A stretch of DNA of 64,000 nucleotides from Siphonodentalium dalli (Eukaryota > Mollusca > Scaphopoda > Gadilida > Siphonodentaliidae): positions 26,166,991 through 26,230,990 of the forward strand of contig CP136061.1 of the NCBI GenBank assembly GCA_032622095.1, written 5' to 3'. Below the pieces are notes generated by a model. That model was not told the DNA's origin, made no database searches, and was given only the letters and a program-made list of their open reading frames with translations. A program made the translations under genes and the position numbers. Below, one piece after another: positions 1-64,000 of this stretch (the first letter of the stretch is position 1; every line of letters begins with the position of its first letter).

Positions 1-440
1 TTGAAACACTCTATTGAAACACTCTATTGAAACATTTCAACATATCTGGGTTTGCTCCGGTCAGTCAGTAATTAGACATTATTAATAGCATATGTATTTA
101 CTTGTACAATTGATGTAAATCGCCTTACTATGGACGACTGTTGGTGGTATTTTTCCCGCAATGCTTTGCTAAACAAACTTTGATCTGACATCTCTTTTCA
201 CCATTGCTTAATTACAACCTTGTTTTCGATTATATTATGTATGCACAAGCATCTTGTTATTATTAGATTTGTATTACACCCCTATGCGCGATTTCAATTG
301 AAAACTCTGTTAATTAAAAGTGGTAATATCACTAGTGAATTATGTCATTTCCCGTGACGCCAATGACGTTACGTCGCTTACTGATCTAGAATGAATTTTC
401 GATGGTTGGTCTTTCTCCACATCGGGATATCATGCATTAA
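1..440. other. Non-coding host DNA
   Basis: No coding signal is visible. The first ~40 bases hold about three copies of a short direct repeat (TTGAAACACTCTA). The rest is AT-rich with no recognisable element. Confidence 0.5.
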
Positions 441-602
441 TTAAATAGAGTAATCAATTAGTTCCGAGAATTACATTCAATAATTCACTCGAGGCGAGAG
501 ACGTTTGGGTAAGAAACGCGCACCCGTTTCTTACCGACGTCTCTCGCCTCTCGTGGATTATTCAACGTAATTATCAGAACCAATTGATTACTCTCTATAT
601 AT
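441..602. repeat. Hairpin/MITE-like inverted repeat
   Basis: Two arms of about 75 bases pair across a short loop near 520. GAGTAATCAATT on the left matches AATTGATTACTC on the right, and GGCGAGAGACGT matches ACGTCTCTCGCC near the centre. Imperfect arms and no coding capacity fit an old foldback MITE. Target duplications were not resolved. Confidence 0.7.
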
Positions 603-741
603 TCCTTAACTTTTTTTCTAATTTACGTATGTGCCAGCTTACGTCATGCATGTACTAACGAAATGGATTTTCTCATCCCAAATATGTGACCAGTATGTTT
701 CATGTGTGACCCATTCCCTGATTTACACTGCTGGCATTGGT

Positions 742-905
742 GTGACTAGTATATATACTCGACTTTCAGTGATGGTATTTGTGCGTTTAGTATATATATC
801 ATTACTTTCAGTGATGGTATTTGTACGACTAGTATGTATTCTTTACTTTCCGTGACGGTATTTGTACGACTAGTATATATGTTTTTACTTTCAGTGACGG
901 TATTG
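742..905 (+). repeat. Tandem repeat that duplicates a splice acceptor
   Basis: Four degenerate copies of a ~42-base unit contain ACTTTCAGTGATGGTATTTG (copies start near 763, 805, 842 and 887). The last copy is the real 3' splice site and first codons of the phosphatase exon at 895. The upstream three are decoys inside the intron; one has lost its AG (TTTCCGTG). Confidence 0.65.
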
Positions 906-1030
906 GTGCCACAGGTATTTTCCTAGCGGCTGATTATCTTATAGATCAGAGCAGAATGGAAAGCAGCATTGATGTCCTTACTTGTGTTCAGAACCTCAGG
1001 GAGCAGAGAGCGGATATTATCCCTGAGCTT
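895..1030 (+). CDS. Receptor-type protein tyrosine phosphatase, penultimate exon
   Basis: This exon reads in frame as the end of the PTP signature, SDGIGATGIFLAADYL, followed by DQ..., SIDVLTCVQNLREQRADI and PEL. It matches the region after the HCS[AD]GxGx[ST]G phosphate-binding loop. The exon is bounded by a TTTCAG acceptor (893-894) and a GTAAGT donor at 1031. The catalytic His-Cys would lie in the preceding exon, outside the recognisable region. An Ala stands where most PTPs have the Arg (GIGxTG rather than GxGRTG), so this looks like a catalytically weak or inactive domain, as is common in the second (D2) domain of receptor PTPs. It would dephosphorylate, or merely bind, phosphotyrosine at the inner membrane face. 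No upstream exon was recognised in bases 1-741. Confidence 0.75.
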
Positions 1031-1621
1031 GTAAGTACCATGATGTGTTAACTAAAGTCCAATTTGCTTATTAGTCCTGGGCTGGTAGTACCCCTCGTGC
1101 ACCCCACTACTTAACTTCTTTCGTTATGTCCATATACCCTAATGTGTACTGGTCAGGAAAAATGATGTTAACAGCAAATATGTTGGGTCCTAGTGTACCT
1201 ACTTGGTCAATGTTTAGCCTTACTCAGTAACCATATTTTTCGATTATGATAGGGTGGGGAAACAGTTAATGACAAGGCAGTGACAAACTGTTATGTGTTC
1301 AATCGAAACACTATATATACTTTGTATTATCAATTTTCAAAGAAATTACCCATTTACGATGATAAAGTTTTGACACAATCGTATTCAATCAATGTATCAA
1401 AGACAACAACCGATCGCTGCCTGCTCAATTCACCATCCGATGAATAGAGAAATATAGTTCCCATATAATTCCGTTTATTTCGCAAATAGCTGACGAATTT
1501 CATCATAAAATTTCATCATATAATATATTCCCTTCTGGGAGATAAAAACAAATGTTCAACCACGAGTGTTTTGAGAACTTGAGAGTATAAATTATAGTCA
1601 ATAATGATTCCTTTGTTCTAG
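1031..1621 (+). other. Phase-0 intron of the phosphatase gene
   Basis: The intron starts GTAAGT and ends TTGTTCTAG. Joining the flanking exons keeps the PTP frame (PEL then EQYKFLYEAV). No other feature is visible inside. Confidence 0.7.
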
Positions 1622-1945
1622 GAGCAGTATAAATTTCTATATGAAGCAGTGAACAGAATATTCATAGACAACACTTATGATAGTCTGCCATACCAGAGAC
1701 CGACAAACTACGATCGACTGGAGAGGAATCAACCATCTGCTGCGAATGTGGCCATCGATAGAGACAGCACTTATGATACTGTGCCAAACCAAACACCGGC
1801 GAATTACGACCAATTCGAGACGAATCAGCCATCTTACAACCAATTAGAGAGAAACCAGCCGTCTGCTGCGAATGTAGGCGGTGATCGAGAATCAGCCTAC
1901 TTAGTTCCTATTGCACATTCCACAAAATCTGGGACTGTGGTGTAA
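1622..1945 (+). CDS. Receptor-type protein tyrosine phosphatase, last exon
   Basis: It begins EQYKFLYEAV, the conserved C-terminal helix of PTP domains (EQYxFLYxAL), so the domain ends within the first 12 codons. The remaining ~95 residues form a cytoplasmic tail rich in Asn, Tyr and Gln, with repeated TYD/YD blocks (NTYDSLPYQ, STYDTVPNQ, NYDQFE) and a duplicated ERNQPSAANV segment. The regular tyrosines look like candidate phosphorylation/SH2-binding sites (inference). The stop is TAA at 1943. The tail distinguishes this gene from vertebrate receptor PTPs, which usually end soon after D2. Confidence 0.75.
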   Translation, partial: EQYKFLYEAVNRIFIDNTYDSLPYQRPTNYDRLERNQPSAANVAIDRDSTYDTVPNQTPANYDQFETNQPSYNQLERNQPSAANVGGDRESAYLVPIAHSTKSGTVV

Positions 1946-2289
1946 ATGACCCCAAATAATATGGTTTGAATTTCGAATTTAGAACAGCGTGGAAAATTTA
2001 TGGTGATATTGTTACCATATTCATATTATAAAACATCTCATCATTTTAAACACCTCGCTGTCACTTCCGTATTAAGTGACATCCGACGGTGATGTTGAAT
2101 GAGAATTTGCAGAATTTCTGCACAACGAGACAAATTTTATTTGTGGGTAGCACGCAATCAGAAGTAATTCAAAGGAAATTGCTGTTCGAGCAAGACCTCA
2201 TGTTCAAAAGCAGATGGACTGGTTATTACTATACAGACAGCACAGATAGATATTTAAGAAAACACGATTTGACCGGCATACACCCCAGT
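1946..2289. other. 3' flank of the phosphatase gene
   Basis: No coding signal is seen. It probably contains the 3' UTR. No AATAAA is obvious directly after the stop before the repeat that follows. Confidence 0.4.
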
Positions 2290-3955
2290 TCAGCAGTTCA
2301 AAATCCCGTTCCGGGCTTTATTAGGGAAGTTCAGCAGATTATCACCTAAAATGCTGATCAGCAGATTTCCCGATTTTAGTTTAACTGAAATATAACGACG
2401 ATTTTGAACTGCTGAACTGGGGTGTATGTCGGCCAAATAGTGTTTTCTTTCTGGATTTCATTATGAACCATCAATAAAAAGTCATTTGCGCAACATATAC
2501 CCGACTATCCTCGTTAAAATCGTTTAAACTGCGTTCGGGGTATGTGCTGAACTGCTCGATATGAACTGCTGAACGGGATTTTGAACTGCTGAACTGGGGT
2601 GCAGGTCGGCCTATTTATTTTCTATCTCTGTACTTGGTTATGGCCCATCAATTACAAGTCATTTGCATAACCTAAACTCTGCTTACTTCTTTACAATTGA
2701 GTTAAACTGCGTTCGCGATAATCTACTGAACTGCAGTCGCCCTACTGCTGTACGGGATTTTGAACTGCTGAGCGGGCATGGCGGGCGGTCGAAATGTGTC
2801 CCCTTCCTGTATTTCCCTATGTTCCATCGATAAAAAATCATTTGCACATTATATACCCGACTATCCTCGTTAAAAATCGGTTGAACTGCGTTCGATGGAT
2901 TCTGCTGAACTGTTCCCGATAAAGTGCTGAACGGGATTTTGAACTGCTAAACCGGGGTGGACGTCTGCCAAATGGTCTTCTATCAACGTAGCTGGTTATA
3001 GACCATTGATAAAAAGCAATTTGCATCACCTGTACCCGATTATCTTCGTTAAAAATCAGTTAAACTCAGTTTTGGAGAACTGCTCCAGATAAAGTGCTGA
3101 ACGGGATTTTGAACTGCTGAACTGGGGTGTATGTCGGCCAAATCGAATTTTCTTCCTGTATTTCATTATGCTCCATCGATAAAAAGTCATTTGGACATTA
3201 TATACCCGACTATCCTGGTTAAAAATCGGTTAAACTGCGTTCGTGGAATCTGCTCGATGTGAACTGCTGAACGGAATTATGAACTGATGAACAGGGGTCG
3301 TCCAAAGGTTTTCTATCAACGTACCTGGTTATGGCCCATCGATCTCAGGTTATTTGCCTCACCTACACCCGAATATCTGCTTTAAAAATCGGTTAAACTG
3401 AGTTTTGGAGAATCTGCTGAACTGTTCCAGATAAAGTGCTGAGCGGGATTTTGAACTGCTGAGCTGGGGTGTATGTCGGCCAAATCGTGTTTTCTTCCTG
3501 TATTTTATTATGGACATCAATAAAAGAGTCATTTGCACAACACATACCCGACTGCGTTCGGGTAATCTGCTGAACTGCTCGATATGAACTGCTGAACGGG
3601 ATTTTGAACTGCTGAACTGGCCAAATGATTTTCTATCCATGTACCTGGTTATGGCCCATCAACTACAAGTCATTTTCACCACCTAAACTCTGCTTACTTC
3701 GTTACAATTGAGTTAAACTGCATTCGCGATAATCTGCTGAACTGCAGCCGCCGTATTGCTGAACGGGATTTTGAACTGCTGAACGGGCATGGCGGGCGGT
3801 CAAAATGTGTGCCCTTCCTGTATTGTCATATATCACTTATATTACGTGTCATTTACACAACCTACAACCCGCCATCTTCGTTATATTTGAGTTAAACTAA
3901 AATCGGGAAATCTGCTGATCAGCATTTTAGGTGATAACCTGCTGATCAGCTGTTG
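2290..3955. repeat. Inverted-repeat element filled with a ~175-bp satellite
   Basis: About eight copies of GGGATTTTGAACTGCTGA recur near 2574, 2755, 2932, 3102, 3271, 3451, 3596 and 3768, giving a monomer of 145-181 bases. The array is bracketed by inverted copies: CACCTAAAATGCTGATCAGC near 2344 returns reverse-complemented as GCTGATCAGCATTTTAGGTG near 3913. This looks like a non-autonomous element with internal tandem repeats. The short ORFs here are translations of the satellite. Confidence 0.7.
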
Positions 3956-6900
3956 ACTCGCACAAGTTTTGTAAGTTGCTATATGATGATAATTTGCCAA
4001 TTAGATCAGATGGTGTTGCATCACAAAGATCATGTCATTTTATTAAGTTTCCTCCACCTTCTTGCCGGTGGATCTGATAGTATGTAATTGAGCAATAAAG
4101 CTATACATCTATTTGGTTTAGGTGATTATGCCATTCGTCATATGTAGACCAAATATACTGGTAGTAACTATGTGATATTGGCCACATACATGGCCTAGAC
4201 ATTGGCCACACACAGAGAGCATGTACCTAATACCAAAGGGAAGTGCATGGCGGAATATAGGTACAGGGTGGAAACTTCCGTCAAAATTGATACTAGTGCA
4301 GTGCGGAGTAGAAGCACAGGTGGAAGCATTCTTACAAAAGGCAATAATTATTCAAATGCCATGAAGTGCAAGAACGTAATAACATAACGTAATAATTCTT
4401 GTAAGAAGATATCTGTTTTGCGACCACCACTTTGAGAACCAATTTGCGGGTATTTTATTATTTGTGGAGACCTGAATAAGCATCGTGTAGGGTGGAATGT
4501 TTTTAATGAATAAAAACGTATATTTTTATTTGGTACACAAGAGTAGCGTTTGATTAAAATAATATTGGCAAAACTTTCAATGCTAGATTTATTTCAGGAA
4601 GCACAATATATTAACTTTTGTACATGTAAAAATTTACCAGTACTTGTATCTGTTCCTTAATTATGTATTTCACTGTAGGTTGAGGTCCCAACTCGAAATA
4701 AGTGACTGCGAGTGATTATGCTTTGCGGTGCATTAAATTATGGAATTTCTCCTGGGAAATTAATTCAACGATTATTGCGATATCGGCTCACAAAAGTGAC
4801 AGAAAAGCATGCAATTTCGAGTTGGAACCTTCACTTACATTGATGTACATTATTAAGGAACAGATAATAACTAAGAAATATATAAGGTTTCCTGCCAAAC
4901 CTTCAAAATGTTCCCAGGTTTTGTACTGGTGGAATATGATATCTACGGGCATTAGCCAGAGTAGAGAATCATGGTACGATCTAGTGTGTGTATAGGCAAT
5001 ATTGCTTGAGTGATACTCACTTTGAATACATTGATTATATCGTATGAAATTTGTTGTTAACAATTTCCTGCGAGTTGAGTAAATATAATTATAAATTTGT
5101 CAGAAATCTATCAGCTAACCGCCAAAATGGAAGATTCTGGTGGTGGTATCACTCGCCCAATTTTTATGCAATCATTTGACGAGAAAATTCTCCATGGACA
5201 TTTTCACATCCGTGTATAATTCGCAGACTCCTGGGGAAAAATAGCAATGAAACCAAAATATACTATATCAGTGACAAGGTCCATAAGTCCGATTATGGGA
5301 ATAACACACCATCTATCATATTCATCATAGATTATCAAAATCTTTTCACTCAGTCATAATATATTTCAGTGTGCCTTATTGACCATGACATTTCCTTTCT
5401 TTTGATGTATAACTACTACTGTAATTTTGGGATTAAAATGTGTCGCCAGTCTCACTGTGCACCTAATATTATCAATAATTCTAGAACATTGTCAACTCAG
5501 TCAAAATATGCCCCAGTATCTTATTTGGGCATACAATTTTCTTTCATTTGATATATAACTTGACGAACGCAATATAAGCGAAATTGACATAACGTACGAG
5601 GAATTCTCAAGTTCGGCAATTACGATCGTAATAATTGAATTGGTATCCGTGTATAATCACAACTGACTGGACAGGGAAACTGACGACCGTTTTTCGTCGG
5701 TAGGTTTTGCTCGTTTCCAATACGATATCTCGACTTCCCTTCATTTCATACTGTCATAATATACGTCAAAAGAAAGAAGATTTCATGGCCAAAAATACAC
5801 AATGAAACATAGTGTGACTGAGAAGAAACATTTTGAGAATCTATGAGGAATATGATAAATGGTTTGTTTTACCCAAAACATTACTTGTAAACCTTGTCAC
5901 TGTTATATAGTTATACCTGGCAGTTTCCCCAGGGGCCTGTGTTATAAATAAAATGAAATAACAATCATGAGTACTTGTCTGTATATGTGTATATAAATGT
6001 ATTGTATGACACGCATGCACACTGCAATTGTATCATGTATGTCTATCTCTAAAGACTTCATATTAACATGCGCGTTTCTCGGATTGCAAGGCTGTGATGT
6101 AGTCATATCGATTTCCACAATCCGTGTTAATTTCACTCAAACCTTATTAACCATGCGTGCAGGGGTAACACGCTTTTTTTTACAGTGTAACCACCATGGA
6201 ATCCAGCCATTTATAGGGCCATCTCCAAAAATACTCAACAGAATATATCCCACAAAAGAAGTAACGTGAGTCAAAAATGAGAGATAAGTGCACTCAGGTA
6301 TACAAAGAACCAAATATAACAACCTGATAATTATAACGAAAATGAGTAAAGGCTTAACCATTTCAAGAGCTGCACAAATATCCTGTACCTGCCAGTGCAT
6401 TCTCCTATATATATATACGAGTCTCGTATATACATGTATAACAGAATGTGCTGGCTTTAAAAATTAAGGTAAATATTGTTAGATCAATGTATTTTCATAT
6501 ATGCGAGGATTCCTATGTGAGACACGCATATATAAGAGAACGCAAAATTACAGAAAGCTCCAGTCATGAAAGTGTTAGGCCATTTACTCATTTTCATTAT
6601 AATTACCATTTTGGTTTACATTAATGAATTTTGCATTTTTAATTCCTGAATCAAATTAATTCATTTGCATACGTTCTGTTGAATAGAGTAGAACACATGT
6701 TCACGCTGGCGGTAGCTATTTTAGCCATTTAGCCATTAAATTGTAAATGGCGAAGAAAGAAAATGTCCAAATGGCGAAAAAAATGGCTAAAATAAATTCC
6801 TCCCGAATGTGTCAATCTGGACACGGTGGCGACTTACTTACTTTAAAAAATGATTTATAAGAAATTAACCATTGAAATTGGACATCCGGACAACAAAGGC

Positions 6901-8587
6901 GTCAATTCGGTTCAATTCAAGTCCGCACCTCGTGTATGTTACACGATTCGATGGGCTTGGAGCAATTATCAATATGTGTACAATGGTGTTGATTTCATGC
7001 AGTGTCCATGGCGGACGCTTTAAGTGACGGGGGTTTTTGTTGTGAGTCAAATTTCCAAAACCGATCGATCTTTCCAAGTAGCCGCGATTAAAATTCACCT
7101 AATTGCGTAGTCACCAGGGTATACTTACTATTTCCCCGCGGTTTGAACAAATATACAAATATGCACCAAATATGCATATGCTTAGATAAAACTATGCACA
7201 CGCTGGCAAATAAATAAAACCATTTCAGGTTGCGTTCAAATATCGTATTGCATATTTTCGCTATATGTTAATACACCGAATATTTGTGATGGTCAATAAA
7301 AACTTTCGTTCTGTATGGAATCGTTTTGCAGGATGTTATTGTTATTTACAAGTACTCATGTTGCTTATATTACATTGTTATTGTTTTCTTTTGTCAATAA
7401 AATGTAATATACGTTCAATTTATCTCAAAATATGTTCCCAAATAAGTGGCTAAAGTAGATTCAAAGTGGATACAAATATTGGTATTTGGCTGACACAATG
7501 GCTAAAGGAATGTCTAGACCAGCGGGAACACTGGACTAGAACATGGTCCAATAAATGGATGGATTAACGTAAGTCTCACTTTAAAGACAGCCAAGGCGTT
7601 CATAGTGGGTCAATGTGCAAAAATATAAAATTCTGTAAAAATATCACCAGTTAGGGTGGATACACACATGCATGTAATTTCTGTATGTAAAACCCATGTA
7701 TTTTACATGGTCACACCGATCATTAGTCGCCTGCGCGCGATCGGACAATTTCAACAGGGGAGACAAGTGAGCAGTTATAAGCCATTATCAAACTAACTGC
7801 TATCAAGAAATTCCAGGCCAGTCATAAATTCTTTCATGGATGCCGAAATGAATAAATCATCTCTGATATCTGTTGCTGTTTTTCAGGAGTTTTAATTCTT
7901 TTCAAAAAGTGTTTTGAGTCCATCGATTTTATACTTCATTTGTTTATCGTCATTTCAGGGTAATCCAAAATAAAAAATAAAATGTGCAGAAATTGAAGCT
8001 CTTTTATTGCGATTGCATGCGATACACGAGTGTTTAATGTTCAGTAACAATCCGATATCGTCCTATAATACCTTGAATAACAGGCATTGGAAAATTATGA
8101 CACACAATACCGATTCGTTGAGATTCCTTGGATAGTTTAAGAGCGAGCTCATATGATATCCCCCCACTTTTCACCCAGACTTTACATAACAGTATATGTT
8201 TTTCAAACCAAAGGTTGACCAAGTTCCTAAATATCACAATTTTAATGTGTACACGCTTGAATTATAACATTTTGGACCATAATCCATGATTGGGCAGGGG
8301 GCTGGTTTTTGAAAGCTTCGAATGACTAAGGGATTTAGTTAAATGTATCAGTCGGGATTATATGGGCATGAATGTACAATATTTTTAACTTAAATATTCC
8401 AAAGTTGCAAAATTTGAATATACATATATAAGACAAGAGAGGAAAGTTGACTTAGTTATGAACTCCTAGAGCTAGACAACCTTTTCCCCAGAATGAAGAC
8501 ACACAGCAAACCACTTTCCGCACTCAAATTTAAAGCTGTAATATTATGTTCATAATTATATGAAAGCATAAATTGCTGAATATTATA
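3956..8587. other. Host DNA without recognisable genes
   Basis: Several short ORFs (under 100 codons) exist on both strands but none shows domain motifs, splice context or conservation within the window. AT-rich simple stretches and a short imperfect palindrome near 6400-6440 (CTCCTATATATATAT...) are the only structure seen. Confidence 0.45.
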
Positions 8588-11475
8588 TTAAAGGTACTCA
8601 TTCCGATCAGACGCTTCTAAATTACTATTTATTTGGCTTCGGGGGTAAACAATATTCGATTTGAGTCGAGGAACCCACCCATCAAATCTCATGGTGATTA
8701 GATATCGATGTTTGAAGTTTGCTGTTTCTATTGTTTGTGGACCAGATCTTATCCAGGGGCCTGTTTCATGAAGCATGGTCATAAGATGATCTTAAGATGG
8801 ACTTAATCTAAGATCTAAGGTGGATCTTATGATGTAACTTTTCCGTTTCAAGAACGCGTTTCACAAAACAAGATTAAGTCCTACTTAAGTAGTAAGTTAA
8901 GTTCCCGCTCATTTAGACTGGTTATCGACAATTTTCTACAGACCGGAACGAAAAAATGTGGGCTTTTGCAATCTTTATGTACGGCATTGAGAGGTTATCG
9001 AGAAAGAGCCGAGTCCGAGTTGACATTATTGTGTGACAGGGATGCTGGATAGCGGCTGGGATGGGTTGGGCGAATCAGCGCATGTATCTTAGTGTCTATA
9101 GTCAATGCATGGCCTTATATTAGCATATGTATCTTAGACTTGTATGAGTTCCACGATGTAAATTCGAACATGAATACATCGCAGGCTCTTAAAATGACGA
9201 GCTTTGCGTTTACTGACGAGTGGCGGTGTCAGAAATAAGACAATATAATTATATGGATCGATGCATGACTGCGACCATGCATTCACTCCGAGTTAATCAA
9301 CTAGGAGCAATGATCAGGCGGCGATTTTTTTTATGAGAGCCGACATAACTCGTATATTATCGACCACCGCTTTCTACGTGTAGCAATAATCAAAATAAAT
9401 CGGCGATGTCATCAGGACACACATAGGTCATTTTTCGATTCAAAGGGAAATGAAAAATATTTGTTAGAGTAACTTTTTTTTATTATTTGTATGCAGATGT
9501 TTTATGCGGTTGTCATACCGTGATATATATATAAAACTACGTTTTCGTTAGCACATTCGTATTAAGGGGTGTCATACCATACGGGTGTGTATACCATATA
9601 TACAATATGCTGTACAACGGTCATCCAACCAGCCTTGAAAATCACGACATATGGGCGTGGGAATAAACTCAATAAAAATAATATTCTCTATAGAAAATTG
9701 TCACTATTTCTAAAATATATTTTAATAAAGAGCGTTTGTGTTACCTTTCCTATATGACATATCTGCTTTGTAAACAGCCGACGGAAATTTGGAAAGAGGA
9801 AAGAATCAATACGTTAATTGATCTCATTTTATCCCATCTCCCACCCACACATGGAATAACATAGAGGAGATTGTGAGCTTTGAGCTAGGCAATAATTCTT
9901 ATCAAAAGTTTAATTCGTGGGTAATACAATTTTATAATATATATTATCTATAGGTCACACGCACAGCTGATAATTTACTATATCCTACATTCGACGAGGC
10001 TCGGGGTGGCTAGTTGGTCTCTGTGGGGGCCGAGGGGGGGGGGGGTACATCGTGCAATTTCCAACTGCACCCGCCCCTTCATTGAACCGGGCCAAACTTC
10101 CATGTTCGCGAAATGCCATGTCCACCCCACCCGTTGGATTTAAACTTTCCAATTGGTATCTCAAATATTCCAAAAGTTCGAAATTTCAAATCTGACGCCC
10201 CTAAAGTTGGTGATTTTCGGTTGCTGCTGTTTGTCTAAAACAACACATTCCTTTACTAGTTAGAAATTCAAACAATTGAAACCTATATATAGTGTACGAT
10301 TAATGTTCTTGTCAGGCATGAAATTTTCAATTGCTAAACATTTTGACCAAAGTGTGTGTGTGTGTGTGGGGGGGGGGGTGGGGGGGGGGGGGGGGTAGAC
10401 AACACCCAAACCCCATTCGCCACGTCCCTGATGATAAGTCTGTACTCTGAATTGTTTTTACCAAATTAACCCTATGGTTATACGGTGGGGGTGGGGTTGC
10501 CCTCTCCAAACATTGGTTTTGGAATGTTTGAAGTACCAGTTGGAATGTTTAAACCCAAAGAGAATTTGGTGTTGTTTAAGAGGATGTAGTTGGACATTTC
10601 GAGGCGAACACCCCCTCTCACTCTGTAGCCACGACCCTGTATACCAGACGACGAATTGCCCACCCAGAGAATGTACAGATATCTCCGTAATTGCAAAATA
10701 ACATAGGCCGCCATACTTGTGATCGATATGCCACTTATCACGTGGGTCTTAACTTTAAGATTATCTTATGACACCTCACAGCAGTCTTAAAGTTAAGACC
10801 AAAGTTAAGACCATCTTAAGTTAAGATCTTGTTCGTGAAACGCACTTATGACTGAAGTTTGAACTTATGATCATCTTAAGTCCCAACTATGTCATAAGTT
10901 GCTTTCATGAAACAGGGCCCAGGTTGATGGGGTCTGACGCGAAAACACAGTTAAAAAGCGCGCTCGTGCAGTTAAGTATGTACCAGTCATTATACTGATT
11001 ATCGCCCTTGCATTAAAATATCATAATTATTATTAGACACGCCCTAGTATCTGTCACAATACACTGTACCTAGGCATGTAACATACACAGAACCAACATT
11101 TTCTGTGCATAGCTGTAATAAATTGTCGAGAGCCAGTCTAAAAGCGCGCGAACTTAAATTAATACTTAAGTAGGACTTAATCTTGTTTTGTGAAATGCGT
11201 TCTTGAAACGGAAAAGTTAAATCATAGGATCCACCTTAGATCTTAGATTAAGTCCATCTTAAGATAATCTTATGACATTGCTTCATGAAACAGGCCCCTG
11301 GACTATGTACTCAAACGGACAAATTGCGGTTGTAAGATGGATAACTCGAAAATCAAGTGGTTATTATTGTTTGAGCTTTGATGGGTGGGTTCCTCGACTC
11401 GAATCAAATATTTTTTACCCCCGAAGCCAAAGAAATAGTAACTTAGGAGCATCTGATCGGATTGAGTACCTTTAA
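8588..11475. mobile_element. DNA element with ~330-bp terminal inverted repeats
   Basis: Bases 8588-8925 return reverse-complemented at about 11130-11475. Shared landmarks include AAAGGTACTCA at the outer ends, GGAACCCACCCATCAAA, GGGGCCTGTTTCATGAAGCA, AGATCTAAGGTGGATC and AAGATTAAGTCCTACTTAAG. A third, shorter copy of the TTCATGAAACAGG motif with CTTAAGAT repeats sits at 10744-10919. No transposase ORF is recognisable inside, so it is non-autonomous. The interior carries G runs and a (GT)n tract. Confidence 0.65.
10030..10052. repeat. G-rich simple repeat
   Basis: A run of G residues lies inside the TIR-flanked element, and a second GT/G-rich tract follows at about 10352-10396. The apparent proline-rich ORFs on the minus strand are translations of these tracts. 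Confidence 0.6.
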
Positions 11476-13118
11476 TCACTCGTAGCAAACAGACACGACA
11501 GAAATGACTGCCAACTACAATATTTATAAGTCAGGAGTGGCTTCGTGGGTAGGGGCAGGACTCAGGGTGCTGTATGACCCCACCCACCCGTCGAGGAAAT
11601 ATCAATGATCAGTCTGGTAGCTTCCGGGATAATATAGCCCCCCCCCCCCATGTTAGGTATCATATTCCATGCGTTGGAGAAATCCTGGAGCCATCATTGG
11701 TACAAAAATCAAGTGAAGACTGACAATGATTTAAAAGGAAAGTCCAACATTTGAGTTATCGTGATAACAATTATTTTAAGCGGCCTGACGACTTCGTTCA
11801 GTCAACGGCTCTCAGCACATTCAGAGCTTGGTTCAATGTGGCCAAACATAGTCGCAATCATTGGGTTCTCAGCGAACACAGATTACATTGTGTGTATGAT
11901 CCACGTAAAACGACAAATACACGACATTCACAGATATTACATGCATGTGTGTATCCACCCCAAGAAGAGGTATTCTTATTATTCATTATTGATAACTCTC
12001 CAAAAACAAACTATTGTGTGATGACACCGTTGTTATTTAACCCTATACCCAACAAAACGGCCACAAACGCCCAAATAAAGCTTCAACAGCCTAAAATTTC
12101 TTCGGTCTGTCTCAATAACACCCAGTCTGAGTAAACTCATACCTAAATATTCATTACAACATTGAATATAAGGTCTGACGGATAACATCGATATTTCATT
12201 TCCAAGTCCTCGGGATTCCGTAATCTGATTGATTGCGTAAATTATTTTCCGTCCAATGAAACCGTATGGGTTGATAAACAAGTGTTAATGGGCGGAGACT
12301 CCCATAATGTCACCTCTAAATATCATTCTGAACTCCTCGACCTGTGACCTCTGCGGCTGAACTCCTCGACCTGTGACCGCGACGAGGTTTGCCGAATGCT
12401 CTAAATATAGTAACACAGCGGAATTTCGAGGCTTGCAAATTCAACAGAGACAGAAAAAATTGCTTCGAAATTATATATTCGGTACGATTCCGATTAATTT
12501 GAAGGATGTGCTGGACCTGATAGATAGGCCTGCGTATGGTACCAACTTGGCCTCCCATAAATATAAATAGAACTTTACTCATGTCCGTGTATTTTTTATT
12601 TACTTTATTGTAACATATGTGGTTTGCAAATCGACAAATTATTTGCCGTAAAAAAAAAGTCATCTGAAAGTCAAACACCGAGGAAATGACTTAATTTTAT
12701 GCTTTTAAATAGTTCTAAAGCATCATTTTTGATGACGACCTAATTTTTTGCTCTCGGATGCAGCTTTCCCGTTTATGCAGCGAGTTCATCTCCCGAAAAA
12801 AGAATAGTCGCACACACGACAAATATTATCTTCTGTAAGTTTTAATGTCGCGACACAGGCCTTCTGTGGGTTGATGAGTCGGCGAAGCACAACAAATAAC
12901 ACGTGGGGACACCTGTCAATCATCGATGTATTTAAAAAAATCCGTGACGTCATTTTGGGGAAGCTCTTCGCTGAATAGAAATGGTTTTGGCTACATTAGC
13001 TCCAGACTCTATATTTCAAATATTGAGTCGACGTTCACTCAGACTGAATAACACCATACAATTATGGATATCATTGGAACCGGTTCATTGACCACATTGT
13101 GATGGTTACAGTTATTAC
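11476..13118. other. Host DNA without recognisable genes
   Basis: Two overlapping short ORFs near 11750-12134 show no family resemblance. A perfect 20-base direct repeat (GAACTCCTCGACCTGTGACC) occurs twice near 12331-12378. Nothing else is visible. Confidence 0.4.
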
Positions 13119-13382
13119 CCTGTGCCAATGCATTCTCTTATATATGCGAGTCGACCATAGGTCGCCTCGCATATATAAGAGCATGCATTGGCCTAAAAAA
13201 AAATCTTACATTCTTTAACAATTTTATAATGTTCTCTTACATTTTTTATAATATTTTTCTACATTCTTTGACAATTTTATCATTTTTAATATGTGTTAAG
13301 CCAATGCATTCTCTTATATATGCGAGGCGACCTATGGTCGACTCGCATATATAAGAGAATGCATTGGCACAGGGCCGTTCTG
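13119..13382. mobile_element. Nested-palindrome MITE, copy 1
   Basis: Two ~67-base near-perfect palindromes (13123-13194 and 13301-13372) start CCAATGCATTCTCTTATATA and are centred on CGACCATAGGTCG or its inverse. They are arranged head to head around a T-rich spacer. The same arrangement recurs at 51125-51574, so it is a family. No coding capacity. Confidence 0.7.
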
Positions 13383-14577
13383 TTGGGTAAAGGGTTAAAC
13401 AAAGTTGGTACACCGATGTATCAATGTCTATCCAGTGATGCATGTAGTTGTTGGTGATCATAATTTTAGACATTGGTGACTCGTAGATAAACTATCATGT
13501 GGGAATTTAAGATGGCTTTCATATTTCATATGGAAAGTATTTATGTGTATTAAAGTAAAAACCATCTCTAAACAATTCATGAGATTCTAGTATTTTGGCC
13601 CAGAATGGTAGTTGATCAAAACTTCACATGTATCGTTGGAGTGACCCCCAGGAGGGATCTGTCACATTTTTACTATGTTTATTGAAAAACATACATTTTT
13701 TATTTCACTGTTCAATTTATCAGCACACCCTGCATCTGTCAGAATTTGTGTTTGTTGAAAATTTACAGGCATTTATTAGAACGCCTGTAGAGACGAACTG
13801 TCAACTTGTAAGGATTATCTATGTCATTTATTGCCGCTGGCAGCCATTGCGTATTTGACTCTTTGCAGGACAAAATTCTTCGCCAAATCCTGCAGTTAGC
13901 ATTTTCAAACGATTGAAACCGAACTTCACGTGTATATTTGGGGTGACCTCTAAATGGGAGCTATTAAATTTAAACGATTTTAGTTTTAAAACACGGTTTC
14001 TGGCAGACATCTTGGATTTACGCATTGCATGACTAAATTCATCAGTGAACCATGCTGCCAGCAGGTCTTCAACTCATCGATCCCAAGCTTCATATGGCTC
14101 TTTGGGTTAACCTCATATAGTGCATTAATATTACATGTACTGTCCGTACTATTATTAAATATCTATCAACGTAAATCGCATGATCGCACGAGTTTCCAGG
14201 CGTGTGATAATTTTCAGAATCGCACTAGTCCAATCATTCTGTCGACGGAACTATTTCATTCAGTGTGGTTAGACTGGTTCTCGCCGTTACCATTTTTACC
14301 TTTTCAATCACGACAAGTAAGAAACAATAAGCGATCAATCGATGAGATGATTCATTCAAGTAGTTTCATTTCAAGAATATGTTTGTCGAGGCACAGAATT
14401 TAATTTCAAACCCAACATTAAAGATGGGTCAAGGTCACTCGCGGATAGACGGGCTCCCTGTCTGATTGTTGCGTTATCCCAAAAATGTCGTGAAAACTCA
14501 ATTAAATTCACATTATCTGTACCGGAGATGTATGATTGTGAGTCAACTTACTATGATACGGAGATATGTAATAAAAA
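13383..14577. other. Host DNA without recognisable genes
   Basis: Only short ORFs without motifs are present. Two similar stretches mention the same words (AAACTTCACATGTATCGTTGGAGTGACC near 13620 and AACTTCACGTGTATATTTGGGGTGACC near 13922), suggesting a diverged ~300-base tandem duplication. Confidence 0.4.
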
Positions 14578-14733
14578 TAGAACCGCATGAGTGTCTGGAT
14601 TTTGACGAATTATCGCACTCGATTTGTTGGCGGAACGCGATACCTCTCGTGCGGGACTGCGTCCCGCACTCGAGGTATCGCTCCGCCAACAAATCGAGTG
14701 CGATAATTTCGTCAAAATTCAGACACTCATGCG
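14578..14733. repeat. Host palindrome split by Polinton A
   Basis: A stem of about 80 bases centres near 14660: TAGAACCGCATGAGTGTCTG on the left pairs with CAGACACTCATGCG at 14720-14733. The missing last bases of the right arm (GTTCTA) lie at 30553-30558, just beyond the right end of Polinton A. The palindrome is therefore older than the Polinton insertion. Confidence 0.85.
14728..14733 (+). repeat. Target site duplication of Polinton A, left copy
   Basis: CATGCG is directly repeated at 30547-30552. Six bases is the duplication length known for Polinton integrase. Confidence 0.9.
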
Positions 14734-15229
14734 AGTAGTATTGGCTGCCACTCTGGCCCACCCCGTCGCTCGATGCCACTCTGGCCCATGGGACAGAATG
14801 GCATCTCCAGGATTTTTTTTATTTTTCTGGCCCATTTTTTTCTCGATGCCACTCTGGCCCATGGGCCAGAGTGGCATCTCCAGGATTGTTTTTATGTTTC
14901 TGGCCCACCCCGTCGCTCGATGCCACTCTGGCCCATGGGCCAGAGTGGCCCATGGTCCAGAGTGGCATCGAGCAACGGGGTGGGCCAGAGTGACGGCCCA
15001 GGTTCGGTCTAGAGGTTGTGTTAGATTCCAAAGAGTAAGGTGAGCGCTTCAAAGGGTTTTTGTTTTACTGAAAAAAGCACAATTTACCAACACATCGATT
15101 TTTTTCTCGGATTCTAATGCCAGTGTGGTAAGCGAAGGGCGCTCCCCTTCGCTGGACTAACTGAACTTAGAATAATACCGAAAGTCTTCGAATGAATTCG
15201 AAGACGATAGCGTTGTAAAATGCACTTGC
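14734..15229 (+). repeat. Polinton A left terminal inverted repeat
   Basis: It matches 30001-30546 in inverse orientation, with an internal length difference of about 50 bases. The outer 240 bases contain three subterminal palindromes built on CTCTGGCCCATGGGCCAGAG (14772-14805 mutated, 14845-14878, 14919-14971). The inner part contains GTCTTCGAAT-AATTCGAAGAC, itself palindromic (15184-15205). The outer ORFs here are translations of the repeats, not genes. Confidence 0.85.
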
Positions 15230-15340
15230 AGAAGTTACCTTTCAGTGAAATATGTTATAAGATAATGGTAAAATGGTACAGATAAAATTTTCCCGAGTCA
15301 AATCGGTGTTTTTATTCATAGAAATATGATGTTTTTGACA

Positions 15341-15425
15341 AAAAAGAAACACACCTGATTTGACGTTCGGAGAAATTTGGTGAAATACGCATGACGTCGT
15401 CAACGAGGCCCGCGCGTCCCATATA
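15341..15425 (+). promoter_or_regulatory. Accessory-gene promoter box P1 (Polinton A)
   Basis: AAAGAAACACA, TTTGACGTTCGG, GAAATTTGGTGAAA, a TGACGTC core and CCGCGCG occur in this order. The same series recurs upstream of the OTU-like gene on the minus strand (16722-16801) and of the second OTU-like gene (29389-29469). TGACGTC resembles a CREB/ATF site. It lies 65-150 bases before the start codon at 15492. Confidence 0.6.
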
Positions 15426-15491
15426 CTTGGTCCTCGAAAAATGTTAACGTCATTAGATGCGTAAATTGTAACGTTAACGTTATTTTCAAAC

Positions 15492-15941
15492 ATGGATCCA
15501 GTAACGGAATTTCTCAAGACTATTGATGTACAGTACGACCATGTTCCTGCAACAACGCAAATGTCGACTCCACTGTATGCAGGACATGTGACGCCACGTG
15601 TGGAACAGCAACAGATACCAATGGTGTATCCGCGAACGGATCAACAACCAGTATATACACCGCCGGTGAAAACACAACAAATAACTCAACCTGTTATATA
15701 CCAAGTTATCAACAGTTCACAATGGGAAGAACAGACAAAATTGTTACTGAATATTTGGCAGGAAATGAAGGATTTACGAAAACAATTAACACAAAAACCG
15801 ACTGAATGTACAATCAACTTGAAACCTCACACGATTGACATACCAATTGAGGTACATAGTTTCCAGAAAGAACCTACGAAGCGAGCAACATTTGGATCAC
15901 TCGGGAAAGATTTAACAGTGATGAAGAAACAAAAGAAATGA
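15492..15941 (+). CDS. Small unknown Polinton protein, histone-type 3' end
   Basis: 149 residues, function unknown. It starts MDPVTEFL and contains IDIPIEVH and a basic C-terminus with GSLGKDL. The homologue at 53529-54017 in Polinton B has MDPLTEFL, IDIPIRVH and GSHGKDM, so the reading frame is conserved between two diverged elements and the gene is real. The N-terminal half is rich in Gln, Pro and Thr; the middle (WEEQTKLLLNIWQEMKDLRK) looks helical, perhaps a short coiled coil. The stop is followed 19 bases later by a histone-type stem-loop. It converges on the OTU-like gene at 16252-16680. Confidence 0.75.
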   Translation: MDPVTEFLKTIDVQYDHVPATTQMSTPLYAGHVTPRVEQQQIPMVYPRTDQQPVYTPPVKTQQITQPVIYQVINSSQWEEQTKLLLNIWQEMKDLRKQLTQKPTECTINLKPHTIDIPIEVHSFQKEPTKRATFGSLGKDLTVMKKQKK

Positions 15942-15960
15942 TTTTTATATTATTTTAAAC

Positions 15961-15976
15961 GGCCCTTTTCAGGGCC
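15961..15976 (+). terminator. Histone-type 3' stem-loop
   Basis: GGCCCTTTTCAGGGCC is a 6-bp stem with a TTTC loop and is preceded by AAAC. It fits the metazoan replication-dependent histone mRNA 3' end (GGYYYTTHTHARRRCC class). It serves the gene ending at 15941. Confidence 0.85.
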
Positions 15977-15990
15977 ACTTAAAATTCACG

Positions 15991-16004
15991 AAAGATACGC
16001 TCTG
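15991..16004 (+). promoter_or_regulatory. Histone-downstream-element-like motif
   Basis: AAAGATACGCTCTG begins 14 bases after the stem-loop. The identical 14-mer occurs at the same 14-base spacing after the minus-strand stem-loop at 16223-16238. In animal histone genes the U7 snRNP binds a purine-rich element at this distance. Confidence 0.6.
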
Positions 16005-16194
16005 TATTATGCTATATAATGAGCGTATTATAGATATGAATGGTGGTAGTGGGTTTTATTTTATTGTTAGGGAAGTATTCTTTGATAAATTATGTGAACA
16101 TTCTCTCCAAGTTCATGATGAATGAATTTGGTTTTGAAGAAATTATGTGAACATTATCTCCAGGAAGAATGAACAAATTGTTCAGTAGCAATTT

Positions 16195-16208
16195 CAGAGC
16201 GTATCTTT
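16195..16208 (-). promoter_or_regulatory. Histone-downstream-element-like motif
   Basis: On the minus strand this reads AAAGATACGCTCTG, 14 bases beyond the stem-loop at 16223-16238, and is identical to the one at 15991. Confidence 0.6.
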
Positions 16209-16222
16209 TTAAAAATTTGTGA

Positions 16223-16238
16223 GGCCCTGAAAAGGGCC
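16223..16238 (-). terminator. Histone-type 3' stem-loop
   Basis: The minus strand reads GGCCCTTTTCAGGGCC preceded by AAAAC, 13 bases after the stop of the OTU-like gene. It faces the stem-loop of the convergent gene at 15961. Confidence 0.85.
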
Positions 16239-16251
16239 GTTTTGGATGGTT

Positions 16252-16680
16252 TCAAAAGAAACCGCATAATGTGTTTGGGTTTGAATACAGCTGAAAGTTG
16301 TCTTGGGAACGTCGCAACCAAATGGCACAATTGCATGGCCGGCCTGTCTGTATCCCCCAGAGCGGTGCGAATTCGTACACCCGTTGCCCTGAGAAGATTA
16401 TGATAGACCGCTGTAGTGATGTAGCCGCAAGTCGTACCATCAATCTTGATGTCCCCAGCAATCTGGTATGTCGGAACCACCGTGGTGGCAGTCCAAACAC
16501 CCGATCTATGTTGTCCGTCATCAACATAACGGTGTACCTATAGATATCAAAACAGTTATCTATAGTCCCCGTTTCTGCTAAACCCAAAGCCTTCCATAGC
16601 ATCTGCGGTTCATCCCCAAACACACCTCGCACCAGCATCCCATCCTCCAAATAGCTCCGATATAGATCTCGGTAATCCAT
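16252..16680 (-). CDS. OTU-like protein, catalytic Cys absent (Polinton A, left)
   Basis: 142 residues. The order of motifs resembles an OTU cysteine-protease fold: QMLWKALGL near residue 26 (usual DGNCLFRAL), then SRLMVRLAATSLQRSIIIF near 78 (usual ELxALAxxLxRxIxV). The expected nucleophile Cys is replaced by Gln. Related proteins lie at 52438-52905 and 29505-29942. A deubiquitinase ancestor turned binding protein is inferred, not shown. Promoter box P2 lies just upstream and overlaps the apparent 5' end of polB. The 3' end is a histone-type stem-loop. Confidence 0.6.
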   Translation of the reverse strand: MDYRDLYRSYLEDGMLVRGVFGDEPQMLWKALGLAETGTIDNCFDIYRYTVMLMTDNIDRVFGLPPRWFRHTRLLGTSRLMVRLAATSLQRSIIIFSGQRVYEFAPLWGIQTGRPCNCAIWLRRSQDNFQLYSNPNTLCGFF

Positions 16681-16686
16681 TTCGGT

Positions 16687-19600
16687 ATGAATGAAGAATG
16701 GGAATATCTGTTTTTATTGAAAACGCGCGGGCGCCGCCGACGACGTCTTCGCATATTTCACCAAATTTTCCCGAACGTCAAAACAAGTGTGTTTCTTTTT
16801 GTTCACGACACCAGTTGCGGGGTTGAGGAATACAAAATTATTCAGGAACAACTATATCCTGAGTATGTTATAAAAATACATAGTCAATTTGCTGACGAAG
16901 GCTTTCTGTTTCAACCACCACCAGTTGGGAAAGAAAGTAAAGTTGTACATCTATATTTCAATGACAACCACTACGATGTGATCACAACTGTCACGGGATT
17001 CCTTGGATGTCATTATTACTGTGAACACTGTGATGTCGGTTCGAACAACAGAGGTGATCATATATGTCCATACAAGTGTAAGTGTTTCGATGGTCAGATA
17101 TGTCCCTTTGAACGATGGATACAATGCATCAAATGTAAGAGGACTTTTAGAAGTAAACGATGTCTCGACAATCATTTGAAAAAATCACTAAAACATGACA
17201 AAACTATTTGTGATATGATACACAAATGCCAGAAATGTGGGGTTGAAATCGTCACACGAAAGGAGAAAAGACATATATGTTCGGGAACAAAGAAGTGCAA
17301 ATACTGTAAGGAAATCGTCGCATCAGATCACAGATGTCATATCCAGCAGTACCAACAGAGAGAAACACAGAAAGCAGTAAAGGTACCATTCATATTTTTT
17401 TATTTTGAATGTCAACAAGATACTGGTGTTCATATACCCAATTTTTGTGTTGCACAAACTGCTTGTGAAAATTGTATATGTAAACCCATTGATGAAATAT
17501 GCATTTCATGTGATTCTGTATTGTCAAACAGAGAATATATTTTTAAAGGAGAGAATGTATTGGAAAGATTTTGCAAATGGTTGTTTTACACCAACGATCA
17601 TAAAGGTAAAACATGTATTGCTCACAATGCAAGAGGTTACGATAGTCAGTTCCTCTTACATTACTTGGTGAACAATGGAAATTCAAAACCTAATGTTATT
17701 ATGAATGGCAACAAAATACTTAGTTTACAATGCAATGGTGTTAAAGTAATCGATTCATTGAGTTTCATCCCTATGGCATTATCTAAATTTCCAAAAACAT
17801 TCCAACTTGAAGAAATGGCTAAAGGTTATTTTCCACATTGGGCAAATACACAGGACTTTCAGAATTATGTAGGACCATATCTAGACAAAAAATACTATAA
17901 ACCTGAAATCATGTCTGAGGAAAATAGAGATTCATTTCTGAAATGGTACGAAGCTAGGGGTGAAGATATTTTTGATTTTCAAAAAGAAATTCAAAAGTAT
18001 TGTAAATCAGATGTAGACATTTTAAGACGTGGATGTGGGAAATTCAGACTATGTGTAATGGAAACTGATCAAATAGATCCATTTCGGGAAGCAATAACAT
18101 TAGCTCAAACCTGTAACCTTGCCTGGAGAAAAAATTCATTACCAGAGAATTCTCTAGGTATAATTTCAGACGCTGGATATCCACAAGCGCGTAAATTTTC
18201 AATGAAAGCAATTCGATGGCTACAGTACATTGCTACAAAACAAAATATAAACATAAAGCATGCTTTAAATGGTGGTGAAGTTAAAATAGGCACACATTTT
18301 GTTGATGGTTATCATGCAGAATCATACACAGTGTATAAAATGTATGGGTGTTTTTTTCATGGCTGTCCTACTTGCTATCCAGATAGAAATCGCCGAAACC
18401 CATACAGTAATATAACAATGCATGAATTGTATGAAAAAACAATAAAAACGGAAATTGAAATCAAAAGCTCGGGATGCAAATTAATATGCATCTGGGAACA
18501 TGACCTGGACAATAAATGTAAAGCAGACAAATATTTAAAACAAACTATGGATCAATTATATTTGCATCAAGACCCAGTTAAACCAAGGGAAGCATTATTT
18601 GGTGGCAGGACTAATGCTCTAAAATTATATCATGAAATAGAACCAACATCTAAACAGGAAATAAAATATATTGATATATGCAGTTTGTATCCTAGTGTAA
18701 ATAAATATAAGGAGTACCCACTTGGTCATCCTGAAATTCTAAGTCAGGAACAAATAGGAGACATCAAATCCTACAAAGGACTCATTAAATGCAAAGTATT
18801 ACCTCCAAATAAATTGTACATTCCAGTGCTACCGATCCACTGTAATAACAAAATGATATATACATTGTGTAAAACTTGTGCAGAAAATGAAAGTGGACAG
18901 TGTAATCATAAAACCGAACAGCGTGTTTTAGTTGGAGTTTGGACACATGTAGAATTATTCAAAGCAATAGAATTGGGTTACCAAATTCTGGAAGTGTATC
19001 AAGTTTGGCATTGGACTGAGTGGTCGGACAAAGTATACAGGGATTACATTGATAAATACCTCAAAATTAAACAAGAAGCAAGTGGATATCCAAATTCTGT
19101 TAAAAGTGAAGAAGATAAAGATAAATACATTAAAGATTATTATGAGGTTGAAGGTATAAAACTTGAAAAAGAAAAAATCAAAAACAAACCAGGACTCCGC
19201 CAGTGCGCAAAATTAATGATAAATTGCATATGGGGGAAAAATGCACAAAATAATATTCTTACTAAAACTGAATATATCTCAGAACAAACCAGATATTTTG
19301 AACTATTAACTGATAAAAATATCACCGTCAAAGCAGTTGAAAATTTTGAACAGGATAAATTCATATTATTCAGCTATGAAAATAAAACCGATATTATAGA
19401 ACCACAACCATCTGCCAATGTAGTTGTTGCATCATTTGTCACAGCATATGCACGCTTGGAGTTGTATCAAGTTTTAGAAAAACTCCAAGATAGGGTGTTG
19501 TATTTCGACACTGATAGCTGCATGTATATTTTCGATCCAGAAAAAGAAAATATTAAAACCGAAGACAGCTACCTTGGTAAATGGACTGATGAGCATCCAG

Positions 19601-19923
19601 ATGCTAAAATCATGAAATTTGTAGGGTTAGGACCGAAAAATTATGGATATCAGTACATGAAAGATGATGTCATAAAATCTGTATGCAAGGTCAAGGGCAT
19701 CACTCTGGATTATAAAACTAAACAGCAAATAAATTTTCATTCAATGGTTGAATGTGTTAACGACCGGTTAAATTTTCAACGTGTCATAAACTATCCATGC
19801 AGAATTAAACGCACAAAGAACCGAGAAGTAATTAGTGAAGAGCAAACAAAATCTTTCCGATCTGTGTACACCAAACGACTTGTTGTGGGTGAATACAACA
19901 CAATTCCTTATGGATGGAATTGA
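16687..19923 (+). pseudogene. polB: Protein-primed DNA polymerase B, N-terminally truncated
   Basis: The ORF is 1,078 residues; the Polinton B homologue has 1,357. Homology begins at residue 40 (HDTSCGVEEYK, base 16804), matching residue 320 of B, so ~319 N-terminal codons are missing and a promoter for the neighbouring gene is joined in their place. Domains: Cys/His-rich zinc region (~80-220), 3'-5' exonuclease, an inserted HGCPxCY domain (~550-580, restriction-endonuclease-like in this family), and the palm. Exo I reads FFYFECQQD: the metal-binding Asp is Tyr239. Exo II AHNARGYDSQF, Exo III YCKSDVD, Pol A D663ICSLYP, Pol B KLMINCIWG and Pol C YFDTDS (939-944) are intact. It would replicate the element from protein-capped ends, but this copy is probably non-functional. 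Confidence 0.9.
16710..16803 (-). promoter_or_regulatory. Accessory-gene promoter box P2 (Polinton A)
   Basis: The minus strand carries AAAGAAACACAC, TTTGACGTTCGGGAAAATTT, GGTGAAATA, GACGTCGTC and CCGCGCG, then an AT-rich CAATAAAAAC. It is the same box series as at 15341 and 29389. On the plus strand it is open and is read as the first ~39 codons of the polB ORF, which have no homology to polymerase. Confidence 0.65.
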
Positions 19924-21191
19924 TGTGTTACCAGCAGAGATGCTTTTGAAAATTTATAATAATTTGATCGAAATGTCAAAAAATGGATCAAGAAATCAAA
20001 CAAGAACTTAAGCAAGCTTGGTTTTTGAGGGAAAGTAGAATTATAATGGAGACTTTGCTGAACGGACATTTCTCTGAGGGACAGAGTCGACTGAGATGTT
20101 TGATTGAGAGATCAGAATTTGAAACTGATTTCTTAATGGATATATTGGATCAAATGTTTTCAGAATATTGGATATTTCATGGTGTTCCTAAAACCGAAAT
20201 AAACGCAATTCGTGAATTAGTTGGAAATAATTTTACTCGCTTTGCTGAATATCAAGACAGGATTATCAATGAAAAAACTTTGAAATTCGAAGAGGTGACG
20301 AGAATATATGGATACATTATTCTCCGAGAACCATGTACAATGTTCACTGTTGAAAAGTTATTTGAAGAAAAAGTGTCTTTGGATTATATTGTAAAAAACA
20401 CTAGACCTATTTCAGATTTAGATTATGAACTCGTATGGACATTTGGAATAGTATGGAGTTATGGTGATTCTTCATTAAAATTAAAAAGATTGATTCCGAA
20501 CAATCCTAATCAGTCTTACATGATCTGTCTCAGGGTAAAGATGGACGAATCATTGTTGTTCAAACATCCCTGTAACATTTTCATATCGGGACTAAGTGGT
20601 TGTGGTAAAACAGATTTTGTTAAGAAATTAATCGAATATAAAGATGACTTGTTCAAACCTGTTCCATACAAAGTCGTTTGGTGTTACAAAGAATGGCAAA
20701 ATACCTATAGTCAGATGCAAGAATTTCACAATATTCAATTTATAAATGGAATACCGGATGATGACAATGAACTTGTCGATGACACAGACTTACCGCACCT
20801 CATCGTTTTTGATGACATGCTAGGTGATAAAGATGAAGAAAAAATTATGTTGTGGTTTACAAGAAAAGGACATCACAGAAATACGTCTGTTATTTACATA
20901 ACCCAAAACATGTTTCAGAAATCTAAAGCGAGTAGAACTTTGAGTTTGAATACACATAACATGGTATTATTTCAAAGTGTGCGTGATAAAGGCCAAATAC
21001 AAATTCTTGCCTCTCAAATGCAAATACCTCATTTAATGCAGGCATATGATGATGCAACTTCAACCAATCGTGGTTATTTACTACTCGATTTTCACCCTAA
21101 AACGGATAAATCGTTGAGACTTAGAACTGATATTTTCCATCGGTGGCTCACAAATGACGATCGAGGTGCGGTAATATATTCATCGGTATAA
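19910..21191 (+). CDS. F-box-like domain plus A32-type packaging ATPase (frameshift near 19980)
   Basis: The open frame from 19983 gives 402 residues. Residues 187-402 are the FtsK/A32-type genome-packaging ATPase: Walker A GLSGCGKT (203-210), Walker B LIVFDD (273-278), then FTRKGHHRN and the sensor-like YITQNMF. An upstream segment (19910-19982) in another frame starts ATG, overlaps the end of polB by 14 bases and encodes LPAEMLLKIYNNL, an F-box-like helix, so an A-run frameshift near 19976-19983 probably split the original start. In Polinton B the two halves are separate ORFs (60500-61096 and 61130-61780); here the intervening stop is gone. The ATPase drives DNA into the capsid. Confidence 0.85.
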
Positions 21192-21227
21192 AGATATGTG
21201 TATCAACATAATATTTCATTTCCAATC

Positions 21228-23163
21228 ATGGAGTCGCATGAAGCAGTCTTGAGTGTATTTTCGACTATCGCTAAATTAATACTTGATGATCACTTAAATT
21301 AAATCACTGCATGAAAAGCGAGATTTATAAAATATAAATGTCGCATAAATTTAGGACCCTAAATTTATGCATGCATTTATGCATATTAAATTCGTCTTTA
21401 TACAAAAATATAAATGTCGCATTTATATTTTTAAATATCGCATAAATGTCGCATTATTTTCGCTCATTACTGTAACCAACAGTGGTTTTAAGTCTTGGCC
21501 CATAATTTAATTACTACCATGTGGATATGTGAGACATATCGTATAACAGAAGCTAACTGCCGATACCGATTTCTTTGTCTGCCAACACAACTGCTGCGAA
21601 GACGTGCGTGAATTAGGTGGGTACTCTTAATTATAAGGCGAGTTTATATACAAATACGTTTGTTTTCTGGTTTCGCATTTTCTGTCTAAACTAGAAGGCA
21701 TATTTGCAATGGTAGATTAACGCTGTGGACTGTAATGTAGCCATGCACACAGTAGGGACCAAGGTGGTAGGATGGGGTGTTCGTGTGTGGGTGGGTGGGA
21801 GGGGTATTGGTGGTGGTATATTTGCTTGGGTTAGAACATGATCGCCACATCATTTCATTTTTAAATTCCCTTTCAATTCGCAGCGTGATCGACACATGTC
21901 AAAATTAATATTTGATTATACAGAGACGTCGGAATAAGGTTATTCTATCTCGTGAAAATGTGGTTTTGTGAGAGTGATTCCACCCTTAGCCAGATCACAA
22001 ATAAAAAATGCCGTACATTACAATTCTTATTTTAGTTTTAATATGTTATCGTTTATACTTATTTCCCATGCGATCATTTAATTATTTAATTTTTATTCTT
22101 TATTGCAGAGACTACGAAAATTGATGACGGCAAGTGCCATGTCGAAGTAGTTCATATTATATTTGTGACTGGTATAACCAACAATAGGGCAGCATTTTGT
22201 TGGCAAATTACTACATGCACATGGAGATACCAGAATCAGGGCGACACATGTGTATATGTATAGTTAGATATACACATCCGTGTCGCCTTATATGCTGGTT
22301 ACAAGCCAAATGTCACCATAAAGTAGATTTCACAAATATATATGGATATATATGTTCAAATCCAAATAATTTATACGGGGTATAAATGTGCATAAACTGG
22401 AGTTTATAACCAGAATAAATGTAGCTATATGTATATTTATGCAGCTTTATTCAGTGAATAAATTTGCATTTATGCATAAACAGGTCGATAATAAATGTGC
22501 ATAAACGTACGAATAAATGCCGAGTTTATTCTGTTGAATAAACGTGGGTTTATTCAGTGAATAAATTGTGTATAAATGTCGGCCTTTATTCATGAATAAA
22601 TTGTGAATAAATGTGCATAAATTTCCGGATTTATGCACATTTATTCAGTGAATAAATTTTTGATTTATCCAGATTTATGCACATTTATCCGGAATTTATG
22701 CAATGAATAAATTCCAGTTTTCATGCAGTGAAAGCTTCCAAAGCAGACACGAACATTCCTACAAAAACACAAAAAAGAGCTGAAGAAAATAGCTGACAGT
22801 AGAACTCATATCGATTCAAAAAAGAAAATACTTTCAAAAACTGGTGGAGGTGGTTTTCTCGGTGGAGTTTTGATCAGAAGTCTTCTCAGACAAAAATAAA
22901 ATAAATCAATTGCACGAGTTAGATCAAATAGAGTAAATGCTACTCGAGTAAATTCTACGATTGCACAGCGAGCTAGTCCAGTCAGAGTAAATTCTACAAG
23001 TGCACAGCGAACTACTCCAGCTAGAGTAAATTCTACTGGATTAAATTCTACATTTGCTAGAATTCAACCACTCAACGATAATGGTCTGCAACCAATTCCA
23101 TCAATTCAAGAAGCAGAACATTACCCGTTGGTTCAACGATACTCAAAAATGATGAATCTTTGA
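21228..23163 (+). pseudogene. Small virion-type protein gene split by insertion
   Basis: The first ~24 codons (from ATG 21228, MESHEAVLSVFS) and the rest (from 22732, KLPKQTRTFLQKHKK) match consecutive parts of the intact Polinton B gene at 61815-62402. A 1.43-kb element lies between them. A second break is an in-frame TAA at 22897, after the conserved GGGFLGGVLIRSLL segment; the frame continues to TGA at 23161 with a basic, Asn/Thr/Arg-rich tail (repeats of RVNST). The hydrophobic Gly-rich segment suggests a virion membrane-active or core protein (inference). Function unknown. Confidence 0.75.
21304..22731. mobile_element. Non-autonomous insertion inside Polinton A
   Basis: Inverted ends TCACTGCATGAAAA (21304-21317) and TTTTCATGCAGTGA (22718-22731) bound 1.43 kb. 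The inner flanks are filled with diverged ATAAATGTGCATAAA-type repeats in both orientations. No transposase is seen. Comparison with Polinton B shows the host gene resumes directly after 22731. A clear target duplication was not found; short A-rich flanks make it ambiguous. Confidence 0.7.
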
Positions 23164-23243
23164 TGGCATTTGATCGTAATTTTAATAAACGTAAAAGTAA
23201 AAAGTAATTCAGTCATTTGACATTCAACTATTGAAGAGTAAAT

Positions 23244-23585
23244 ATGGCGAAAAAAACTCCACTGATTAAAAAATATGGTAGTTTTGTAATGGCTATGAAT
23301 CAGGCACCAACTCATTTTCGGAAAAAAATGATAAAAGATGCCCCAAAGAGAGTGATTGATTGCATGTCAGAATGCTGTAAAAATATTTTAAAAGGCAATG
23401 TAAAACTAACAGAAGCTCAGAAGCGCAAACTTCGTCCGAGGTGTAGACATCTCAGAGAACTTGCAAGTAAATCAACATCTTTGAAACGAAAAAAACAAAT
23501 TTTAAACCAGAAAGGAGGTTTTTTACCACTTCTTATGCTAGCACCGTTGCTTGGTAAAGCACTCGCTGGAATAATTCGCGGTTAA
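23244..23585 (+). CDS. Small conserved Polinton protein with hydrophobic C-terminus
   Basis: 113 residues. The N-terminus is basic (MAKKTPLIKKYG); the middle contains DAPKRVIDCMSECCKNILKG; the C-terminus is LNQKGGFLPLLMLAPLLGKA. The homologue at 62459-62821 in Polinton B is about half identical. The KGGFLPLL ending resembles the GGFLGG segment of the preceding gene and recalls proteolytically processed small virion core proteins of adenovirus-like viruses (inference). It lies between the split gene and the 246-residue gene, on the same strand, 2 bases before the latter. Confidence 0.75.
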   Translation: MAKKTPLIKKYGSFVMAMNQAPTHFRKKMIKDAPKRVIDCMSECCKNILKGNVKLTEAQKRKLRPRCRHLRELASKSTSLKRKKQILNQKGGFLPLLMLAPLLGKALAGIIRG

Positions 23586-23587
23586 AC

Positions 23588-24328
23588 TTGAAGAAAATGG
23601 TCGCTGTTCCCTTCAAAATGTTGGATGACATTAAAAAATGGAGAATGAGTCTAACTAATCCGAAATTACCACCTAATCCTGAAATTACGAATAAATCAAA
23701 ACTAAGCAGAGAATTGAATTCAGTTTCTGATCAAAATTTGTCAGAATATGAGAAGGTTCAATTATATGGTACAACTTTACACAAAGTGAAAACTTCTCAA
23801 AAATCAGTTAGAGCTATTTCAGCCCCGAAAACAGAACCACCATTTAATCATCATCATAGGGATGTGATAGAAAGTATTCCGTTAAAGATGAGAAAAAAAG
23901 CTGAACAACTTTTACAACTGATTTCAAAACATCCACAAATGAAGATTGATGAACATGGACAATTAAAATATGGTGACAAAGTTATTAGAGGATCAAATAT
24001 TGTTGATCTCCTCAATGATATTGTACGACAAAGAAAAGGTTCCGAACCAACAGGTTGGCAAACCTTTTCACAAGGATTGAGCGAGCTTAATGTACCTCAA
24101 GATTTTGTAGGGAATAGAAACCGCTGGCTATGGATTAAAAAACATTTGAAAGATGATTCAGATGATGATTTTGAAACTCCGGTACAACGCATAACACCAA
24201 AACGATTTGATTCTCAACGATTCACACCAATGAAAGGTATAAAAGCAATACATTCAAAAACTAAAATAGCAGATAGGTTGACACCAAAGGGTATTAAAAC
24301 AGAAAAAACACAATGGGATCCATACTAG
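23588..24328 (+). CDS. Conserved Polinton protein of unknown function
   Basis: 246 residues, homologous throughout to 62842-63549 in Polinton B. Conserved blocks are MLDDIKKW near the start, LYGTTLHKVKTSQKS, IPLKMRKKAEQLL, GSNIVDLLNDIVRQRKG, and LNVPQDFVGNRNRWLWIKKH. No transmembrane segment is visible. It ends TAG immediately before the integrase ATG (TAGATG), a typical tight Polinton junction. Its neighbours are capsid-assembly and integration genes. No function is claimed. Confidence 0.75.
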   Translation: MKKMVAVPFKMLDDIKKWRMSLTNPKLPPNPEITNKSKLSRELNSVSDQNLSEYEKVQLYGTTLHKVKTSQKSVRAISAPKTEPPFNHHHRDVIESIPLKMRKKAEQLLQLISKHPQMKIDEHGQLKYGDKVIRGSNIVDLLNDIVRQRKGSEPTGWQTFSQGLSELNVPQDFVGNRNRWLWIKKHLKDDSDDDFETPVQRITPKRFDSQRFTPMKGIKAIHSKTKIADRLTPKGIKTEKTQWDPY

Positions 24329-25384
24329 ATGAGCAGTTATCTAAACAAATTATATAATCCGAAGAAAGTTGGAAGTTATGGCGGTGTAATGAAGCTTTTT
24401 GATGAAGCGAAAAAGCAAAATAAAAAAATTAAACTCATAGATGTGAAGAAATGGTTGCAAGGTCAGTCGACATATACTTTACACAAACCAATAATTCGAA
24501 AATTCCAACGTAGAAAGACTATTGTGGCTGGGATTGATATTCAATGGCAGGCAGATTTAGCTGATCTTCAGAATTTGAAAAAACATAATGATAATTACAG
24601 ATATCTGTGTGTGTGATAGACGTTTTTTCAAAATTTGCGTGGGTAGTGCCAATCCACGATAAATCTGGACAAACTTTGATCGAATCATTCAGGAAAATTT
24701 TGAAATCTTCAAAACGTAAACCAAAATCGTTTCAAGCTGATAAAGGTTCTGAATTCAAAAATGAAAAGTTTTTGAAATTTCTGCGATCAGAAAACATTCA
24801 TTTCTTCACAACTGAGAATCCAGAGACTAAAGCAAGTATTTTCGAACGATTTCAAAGAACTTTAAAAACTCGTATGTGGAAGTATTTCACACACAATAAA
24901 ACTTCAAGATATATTGATGTTTTACAGCCCCTAGTCGATTCTTACAACAATAGTTATCACCGCAGCATAAAATCGAAACCGTCGGCAGTTACTTTGAAAA
25001 CTGAAGCTGAAATTTCCAAAAATCTATATGGAACAGGGAATAAAAAAGGAAAATCTACACTGAAAGTGGCTGACTTGGTTCGTATCAACAAAACCAAAAG
25101 AACATTTGAAAAGGGTTATTTACCAAACTGGACTCGTGAAATTTTCAAAGTTGATAAATCCAGTAACATACAAAGTTTCTGATCTTGATGGTGAAGAGAT
25201 TGCTGGATCATTCTACAAACATGAAATCCAGCATATAAAAGACAGTAAGGTGTATGAAATAGAATCAGTTATTGATAAAAGAACGAGAAGAGTGGGTGGT
25301 AAAACAGTAAAAGAAATTAAAGTTCATTGGCTTGGATATCCAAAAAAGTTTGACAGTTGGATCCCAGCTTCAAATTTAGTATAA
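24329..25384 (+). pseudogene. Retroviral-type integrase with chromodomain, two frameshifts
   Basis: Three frames cover one integrase. The core has the DDE triad: D in GIDIQWQADLAD, D in FQADKGSEF and E in FERFQRTLK. The C-terminus (VYEIESVIDKR ... VHWLGYPKKFDSWIP) is a chromodomain with aromatic-cage residues. Compared with Polinton B, one base is missing in a (GT)n run near 24607-24616, and a further base or two near 25160. Integrase inserts the element and makes the 6-bp duplication. The chromodomain would read histone-tail methylation to guide insertion (known for chromoviruses, inferred here). This copy is inactive. Confidence 0.9.
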
Positions 25385-25397
25385 AACAGAATTTACC

Positions 25398-26501
25398 ATG
25401 TTGGAAAATCATTCAGATTCAATTAATCTCGATGAACCGTCACAATTTAAGTTCTGTGGTGAAAAAGTTGCTAAGAACCAAGTCACCTACTTCACGCAGA
25501 TAATTATTATTTATATCATAATAATTACATCTATTGTACACATTAGTATCCAGAGCGCAAACAAAGAATTGTGGCTTATTCTTCTAAGTAGTTCTCTAGG
25601 TTATATTCTACCAACACCTGGACTGAAATTATTGAAAAATACTGAGCAAAAAATGAATTCATTCTACATAACTCTCATGAGTGATAGTTCAATGTCACTT
25701 TACCCAGCCAACTCACAATGTTGTTTCACAGTGAAATTACCAAAAACCATACATATTGATAAAGAGCTTTGGGAAGTTGCAATGGATGAACTAATTGTAC
25801 CATCAGAAACATACAACATTATTGGAGATGCCTGCAAAATAAAAATAAAAACTTCTGTTCCAAGAATTTTACAATATTTGAATAAGATACCAATGAGTGA
25901 TGTAGTAATTTCAAAACCAGAAAATGGTATAGAATTAAAAATACCAGAAGGAGCATATTCTGGTGGAGCACTTTTGACAGATACAATTCAAGGTGTAATT
26001 GATAGTACAGTAAGCAGAATGATTCCAGAACTGGAATTCGAAATCGGATATTCCAAAGCACAACAACGAGTTAAAATTTCAACCAATAGTTATACCAAAG
26101 TAGGTCTTGTACTCCCCAAAGCTCTTTTGGATAAACTTGGTTACATAACAGAATCGAACACTGTCACATTTGCTACTCCTTCGATAACATTTCAATATGG
26201 AGTTGATTTATGTGCGGAGCATAATCAATTGTTTGTTTATTCTGACATTGCTGATTATACAATTCTTAGTGATGTTGAAGCACCGATATTACGAGTGACA
26301 TCATTCGAGAGTAAAAGAATACATGATGGTAAACATATTAGGCATGAATTCAAAAACTTACATTATGTACCAATATCAACGTCTAGCTTTGATACCATAA
26401 ATGTATATATAACTGGTGATACTGGCAAACCAATTCAGTTTATTGGTGGAAAGTCTATGGTAAAGTTGCAATTCCGACGCCGAAGTAATTTGTATTTATG
26501 A
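25398..26501 (+). CDS. Small membrane protein fused in frame to penton-type minor capsid protein
   Basis: 367 residues in one frame. Residues 1-85 look like a separate protein: a hydrophilic head, then two hydrophobic segments (TQIIIIYIIIITSIVHI and LWLILLSSSLGYILP). M86 (base 25653) starts MNSFYITLMSDSSMS, the usual start of Polinton minor capsid (penton, single jelly-roll) proteins; VKLPKTIHIDKELWEVAMDE and the ending KLQFRRRSNLYL support this. The penton occupies icosahedral vertices. The fusion most likely results from loss of a stop codon between two tight genes. Both parts may be made from internal initiation. Confidence 0.75.
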   Translation: MLENHSDSINLDEPSQFKFCGEKVAKNQVTYFTQIIIIYIIIITSIVHISIQSANKELWLILLSSSLGYILPTPGLKLLKNTEQKMNSFYITLMSDSSMSLYPANSQCCFTVKLPKTIHIDKELWEVAMDELIVPSETYNIIGDACKIKIKTSVPRILQYLNKIPMSDVVISKPENGIELKIPEGAYSGGALLTDTIQGVIDSTVSRMIPELEFEIGYSKAQQRVKISTNSYTKVGLVLPKALLDKLGYITESNTVTFATPSITFQYGVDLCAEHNQLFVYSDIADYTILSDVEAPILRVTSFESKRIHDGKHIRHEFKNLHYVPISTSSFDTINVYITGDTGKPIQFIGGKSMVKLQFRRRSNLYL

Positions 26502-26878
26502 TGATTCCCGTGTATAGAGGCGTATCTAGACAGTATGGAAATGGAATTGGTTCACTATTCAAATCTGCAATGAGAACAGTAATACCGTTTCTAAAACCTA
26601 TTGGTCAGATTGCTAAACAACAAGTATTCAAGCATGGACTTGCTGCAGTCGAAGATATCATTCATCGTGGTAAAAGTCCAAAAGACGTATTTTTGAAACA
26701 AGGTAAAGAAGCATTGAAATCTTTTGGAAGGGAAACAATAAAGAAAATATCAACACCAAATGGCATCATTAGATCATCGCGACCTTTGAAAAATCATTCT
26801 TCTCGTAAACGAGTTAGAAGTAAGTCCATTAAAACGCCTGTAAAGAAATCAAAACGATCTCTCGATATATTTGATTAA
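26498..26878 (+). CDS. Basic virion-core-like protein
   Basis: 126 residues. It starts MMIPVYRGVSRQYGNGIGSL, followed by an amphipathic helix-rich stretch (FKSAMRTVIPFLKPIGQIA), and ends in a Lys/Arg-rich tail (SRKRVRSKSIKTPVKKSKR). Position between penton and major capsid genes and composition match the small DNA-binding or membrane-active virion proteins of Polintons and adintoviruses, comparable to adenovirus core proteins. It overlaps the penton gene by 4 bases. Confidence 0.7.
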   Translation: MMIPVYRGVSRQYGNGIGSLFKSAMRTVIPFLKPIGQIAKQQVFKHGLAAVEDIIHRGKSPKDVFLKQGKEALKSFGRETIKKISTPNGIIRSSRPLKNHSSRKRVRSKSIKTPVKKSKRSLDIFD

Positions 26879-26880
26879 TC

Positions 26881-28148
26881 ATGATGATGCAAAATGGATC
26901 ATGCGAATGCAGCAAGTCCGAGTTAGATGCTTCTGATGTTCCACCAACAATGACAACGATGTTGGAATCACAATGGATAGAACATCACCCGATTAGCTCT
27001 TTGAATAATTCCGCACCGATAGAATTTGTAATTCCGCCTCAAACTGAAAAATGGATAGATGTAAATCAATCATATTTGTACCTGAAATTCAAAATCACAA
27101 AAGCAGATGGAACAAACTTGGTTGATGGTACTGATGAAATTGCGCCTATTAACAACTTTTTCCATAGCATGTTCAATAGTATCGATATTTACCTAAATAA
27201 CAAACTTGTAACGGCAAACGGAGATACCTATCCTTATCGAGCCTACATGGAAAATCTCTTGGCTTATTCTGGTGAATGTAAAGAAAATCAACTTGCCGCA
27301 CTAGAAATGTGGTACCCCGACACCGCTAAGCAGTTCACCGAAAACACTAAAGCTGGTGGTAATGATGGATTGAAATCTCGCCAGGCAATCATAGCAGGTA
27401 GTAAAACGGTAGAATTGTGTGGTCGTTTACACACAGATATATTTCTACAAGAGAAATACTTACCAAATGGAATTGAGATAAGAATTCGTCTCAATAGAGC
27501 GAATCCAAAATTCTCTTTAATTGGTCAGGCCAACGGAAAAATAGTATTTGAAACGGCAGTTTTCAATGTTCGTACAATTACGCTGATGTCAGTAGTAGCA
27601 AATAACTTGAACCAAACAATAATACAGAAAAATATGAAAATACCGATTAGAAGAGTTGAAGTAAAAACATTCACTATTGGTGCAGGGCTTAGATCAAAAA
27701 TTGAAGATCACCTTTTTCAAGGACAATTGCCAAAGAGACTTTTCATAGGCTTGGTATCAAACAAAGATATGAATGGCGATATTGAAACGAACCCATTTCA
27801 TTTCCAACACTTCAATCTGAGAAAACTTGAAGTTAGTCAGGACGGACATACCATCCATAACCGACCATTTGAACCAAACTTTGAATCAGAACAATGCCTA
27901 AGATCTTATTTATCACTGTATCAGTCTTCGGGTATGTTTGGACAAAACAAATCCTTTGGTTTGAATCTCGAAAAATACATGACCAAGGAGCAGAGGAAGG
28001 ACATTTGCATCCTATAAAAACCGGTAACATACGGTTAGAGCTTCAGTTTGCTGCAGCTCTAGCTTCAGTGATCAACGTGATAGTCTATGCTGAGTTCGAT
28101 AATCAAGTTGAAATCAACAGTTTGCGAGAAATAATAACAGATTATTAA
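26881..28148 (+). pseudogene. Double-jelly-roll major capsid protein, C-terminal frameshift
   Basis: The open frame ends at 28017 (378 residues). The true last ~50 residues (PIKTGNIRLELQFAAALASV ... VIVYAEFDNQVEI) continue in another frame to 28148, so a small indel lies near 27980-28000. The N-terminal block (QWIEHHPISSLN, QTEKWIDVNQSYLYLKF, NNFFHSMFNSIDIYLNN) is the conserved first jelly roll of Polinton/adintovirus capsids. The protein forms the trimeric hexon-like capsomer. The frameshift would remove the last beta strands. Confidence 0.9.
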
Positions 28149-28152
28149 AAAC

Positions 28153-28608
28153 ATGGATGGATTGCACTTGGAGGAAAAATTGAGACTGGAAGTTGGAGGA
28201 CTCGATTTCATTCCATATGTTTCTATCCTTGACAAAGTTCGGAAAACTTTCGAGAAATGTTTCGTTCATGAAATACAAAATCAAATTTCAAAAGAAGTGA
28301 CACTCAATTGTGAAGGATGTAAAATAGATCATCCAAGCCAGAAACGACATTTACTTTGTCTTTGGACACCACCTATACAATGGGTAGATATGTTCATTGA
28401 TATAGCACTACTTAAATTGAACATCTACCGAGTTATGGAACAATGGTATCCAGAAATAGAATCATTTACACCACAAGAGAAATTTGAGGCATTCAAACTT
28501 TGGAAAGATATAAAGGAAGTTGTTCATGCAAACTGTATCCAATTTAATTCGGTTTTTGTTGACTTGTGGTGTGAAAAAGTAAAAAAAAACTACGAAGATG
28601 AACACTAG
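28153..28608 (+). CDS. Unknown Polinton protein with a Cys/His cluster
   Basis: 151 residues, predicted soluble and helical. A NCEGCKIDHPSQKRHLLCL segment (residues ~56-74) contains CxxC, HP and HxxC spacing that could bind one zinc ion. It lies directly after the major capsid gene, and its last 11 bases overlap the protease start. No homologue is visible in the window because Polinton B is cut off earlier. Function unknown. Confidence 0.65.
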   Translation: MDGLHLEEKLRLEVGGLDFIPYVSILDKVRKTFEKCFVHEIQNQISKEVTLNCEGCKIDHPSQKRHLLCLWTPPIQWVDMFIDIALLKLNIYRVMEQWYPEIESFTPQEKFEAFKLWKDIKEVVHANCIQFNSVFVDLWCEKVKKNYEDEH

Positions 28609-29128
28609 CGAACTTCAGCATATACTAGACAAATCATCCTACCTCTGTTCATTGTATGGTGTGGTGTGTGCATAAGATCAGTTACCACACGAGAAACCTC
28701 ATCATGTAAAAGCATACATAGTAAATACACATACGTCAGAAAAGCCAGGAGAACACTGGGTTGCAATATTCTTCAATGGGAACATTGCAACATATTTCGA
28801 TTCGTTTGGGATACCAGTTATTGATAAATATATCAAATGATTTATTCAAAGAAATTCGATCGAATGTAAAATAAACGTTGGGCGGTTTCAACATCACGGT
28901 ACAAACGTGTGTGGTATCTACTGCATATTTGCTTTACATTTCTTGAAAAGCGGATACGGTATAAAAGTATTAGTTGAAATGAATTTTGATGGTGACTACT
29001 TCAAAAATGATAGAAAAGTATTTGATTGGTTTCATAGAAACTATGAGCCCTTACGAAAAGAATCAGAAACATTACCCAAAACATGTATTTCACAAACTTG
29101 TAAGACTTACTGTGAATTTCAGTGTTGA
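28598..29128 (+). pseudogene. Adenain-like cysteine protease with two in-frame stops
   Basis: The frame contains the C5-type active site in order: His in GEHWVAIF, Asp in YFDSFG, Gln in RFQHHG and Cys in NVCGIYC. TAA at 28673 (codon 26) and TGA at 28838 (codon 81) interrupt it. The start overlaps the upstream gene. In adenoviruses and Polintons this enzyme matures virion precursor proteins. All four catalytic residues are present, so decay is recent; the gene is nevertheless non-functional. Confidence 0.88.
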
Positions 29129-29388
29129 TAAAATGTGTTCATTACCAATTGTTTAAACATGTTAAAATCATAATCATTTTGTAAATATGTTGATTGTTAA
29201 TGATGAAATTAGTTACCAAATGTAAATTATGTTCATTGCATTACCAATTATTGATTGTAAATATGATAATTTCATGATCAGTTGTAATATTTTATTCTTA
29301 ATTCAAAAATAAAAGTTATGTTATTGAAAAACAGTGTCTGTTTTTAATGATCGTCTTCGGCAATGTCGATGAAGATCTTAATTCACCA
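29129..29388 (+). terminator. AT-rich 3' region with polyadenylation signal for the capsid block
   Basis: AATAAA lies at 29308-29313. No gene or histone-type stem-loop occurs here. Tandem-like ATTACCAATT/TGTAAATATG words occur at 29140-29270. Confidence 0.5.
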
Positions 29389-29469
29389 AAAAGAAACACA
29401 TTTGAAATGACGTTCGGGAAATTTGGTAGAAAAAACGTCGCCAATGACGTCCGCGCGTTTTACATATAA
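29389..29469 (+). promoter_or_regulatory. Accessory-gene promoter box P3 (Polinton A)
   Basis: AAAGAAACACATTTG, ATGACGTTCGGGAAATTTGG, AACGTCG, TGACGTCCGCGCG then TACATATAAC (TATA-like). It has the same order as P1 and P2. It ends about 35 bases before the ATG at 29505. Confidence 0.65.
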
Positions 29470-29504
29470 CAAAACCCCATTTAGAGTATATCATTCTCTC
29501 CACG

Positions 29505-29942
29505 ATGGAATACCCTAAAACTGACCTCGGATCTTATGTCAGAGCCATCCGTGTATCGGCCCCAAGACATATTGCGGTGTGGGAAACCCTTTCCTGGGCA
29601 GTGTATGGTACAGGTGAACAGTACTTTGAACTATTCACTTTTGTCAATGCAACTTGGGCTCGCAATCCTGCACTGTTCAGTGGACAGAAGACAGAGTACA
29701 TCGAATGGCTTGGGACAACAGGTGTCTTGCTTACGGTGGCGGCAACCCTTCTGCAGAGAAAGCTCGTGTTTTGGAGACAGAAGAAGGATCCGGAGTACAG
29801 ATTAGACGTACCTCCATTGAAGGGTGTGAGTATACCGCAAGGTATATTTCCACCTCTCATCAAGGGTTCGCTTGTGTTTCGGGAGTTGTATCAAGAGGAT
29901 GGATTTGAGTTCCTAAAGACCCCTTATTCACTTTTCTTGTGA
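29505..29942 (+). CDS. OTU-like protein, degenerate active site (Polinton A, right)
   Basis: 145 residues. HIAVWETLSWAVYGTGEQYF matches the LFWRALSVAVYGTTDGW block of the Polinton B protein at 52438-52905, and LTVAATLLQRKLVFW matches the ELAATVIQRPIVMF block. The position of the OTU nucleophile Cys is occupied by Ile or Ala, and the C-terminal His-Tyr is not evident. It is the last gene before the right TIR, under promoter box P3, with a histone-type stem-loop 13 bases after the stop. Probably a non-enzymatic relative; function unknown. Confidence 0.55.
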   Translation: MEYPKTDLGSYVRAIRVSAPRHIAVWETLSWAVYGTGEQYFELFTFVNATWARNPALFSGQKTEYIEWLGTTGVLLTVAATLLQRKLVFWRQKKDPEYRLDVPPLKGVSIPQGIFPPLIKGSLVFRELYQEDGFEFLKTPYSLFL

Positions 29943-29955
29943 TCTAACGTAAAAC

Positions 29956-29971
29956 GGCCCTTTTCAGGGCC
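29956..29971 (+). terminator. Histone-type 3' stem-loop
   Basis: GGCCCTTTTCAGGGCC is preceded by AAAAC and followed by ACCCA, which is the full canonical histone context. A weaker purine-containing CAGATGACTCTTA follows about 20 bases on. Confidence 0.88.
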
Positions 29972-30000
29972 ACCCAAAACCTGCTATCAGATGACTCTTA

Positions 30001-30546
30001 CATGCACATTTTCACAGCCCTAGCGTCTTCGAATTCATTCGAAGACTTTCGCTTTTGTTAAAATGCACTGGTAAAGTAGCATAATTTACCAACACATCTA
30101 TTTTTTCTCGGTATTATTCTAAGTTCAGTTAGTCCAGCGAAAGGGAGCGCCCTTCGCTTACCACACTGGCATTAGAATCCGAGAAAAAAATCGATGTGTT
30201 TGTAAATTGTGCTCTTTTCAGTCAAAAAACCCTTCGAAGCGCTCACCTCACTCTTTGGAATCTAACACAACCTCTAGACCGAACCTGTGCCGTCACTCTG
30301 GCCCACCCCGTCGCTCGATGCCACTCTGGCCCATGGGCCAGAGTGGCATCTCCAGGATTTGTTTGATTTTTCTGGCCCATTTTTTTCTCGATGCCACTCT
30401 GGCCCATGGGCCAGAGTGGCATCTCCAGGATTTTGTTTATTTTTCTGGGCCAGAAAAATCAAAAAAATCCTGGAGATGCCACTCTGGCCCATGGGCCAGT
30501 GTGGCATCGAGCGACGGGGTGGGCCAGAGTGGCAGCCAATACTACT
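30001..30546 (-). repeat. Polinton A right terminal inverted repeat
   Basis: Reverse complement of 14734-15229. Subterminal palindromes lie at 30317-30350, 30391-30424 and 30476-30509. It also contains an extra inverted AACACATC(G)AT...TTTCTCGG segment absent from the left copy. Confidence 0.85.
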
Positions 30547-30552
30547 CATGCG
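30547..30552 (+). repeat. Target site duplication of Polinton A, right copy
   Basis: CATGCG, identical to 14728-14733. The host palindrome arm resumes after it (GTTCTA). Confidence 0.9.
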
Positions 30553-30558
30553 GTTCTA

Positions 30559-32680
30559 TCTATGTACAACATCCCAATTCGATCATGAGTTACAGTGTCA
30601 TTGACACTTTCATTTGTATCACCTAGTGTTGCTTAACCAAATTATCTTATTTCCATAAAATGATAGTATATCTCCTCCTAGTAATATGACATAGCCCCAG
30701 TAGTATATAATATATATGAATCGAATAAGCTTCAATGATTCCTTTTTAGAAAATCTTCTGTCAAATAATATTGATTTTATTGAGAATGTTACCTGTATTC
30801 CAGTAGGACAGGAGAAGGGACTATTGTTAAAACAAAAGTCGGAGCTCATCAAGATTGATAAAACATTTGTTAGCACCCTCAATCAATGCAACTGCCATAA
30901 TTTGTCATTTCAACTCGAACAAATTCTACTGCATCAAAAATAAACTCTTTTGTTATGCCTTTATATAGCAAGGAATAATCTACACGACCTGTATGGTATT
31001 GGGAGTATTGACATTGGGTTTTATAAAATGATGTTGTCTATGGCCCAGAAGGAATGCACTTTTTTCAATAACAGATTATTATATTTTTTTCAATAATGTT
31101 AACTTTATGATTCCAAATCATTTCAGCACAATAAAGCAACATGTGTTGTATGATATTATGGTGTGAACTTTTTAGACGGTGAACCGCTTTACATCTATGT
31201 ATTGTTTCTTTCATTATGGAACCCACATTGATTGATTGAAATTGATTAAAATCATTTGTTTATAATTCCATTCTGATCTGGTATTAAAAATAAAAAGGCG
31301 TTCTATATTCTATTCAAAAAAAATTTGTTGGCTCAAAATTTAGAAAGTGATACGTTACCCCAATAAATACATGTTCAATTAAGATTTAAAAATTGTCATC
31401 GAAAAACAAAGACACAGATGATATATGTTCTCAAGCAGTTCAGATTAGAAAGATACTCATCAAAACACACAGCTGTTGAAATTGGCATTGATACAAAACA
31501 CAACATACACAACGGGAACAATCGATTGTATCAATCTGAAAGACTGATTGCATAAACAAAATGTTTCATATCACGTTTCAAATGCATTTGTGGTTTAACG
31601 TTGTTAACAAATGCCCAAATTCAATCAACCATGTTATAAACAGTTGAACCTATTTCAACTCAATTTGTTTTATGTTAATCTCAAATTGGATCTAATATAA
31701 GCTTGTACCATATAATGTAAATTTATCATTCGCAGCACCCAAAATGCATGCAACGTAAATGACAGGCTGGATATTGTTAAAGGTTAGAATTTAGAAATAA
31801 CGAACATTTCCTCAAGAATATATTAGTAGTATTGTATAGTGATAGTGTGAATGAGATATTCTCCCCAAAACACTATTAAAGTGGTCCACCATTTATTTGT
31901 GCACAGTGTGTAATGAATGAGCAATAAGCAAAGCCCCTAACACTGGAAATGTTTTAGTAGAGTGATTAATGGTGACCCATTCAACCCAACGTTCATTCGT
32001 GGGGTCTGCCCGATGTGAACATTGGTTTGCTTATTGCACACTCTTTGCTTGCTGTACTTTAACTAATTTGGCATTTGTTTACATAACAGCATATGAAATT
32101 TACAATAACATACTATTTGAGCAATATTTATCATGGGTAGAAGAACAAAATATGCCATATTTTAATATTCTTTCTGTTTTAACGGATACATCATTCAACA
32201 GCAATACGCACTGCCATTCGTATCGTTAATTGATGAGACTGGCTCTTTAAATACCATATAAGGCATGTACTCGGGTTAAGCGAGTGTACATGTAGACGAT
32301 GAGTTACCTGGTTTTACCCCGAGTAAACTTTAGTAGATCTGGATTAAATCAGGCATCTTCAACGTCCAAGTAGTAGTTGCACATTTTTATAGGATAGTAT
32401 ATGGATCGATGCGGGTTAGTCTGTTAAACTTGGGTGCATGAATCCGATAAATTCATTACGCTCCAAAACTTTTGAATGTTCTCGTTCGATATTGTCAAAT
32501 TGAGAAGATGAGCATGGAAACAGAATTGTAGTATAGTAGTATGAGGATTGAAACCTGATCCTATTCCCGCTGTTGTTACATAATAGTTAGATTCCGAGGT
32601 GCAAAATATGTCAATAAATACGGTCAAGACTTTTTTACATACTTTATATGCCACAAAACAACTAATACCCTATTCAACTA
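30559..32680. other. Host DNA without recognisable genes
   Basis: AT-rich; only short ORFs without motifs. The stretch 31850-31995 resembles 48480-48545 (GAGTGATT..GGTGACCCA/GGCCCA), part of an interspersed repeat. Confidence 0.4.
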
Positions 32681-33812
32681 TTAAAGGCACGGGCGGTATT
32701 TGTTGAGGAAAAATTCATATTTGTTCAAATCGCCATCCACAGAAGGAATATTAAAATAAATATAGTTTTGTTCATATGCCAAACATAATCAGCGCTTAAA
32801 TAGTATGTTGCCGTCAAGACGTAGGATGGTGTACGCACACAAAAGCCTGCTCGTGGTACAGAAGTGTTGCTTCTGTTTACATAACACTCCGCAATTATAT
32901 TGGTTAATCACACACAAATGATATAATAGCTCTTTGTTATTTCCATATCAGGAAAACAGTAACACATACCGCTCTTTATGTTTACCATATCCGGATATAA
33001 ACAAAAGCCAGGATCTGTAACGTGTTTTGCTTTTGTTTACATAACAAAGGATAAACAATTGACAATAAAATACTGTTTATGCAATATTTATGATTGGTAT
33101 AAGAACAAGGCATGCCTATATTTTGCTATTTTCTGTTTTTGGCATTTTTTGACGGAGGTGAACATTTTTATCTGCTTACCCACCGCCAACGCCGCCCGTA
33201 TCTTTAACTACATTACTATGAGTAATGAATTAAAATTGATACCGATCTAAAACAGTTTGACTAAAGTGCGATGAAGGTCAGAGGAGTCCAACCGAATCAT
33301 CGGTGCAACGCTGCGAATAACAGACTGGTTTATCGTCTTAAGAGATGGGCCGCGTTGGTAGTAGGTATGCTGTTAAAATATTCACCTCCGTCAAAAACGA
33401 CCGTAAACAGAAAGAATAGTAACATATATACAGACTTTGTTCTTAAACCATTCAGAAATATGGCATAAACCGTATGTTATTGTCAATTGTTTTCCCTTTG
33501 TTATGTAAACAAAAGCAAAAAACGTTACGTTTCCTGGATATAGAAATAATAAAGAGCGTTTATATCGGTTTTGTGTGATTAACCAATAGAATTGCACTTT
33601 GTTATGTAAACAGAAGCCCAACACCTGTAACACGAGCAAACTGTTGTTTACGTCCACCATCGTATGCCATGGCGACAATATACTATTGATGCGCTGATTA
33701 TGTTTGGCATATGAACAAAACTAAATATTTGTTAATATTCCTTCTGTTGGTGGCGATTTGAACAAATATGAATATTTCTTCAACGAACGCCGCCCGTGCC
33801 TTTAACTTATGT
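32681..33812. mobile_element. 1.13-kb foldback element
   Basis: Both ends carry inverted AAAGGCACGGGCG / CGCCCGTGCCTTT. Matching inner blocks include CATATGCCAAACATAATCAG with CTGATTATGTTTGGCATATG, CTTCTGTTTACATAAC with GTTATGTAAACAGAAG, and GACGGAGGTGAA with TTCACCTCCGTC. The arms cover nearly the whole element, with a loop near 33210-33320. No transposase is encoded. Confidence 0.75.
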
Positions 33813-33819
33813 TATACTA

Positions 33820-33960
33820 AATTAAACATCTCAATCAATTAACAAGTGTACATAGAATGGTCTATTATTTATTTCCAGGAATGTATAGGTAATATAAGCA
33901 GACGACAGATACATGTAACAGTACAGAACATAATGAGTCCTATTTATTGAGAGAAATGTT
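33820..33960 (+). repeat. Interspersed repeat fragment
   Basis: Words AGGAATGTA, ATATAAGCAGACGACAG and AATGAGTC recur at 48040-48180 and in part at 48390-48470. The first and second copies match over ~140 bases, the third over a shorter part. Confidence 0.55.
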
Positions 33961-33968
33961 TAGATAAT

Positions 33969-35215
33969 ATGAGTTATTTTGACAACGAATTATTATTGAA
34001 TATATCTATAGCCTACTGCCTGCCCACCAATCACTGCGCACTGTACTATATGCTGTATATTGACAGTCTTATTTATGCACTTGAATCGTCAAACTCGCGG
34101 TTACGTATGAGTACAATTGTTTGCTCTGCACCAACACAGGCATATGCTATGCTTCTGACTCCTTTGTCGGAAGTAGGCATTAGAAATATGTGTGATATAT
34201 GTTATCAATATAGTAAAGTTTGGCGGTTCATTTACAACCAATCAAAGACTCATGTCATCGTATTCAGCGAATCGAAACATGAACACAACGAACTGTCTCG
34301 ACATTGGCAAATGGGCGATAAGTATATAGAGGAAATCTCATCAACAGTTCACCTCGGGATACCTGTTTCGGAATTCACATTCAACAGCGACCTTATCGAA
34401 CACATTGTGGATAAGACGAGAAATGCATATTTTCAGCTAACAAAATGCGGCTTGTATGCAGGTGGTATAACCCAAAAAAAGCTCATACAAACTATATCAA
34501 TGTATGGTATTACCAGCTGGAACATATGGCTCAGAACTCGTGTGGGGATTATCTCACACAAACCAATCGGTTCTGTGTCAAATTAATTCAAGGTCGTCCA
34601 TATCGAACACGAATGGATATAGCTCTGGGGTTAGTTGGCAGCACATCCCTCGAATCTTATATTGAAAAACACAAACTAAACTTCCTTGGATCTATATGTA
34701 GACTTAAAACAGGAAAAACTGCCAAAGAAGTGTTTCTCTTCCGACTTCACGAGTCTCTTCTGCGACGAGATACAAATATTAACACTTTCCTTTCAGATAT
34801 ATCAAAAATCATTGATAAGTACAATCTAACTGATAATCTATTTATATACTTATCAAATGGCGTATTTCCTTCAAACACCAGATGGAAATATGATGTAAAT
34901 TCGGCCATTTACGGCCGTGAATCGTCGCAGTGGTGCTCGGGACTGCTGGAAGATGAAAGCTTCAATATATTCAGAGAAGCGCAAAAACACTTTAAATTAT
35001 CAGTCTTGTGGTCCTCATGTCGACAATTTCCAACTGAAAAGCGCGCGTACATATCGTGTGCAAATATATTGGCACGAACAACATACGGTGGACCTGGGCT
35101 TTGTTACTTGTGTAATCGTCAGTTCAACAGTTTAGTGAATCATGTTATTTTACAATGCTCACCATTGTCGCACCCGCATACTAATTTTTGGTACCGTTTG
35201 ACAAAAAAGGATTAA
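33969..35215 (+). pseudogene. Non-LTR retrotransposon (LINE) reverse transcriptase remnant
   Basis: Two overlapping frames (33969-34586 and 34445-35215) join near 34570. The first has the post-palm LINE signatures YNQSKTHVIVFSES and HLGIPVSE. Where the palm YADD should be, the sequence reads AYAMLLT, so the catalytic aspartates are missing. The second ends with the LINE C-terminal zinc motif CYLCNRQFNSLVNHVILQC. The element is 5'-truncated and dead. Confidence 0.8.
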
Positions 35216-35321
35216 CTGTCATGTGGACTGTTTTTATGGAGATGTAACCGTGAGGTAAGTGGACATATCTTGTGTAAAACCCGAAACTATTACAAAATAG
35301 TCCACATGACAGTTAATCCTT
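35207..35321. repeat. Inverted repeat flanking a short spacer
   Basis: GGATTAACTGTCATGTGGAC near 35211 returns inverted as GTCCACATGACAGTTAATCC near 35301. It starts right at the end of the LINE ORF and may be its 3' UTR hairpin or a small MITE. Confidence 0.6.
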
Positions 35322-36330
35322 ATATTTATATACATTTAGCGAAAAAGCCACTTTTGTAAATGTATTTAAATCGAAAAGTGTATCGTGACAAAAACAGCCC
35401 AAAATACCCAATAGCACCCTTGGCAAAAGTTAATAGGAATAATTTCTCTTCATATTGAAACCCGATGATGTATTAAGTCAATCCTGCGCGAGTCCAAATG
35501 CGCCCAAAACAATACGCGTTCGTCTTTCCAAACCCAATGACGTATCGACGGTGTTATGAGCTTGGTGTTATGAGCCGTTGCGCATTCACCGAGAAATAAC
35601 TGCAACTAGCCACGTGGGCGCCGACCAATCAGAAATTCTGGATTTAGTGATGACAACACTTAGTATGTAAATATATGTATATGGAGTGTCATGCTTTCTT
35701 CATATTGACGATATGAATGAGTCAGAGAAAGTCGCAACATTCCTTGGGTTCCCTTCGTCGGACACCCTTTTTTACCCCGAAGACCAAATGCAGTTCATTA
35801 ATATCTTTGTAATTACAACTGCATATTTGTGGTTATCATATGAACTGATGGTTGGGCCACCAAAGCAACACAACATACACACCACGTTCATAACCAGTAG
35901 TTAACTCGTCTATTGTTGTATTTGTACAACGCGTGTTTGCACCTGTAGTTGGCGTGGGCCTGTCGTCAACTTAACTGGGGTCTGATCGCGCACATTTTCT
36001 GTATATAAACGGGTGGTTATATTGAGAGAGCGGGTGATGGGATCGTTGACTCTTGACAAACAAACGCCGGTCTTGGGTTGATACTGTCCATCGTTTTCTT
36101 CCTTGGTGTGGGCATCCGGTTTGATATACCCATGCAGCATGTGCTTTGTGCTTTCAAACCAGTTTGTCGTGTATGCAATGCTGCAGCAATCATGCATGAA
36201 CTAATTTATGTGTTAATTTAAATGTTTAGATATCTTGGCCGCCTACATGTGCTAATCTATTTACTTATGTATGCAATTGCCTGTGACGTTGCATGTATTG
36301 TATTTGTGTCTGTGACGTGATGTCAGTATA
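35322..36330. other. Host DNA without recognisable genes
   Basis: No motif-bearing ORF and no clear repeat. Confidence 0.4.
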
Positions 36331-37599
36331 TAGTGCAGCGGCCAAACGCCAAAAGTGGTCGGGTACCCCTACCCACGGTAGAACAAGTTAAAACCAACTA
36401 TTTTTGAAGGAGAAATGTATACTGTTGACGAAAATGATAGAAAAAATAACGGAATTGGTGGTGGCTATTCTCAAATCGACGATGAACGATACCCACCAGT
36501 GACTTTTTCCAGACATTAACGATTTTGGTAAAGTGAGTCATGCGGCGATGTCCTAAGTTATTTGCCCACATTGTTGGTGTTAAAATTACTACAGCATACC
36601 ATATCTGTACCTGATATGCAAAAAGCGTTGGTTAATTTAGATTTTCCTGCCATTTTGAGCCGAAACATTTATTTTTTGTTGAAAAATCGCTCTTTTTCAC
36701 AAAAATAATATTTTTCAAACATTATCATTCAAACGGATATTGCAATAATACTGAAATATTTAGCCCATATGGTGTAGTAGTTATCTGACAATCATATGAA
36801 GAAAGAAATTAACTGAAATTTTAAACGGTTTACGAGATATTGGATTTTAGCTACCCCTCCCCCAAACACGTTTTTGGTCGAAAAAATACATATTTTTGGT
36901 AACGACATTACAAACATTTTCTAATTGATCTGAATGGGACCCAATATGAATCTTGTACTGAAAGTTTTGTCCAGAGATACCGTTTAATTGATCACAGATG
37001 TGTTCAGGCTCTCAGACCCCCAGTTACAACAACAACAATTATTGTACTGATAACAGGTAATTTTGCATACATTAACATCAATGTTAAGTACTAAAACCTT
37101 TGTTATAAACAACACGCGACTAACTATATAATTCATATGGCTCAGTAGTTATCTGAACATCACAAGTAGAAAGAATTTGACAGAAATTGTGAACGGTTTT
37201 CCAGATATTGGAATGAGGTACCGCTCCCCCGGACGAGAGTTGGTAGAAAAAATACATATTTATGATAACGACAACACAGACCTTTCTAAATTATTTGAAT
37301 GGGCATCTAATCATGATTCGTGTGATGAAAACCTGATCCGTAGACACCGCGAGCGTGGTTATAGATGTCCTCAGGTTTCCAAACCCCCAGTTACAACAAC
37401 AACAAAACATTTTATTTATAACATGTAATTTTATATTAACACATATCGACTTTGAGGAACTGAAGTATTTGTTCAAATTGTTCTAAACAACACATGATAT
37501 AGACTAACATAATCATAAAGAACAAAATCATTGTTGCTTCCATAGTGATTGATAGGGTCCCTCTAAATCGACCAAATTATAGAAACAATGAATATTGTA

Positions 37600-40330
37600 T
37601 TTTATATCTCATAAACTAGTTTGACCAAGGTGGAAGCGTTAGTTCAAATATGTTCTATGTTTTGAGGCCCCCTGCCGTATTAGAAGTCTTGAACACACCG
37701 CGAACTGAAAGAATATGATCTCAATATCAAGAATCATGTAACTACAAATGACAGTTACATAAGGAAATACACAATGTTTATGGATGGGTTTGTTCCCGAA
37801 ATAGTGTGGCACTTTACAAAACGAGGCTGCGTGGTAAATATGAAGGGCGAATTTTCTATTTTTTCGAGAACACTCTACCCGATTTAAAGGCTTGAACACA
37901 ATACGAAATGAAGCTATATGCTCTCTATAGCATGGAATATAGTAGGCTACTATCAGAGAATACATAATTTGTATGGGTGGGTTGTGCCTGTGTCGCTTTA
38001 CACAAAGTGGCTGATAAATAAGAAAGTCGAATTTGCTATGTTTTGAGGACCCCCCTACACAATTGAAGTGTTAAAGTTGAACAAACCACGAACTGAAATG
38101 ATTGCTGTAAATATTGACTGAGCATGTGGGCAAAGGATAGTAATATCGGGACGTACATAATGTTGATGGATGGGTTGGTTGGTTCCGGAAAGCCTTTAGC
38201 ACTTTACAAAAATTGGATGGCAAACGCCAAAGGCGAATATGTTTTGTTTTGTGGGACCCCTTTATAAGCCCATTTAAACTCTTGAACACACCATGCGCCA
38301 AATATATATGCTTTTATTGTTAACTCACAATGTGAACGAAAGGTATTGCTGTCAGGGAATATCCAATTTATATGGGTAGTTTGGTTCCCAAATCCTAGAG
38401 TACTTTACAAAAGGCGACTGGCAAATACCAAAGCTGAATATTTTCTTTGAGCACCCTACCCCATTTAAAGTCTTAAACACACCAATGGATGGATATGTTC
38501 TCAATATTAACTATGTGTGGACAAATGGTAGGTAATACAAGAAATATACATCTTCAGTGGGTGGGTGGGTTTCCGAATGGCTTGGACACTTTACAAAAAG
38601 TGGCTAGCAAAGAGAAGGCGAATTCTCAGTTGTGGGTACCCATAACCCTTCTAAACTCTTTAGCGCACACTGAACCGAATCTATATGCTCTCAATATTAA
38701 CTGAGTGTGTGAACGAAAGGTAGTGCTGTCATGTATTATGTACAATTTGTATGTGTGGTTTGGTTCCCGAAATCCTGGAGCACTTTACAAAAGGCAGCTG
38801 GCAAATACGAAATGTGATTTTTGTTTAGGCCATACTACATTTGAAGTCTTGAACACACAATGAACCGAAATGATATGCTCCCAATATTAACTGAGTGTGT
38901 AGAGAAATGGACGCTATATCAAGAGTATAGTATATCAGGGTCTTGAATGTCTGGGTCACTTTACAAACAGCTGTTGGCGAAAGAGAAAGGCGGATACTCA
39001 CTGTTTTGAGGGACCCCATTAACCCATTTAATATCTTGATCACAACATGAACTGAAGTTATATTATCTCATACGTAGCTGAGTGTGTGATCGAAAGGTAT
39101 TGCTATCAATCCTGGAACACTTAAACAAATTATATGATCTCAATGTTAACTGAAGTTGTGGACAAATGGGAGTATTATCTGGAAATACGAATCTGTTATG
39201 GATGAGATGGTTCCCGAAAGTCTATGGCACTTTACAACAAGCGGCCGGCAAACGAAAGGGCTAAATTTCACTGTCTCCTGGGACTCCAATCCCTATCTGA
39301 AGTCTTGAACACACCACTACCACAAGGCATATGCTATCAATATCACCCGAGATTGTGACCGAATGGCTGTTCTGTCAGAAAAGATGCAATGCTCTCGCGA
39401 GCCCACCGTTCGCGAGAATACCGTGCGACATTACACAAAGCAGATGACAAACGATGAAGGCGAATTTTAAGGGACCCTACCCCATGTAAACCATATAAAC
39501 CTACCACGAACTGAATGGATGTGCCCTCAAGGTCAAACGAAGATCTGGACAAATGGCTATGCTATCAAGAAATACACAATTGTTATAGATGGGTTGGTAC
39601 CCGACAGTCAGGGACACTTTACAAAAAGCGACTGGAAAATAAATAATGCGATTTTTCTATGTTTGTATTACCCCCTTCCCAATTTGAAGACTATAGAACA
39701 CACCGCGAACTGGAACGATATCATCCTTGACTGAGTATATGGACAATGGGGAGTTAGTTGTACAAGGACGTACACAATGTAAATATATGGATTGGGTTCA
39801 GAAAGCATGAGCACTTAACGAAAAGTGGCTGGAAAATAAGAACGGCAAAATTTTGAGGACCCCTACTTTATTTGAAGTCTTGGACGACACCACATGGTGA
39901 AATGATATGACCTCAATATTAACTGAGGGCTTGACCAAAGGTTAGTTTTTATCAGAATATATATATGTGTTGGTTCCCGATAGTCTGCACCATGTGGCAC
40001 TCCACAACAAGCGGCTGCCAAATGTTCACTGTTTTATGTACCCCTACCTTATTTGAAGTCTTGAACACATCATGTACTGAAGGGATTATGATTTTAATAT
40101 CAACATATATTGTGGCCGAAACTATTCGATATATAAGGCTGTATTGGTTTCCGACATCATATGACATTTCACAAAAAGCGGCTGGCAAATAACAAAAATT
40201 CAATTTTAACTGTTTATGTGACAATTACGCTATTTTAAGCCATGACAACTCGATGGACATGCTCCCAATTTTAACTGAGTCTGTGGACATAGGGTAGTTC
40301 TATCAGGAGGTAAACAATTTATCTGGGAGA
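37600..40330 (+). repeat. ~190-bp satellite array inside the TIR element
   Basis: About 13-14 diverged monomers, each marked by CACTTTACAAAA followed by AGCGGCTGGCAAA, AGTCTTGAACACACC and TCAATATTAACTGAGTG. The marker recurs near 37807, 37997, 38197, 38399, 38587, 38769, 38956, 39226, 39428, 39610, 39811, 39997 and 40163. Confidence 0.8.
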
Positions 40331-40603
40331 GAGAGACTGTATGTGAAAAGTGAGGATGTAATCCAGTTGGAGCTGATTGGACACAATGATATACACATAG
40401 TTTCGTTGGAGCTGATTGGACACAACGATACACAGATAATGTTGTTTGTGTCATTGATACGTCCGTCGCCGTGAGATTACAGACGATCTGGTGGGGGTAA
40501 ATTTCCCGCTCAGCAGGGTTTCAATGCTTTTCACGAAGTTTTAACAAATGACAGCATTATGGAAATCGCTTTGTTTTCGAGATAAATGTTTGAACCCCGT
40601 CAA

Positions 40604-40828
40604 CTATTTTAATATTTTCGCGATGACTGAGTTGCTGTGTTCCACACAAAAGAGTATTTCTGATAAAATGACATTCAGTATGGCGAATAGAAGTTCAGTC
40701 CTAGGACCACTGTATTCAGGACATTCCAATAAGTAATGATATGTTGTTTCTATTTTGCCACAATGACAGATAGGGGACGTTTTAATGTGATTACTCAATA
40801 GGTCATAGTTCAAACTACTGCATTTCAA
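40604..40828 (-). pseudogene. LINE reverse-transcriptase C-terminal fragment
   Basis: The minus-strand frame contains SPICHCGKIETTYHYLLECP, the zinc-binding C-terminal motif of many non-LTR elements. Only ~75 codons remain. It lies within the 36331-41607 element. Confidence 0.7.
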
Positions 40829-41607
40829 TCTTAAGCGATAATGGAGTACTTGTGATATGCGACATTTACTCTATTAAATAGCAAATAAAATGGGTTGTTG
40901 TTGTAATTTGGGATCTGGAAGCCCGAACACATCTGTAATCACTTAAGCAATGTCGCCGTGCTCAATTTTCAACAAACGAATTATGTTGGGTCCCATTATG
41001 ATCAATTGGGAAATTTGGTAAAGTTCTGAACAAAAATATGTAATTTTTCGACCAAAACGTGTTTGGGGGAGGGGTAGCTAAAATCCATTATTTCGCAAAT
41101 CGTTCTAAATTTCTGTTAACTTCTTCCTGCATATGCTTGGCAGATATCTGCTTCACCATAAGTATTAAATATTTCGGCATTATAGAAATATCCATTTGAA
41201 TGATAATGTTTGAAAAATAATATTTTTGTGAAAAAGTGCGATTTTTCAGCAAAAAATAAATGTTTCGGCTCCAAATGGCAGGAAAGTCTAAATTAATCAA
41301 CACTTTTTTCATATCAGGTAGAGGTATGTTATGATATAGTAATTTTAACCCCAACAATATTGGCAAATAGGTTAGGACATAGCCACAGGGCTCGCTTTAC
41401 CAAAATCGTTAATTTCTGGAAAAAGTCACTGGTGGGTATCGCTCATCGTCGATTTGACAATAGCCACCACCAATTCAGTTATTTTTCACTATCATTTTCG
41501 TCAACAGTATATATTTCTCCTTCAAAAACAGTTGGTTTTAACTTGTTCTACCGTGGGTAGGGGTATCTCGAAAACTAGAGCTCTTTTTCGATTTGGCCGC
41601 TGCACTA

Positions 41608-42480
41608 ATATCTGTTCTCTGCATGCATACTCGTGTCTCTGCGTTTGAAAGTTGTTTGCCTGTTTGTGCGTATGCATCACCATGCATGCTGAGTTTCTGC
41701 ATGCGAGGGAGTATGTGTGTGTCTACGTGTGTGAGGTGTGTGTGTCTATGTGAGGTTGTGTATGAGAGGGTGTGTGAGGGTGTGTGTGGATGAAAGTGAA
41801 TGTACACGTGAGTGCCACGTGGTCGTGGGTGGTGATTGGTAAATGTGTGCAATGGTGTGGCTGTGTATAAGCGTGAGATTGCGAGTGTACGTTGATCAAT
41901 GCTGTATATACTACTAATATATTAGTTATTATTATTTTCCCCAACATTTTGTAAACCTACAACTCACTCGTGTTACTTGCTTTTTTTCTTATTCTACTGT
42001 AAATATGTTCTTGTCCAATATTATATACTCTCACATGAGGAGGCCAATAAAGATATATATAGCTTACTGCCTGCCCACCCATCAGTGCGTATAGGGCCCC
42101 ATCGATCAGTTTAATGCGAGAAGAGTTACCACATATTGTTATTTAATATGATTTGTCTCTAAATTAGTCGTGAATCATTGTATTATAGTAGAATACATTT
42201 TTGTACTCTTGGGAAGATATCAATGTTATGATCTATTTGTATAATGAATATGATCCTTTAATATGACCATTCTAATTGGTTGTTGCGACGACCTTGGGGG
42301 CATAATGTTCGTTTGTAAACTTTCGACAATAACAGAAGTGTTCTGGATTCTCTGTCAGGCCAATCAGAATTATCCTGTAAGGGATTTTGATACCTCTTTC
42401 TGAGACATATAATGTTCGTAGAAAGGTAGTTCGAGTATCTATCGACCTATTTCAACAATTCAGAAGCGATTATTATTAGA
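41608..42480. other. Host DNA with GT-rich simple repeat
   Basis: A degenerate (GTGT/GAGG) tract spans ~41700-41880 and produces spurious His/Thr-rich ORFs. The last ~500 bases show nothing. Confidence 0.5.
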
Positions 42481-42565
42481 TGTATTTTGTGGCCCAAATC
42501 GCAGCCATGTGACTTTAAGTGTATTTTGTGGTGCAAGTCGCCGCCATGTGACTTTAACCCTCTGT
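42481..42565 (+). repeat. Short tandem duplication
   Basis: Two ~43-base copies share GTATTTTGTGG, AAGTCGC/AATCGC and GCCATGTGACTTTAA. Confidence 0.6.
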
Positions 42566-43297
42566 GCGGTCTATCTGCGACCAACAAACACAGCCAACAC
42601 ATACATCGTCTGCTGTGCGTTTGATCAGCACCTAATACACCCACCAAGGCCTTTATCTATCCAGACGGCTCCTGTATGTCGGCATATTGTGCTAATGTCA
42701 TAATGTGTGGTTGAGGTAGATCAAAAGCAGGCCTTATTCTATATAATTAATTAGGGGCGAATTCATATAATACTTCCGTTCTGTTTAATTCGACAGCTGG
42801 GTGCACAGTATATTTGAACTGCAAGACACTTAACGTATAGAGACGTCACCCGATGCGGGGAAACCGGATATCTCTCACATCCAATAAAATATACAGTCGT
42901 ATACGATGTTGCAGCCCAGCATATTGTCTCCATGGGTCGCTACCATGTACCCATAATTTAATGCACTATGAGTAATATAAGCCCCAACAATAGAAGGCTG
43001 AACTAAAAATCATTTGTCGAATAATAATGATATGCATGAATTTTGAAAACATTTTTTTTTCTTTTTTAAAAACTGCTGAAGCGTCGAGTTTCGAATGGCA
43101 GTGGTGACAAAAGCTTTTGATTGCCGTCTAGGGTATATTTTCCAACAGCAACAAAATATTTGAAATAATTTATCAGTGTATTTATCTATATAAAATGCAC
43201 GATAACTGTTAGTTCGCATGCGCCGGCATACATATAATACCTGCATTGTATATAGACGTGAGTGTTCGGTAATCAGAGACGTTCCAACTGTGTGGAA
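42566..43297. other. Host DNA without recognisable genes
   Basis: Nothing recognised. Confidence 0.4.
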
Positions 43298-45170
43298 ATT
43301 TCATACCTGCCAAAACAATAATTTATAGGGGAATTAATTGTTTTTGGACCAATATTTGAATTTTTTCCTTCTTTGGTCAAAATTTTGGACTGAAATGGTC
43401 ATCAGTTGGAAATTTTCCAACCTTGGGAGGGGGTGACATGTTGGAAATTTCCAACACTTGAAAAGCTTGTGTCCTGGTCCCTCACCCGTGGCCAGTCAAA
43501 AACTGCTAGTGAAATTTAAGAAAACAATATTGTCATATATTTGGTCAACATTGTCATTGGAGTTATCATCAGGTTTGAAATTTCCAACTATATAGGAAGG
43601 TTTGGGGCTAGTCTAGATGCTAGGTTTTTGCGATTTTTTTGTCCAGATTTCAATTTTTTCGCATCGTTCATTGTCCCTCCCCCGTGGGAATACAATGCTA
43701 ATTATTTTAACAAAACAATATTTTACCACATTTGATTAAACTTGTGGACTGAAATGGTCATTCTTCCGAAATGTTGGAGAATTTTCAAACCTGACGGGGA
43801 GTACATTGTATGAGGTTTAAAATTCAAATTCCCAACACTATAGGAAAGCTTCAGTTGAGGCCAGTCTAGATGCTAGGATTTGCGATTTTCTAGTATAGTT
43901 TTCAAAATTTTCTTACACTAGGACGAACATCAATCCATTGTCAGCCCGGTGTGTCGTGGTCCCTTGTCCATTTGTCCGGAGTTGGACCACTAGATGTTAG
44001 GTTTTATACAATTTTTCAGGTTAAAATATCTCAATGTTCTCATACCGGGAATATATAACCATGGTCTATGAATATATAGGATATTAGGCCCGATCAAGGA
44101 CTGAGGTACAAGGGGGTTTAAATGGGATTATGGAAAACTTGTGTTTGGTCTGATTATGATTTAAGGGGTGTGCAGTTGGAATTACCCAACCCCCAACAGA
44201 GACCCTCTAGCCACGTCACGGTGTCGGGTTTATTATAAATGCATTTTAATGGCTTTTCATACTCGAGTACCCCAACTGGAATGAATAATAGCATGCTAAT
44301 GAATTGTTCATCGGGTGGGGCGCCATCTGTCGATATCACCATTCTAGCCACCCGCCGAGTGCAGGAGGGACATACAGATGCGGACCGTCTTCACTTTTTG
44401 GACAATACAACACCTGTCTTACCTGGGATATACTATAAAGGCTGGATAGTTTATTCTAGTGGTGTAATGGGAAGTAAATCATCTGCATTTTCTGCCTGGA
44501 TGATTGGTGTTTTCGCAATGGGGCCTTTTACAAGGAAGTTCGTATTTCCTTTGACGATTTTTACACTTTTATTCACCATCACCGTGAATTCCCTGGTAAG
44601 TATTCTCGCGTTCAATTATAGTATAGTACTTCTACATTCATTATACTGCTGACTTCAGTTCTCATTTTATTATACACTAGCAGGTCAAATTTTTCAACAT
44701 TTGGAAATTTCATACCTGCCAAAACATTAGTTTGAAATTTCACACCAACAGTAGATTTAAAATGTTCTTGTAGTTTGATTTCCGAACAATTTATAAGGGG
44801 AATTAATTGTTTTTGGACCAATATTTGAATTGTTTCCTTCTTTGGTCAAAATTTGGACTGAAATGGTCATCAGTTGGGAATGTTCCAACCTTGGGAAGGG
44901 GTGACATGTTGGAAATTTCCAACACTTGAAAAGCTTGTGTCCTGGTCCCTCACCCGTGGCCAGTCAAACACTGCTAGCAAATTTAAGAAGACAATATTGT
45001 CGTATACTTGGTCAACATTGTCATTGGAATTATCATCAGGTTTGAAATTTCCAACTATATAGGAAGGTTTGGGGCTAGTCTAGATGCTAGGTTTTTGTGA
45101 TTGTTTTGTTCAGATTTCAAACTTTTCGCATTGTTCATTGTCCCCCCAATGGGAATACAATTGTATGATT
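43298..45170 (+). repeat. Direct segmental duplication (two ~450-bp copies)
   Basis: 43298-43700 and 44700-45160 share GGAAATTTCATACCTGCC, GGGGAATTAATTGTTTTTGG, TGAAATGGTCATCAGTTGG and AAGCTTGTGTCCTGGTCCCT in the same order. A diverged third partial copy is at 43740-43890. The intervening ORF at 44239-44652 has hydrophobic stretches but no recognisable family. Confidence 0.7.
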
Positions 45171-45396
45171 TTTTTAAACCTGCCCGTGGCCATTGAGCAG
45201 CCCCTGACAGAGGTTGTCCACCCTTACGAGATGGTCAATAGTCCCCACAAAGAGCGGACAGTCAATTAACCCCGCCGTGAACCCCATCACCAACGCGACG
45301 TAATTTTGTTTGGTATCATGTGTTGCGTTCTAAAAATAGGTCGATTACAGTGGATTCGTTCATGACGAAATATGAGTGCGACAGAGAATATTGTTT

Positions 45397-45592
45397 GATC
45401 TAAAACAACTCGAACGAATGGCAGTCTAGCTATTCACAAAGAATTGTAAATCAACTGCGTCTGTTCCCGTATATCTCTGTTGCGTTGTATTGTAGATCTA
45501 AAACAACTCGAACGAATGGCAGTCTAGCTATTCACAAAGAATTGTAAATCAACTGCGTCTGTTCCCGTATATCTCTGTTGCGTTGAATTGTA
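45397..45592 (+). repeat. 98-bp tandem duplication
   Basis: Two nearly identical copies, each starting GATCTAAAACAACTCGAACG, at 45397 and 45495. Near-identity indicates a recent event. Confidence 0.85.
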
Positions 45593-47640
45593 AACAAACG
45601 CTCTTTTATAGAGATGCGTCAAAAACAAACGCTCATTAAATTATCACCTGATTAACCACCGCAGTGCCGTTTTTTGTGACTGAGAGTGGATAACGGGTGG
45701 TCTGAGCTTCTCCATCCAAAACGCCGCGACGACGATTCCCGTGGGTTTTTATCCTTAGATGGGAAGTTTGAACTCAATCGAGCCAGCCGTTTTAGAGTCT
45801 ATAGAGGACACATATATTTATATATTTATATATATACGGAGTTCTCAAAATATATAGTAGAGAGAAGACTAGCAGATTTGCCCGCCACTGGCGGCATTCG
45901 TCCCATGGCTTTCTTTGTCAGAAACATGGCTATATGAGGGTATACGAGTAAAGACACGGGCGCGTGCAAAATTGGACCAGATTTGACCTTGAATTGACTA
46001 TTTTGAAGGTCAAGGTCATGTCAAGATAACGATTTGACCCGCCCAAAACACTCTCCGGACAAAAGTACCCCTACGTATAAAATTTCGTATAAATCCGCCA
46101 GTTTTAGCACATTTGATCTTGAATTGACCATTTTGAAGGTCAAGGTTAGGCCGGGGTTACGATTTGACACTTCCCGGACAAAAGTAATCCTAGATAGCAA
46201 GTTTGCGCTCAATCGGTCGAGCCGTTTTCGGGTCTATAAACTCGTCCCGAGTTGACCATTTTGCTTCCATAGAATTTTTCGAAGATAATATTTAAATTTT
46301 AGCATAGGATTTCTCATTCAATGTTATAGCTAAGACTCCGTGTGTCTGCGTGTAATACTTATATATTCTTAAAATGACACAGTCCAACACGTAATTATGT
46401 TTTAGACGGAAGAAATTAAATTTGTTCGATGCTACATTTTAACATAGGATTTCCAATTCAAATCGATTTATGTCAATAAAACACTTTTTTTTTTTTTTTA
46501 AAGCTGAGACTTGATGTGTGTCGGCGTGTAACACTTATTCTTAAAATGGGTCCAACATGTAATTATGTTTTAGCTGAAAGAAATTATATTATATCAATGC
46601 TAAATTTCGAGCGATAACGTTGCCTTTATATTGTAAACAAACGCTTTCTTATAGTGACGCGTCATATACAAACGCTTATTAAATTATCACCAACTCCATT
46701 AAATTAACCACTCCATGCCAACGATGGTGACAGGGAAGGTGAGCACGAGTGCTCGGACCTCCTCAAAAGCGGTGCGACGACACTGACCGTACCGTTTTAC
46801 CATTAGATAGGAAGTTTGAGCTCAATCGGTCGAGCCGTTTTCGAGTCTATAAAGGACACACACAGACACACACACATATATATACGGAAGTCTCAAAATA
46901 TATAGTAGACTAGCATATTAGCGGCATTCTCCCATGGCTTTGTCATAAACATGACTATATGAACGTATATGAGCAAGTACACGGGCGCATGCAAAATTGG
47001 ACCCGATTTTACCTTGAATTCATCATTTTGAGGTTAAGGTCAGGTAGTGATCACGATTTGACCCGTCCAAAGCACTCCCCGACAAAAGTACCCCAAGGTA
47101 TAAAATTTTGTAGAAAACTGCCAGTTTTATCCGACTTGACCATGAATTCCAAATTTTGAGCTGAAACTTGGTGTGTCTGCGTGTAATCTAGAGTCCAACA
47201 GGTAATTATGTTTTAGATGGAAGAAAGATGATTGAAAAGCAGTCTGATTTTCAGAATGCGAGGAACAGAAAATTTCCGGATTATCTTGCAAACAGCCGTA
47301 GGCGAAAACACAAGGCAAAACAGAGGGTTATTTGGTTAACAAAACCTAATATGGAAAATTAGCTTACAAACAGCCGTAGGCGAAACCCCAAGGCAATAAA
47401 GAGCGTTATTCGGTTAAAAAAACAAATATGGAAACTAAAGGAGCATTATTGCGATTAACCTCATTAACTACTCCATGCAAACGACGGTGACAATGGGTAG
47501 GGAGAAGGAATGCACGGACCTTCTCAAAAGCGGTGCGGTGACACTTTGCGTGGATGTTTACCCTTAGATAGGAAGTTAGGGCTCGAGTCTATAGAGGATA
47601 TATATACACACACACAAACTCTCAAAATATATAGTAGCTT
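45593..47640 (+). repeat. Diverged repeat family with AAGGTCAAGGTCA words
   Basis: Three copies of a block containing CTCAAAAGCGGTGCG, TTAGATAGGAAGTTTGAGCT, CGAGTCTATA and TCTCAAAATATATAGTAG occur near 45690-45860, 46730-46915 and 47465-47640. TTGAATTGACCATTTTGAAGG with AAGGTCAAGGTCA occurs near 45988-46150. No gene is seen. Confidence 0.55.
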
Positions 47641-49739
47641 ACTTATAAGTGTCGACAGGCATATAAGCTTATACCAGCATGTGCTATTTTATTTCCGATT
47701 ATGTTAACACCACGTGAGATACTCCATCAGGATGTGCAATGCCCAATTAACATCTTCATATATAGATGTTAGATTTTCTTGTCATAAATTGAGTTGCTTG
47801 TTTTGATGATTTGACAATGTAGAACTACCTTTTTTATGTGTTAAAACGGAATGACTGGTGTATTATTAGATCATGGCACAAATCTCTACTCTGGCTACGC
47901 CAGTAGATATCATATTCCGTCAGATCAAAAACGGTTTGAAGTTCTGATTGGGAACTTTATAACTTTGAAAATAATAACACAGGTAATATATTTCTAAGTC
48001 TTTATACCTGAACCTTAACTCATTCTACTAAATTAATTATCCCAGTCAATTAACAGGTGTATATAGGAATGGTCGATTATTTATTTTCAGGGATGTACAG
48101 GTTATATAAGTAGACGACAGATAATTGTAACAAACAGAACAGAATGAGTCATATTTATCGAGGGAAATCTTATCTATAATCAGGAACAAAAAGTGTTATA
48201 TTTTAACCTATAAATGTTCTCTCGGTGTCTTAAATTTTTAATTGTCATTTATATTTCCCGTTATCATCGTGTCGTTTATGGATTGATGGTAATATATCAA
48301 ATGTAAAAATAACTACATTATGGTTCATTTATCGACTGTCCAACTTATGTTATTCATCTTTAACATTTATCTTTAAATGGATTCTCCAACTCAGTTATAA
48401 AGTGTACATAGGAATGGTCTATTGTTTATTTCCACGAATGTACATGTAATATAAGCAGACGACATATATAGATAGCGTGTGGCATAAGGAAAACACTCAA
48501 CACCGTGGGGATGTTTTTGTGAGAGTGATTTACGGTGGCCCACTCAAGACCGAAAGCTTGAGTGGAGAAGATTAGCAAGGCGCTATTGTGTGATCAGCAC
48601 GGTGATGGCAGTTTCTTCCAGGAATCCGCGAATATTCGAGATTCGATGTCGATATCGAGCAACTAATTCGATATCGACACCGAATCAGTCCGCTGATATT
48701 TTCGAATCTGTGTTACTTTGGTGTAGTCTCGTTTTTTGCGTCTAAATAACACATGCCAAATTAACTGAACTCACAAAAATGTAAGCACAAGGTTACCAAG
48801 TTAGCCAACGTAGGTAATTTTGAATGTATGCGTTCAGAATATACGCGCATTATGCAAATTATGTGCTTCGATCGCAACCCGTGACGATGTTCAATCGCCG
48901 CATATATTTGTAATCTGTATCGACACTATGTAAATTGTCTACATTGTCTAAAGTCTCAAATCTTTGTTATCTTCATTAAATAATGTAGATACCTTACTCG
49001 TATTTAAATTCGCGTACTATTTTTCGTCCAGTTTGGAATTCGTGCACTTTGAATTCGCACTCCTATCTGCGCGAAGTCAAAACTGACAAAAAGGTTTTCG
49101 TAATTGATTTGATGATGCAGTTTCAGATCTTAATCGTCCAAGAAGATATGTGTACATATTAAAGACCATCACGACGGCTTTACATCGTGTTTGGTCACGG
49201 TGTCACGCCAGTGTTATGAATAGGGCGACACGCGTCTTCAGTCTGCATTATGTGTATTTCTTACAAGTATTTCAACATCAATGACGTTACCATGATTTGT
49301 TGCTGTATAATTATGTCATACATCTACATATCATTAAAGGTTTACACGTGGTTGCCCGCATGTAAAATATAGTTATACAATCCTAATATTCGGTACAACC
49401 TTCCGCAATGTACACACATGTAACTCGTCGACATATAGCTTTCTGGCTTCCCTGTGGTTTAATCTAAACTGAGGAGTCGTACTATAGTACTCAGTTTTAG
49501 ATTCGGGCACTGACGACCGAGTTTGCGAAAAATAGTACTGCGCGAATTTAAATACGAGTAAGGTAGGTGACTTCAATTCCATGGAGTTTGTGATAGATTG
49601 AACTGCCTTTAAGTGTCTTATTGTCACATATTGTGTCATGTTCGCCATGACACAGCAATTCAATGCAACATATCCAAAAACCCGCATACTAAACTTATGA
49701 ACGAAAAGCAGTCTCTGAATAAGTTATTTTCGTTTGGAA
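47641..49739. other. Host DNA with interspersed repeat fragments
   Basis: 48010-48190 and 48370-48545 match the repeat at 33820-33960 and 31850-31995. Otherwise only short ORFs without motifs. Confidence 0.4.
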
Positions 49740-50110
49740 TGTTAGAGGGATCGAGTTCGCCCAACGATTGGCATCCGAATGCATACATTATAAATTCGTG
49801 GCAAGACAATGATCCATTGGTGCGAACATAGGGATGCCATGAACATCAATGATTCGATACCAGAAGCAGTTCTTCAGTTGAACGATATGTGGTGAGAAAC
49901 AACGAAGAAACATGTGTTCAATCTGATTATGGTATAAATGGCCACAGCGGTTGCATGTAGTAGTTCCAACAAACCTTCCATCCTCTCCATGTAGACATAC
50001 GACAAGGCTTTAATCTACGGAAAAACTCAAGGGAGACCACTTGTTCATGCTGATTTGGTCGTGACGTTGCGTGTGACATATTCTGTTTGCCAGTTGCCTT
50101 CCACTGTGAC
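49740..50110 (-). pseudogene. LINE C-terminal fragment
   Basis: The minus strand encodes TTTCNRCGHLYHNQIEHMF with a following LRC, the same C-x2-C...H...C motif as the LINE at 33969-35215. A frameshift near 50000 separates it from an upstream EFFRRLKPC segment. Too degraded for classification. Confidence 0.55.
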
Positions 50111-51124
50111 TGAATAGGGAAGAATCCTGTTTCCGCAAATGTTGTGACTTACTCAAATATGTTGTAGTTTACTAGGACAGGAATAACGTTTCATGTGATA
50201 CGAAAATGTGGAGAGCGTCACGGTGGTCGCATGGTAAGTTTATTAAAGTGTCCATGATAACAGTTTTTTTCTTTTCAATTTCAAGTCTGAGTGGAATGAC
50301 TCCGAGCATGGACAATGTAATTTATGTGCTCGTTCTTGTCGGTAACCCTTGAATTGGATTGATGCACATGCGATAAGATGTATATAATTGCGTGATAATA
50401 AATAGGTGCAGCTTCATTTCATATGAATACTAGTTCATTGCGAAATTTCAGATTATATGCTCGAGGGTATCATCGTAAATATAAAGCATACTGCTAGAAG
50501 ACGCCAATACAACAAAAGTTGAAATACGGGCGTTAGATTATTTGTGAGATACTGTGTTTATCGGGATTTCGTTTCAAATAATGATCAAAGTAAGGGTATC
50601 ATATATATCTGGGGTCACTTGATGTCACCTATTCTACGTGCATGGGTGTTTCATAATAGTGTCGGTTACATTTTGACCTAGCTGTATGCAACACTAACAG
50701 ACAACACACGTATGCACAGGTCGCTAGGAATGAACGTTAGAGCGGGTTCGTTCTGTGGTACATTTGTACTACAGCATCGTGCGCTCTTCTGATGTACGTC
50801 GGACGGCTTTTAGCTAGTGAGCTATAGCATCGCTGGTATTCGGTGACTGGCTTAAATGTCATATACATGGGGACTTAAATGCCAAAATGCCCAAATTATC
50901 ATCTTCATAGATTTTGGGACATTCCTAAGATCATAATAGTAATTTGTCGAAAACTACATCAGATATACTAATCTATGTCTATATTTTCCAATGTCAGTCT
51001 CTCCCTATAGACATTTACATTGAACATCATTTAATTAAGAGTCAAAGGAGAGCAATCAGTTCTATACAAATGGTTGACAAGGAGGACACTAAATAAAATG
51101 CGAGTCAAAAGACTAGGAAAATTT
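50111..51124. other. Host DNA without recognisable genes
   Basis: Nothing recognised on either strand. Confidence 0.4.
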
Positions 51125-51574
51125 GTGACCCGCCATATCAAATCCAGTCGTAAGTCGGTATTTTTTACCCTGTGCCAATGCATTCTCTTATATATGCGAG
51201 TCGACCATAGGTCGCCTCGCATATATAAGAGAATGCATTGGCCTAACAATTTTTTATCATTTTTTTTAAATAAATGTTTCTGACAATTTTTAGGACATAA
51301 AATAAAAAAAACATCCATTACCCTGCAGTGAGCCCCACACATATATAGAAGCATATAGAAGAGTGTCGTCTGCTCATGTTTGTCTGGGTCTCTGTATGGG
51401 TGAAATTAAAAAAAATTTAAAGAAAAAATATTAAAATTGTAAAAAATTGTTAGGCCAATGCATTCTCTTATATATGCGAGGCGACCTATGGTCGACTCGC
51501 ATATATAAGAGAATGCATTGGCGCAGGGTAAAAAAAATCCCGACTTCCGACTGGATTTGATATGGCGGGTCACA
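51125..51574. mobile_element. Nested-palindrome MITE, copy 2
   Basis: The outer inverted ends are GTGACCCGCCATATCAAATC and GATTTGATATGGCGGGTCAC. Just inside each end sits the ~67-base palindrome also found at 13.1-13.4 kb. The total TIR is about 115 bases. The first copy lacks the outer GACCCGCC ends. Confidence 0.8.
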
Positions 51575-51855
51575 TATATGCAAAGAATAGGTACAGACTG
51601 AGAATCGTTGCTGAAATAATTGTGTATCACGAAGATGCTTGTTGTGTTGCCTCATTAATGGTCATTGGAACAAAATATTAGGTAATTCGTACGTGAATAT
51701 ATGATATCGTTGCCATGGACACAGGTTTTTTTCTGACACATGACCTATAGCCGGGACTCATCAATAGTTCGAATCTACACATGAGCAAAGTCATTGATTG
51801 GTGTTTCGTCTATGCAAATTTTATGTTTGAAATAAAAAATAAATATGCACACAAT

Positions 51856-52262
51856 AGTAGTAATGGGGGGCACTATGGCCCAGTACCCCCCAGTGGGGGG
51901 CACTATGGCCCAGTACCCCCCAGTGGGGGGCACTATGGCCCAGTACCCCCCAGTGGGGGGCACTATGGCCCAGTACCCCCCAGTGGGGGGCACTATGGCC
52001 CAGTATCGAATACTGGACCATAGATCGTCCAGTATTCGATACTGGGCCATAGTGCCCCCCAGTGGGGGGCACTATGGCCCAGTATCGAATACTGGACGAT
52101 CTACGGTCCAGTATTCGATACTGGGCCATAGTGCCCCCCACTGGGGGGTACTGGGCCATAGTGCCCCCCACTGGGGGGTACTGGGCCATAGTGCCCCCAC
52201 TGGGGGGTACTGGGCCATAGTGCCCCCACTGATGGGTACTGGGCCATAGTTCCCCCCTGAGG
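51856..52262 (+). repeat. Polinton B left terminal repeat with nested palindromes
   Basis: Four full 30-bp units (from 51865) contain GGGGGGCACTATGGCCCAGT and ACCCCCCAGT. Then come two palindromes around CCAGTATTCGATACTGG, and the 30-bp unit in reverse orientation. The shared core CTATGGCCCAG is similar in style to CTCTGGCCCATGG of Polinton A. The ORFs here are repeat translations. Confidence 0.8.
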
Positions 52263-52402
52263 ATAGATATTCCTGTCATTGATGTGATATTTCTGATCGG
52301 AAAAAATGAAAATGGACTTAGAATTATTTTTTTTCAAAAGGAAAATCTCACTTTGGAAAATATCAATTAGCAATCAAGAGTTTTTCTTTTCGAATATTTG
52401 GT

Positions 52403-52418
52403 GGCCCTGAAAAGGGCC
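52403..52418 (-). terminator. Histone-type 3' stem-loop
   Basis: The minus strand reads GGCCCTTTTCAGGGCC then ACCAAATATTCG and AAAAGAAAAACTCTTG (HDE-like, 12 bases after the stem). It lies 19 bases after the stop of the OTU-like gene. Confidence 0.87.
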
Positions 52419-52437
52419 GTTTTATTTTTGTTATAGT

Positions 52438-52905
52438 TTAGAATCCGCCACATTGAACTTCTTTGTTCGCCAAAACTTCAATTGATTTGTCTCCTCGCCT
52501 CATCCATATTTCGCATTCACAATAATGCTCGTGGCAAACGTGTGGGATCCACACTAGAGTTATTGATGACTTGAATCTTGGTGTTGATTTGTAGCCGCCT
52601 TTGGTAGCATCAAACATGACGATAGGTCGCTGTATAACAGTCGCCGCTAATTCAACCATCAATCTTGATTCAGCCAAAAGTGGTGTGCGCCGTAAATCTT
52701 GTGCCGACGCACCAAGTTCGTCACTCTCTGCGTAGTACAGGTCAACTGCCGCATCTCTCAGAACCATCCATCCATCGGTCGTCCCGTAAACCGCAACGCT
52801 GAGTGCCCTCCAAAACAGAGATATTTCTTCGCCGCCGCACACTGCTTTACAGTATACCCCCTGTACCATTATCTCGTCAAGATCTGTTATGTTTACAGCA
52901 GTCAT
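52438..52905 (-). CDS. OTU-like protein, Ser in place of catalytic Cys (Polinton B)
   Basis: 155 residues, and the best preserved of the three OTU-like proteins. EEISLFWRALSVAVYGTTDG matches the DGNCLFRALS..YG helix of OTU proteases, with Ser where Cys is expected. MVELAATVIQRPIVMFD matches the ELxALAxxLxRPIxV strand. CHEHYCECEIWMRR provides the C-terminal His-Tyr. OTU enzymes cleave ubiquitin; here hydrolysis is doubtful and ubiquitin binding or decoy function is inferred. It is transcribed divergently from 53529-54017 across a symmetric promoter and ends with a histone-type stem-loop. Confidence 0.62.
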   Translation of the reverse strand: MTAVNITDLDEIMVQGVYCKAVCGGEEISLFWRALSVAVYGTTDGWMVLRDAAVDLYYAESDELGASAQDLRRTPLLAESRLMVELAATVIQRPIVMFDATKGGYKSTPRFKSSITLVWIPHVCHEHYCECEIWMRRGDKSIEVLANKEVQCGGF

Positions 52906-52939
52906 CTTTGAATGTAGAATAAGTCAGAAGATCCGTCTT

Positions 52940-53505
52940 GAACATATATTACGATTGTGCGGGCGGTAGAGAAAGCACATAATACTTTGACGTTAAAAAT
53001 GACAAATGCTTCCTGACGTTGTGTTTCTTTACAGTGCATTATCTGTAGTTTTCACTATTTCGATATGTTATAGATTAAATTCATGATAGTATATGCAATT
53101 AATTAAGATGTTTTAACATATGAATTCATCTTCGTTCATAAACGATGACCAAGTAAAGTTATCGATTGTAATGATGAAGAAAAATGTTCAGTATGTTTTC
53201 TTGTGTTCAGTTTTATGTATAAAATATGTACATCTCCAAAAACAAAACTAGAAAAACATTCCATATTTTCCTAACGAGGTAACAAATATATCAATCATGT
53301 GTACCAAATAATAGATAATGATCTAACGAAATAAAAAACATTTGTTTGATCGCTATGCAATAATGATCAAGAAAAATATGAATGCTGATCCGTCTCTGAA
53401 AAAACACAATGCCAGGAAACATTTGTCAATTTTAACGTCAATGCGACATGTGATTTCATTGACGCCCGTGTCAAATGTATAAAAATATTTTCGAATTTGA
53501 TCAAC
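52940..53505. promoter_or_regulatory. Divergent promoter cassette, copy 1 (Polinton B)
   Basis: It is nearly identical to 54548-55105. The outer ends are inverted copies: GCGGGCGGTAGAG, TTTGACGTTAAAA, GACGTTGTGTTTC on the left versus AACACAATGCCAGG, TTTTAACGTCAA, GCGCCCGTG-like GACGCCCGTG on the right. TATAAAAATATTTT at 53479 serves the plus gene; AATATATGTTC-like sequence serves the minus gene. Confidence 0.75.
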
Positions 53506-53528
53506 GTTACATTGCATTGCTATCAAAG

Positions 53529-54017
53529 ATGGATCCGTTAACAGAATTTCTTCAGAGTGAGATATACAGTAATCCTGTTGTACAGAATACATATGCGGCA
53601 CCACAGTCAACAGGCCAAGCTAATACGACAATGACTATAGGTGGAGATACACTCATTTTAAAAGCGATTTTAGATGAACTGAGATGTCTTCGCAGGGATA
53701 TTGACGTGAAAACACAAGTAACGCATCAAGAAGTAAAAGTGAATCTTCGTTTCGTTGCAGAAGAGATAGATATACCAATCAGGGTTCATGATGTTCAGAA
53801 ATCGAAAGAACAGAAACAGATCAAAAAAGAAAAAATATTGGCTGCGAAAGAAAAAGAACCTAAAAGTATCATGAAGCCTTCTACTGAGACAAAAGTCAGA
53901 TTTCGTCTTCCTTGTAAAGAATCTAAAGATACAGAGAAAAGTGATGAATTCGCAAAAGCTATTGGTTCTCATGGGAAAGATATGTCAAGATATAAGAAAA
54001 ACACAAAACGATGTTAA
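53529..54017 (+). CDS. Small unknown Polinton protein, histone-type 3' end (Polinton B)
   Basis: 162 residues from MDPLTEFLQ. An upstream in-frame ATG at 53475 lies inside the TATA box and was rejected. Homologous to 15492-15941 of Polinton A: MDP[LV]TEFL, EIDIPIRVH, GS.GKD. The central ILKAILDELRCLRRDIDVK looks coiled-coil; the C-terminal third is strongly basic (Lys-rich). A DNA-, RNA- or capsid-binding role is possible but unproven. The stem-loop follows 22 bases after the stop. Confidence 0.75.
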   Translation: MDPLTEFLQSEIYSNPVVQNTYAAPQSTGQANTTMTIGGDTLILKAILDELRCLRRDIDVKTQVTHQEVKVNLRFVAEEIDIPIRVHDVQKSKEQKQIKKEKILAAKEKEPKSIMKPSTETKVRFRLPCKESKDTEKSDEFAKAIGSHGKDMSRYKKNTKRC

Positions 54018-54039
54018 AGTCAGATGATAATTTTAAAAC

Positions 54040-54055
54040 GGCCCTTTTCAGGGCC
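54040..54055 (+). terminator. Histone-type 3' stem-loop
   Basis: GGCCCTTTTCAGGGCC preceded by AAAAC and followed by ACAC. AAAAGGTTACTCTTTC begins ~14 bases on and is shared with the copy after 55512. Confidence 0.87.
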
Positions 54056-54266
54056 ACACACATTTCCCAAAAGGTTACTCTTTCATTGCTGAAAAAATCA
54101 AAAACACGATTGTTCAATTTATATTTTATTCAACAACAAATATTTGCAAGTATATTTTGTTTTAAATTATTCGTGGCGTGATTTTTTCAAAACAAAACAT
54201 AGGGTACAAAGAACATTATTAGTTATTAAGCAATGCTAAAAGTTTTTCTTTTTGAAAAAATTGGTT

Positions 54267-54282
54267 GGTCCTGAAAAGGACC
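54267..54282 (-). terminator. Second histone-type stem-loop, compensated variant
   Basis: The minus strand reads GGTCCTTTTCAGGACC. Relative to the others the C-G pair is changed to T-A on both sides, so the stem is kept. HDE-like AAAAAGAAAAACT follows 13 bases on. Confidence 0.8.
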
Positions 54283-54294
54283 GTTTTTGTTTTT

Positions 54295-54310
54295 GGCCCT
54301 GAAAAGGGCC
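54295..54310 (-). terminator. Histone-type 3' stem-loop (proximal of a pair)
   Basis: The minus strand reads GGCCCTTTTCAGGGCC, 13 bases after the stop at 54324. The distal variant is 12 bases further. Only the distal one has an HDE-like motif, so it may be the functional signal. Confidence 0.83.
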
Positions 54311-54323
54311 GTTTTGTATGGCA

Positions 54324-54512
54324 TCAAAGTTCACGCCACGATTTTCTTTTGAGACTTTTGCTTTTGTTCCAACGCTGTTGTTTTTTGCATATTTGCATAA
54401 CCAGTTTTGCACTGGCGGTTACTTCTTTTGCGTGTTCGCCCCGCATTATCTGGGGTGTTAGCCCTATCGTTCCTCTTAGTATAGACATCAACGGTTCGGG
54501 GGTTTCGGACAT
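54324..54512 (-). CDS. Small basic protein, histone-type 3' end
   Basis: 62 residues from MSETPEPLMS; the ATG sits in the same place relative to the duplicated promoter as that of the OTU-like gene (CATCTTTGAATG). The segment MRGEHAKEVTASAKLV slightly resembles the histone H2B C-terminal helix (GExAK...K.V), and the tail is Lys/Arg-rich. No histone fold core is present. The call rests on promoter position and two stem-loops rather than homology. Function unknown. Confidence 0.5.
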   Translation of the reverse strand: MSETPEPLMSILRGTIGLTPQIMRGEHAKEVTASAKLVMQICKKQQRWNKSKSLKRKSWREL

Positions 54513-54547
54513 CTTTGAATGCAGAATAAAAATTGTTCACGGCCGTG

Positions 54548-55105
54548 TTTGAACATATATTACGATTGCGCGGGCGGTAGAGAAAGCACATAATACTTTG
54601 ACGTTAAAATGACAAATGCTCCCTGACGTTGTGTTTCTTTTCAGTGCATTATCTGTTAGTTTCACCATTTCGATATGATATAGATTAAATTCATGATAGT
54701 ATATGCAATTAATTAAGATATTTTAACATATGAATTCATCTTCGTTCATAAACGATGACCAAGTAAAGTTATCGATTGTAATGATGAAGAAAAATGTTCA
54801 GTATGTTTTCTTGTGTTCAGTTTTATGTATAAAATATGTACATCTCCAAAAACAAAACTAGAAAAACATTCCATATTTTCCTAACGAGGTAACAAATATA
54901 TCAATCATGTGTACCAAATAATAGATAATGATCTAACGAAATAAAAAACATTTGTTTGATCGCTATGCAATAATGATCAAGAAAAATATGAATGCTGATC
55001 CGTCTCTGAAAAAACACAACGCCAGGAAACATTTGTCAATTTTAACGTCAAAGTATTATGTGATTTCTCTACCGCCCGTGTCAAATGTATAAAAATATTT
55101 TCACT
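54548..55105. promoter_or_regulatory. Divergent promoter cassette, copy 2 (Polinton B)
   Basis: Direct repeat of 52940-53505 over ~550 bases with few differences. Its two ends are better inverted copies of each other: GGCGGTAGAGAAAGCACATA left and TATTATGTGATTTCTCTACC right. TATAAAAATATTTTC at 55089 is ~40 bases before the plus-gene ATG. Confidence 0.78.
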
Positions 55106-55127
55106 TTTTCAGTGAACTTCATTCATT

Positions 55128-55478
55128 ATGCCGTCTCTAAAGAAATTTTTCAAGAAGCTATGGAGGAAGAGAGATTCGTCAGAGGAGACGAAAATCAGAA
55201 CCTATAGGAAATGGCAGGATTCTCCTGAACAAAAGGTGGTGCAGAAACAGATGTTAACAGATTTTCTGGCTCGGCGACGACCATCGGCTGAAGTATGTGA
55301 TCAAGAACCAAGCAATCTTGATCTCGTGGAGATCTTGTCACAGATCTCGAAGAAAGATCTGTGCAATGCAGCAATTGACAGCTTCGCTCAGGCTGCTGCG
55401 GCGCACAGATCAAACCCTACTTGGTCTGTGACAATTAATCCCAACGGGATATATCCTGATTTGGCAGAATTTTTATGA
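55128..55478 (+). CDS. Small unknown protein, histone-type 3' end
   Basis: 116 residues. The N-terminus is very basic (MPSLKKFFKKLWRKR), likely a nuclear-localisation or membrane-binding helix. The C-terminal half is acidic to neutral, with DLVEILSQISKKDLCNAAID and a helical FAQAAAAHRS stretch, ending NPNGIYPDLAEFL. No homologue is seen in Polinton A. It is expressed from the duplicated divergent promoter, and a stem-loop follows 18 bases after the stop. Function unknown. Confidence 0.65.
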   Translation: MPSLKKFFKKLWRKRDSSEETKIRTYRKWQDSPEQKVVQKQMLTDFLARRRPSAEVCDQEPSNLDLVEILSQISKKDLCNAAIDSFAQAAAAHRSNPTWSVTINPNGIYPDLAEFL

Positions 55479-55496
55479 ATTCTGGAAAAGAAAAAC

Positions 55497-55512
55497 GGCC
55501 CTTTTCAGGGCC
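55497..55512 (+). terminator. Histone-type 3' stem-loop
   Basis: AAAAACGGCCC...GGGCCACCCACA: full canonical context. CCCCAAAAAGGTTACTCTTT begins about 10 bases after the stem and is conserved with the copy after 54055. Confidence 0.88.
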
Positions 55513-55586
55513 ACCCACATTCCCCAAAAAGGTTACTCTTTCATAGCTGAAAAAAACAAAACAAAACACGATTGTTCAATTCATAA

Positions 55587-55592
55587 TTTATT
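55587..55592 (-). terminator. Polyadenylation signal of the zinc-knuckle gene
   Basis: The minus strand reads AATAAA 31 bases after the stop at 55624. No histone-type stem-loop is present, so this gene uses ordinary polyadenylation. A relic of the same region (AATAAA on the minus strand) lies near 54124-54130. Confidence 0.6.
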
Positions 55593-55623
55593 CACAATAT
55601 AATTTTCAAATGTTTGTATCGAT

Positions 55624-56199
55624 TCATTTATCTGTTTTTGGAATGTAGAATTGTCTCAGCTTCTTTTTCTTGGAAGTTTTCTTGGAATTTTCAAAATCTG
55701 GATGCTTATCTTCAGATTTGTTCTGTGAATCATTCGTAGGATCAACAGGTCGGGGTTGTTTGAAAACATCTGATGTTGTAGACATCTCTTCAGTTTTGAT
55801 AACTGCATTTTGTTCTTGTATTGTTACTGCTTGTAGACTTTTTTGTATAGTTTTCACATTTTTTTTGTCGTCGAAATCTGTTTTACATTGGAAGGACCAA
55901 TGGGAGTCTTGTCCGCATTTGTAACAGTAACCATATGGTGGTTTCCAATTTTTATCAGCTTTGTTTTTCTCTTTTTTCTCTTGCCATTGCATTTTGTTAC
56001 AAAATTTAAACAAATCAGTAGAGATCTGTCTCAATTCGACAAGATTATCTTGAATTTTTCTAGTCTGTAGTAGTGTAGATTCTTCTTTATGCAGCTCAAT
56101 ATAGCTCTCTTCAATAACTGCAGGCCTTGGTCTTTTTCTAACAATATCTTCTTCGCTGGCGGAGTCGTCTGAAACAGGTCTTTTGATTCTCTTAAACAT
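55624..56199 (-). CDS. CCHC zinc-knuckle protein sharing its N-terminus with PolB
   Basis: 191 residues. Residues 1-32 are identical to those of the divergent polymerase gene (MFKRIKRPVSDD..., with RKRPRP), apparently a nuclear-localisation signal followed by acidic residues. Residues ~33-80 look coiled-coil. CYKCGQDSHWSFQC is a CX2CX4HX4C zinc knuckle as in retroviral nucleocapsids, which binds single-stranded nucleic acid. The tail is Lys/Ser/Glu-rich. A replication cofactor or single-strand binding role near polymerase is inferred. Confidence 0.75.
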   Translation of the reverse strand: MFKRIKRPVSDDSASEEDIVRKRPRPAVIEESYIELHKEESTLLQTRKIQDNLVELRQISTDLFKFCNKMQWQEKKEKNKADKNWKPPYGYCYKCGQDSHWSFQCKTDFDDKKNVKTIQKSLQAVTIQEQNAVIKTEEMSTTSDVFKQPRPVDPTNDSQNKSEDKHPDFENSKKTSKKKKLRQFYIPKTDK

Positions 56200-56505
56200 T
56201 TTTGTCTTGAGTTTTTGTCAGCAAAAAATATTGCGACTGGCTTCTTCGGAGTTGAAGTGTAAAGTGTATAATTACACAATTTTAACACCTGCTTTTATAG
56301 CAGTGACTGCTATAAAAGCAAGTGTAAAATTGTGTAATTATACACTTTACACTTCAACTCCGAAGAAGCCAGTCGCAATATTTTTTGCTGACAAAAACTC
56401 AAGACAAAAATGTTTAAGAGAATCAAAAGACCTGTTTCAGACGACTCCGCCAGCGAAGAAGATATTGTTAGAAAAAGACCAAGGCCTGCAGTTATTGAAG
56501 AGAGC
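56104..56505. promoter_or_regulatory. ~400-bp palindrome: divergent promoter plus shared first 32 codons
   Basis: Two arms of ~200 bases differ by one mismatch and one indel near the centre (56305). The centre holds CTATAAAAGC in both orientations (TATA boxes). Each arm runs through a 5' UTR, the ATG (56199 on minus, 56410 on plus) and 32 codons. The arms stop matching at GCTCTC/GAGAGC. Confidence 0.9.
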
Positions 56506-59500
56506 GAAATGGAAACTGATGAGGCAGAAAGTGAAGAGAGCGATATGGAAACTGATGAGGCAGAAAGTGAAGAGAGCGATATGGAAACTGATGAGGCAGA
56601 AAGTGAAGAGAGCGATATGGAAACTGATGGAGGCGAAAGTGAAGAAAGTTCTAGTGATGGTCAGATTGGACGCGGTCGAAGACAGAATAGAGAAATTGGT
56701 GGGAAGAGAAAGAGAAGTCTGGCTAGAGAGCGTGTTGTGTTCAATCCAACAAAATATTTCAAATTGGAGCTGAACTCGGAGAAATTTTCCAGAAAATTTA
56801 AATCAGCATCACGACAATTTGGTGTGAAATTCGAGAAATTTACAGATCCAATCGAAAACATTCCAGAGATATTTGAGAAGTTGACAGAAGAATTGAAACA
56901 GAAATGTTCAGCAAATGAGAAGACAAGAATCAGAGTTACGATAAATCATCCAGGACTTGATATGAACATTTTCATTCCATTCACAAAAGCCAGTGAATTG
57001 AATGGTGAGACACTCATGGATAATATTCAAAATGTGGTTCAATCAAATGCAGACTTTACAATTCATGACGGTGCACTCAATTTCGAAATCTTCGTTACAG
57101 ATATTCCGGAAGGTGGTACACGACACTCACTACATTATGGACCATTTGCAGACAAGAACAAGCTTACAAAAGTGAAAAGAAGTATTGTCCGGATTGAAAA
57201 TGCTGATGATGTTATGTGTATGGCAAGATCTATTGTCGTCGGAATGTGTAAGGCAGATAGTGATGGATCTGCGTGCTGGTCAAAGAAATGGAAAAGAATA
57301 AGACAATCAATATACACAGCACAAACAGATACAGCAAAAAATCTACTCAACCGTGCTGGTATTCCACACGATACAGTTTGCAGTATCAATGAGTTCCACA
57401 AGATTCAAGAAATATTGTATCCAGAATATGTTGTGAAAATTCACAATGAATTTGCTGGCGCTGGATTTCTATTTGAACCTGCAGAAATGTGTTCGAAGAG
57501 CAAATGTGTACACATCTACTACAACAACAATCACTTCGACACCATAACATCAATCAAAGGATTTCTAGGCACCAGCTACTACTGCGAATTCTGTGACATT
57601 GGATTCAAAAGTCGTGGCGATCATCGATGCAGATTTGTTTGTGCATGCTGGTCATTGACACAGTGTAATTTCACAAATTTGGTGAAGTGTAGAACGTGTC
57701 GACGATCATTCAGAAGTAAATCTTGTTTCGACAACCATTTGAAGACGGAAGGAAAACAGAAAAGAAAAATATGTGATTTGGTTCAACTATGCAACATTTG
57801 TGATGAAGAATTTCTCATCAATAAATCAAACAGACATATATGTGCGGGGTTGAAGAAATGCAAACATTGCAAAGAAATCGTTGAAGCAGATCACAGGTGC
57901 TACATTCCAAAATATGAATCACCGGAAAAGAAACCTGCAAAGATTCCATATGTATTCTTTGACTTTGAATGCAGACAAGACACAGGTGTTCATATTCCAA
58001 ACTTCTGTGTTGCACATACCGCTTGTGGAGATTGCATGTGCAAACCAATCGAAGAAAAATGTGAAACATGCGGACCGGATTCCAGAGAATTTGTATTCAA
58101 GGGTGACAACGTTTTAACAGACTTCACAAACTGGTTATTCCATCAAGATCACAAAGGATGTGTTGCAATAGCACATAATGCTCAGGGGTACGATGCACAG
58201 TTTCTACTTCAAGCACTCATACAAAGTGGAATTCATAAACCAGAACTGATCATGAATGGAAACAAAATTCTCAGTTTAAAATGCAACAGCGTGAAAGTTA
58301 TTGATTCTCTGAGTTTTCTGATGATGCCGCTTTCAAAATTTCCACAAACTTTTCAGCTGAATGAGATGGCAAAAGGACACTTTCCACATTGGGCGAATTC
58401 ACCAAAGTTTCAAAATTACATTGGACATTACTTGGCTTCTGATTACTACAAACCAGACATGATGAGCGTGGAAAATCGAGAGAAATTCTTTGAATGGTAC
58501 AATGAGAAAATAGAAAATTATGCGATATTCAACTTCCAAGAAGAGATAGAGAAGTACTGCAAATCAGACGTGGATATTCTTCGCCGTGGATGTGGAAAAT
58601 TCAGGAAATACATATTGGAAACAGAACAGATTGACCCGTTCATTGAGTCAATAACATTGGCACAAGTTTGCAATTTGGCATGGAGGAAGAATTCAATGCC
58701 AGAGAAAACAATTGGAATCATTCCAGATGGTGGATACCCATGTGCTAAAAACTATTCCATGAAAGCGATACGTTGGCTTCAACATATATCATTGTCACGT
58801 ATGATAACAATCAAGCATGCTTTGAATGGAGGAGAAATCAAGATTGGTGGACACTACGTCGATGGATATGAGGAAGCCACAAGAACAGTTTTTGAGATGA
58901 ATGGGTGTCTGTTTCATGGATGTCCAAAATGTTACAACAACAGACAATACAAGAATCCCTATACGATGCTCACCATGGAAGAATTATATACAAGAACCCA
59001 ACAGAAGAAAGATGAACTGGAAAGTCTTGGTTACAGAGTTGAATCAATTTGGGAGCATCAGATCGACGAAAGAATGAAATCGGATGTGAAATTCAAACAA
59101 CAAATGGAATCTTTCTACAAACATCGAGACCCTATTTTGCCAAGAGAAGCATTGTTTGGTGGACGTACAAATGCCATCAAATTGTACGAGGAAATTGATC
59201 AAGATTCCACAAAAGAAATCAAGTTCATCGATGTGTGTTCGTTGTATCCATTTTGCAACAAATATAAATTCTACCCTGTTGGACATCCAGAAATTTTGAG
59301 CCAAGAGCAGATCGATCAAGAACACATTAGAGACTATGCGGGGCTTGTTAAATGTACAATTTTACCATCATCGAAATTGTATATTCCAGTTCTACCGATT
59401 CATTGTAACAAGAAAATGGTTTTTACTCTGTGCAACACTTGTGCCATCAATGAGAACGAGGCATGTAACCATTCAGAAGAAGATCGAGCTATAACCGGAG

Positions 59501-60483
59501 TGTGGACCACGCCAGAATTATTCAAAGCAATGGATGTTGGCTACAAAATACTTGATGTGTACCAAATTTGGCATTGGACAGATTGGACAGATGAAATATA
59601 CAAATCCTATATCGATAAACATCTAAAGATCAAACAGGAATGTAGTGGTTATCCATTTGGTGTTGAGACAGAAGAACAGAAACAAAAGTTTGTACAGGAT
59701 TATTATGCAGCTGAGGGTATAAATTTGGAGAACATCGAGAAGAATCCAGGAAAACGTCAAATATCTAAAATTATGATTAATTGTATATGGGGTAAGAATG
59801 CACAAAGAAATCTTATGTCAAAAACAGAGTATGTGGATAAACCATCACGTTATTTTGAATTGCTTACTAGTAACAATATAATTGTTCAAAATGTTACACT
59901 TCTTGATGGTGACAAATTCATTCTGGTAAATTATGTTGACATCTTAGATAATATTGAACCTCATCATTCAGCAAATGTTGTTGTTGCTTCTTTTGTTACA
60001 GCGTATGCAAGATTACAATTGTATAAAGTTTTAGAAAAACTTGGAGATAGAGTGCTGTATTTTGATACAGACAGCTGTATGTATGTCAGTGATCCATCAA
60101 AGAAGAACATCAAAACTATCGAAGGAAGATTGGGGAAATGGAGCGACGAACATCCAGATGCAAAGATTGTCAAATTTGTTGGACTTGGGCCAAAGAACTA
60201 CGGATATGAATACATCAAAGATGGGGTAAGATACACCAAATGTAAGGTAAAAGGTATCACTCTTGATTACAGCACAAGTCAAAAAGTTAATTTTGAAACA
60301 ATGGTACAATGTGTTAATGATCGTGAAAATTTCAAAACTGTTGTTGAGTATCCTTCCAGAATTAAAAGACAAAAGAACCATCAATTGATTAGTGAGTGTC
60401 AAACCAAAACTTTCAGATCGGTGTACACAAAACGAAAACTCGTCAATGGTATTCATACATACCCATACGGATGGAGATGTTGA
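56410..60483 (+). CDS. polB: Protein-primed DNA polymerase B, full length (Polinton B)
   Basis: 1,357 residues. The first 32 come from the palindrome. Residues ~31-85 are four acidic 12-residue repeats (ESDMETDEA type). Residues ~110-320 form a domain absent from the Polinton A copy, possibly containing the terminal-protein function (inference). Then come a Cys/His-rich region (~390-500), exonuclease with Exo I D518FE, AHNAQGYDAQF and YCKSDVD, an inserted HGCPKCY domain, and palm motifs D941VCSLYP, KIMINCIWG and YFDTDS (1217-1222). All catalytic residues are present, so it is predicted active. It would replicate linear DNA from protein-capped TIR ends in the nucleus. Confidence 0.93.
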   Translation: MFKRIKRPVSDDSASEEDIVRKRPRPAVIEESEMETDEAESEESDMETDEAESEESDMETDEAESEESDMETDGGESEESSSDGQIGRGRRQNREIGGKRKRSLARERVVFNPTKYFKLELNSEKFSRKFKSASRQFGVKFEKFTDPIENIPEIFEKLTEELKQKCSANEKTRIRVTINHPGLDMNIFIPFTKASELNGETLMDNIQNVVQSNADFTIHDGALNFEIFVTDIPEGGTRHSLHYGPFADKNKLTKVKRSIVRIENADDVMCMARSIVVGMCKADSDGSACWSKKWKRIRQSIYTAQTDTAKNLLNRAGIPHDTVCSINEFHKIQEILYPEYVVKIHNEFAGAGFLFEPAEMCSKSKCVHIYYNNNHFDTITSIKGFLGTSYYCEFCDIGFKSRGDHRCRFVCACWSLTQCNFTNLVKCRTCRRSFRSKSCFDNHLKTEGKQKRKICDLVQLCNICDEEFLINKSNRHICAGLKKCKHCKEIVEADHRCYIPKYESPEKKPAKIPYVFFDFECRQDTGVHIPNFCVAHTACGDCMCKPIEEKCETCGPDSREFVFKGDNVLTDFTNWLFHQDHKGCVAIAHNAQGYDAQFLLQALIQSGIHKPELIMNGNKILSLKCNSVKVIDSLSFLMMPLSKFPQTFQLNEMAKGHFPHWANSPKFQNYIGHYLASDYYKPDMMSVENREKFFEWYNEKIENYAIFNFQEEIEKYCKSDVDILRRGCGKFRKYILETEQIDPFIESITLAQVCNLAWRKNSMPEKTIGIIPDGGYPCAKNYSMKAIRWLQHISLSRMITIKHALNGGEIKIGGHYVDGYEEATRTVFEMNGCLFHGCPKCYNNRQYKNPYTMLTMEELYTRTQQKKDELESLGYRVESIWEHQIDERMKSDVKFKQQMESFYKHRDPILPREALFGGRTNAIKLYEEIDQDSTKEIKFIDVCSLYPFCNKYKFYPVGHPEILSQEQIDQEHIRDYAGLVKCTILPSSKLYIPVLPIHCNKKMVFTLCNTCAINENEACNHSEEDRAITGVWTTPELFKAMDVGYKILDVYQIWHWTDWTDEIYKSYIDKHLKIKQECSGYPFGVETEEQKQKFVQDYYAAEGINLENIEKNPGKRQISKIMINCIWGKNAQRNLMSKTEYVDKPSRYFELLTSNNIIVQNVTLLDGDKFILVNYVDILDNIEPHHSANVVVASFVTAYARLQLYKVLEKLGDRVLYFDTDSCMYVSDPSKKNIKTIEGRLGKWSDEHPDAKIVKFVGLGPKNYGYEYIKDGVRYTKCKVKGITLDYSTSQKVNFETMVQCVNDRENFKTVVEYPSRIKRQKNHQLISECQTKTFRSVYTKRKLVNGIHTYPYGWRC
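56499..56646 (+). repeat. 36-bp tandem repeat within polB
   Basis: Four near-identical units (GAGAGCGATATGGAAACTGA...) encode the acidic 12-residue repeats. Unit 1 starts in the palindrome arm, unit 4 diverges. Confidence 0.85.
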
Positions 60484-60499
60484 GTCATTTCATGTCAAG

Positions 60500-61096
60500 A
60501 TGTTGGCAGGAGTAGTACCTCCAGAAATTGCTGAGAAGATTTATGGATATTTGGTGGCACAGTCAACGCTTATTCCAGAGATAAAGAAGGAATTACAAGA
60601 AGTCTGGTTTGAAAGAGAAAAGAAAGCAATACTACGATGCTGTGATGTCGGCGAATGTTTACAGAGATTGGCCTATCTTGAGTCAAGTATATCTTCTCAT
60701 TTCTCTCAAAAATATATTGAATCATTTATTAAATTCAAAACATTTTTTCTCATTGAAAAAATATCTGATTTTTGGACATTTGGTGCTGATCAACACCATT
60801 TAGATATAGATTTAGGAACTTTTGATGAACATGACTATATTCATTATACAAAGTATGATGATCATTTACCTCTTGATGGGGGAACTTTTGAATCAGTTCC
60901 TAGGATCTATGGGTATTTGTTAACAAAAAAAATGTCAACATATGCAAAAATTAAAAACATTTTGGGGGATGATTTTTTTATTTACAGAACAAAGCACAGA
61001 AGAATAGAAGACTATGATGATTGGATTATTGAAATGTATGGAAATATTTACAGCTTTGGAGATTTCGGTTTAAAAACTAAATTCACACGTCGTTAA
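60500..61096 (+). CDS. F-box-like protein preceding the packaging ATPase (Polinton B)
   Basis: 198 residues from MLAGVVPPEIAEKIYGYLV, 16 bases after the polB stop. An upstream in-frame ATG within polB is possible but less likely. The first ~20 residues fit an F-box core (LPxEIxxKIxxYL). The rest matches the N-terminal 180 residues of the fused Polinton A protein, including [TS]RIYGY and WxxEMYGxIYSFGD/WTFGIVWSYGD blocks. Viral F-box proteins recruit SCF ubiquitin ligases; whether this one does is inference. An in-frame TAA separates it from the ATPase by 33 bases. Confidence 0.6.
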   Translation: MLAGVVPPEIAEKIYGYLVAQSTLIPEIKKELQEVWFEREKKAILRCCDVGECLQRLAYLESSISSHFSQKYIESFIKFKTFFLIEKISDFWTFGADQHHLDIDLGTFDEHDYIHYTKYDDHLPLDGGTFESVPRIYGYLLTKKMSTYAKIKNILGDDFFIYRTKHRRIEDYDDWIIEMYGNIYSFGDFGLKTKFTRR

Positions 61097-61129
61097 GTTC
61101 ACTCTCTGATTAGACATCAAAGTGACAAC

Positions 61130-61780
61130 ATGGAAGAATCTTTACTTTTCCAACATCCGTGTAATTTCTTTATCAGCGGACCTAGTGGATCAGGTAAAAC
61201 AGAATTTGTTAAAAAAGTTATTGAATTTAAACACGATTTATTCCAAACACCACCAAAGAAAATAGTTTGGTGTTACAAAGAATGGCAAGACACATACAAT
61301 CGTATAAAAGAAATTGATAACGTTAAGTTTATCGATGGTATTCCAGACGATGATGAGGAAATTGTATCAGATAAATCATTTCCTCATCTTGTTGTTTTCG
61401 ATGACATGATGGGGGAACAAGATGAAGACAAAATAATGCTTTGGTTTACTAGAAAAGGTCATCATCGAAATGCTTCAATAATTTACATTACTCAAAACAT
61501 GTTCCAAAAATCAAAAAGTAGCAGAACTATAAGTTTGAATGCACACTACATGGTTTTATTTCAAAGCGTTCGAGATAAAAATCAAATAAAAGTTTTGGCT
61601 CATCAAATGCAAACCAATCATTTGAAACAAGCATACGAAGATGCAACTTCAATAAATCATGGATATATTTTAGTAGATTTTCATCCTAGAACAGAAAATT
61701 ATTTGCGAATTAGAACTGATATTTTCCATAAATGGTTGACAGCTAATGACCGAGGTCCTGTCATATATTCAAAAGTATAA
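61130..61780 (+). CDS. A32-type genome-packaging ATPase (Polinton B)
   Basis: 216 residues, starting MEESLLFQHPC. Walker A GPSGSGKT (17-24), Walker B LVVFDDM (~88-94), FTRKGHHRN and YITQNMFQKS follow. It is the FtsK/HerA-superfamily motor of double-jelly-roll viruses that pumps DNA into capsids. About 75 percent of visible residues match Polinton A's domain. Complete and probably functional. Confidence 0.92.
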   Translation: MEESLLFQHPCNFFISGPSGSGKTEFVKKVIEFKHDLFQTPPKKIVWCYKEWQDTYNRIKEIDNVKFIDGIPDDDEEIVSDKSFPHLVVFDDMMGEQDEDKIMLWFTRKGHHRNASIIYITQNMFQKSKSSRTISLNAHYMVLFQSVRDKNQIKVLAHQMQTNHLKQAYEDATSINHGYILVDFHPRTENYLRIRTDIFHKWLTANDRGPVIYSKV

Positions 61781-61814
61781 ATTCAGTTGTTGTTATTTTT
61801 TTCATTTTAGAACC

Positions 61815-62402
61815 ATGTCGTCCACCGAGATGTTTAGTCGTGATGAACTGTCACAAATTATAAATTTCTTCACTTTTGCAGCTGAATTATTTCTTGAAAA
61901 TGATTGGAAATTACCATCACAGACAAAAAAGTTTTTTCAGAGAAATAAAAATGTTCTTAAAAAAATCTCTGATCGATCAACTGATATGGAAACAAAACGC
62001 AAATTAATTTTACAACGAGGTGGTAGTGGGTTTCTTGGAGGAGTTTTAATTAGAAGTCTTTTGAAAAATTCATTTGAACAAACTGGTAGACAATCTAAAA
62101 GTAAATCAAAGGTTTCTCCAAAACGTTCAAAGATTACTCGGAAGCAAACACAACAAAGAGGTAATCAAAAAGAATCTAAACGTAAAACAAAGCTTTCTCT
62201 AAATCATTCAAAGTTTACACCGATGCAAACTCAACAAAATCAACATTCTAAATTTACACCTATACCTTCTCAGCAGAACCCTCAACATCAACCGTTACAA
62301 AAAAAACCAGTTATTGATCTTGAATTTTCAAAATTTATGCCGTTGTCTGATGCATCGAAATCTGCATTCGAAGCTTTAGAATGGTTCAATCCGAAAAGAT
62401 AA
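61815..62402 (+). CDS. Small virion-type protein (intact counterpart of the split A gene)
   Basis: 195 residues from MSSTEMFSRDEL. The earlier in-frame ATG at 61746 lies inside the ATPase gene and was rejected. Helical N-terminus, KLPSQTKKFFQRNK, then RGGSGFLGGVLIRSLL, and a long basic tail with repeated SKFTP[MI] elements. The hydrophobic Gly-rich segment suggests membrane interaction, the tail nucleic-acid binding (inference). Function unknown. Confidence 0.75.
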   Translation: MSSTEMFSRDELSQIINFFTFAAELFLENDWKLPSQTKKFFQRNKNVLKKISDRSTDMETKRKLILQRGGSGFLGGVLIRSLLKNSFEQTGRQSKSKSKVSPKRSKITRKQTQQRGNQKESKRKTKLSLNHSKFTPMQTQQNQHSKFTPIPSQQNPQHQPLQKKPVIDLEFSKFMPLSDASKSAFEALEWFNPKR

Positions 62403-62458
62403 AAGATGAAACATATAATTTTTCTGCTCATTTTGAGACAACTACTTAGACTGTGAAG

Positions 62459-62821
62459 ATGCCTTCAAAAACTAAGAGCCGGAAAGCACCGCTGATAAAA
62501 AAATATTGTGAGTTGATTGTTGCAATGAGTAAAGTTCCATCTGCATATAAAAAGAAAATGATCAACGATGCTCCGAAACAAGTGATGGATTGCATTTCAG
62601 AATGTTGTCAAAATCTTTTAAAAGGTAATGTAAAACTGAATGAAGCTCAGAACCGCAAGTTACATTCGAAGCGTAAACATATCAGATATCTTGCAGACAA
62701 GAACAAACCTTTGCAACAAAAGAAGAAAATTTTGAATCAAAAAGGTGGCTTTTTACCATTATTATTTCTTGCTCCATTGATTAGCAAAACATTAGGTGCA
62801 GTTGTTAAAAATATTTTGTAA
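62459..62821 (+). CDS. Small conserved Polinton protein with hydrophobic C-terminus
   Basis: About 121 residues from MPSKTKSRKAPLIKKY. Counterpart of 23244-23585: DAPKQVMDCISECCQNLLKG and LNQKGGFLPLLFLAPLI are shared. Start chosen at the ATG rather than an upstream in-frame GTG two codons before. Confidence 0.77.
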   Translation: MPSKTKSRKAPLIKKYCELIVAMSKVPSAYKKKMINDAPKQVMDCISECCQNLLKGNVKLNEAQNRKLHSKRKHIRYLADKNKPLQQKKKILNQKGGFLPLLFLAPLISKTLGAVVKNIL

Positions 62822-62841
62822 AAACTAAATCTCAAATAAAT

Positions 62842-63549
62842 ATGAAGAAAATGGTTATTGTACCATTCAGAATGTTGGAAGATTTCAAACAATGGGAAAT
62901 GTCAGAAATGAATAAACCTCAATTACCTCCTGATCCTGCAATTTCAAATGTTTCAGATTCTTACAAAGAATTGAAATCAGTTTATGATAAAAATATTTCT
63001 GAATCAGAAAAGTCACAGTTATTTGGAGAAAATTTGTACAAATTGAAAACTTCACAAAAATCTTTAAATTCAAAATTCAGATTACCTGAACAAAAGTTAT
63101 CTGAAAACTTTGGGAAAATGAGTGACCATATATTGGAAAGTGTGCCATCTAAATTTCGTGGTAAAGCACAACAAATTTTATCATTGTTGTCAACTAATCC
63201 TAAACTTAGATGGGATGATCGTGGACAATTAATTTATGGAACAGAAACAGTTACTGGATCAAATATAATTGATTTGATAAACGATGTTGTTCGTCACCGA
63301 AAAGGTTTTAACCCAGTTGGTTATGAAACATTCCTACGTGGATTGGGGGAACTTAATATACCACAAGATTATGTAGGTAACAGGGATCGATGGCTGTGGA
63401 TGCAAAGACATTTAAAAGGTCACACTGGTGATGAGTTTCATACACCTCATGCAACTCCTATCAGTGGCAAGTCAAGAAAACGTTCAGTTGATATTTTAAC
63501 ACCAGAAACCAGAAAAACTATTTTGAAAGGATGGTCCTCACTTACATAA
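62842..63549 (+). CDS. Conserved Polinton protein of unknown function
   Basis: 235 residues, counterpart of 23588-24328. Shared blocks: MLEDFKQW, LKTSQKS, GSNIIDLINDVVRHRKG, LNIPQDYVGNRDRWLWMQ. Its end overlaps the integrase start by ~19 bases. No function is claimed. Confidence 0.78.
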   Translation: MKKMVIVPFRMLEDFKQWEMSEMNKPQLPPDPAISNVSDSYKELKSVYDKNISESEKSQLFGENLYKLKTSQKSLNSKFRLPEQKLSENFGKMSDHILESVPSKFRGKAQQILSLLSTNPKLRWDDRGQLIYGTETVTGSNIIDLINDVVRHRKGFNPVGYETFLRGLGELNIPQDYVGNRDRWLWMQRHLKGHTGDEFHTPHATPISGKSRKRSVDILTPETRKTILKGWSSLT

Positions 63550-64000
63550 AATTTGACAAACTTCTAACTGAAATTTACTACAATCCAAAAGAAGTTGGTG
63601 GTTTCAGTGGAGCAAATCAACTTTTTAAAAATGCAAAAGAAACAAATAACAAAATTAAGCTTTCAGATGTTAAAAAATGGTTACAATGGCAAAAAACATA
63701 TACTTTGCACAAACCAATTGTTCGGAAATTTCGCAGACGTAAAACTATTGTTGCAGGAATTGATATTCAGTGGCAAGCTGATCTGGCAGATTTGCAAACT
63801 TTGCAAAAGCACAATGACAATTACAGATATTTACTTTGTGTTATTGATGTGTTCTCAAAATTTGCATGGGTTGAAAAAATTAAAGATAAAACTGGTAAAA
63901 CTTTAGTTAAAACATTTCAGAAAATTCTAAAATCATCAAAACGAAAACCAGCTTCATTTCAATCTGACAAAGGTTCAGAATTCAAAAATAAATTATTTTT
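63531..64000 (+). CDS. Integrase, N-terminal part (runs off the window)
   Basis: Open from ATG 63531 to the window end. YYNPKEVGGFSG, TYTLHKPIVRKFRRRKTIV, then the first catalytic Asp in GIDIQWQADLAD and the second in FQSDKGSEF are visible; the Glu and chromodomain would lie beyond. No frameshift is present where Polinton A has its first one. Confidence 0.88.
   Translation, partial: MVLTYIKFDKLLTEIYYNPKEVGGFSGANQLFKNAKETNNKIKLSDVKKWLQWQKTYTLHKPIVRKFRRRKTIVAGIDIQWQADLADLQTLQKHNDNYRYLLCVIDVFSKFAWVEKIKDKTGKTLVKTFQKILKSSKRKPASFQSDKGSEFKNKLF

Follow-up and report, generated by a model that had tools for sequence, protein, structure and literature searches.

Outside the replication-dependent histone genes, histone-type 3' end processing is known for hardly any genes. 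Among virus-like elements, small zinc-finger genes have been reported in some adintoviruses (PMC11071296), and a paper of 2025 records six Histone3 hits for polinton-like virus (PLV) and virophage genomes (PMC12220804). Section 16 of that paper does not state which genes carry the six hits and does not discuss them. The preliminary description of the present DNA knew of no account of such ends in Polintons; given these six hits, the bare motif is not unreported. The window analyzed here, a stretch of 64,000 nucleotides from Siphonodentalium dalli, holds two Polintons in which hairpins of this type follow small accessory genes.

Two Polintons and their hairpin genes

Element 1 (14734..30546) has inverted terminal repeats with the termini AGTAGT...ACTACT and is flanked by a 6 bp target-site duplication, CATGCG, recognized by eye in the flanks at 14728-14733 and 30547-30552. 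It encodes PolB, an A32-type ATPase, rve and chromodomain pieces of an integrase that is frameshifted and was searched against Pfam in pieces, and a candidate major capsid protein (MCP) that gave no Pfam match and aligned by tblastn with ORFs of three other loci, L007, L010 and L013. A putative protease-like piece was assigned by eye. The left boundary of element 2 (51850..64000) is approximate, having been set by eye, and the element extends past the window end. Its PolB lies at 56410-60483 and its ATPase at 61130-61780, and only the start of the integrase, at about 63555, falls within the window. The left side of element 2 contains palindromic repeats. A palindromic region at 56096..56513, with arms at 56096-56284 and 56325-56513, comprises the starts and common 5' region of PolB and a CCHC-like gene (55624-56199, minus strand), both of which are without a stem-loop. 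The assignment of the elements to Polintons in the preliminary description was borne out by PolB, the packaging ATPase and the rve integrase with chromodomain, together with the terminal repeats and duplication of element 1. Among the PolB relatives listed, the first to bear an organism name was from Mercenaria.

Seven small genes precede the hairpins. In element 1 these are A1 (149 aa; 15492..15941, plus strand), B1 (142 aa; 16252..16680, minus) and C1 (145 aa; 29505..29942, plus). Element 2 has B2 (155 aa; 52438..52905, minus), A2 (162 aa; 53529..54017, plus), s2 (62 aa; 54324..54512, minus) and D2 (116 aa; 55128..55478, plus). A1 and A2 are homologues with 31% identity, as are B1 and B2 with 36%, and C1 is a possible distant relative of B1 and B2, with 26% identity to B2 in the alignment. 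The frame of A2 has its first ATG at 53475, and the start of the gene was chosen by the match to A1 and by the TATA-like sequence TATAAAAA at 53478; A2 contains one LxCxE match. The small ORF s2 is the least certain of the seven genes, and its start is in register with the duplicated 5' region of B2.

No histone family was listed in Pfam for the seven window proteins at E values up to 10. Searches for relatives of the B and C proteins gave 1356 candidates, none with an E value up to 0.001, and the B/C alignment matched no PDB sequence at E up to 1. The predicted structure of B2 (mean pLDDT 44.7) had no BFVD match at E up to 0.001. An impression by eye that the B and C proteins are OTU-like was unsupported.

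Hairpin sequence, placement and conservation

A pattern search found the eight stem-loops at the sites and on the strands previously reported: 15961..15976 (A1, plus), 16223..16238 (B1, minus), 29956..29971 (C1, plus), 52403..52418 (B2, minus), 54040..54055 (A2, plus), 54295..54310 and 54267..54282 (s2a and s2b, both minus) and 55497..55512 (D2, plus). The two hairpins of s2 form a tandem pair in which the first, s2a, leads directly into s2b. Seven of the eight sites read GGCCCTTTTCAGGGCC, while s2b reads GGTCCTTTTCAGGACC, in which a C-G pair is replaced by a compensating T-A pair. A degenerate pattern with up to one mismatch allowed had eight matches in the window, all of them mismatch-free, compared with a mean of 0.35 and a maximum of 3 in shuffled windows.

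The window was also checked with the Rfam Histone3 covariance model (RF00032), which has a gathering score of 34 bits. The hairpins of D2 (42.6 bits), B2 (41.8), A2 (40.1), s2b (37.1) and C1 (34.6) were at or above this score, whereas those of A1 (33.8 bits, E = 5.8e-6) and B1 (30.9 bits, E = 6.7e-5) fell just below it, and s2a gave a weak match (22.2 bits, E = 0.12). There were no Histone3 matches beyond these eight hairpins at E up to 1. Matches to miRNA families in the window were under their own gathering scores and lay on palindromic stretches, and were set aside.

Seven window hairpins, excluding s2a, were aligned with the hairpin of L010, described below. All 48 cells of the 6 bp stem, which encloses a loop of 4 nt, are standard pairs; the single compensated pair is the only covariation, a result reached by 47 of 500 shuffles. 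The AAAC 5' of the stem is invariant in all eight sequences, L010 included. The AC immediately 3' of the stem is present in five of the seven aligned window copies and six of the eight sequences, the exceptions being B1 and s2b, and is also missing from s2a outside the alignment. The full histone context AAAAC...ACCCA, which had been attributed to the best copies, is confined to those.

All eight hairpins lie on the coding strand just 3' of the stop of a small ORF, as had been claimed. Positions 5-45 nt past the stop of an ORF of at least 60 aa make up 4.6% (plus strand) and 2.8% (minus strand) of element positions. The distance from stop to stem was 19 nt for A1, 13 for B1, 13 for C1, 19 for B2, 22 for A2, 13 for s2a, 41 for s2b and 18 for D2, so that the earlier range of 13-22 nt holds for seven of the eight and fails for s2b. 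None of 17 other ORF ends has a hairpin within 400 nt 3', in keeping with the proposed restriction to small accessory genes. The sequence AWTAAA within 400 nt downstream was considered as a marker of gene class. It was found after three of seven hairpin genes (B1 at +187, s2 at +194 and B2 at +12, ahead of the B2 hairpin) and 12 of 17 other genes, with none after A1, C1, A2 or D2, and was dropped as non-discriminating.

The two elements are highly diverged, with only 61 of 182 PolB four-fold sites in agreement (33.5%). Nevertheless, the hairpins of homologous genes are identical between them at 16 of 16 nucleotides, which confirms that the hairpins have been kept across diverged elements. Copies within an element are not independent, because A2 and D2 lie in duplicated modules, as do B2 and s2, and because there is a 76% inverted repeat common to A1 and B1.

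Downstream box, promoters and other loci

An A/purine-rich box resembling the histone downstream element (HDE) follows the hairpins at the place where histone pre-mRNAs pair with U7. With limits set by eye, it was located at 15989..16013 (A1, plus), 16187..16210 (B1, minus), 29987..30005 (C1, plus; the weakest, a partial box), 52369..52390 (B2, minus), 54069..54090 (A2, plus), 54229..54253 (s2, minus) and 55526..55548 (D2, plus). When the boxes of the two elements were compared in register, again excluding the s2a hairpin, 188 of 384 positions were identical. Controls slid to the two sides averaged 138 and 139, with maxima at 166 and 177, and none of 255 on either side reached the in-register score. 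Tests that ignore the register were weaker: in pairwise comparison four of 15 box pairs had scores reached by fewer than 50 of 1000 shuffles, compared with two of five far-downstream and none of five upstream controls, and a test of shared words gave a modest result, with 42, 16 and 14 of 500 shuffles for 10, 12 and 14 bases, respectively.

Within each element the hairpin genes have a common promoter module. That of A1 (15341..15430, plus; limits approximate) recurs at B1 (about 16800-16716, minus) and C1 (about 29388-29455). That of B2 (52956..53029, minus; limits approximate) recurs at A2 (about 53404-53494), s2 (about 54637-54563, minus) and D2 (about 55005-55099); the palindromic 5' region of PolB and the CCHC-like gene in element 2 is different. 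Furthermore, TGACGT or ACGTCA occurs within 250 nt upstream of all seven hairpin genes and of none of 16 other window genes. This count leaves out PolB1, since its start is six bases from that of B1, and the protease, since its start is unclear and an ACGTCA at 28733 looks, by eye, as if it falls within the coding stretch. Between elements, the similarity of the B1 promoter to those of B2, s2 and D2 was reached by 9, 14 and 18 of 400 shuffles, and that of the remaining nine pairs by at least 53 of 400; promoter similarity across elements is clear for some pairs only.

Ten other loci were scanned for Histone3, two of them (L004 and L011) with Rfam in gathering mode only. One match at the cutoff was found, of 35.8 bits, in the independent Polinton L010, 28 nt past the stop of a small zinc-finger ORF and followed by CCAAAAAAGAGATTTTC. 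There was no histone among the best 25 of 36 Pfam families for this ORF. In L010 the TGACGT core is also upstream of two of six other genes. The other nine loci had no hairpin at the cutoff, including L007 and L013 (12.7 and 13.4 kb), in which PolB, ATPase, integrase and MCP are present; seven of the ten loci are shorter than 9 kb. The preliminary description had spoken of a whole class of Polinton genes. The hairpin does recur in an independent Polinton, L010, but the wording is too wide in view of the nine loci without a cutoff-level hairpin.

Among IMG/VR viral contigs, the single relative obtained by PolB alignment was L004, a weak one (28% over 105 residues), with no more in a further scan; alignments with ATPase, integrase and MCP yielded no relatives. 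Five IMG/VR contigs retrieved with three hairpin patterns appeared tailed-phage-like by eye from their ORFs and were rejected. Of these five, L001-L003, L014 and L015, the last two were scanned with Histone3 and had no match at E up to 1.

Probable host processing and its alternatives

The stem-loops are probably functional histone-type mRNA 3' ends that use the host pathway. This reading of the sequence draws on the Rfam cutoff matches (five in the window and one in L010), the uniform placement past stops on the coding strand, the identity of the hairpins despite diverged PolB four-fold sites, the invariant AAAC and mostly present AC flanks, the in-register box and the TGACGT/ACGTCA promoters. 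Counted against it are the failure of AWTAAA to separate the gene classes, the weak unregistered box tests, the partial C1 box, the TGACGT cores at other L010 genes, the patchy promoter likeness across elements, the loci without a cutoff-level hairpin and the partial duplication of copies within elements.

The possibility was considered that the hairpins are decoys or sponges that bind host SLBP or U7 and disturb histone supply, the element mRNAs being polyadenylated further downstream. Several copies per element, the tandem pair after s2 and the AWTAAA positions of B1, s2 and B2 would fit such a role. However, every hairpin is just past a stop, the in-register box is conserved as a processing site would be, and four genes have no AWTAAA within range, so that decoys are unlikely. 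It is very unlikely that the histone likeness is superficial and that these are element-specific signals cut by viral or other machinery as in Mimiviridae. Although giant viruses do have hairpin-defined transcript ends (PMC4402537), the loop, flanks and downstream box match the animal histone signal, and Pfam scans of the ORFs tested gave no RNase or poly(A) polymerase, element 2 being incomplete in the window.

Equally doubtful is an origin as functionless relics of host histone 3' ends captured by recombination. Duplicated modules can carry hairpins along, but the hairpins have stayed intact in the face of saturation at neutral sites. A role at the DNA level, as a replication, recombination or packaging site, is extremely improbable. 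The palindromic stem is nearly strand-symmetric and the elements are palindrome-rich; however, all eight hairpins are oriented with the gene and 3' of its stop, and conservation on the coding strand extends to the loop and the 5' flank, which are asymmetric.

If the hairpins do act through the host pathway, each small gene would be transcribed by Pol II in the host nucleus, its hairpin would be bound by host SLBP, and U7 snRNP would pair with the downstream box. A cut in the RNA a few bases 3' of the stem would then leave a short message with no poly(A) tail, stable and translated mainly during cellular DNA replication. S-phase timing of hairpin-gene expression is somewhat more probable than not, and less so than host processing itself. 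Taken with the common promoters, the hairpin genes would make up a regulon with a probable early or regulatory role, separate from the hairpin-less PolB, packaging and capsid genes. The hairpins suggest that the elements tie their small hairpin genes to the DNA-replication phase of the host.

A broader proposal, which we hold tentatively and regard as somewhat short of probable, is that the Polintons of some animals have a histone-mimic regulon of small regulatory genes, combining a common CRE-like promoter with histone 3' ends that the host can read; this would couple activation of the element to host S phase and let the messages vanish when DNA replication stops. The LxCxE-type match of A2 could then contact pRb and drive S-phase entry, which would close the loop. 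A virus-like element with a defined set of genes under histone-type processing would show a way for such elements to detect the cell cycle without polyadenylation, and the genes would supply natural SLBP and U7 substrates of outside origin. Moreover, the timing of Polinton activity becomes testable: RNA ends are predicted a few bases past each hairpin, and the 5' end of host U7 is predicted to be complementary to about AAAAGRNNACTCTT(NN)ATTGCT.

With Histone3 and the mRNAs of replication-dependent animal histone genes, the present hairpins share the stem, the loop, the AAAC 5' flank and mostly the AC 3' flank, as well as a location just past the stop of single-ORF genes and a putative A/purine-rich box downstream. 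They differ in that the seven proteins have no listed Pfam histone family, the carrier is a virus-like mobile element, and processing here is predicted. The elements resemble Polintons/Mavericks and adintoviruses in PolB, A32-type ATPase, rve integrase with chromodomain, a candidate MCP and a putative protease-like piece and, for element 1, in the inverted terminal repeats and 6 bp duplication; they differ in accessory genes with histone-type 3' ends. As in Mimiviridae, hairpins would mark transcript ends. However, in those viruses the hairpin is the cleavage site of a viral enzyme, and poly(A) is added by a polymerase that is also viral (PMC4402537), whereas the sequence here fits the histone signal of the host.

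The two Polintons

The window contains one complete Polinton (element 1, 14734-30546) and the left-hand portion of another (element 2, from about 51850), which runs off the window. Element 1 has inverted terminal repeats; its 6-base target duplication, CATGCG, and its termini, AGTAGT...ACTACT, were read from the flanking sequence. PolB and an A32-type packaging ATPase were recognised in both elements. In element 1 the gene for the rve integrase with its chromodomain is frameshifted, so these domains were recognised piecewise. Since the integrase and MCP of element 1 (24329-25384 and 26881-28148) both appear to be broken by frameshifts, it is probably inactive on its own. To the left of each Polinton, no more than about 1.4 kb from its left end, are long palindromic repeats containing GCCAATGCATTCTCTTATATATGCGAG (13118-13374 and 51161-51535), possibly a MITE-like element.

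The PolB proteins of the two elements are 60-62% identical over the aligned parts, and the DNA 64.5%. At four-fold degenerate sites of shared residues only 61 of 182 positions agree, indicating saturation at neutral sites. Among the 120 of 416 PolB matches listed, the first to carry an organism name was from Mercenaria, a clam (57% over 81% of the query region); the host was judged to be probably a bivalve. The element 2 PolB and a CCHC-like gene diverge from a palindromic region, different from the hairpin-gene promoters, that contains an inverted repeat (56096-56513; 189-nt arms, 98% complementary). Since the arms reach into the coding sequence of both genes at the start, the two proteins have their first 32 residues in common.

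Histone-type stem-loops and the genes they follow

The preliminary description had reported eight histone-type stem-loops at the ends of small Polinton genes, and all eight copies were confirmed in place. When the whole window was searched against 4227 Rfam families, the histone mRNA 3' stem-loop model (Histone3, RF00032) recovered five copies at the curated cutoff and two more with E values of 5.8e-6 and 6.7e-5. The eighth, the first of a tandem pair (54295 and 54267, both on the minus strand) that follows the 62-residue ORF s2, is weak at 22.2 bits. There were no further Histone3 matches in the window at E values up to 1. Every hairpin is on the coding strand and lies 13-41 nt past a stop codon; the ORFs concerned have 62-180 residues counted from the first ATG of the frame. 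By comparison, for ORFs of 60 residues or more, 4.6% (plus strand) and 2.8% (minus strand) of element positions fall 5-45 nt past the stop. None of 17 other ORF ends, those of PolB, ATPase, integrase, MCP and a protease-like fragment among them, has a hairpin copy in the following 400 nt.

Two pairs of hairpin genes are homologous between the elements, A1-A2 with 31% and B1-B2 with 36% protein identity, and in each pair all 16 hairpin bases agree. With 33.5% identity at neutral sites, the chance of this is about 2.5e-8 per pair. Such identity could also result from gene conversion or module transfer, but the sequences flanking the hairpins are diverged. In an alignment of seven window copies and one from an independent element, L010, AAAC 5' of the stem is invariant, AC follows the stem in six of the eight, and one base pair is compensated.

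B1 (16255-16680), C1 (29505-29939) and B2 (52441-52905) encode a small protein family, in which B1 is 36% and C1, possibly a distant member, 26% identical to B2. A by-eye likeness to OTU-like domains lacking the catalytic Cys found no support in Pfam, a PDB sequence search or a poor model.

Downstream box and promoters

Six of the seven window hairpin genes have, beyond the region where cleavage would be expected, an A-rich run and then an ACTCTT-like stretch, as in B1 (AAAAGATACGCTCTGAAATTGCT), B2 (AAAAGAAAAACTCTTGATTGCT) and A2 (AAAAGGTTACTCTTTCATTGCT); C1 has the second part only, AGATGACTCTTACAT. Aligned in the register of the hairpin, the boxes gave 188 identities of 384 between elements, whereas slid controls (255 placements on either side) averaged 138 and 139 and peaked at 166 and 177. 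Tested singly, A1, B1 and C1 each scored above all slid versions. Without the register the results were weaker. In pairwise comparison, fewer than 50 of 1000 shuffles reached the score in 4 of 15 pairs, and likewise in 2 of 5 controls taken far downstream. When shared words were compared, the score was matched by 42 of 500 shuffles at 10 bases, by 16 at 12 and by 14 at 14. The box is probably the counterpart of the histone downstream element.

One promoter module is common to A1, B1 and C1 of element 1 and another to B2, s2, A2 and D2 of element 2. No promoter pairs between elements were listed at E values up to 0.01. Both modules contain AAAGAAACACA and ACGTC cores, with a near copy of AAAGAAACACA in A2 and D2. 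When promoters were aligned across elements, 9, 14 and 18 of 400 shuffles matched the scores of B1 with B2, s2 and D2, and the other nine pairs were weaker. All seven hairpin genes have TGACGT or ACGTCA in the 250 nt before them, compared with none of 16 other window genes and 103 of 1275 background windows, although the seven promoters are not independent because they were duplicated within elements.

The promoter cores, the location towards the element ends and one LxCxE match suggest an early role for the hairpin genes. LxCxE-type motifs of tumour viruses bind pRb. The match, LPCKE at residue 127 of A2 (53529-54017), is followed by serines and acidic residues; it occurs in only one of eight hairpin-gene proteins, L010 included, is absent from A1, and may be due to chance.

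Recurrence and comparison with histone mRNAs

A scan of GTDB genomes with the PolB alignment yielded nine contigs with Polinton-type PolB (L005-L013) in records titled as bacterial MAGs, probably eukaryotic contamination of the genome set. Limnohabitans, a genus known from water fleas, accounts for five of the nine MAGs, whose elements may therefore be of arthropod origin. With a weak relative, L004, ten loci (84 kb) were scanned with Histone3. The hairpin recurred in one independent element, L010 (8335-8380, 35.8 bits, E 1.4e-6), and was absent at the cutoff from the nine other loci. A permissive scan of eight of the ten, L010 included, matched L010 only. Absence is weak evidence for seven loci because they are shorter than 9 kb, compared with 15.8 kb for element 1. 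L007 and L013 (12.7 and 13.4 kb), with PolB, ATPase, integrase and MCP present, have no hairpin, and the trait is therefore not universal.

L010 also encodes an integrase with chromodomain, a TBP homologue and MCP. Its hairpin lies 28 nt after an 89-residue C2H2 zinc-finger ORF and is accompanied by AAAC, by ACCCC and by the purine run AAAAAAGAGA. This gene is preceded by the promoter core as six overlapping half-sites, three of them TGACGTCA. The core also precedes two of six further genes, among them the TBP-like gene, for which the intergenic region is the same one. The TATA-binding-protein homologue (7192-7695, minus strand; PF00352, E 1.2e-27) is divergent from the zinc-finger gene.

The analysis establishes the presence, placement and conservation of the hairpins, the registered box, the co-occurrence with shared promoters and one recurrence. 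By analogy with established histone biology, host SLBP would bind the hairpin, U7 snRNP would pair with the downstream box, cleavage would come a few bases past the stem, and the RNA would be non-polyadenylated and favoured in S phase.

In the open-licence literature, no paper was found linking "histone stem-loop" with Polinton, and a broader search and the listed papers on SLBP and viruses or on Histone3 and transposable elements had nothing on Polintons in the titles or abstract openings given. PMC12220804 lists six Histone3 hits among polinton-like virus and virophage genomes. A passage of PMC7786107 gives a Histone3 match inside a coronavirus gene at 14.7 bits, far under the curated cutoff of 34. 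According to PMC5011920, replication-dependent histone mRNAs have a 16-base stem-loop and, downstream of it, a purine-rich element, lack a poly(A) signal and come from core genes that are intronless. Histone mRNAs of the bivalve Lucina, according to an excerpt of PMC6210712, carry the palindrome, with purine-rich elements in only some.
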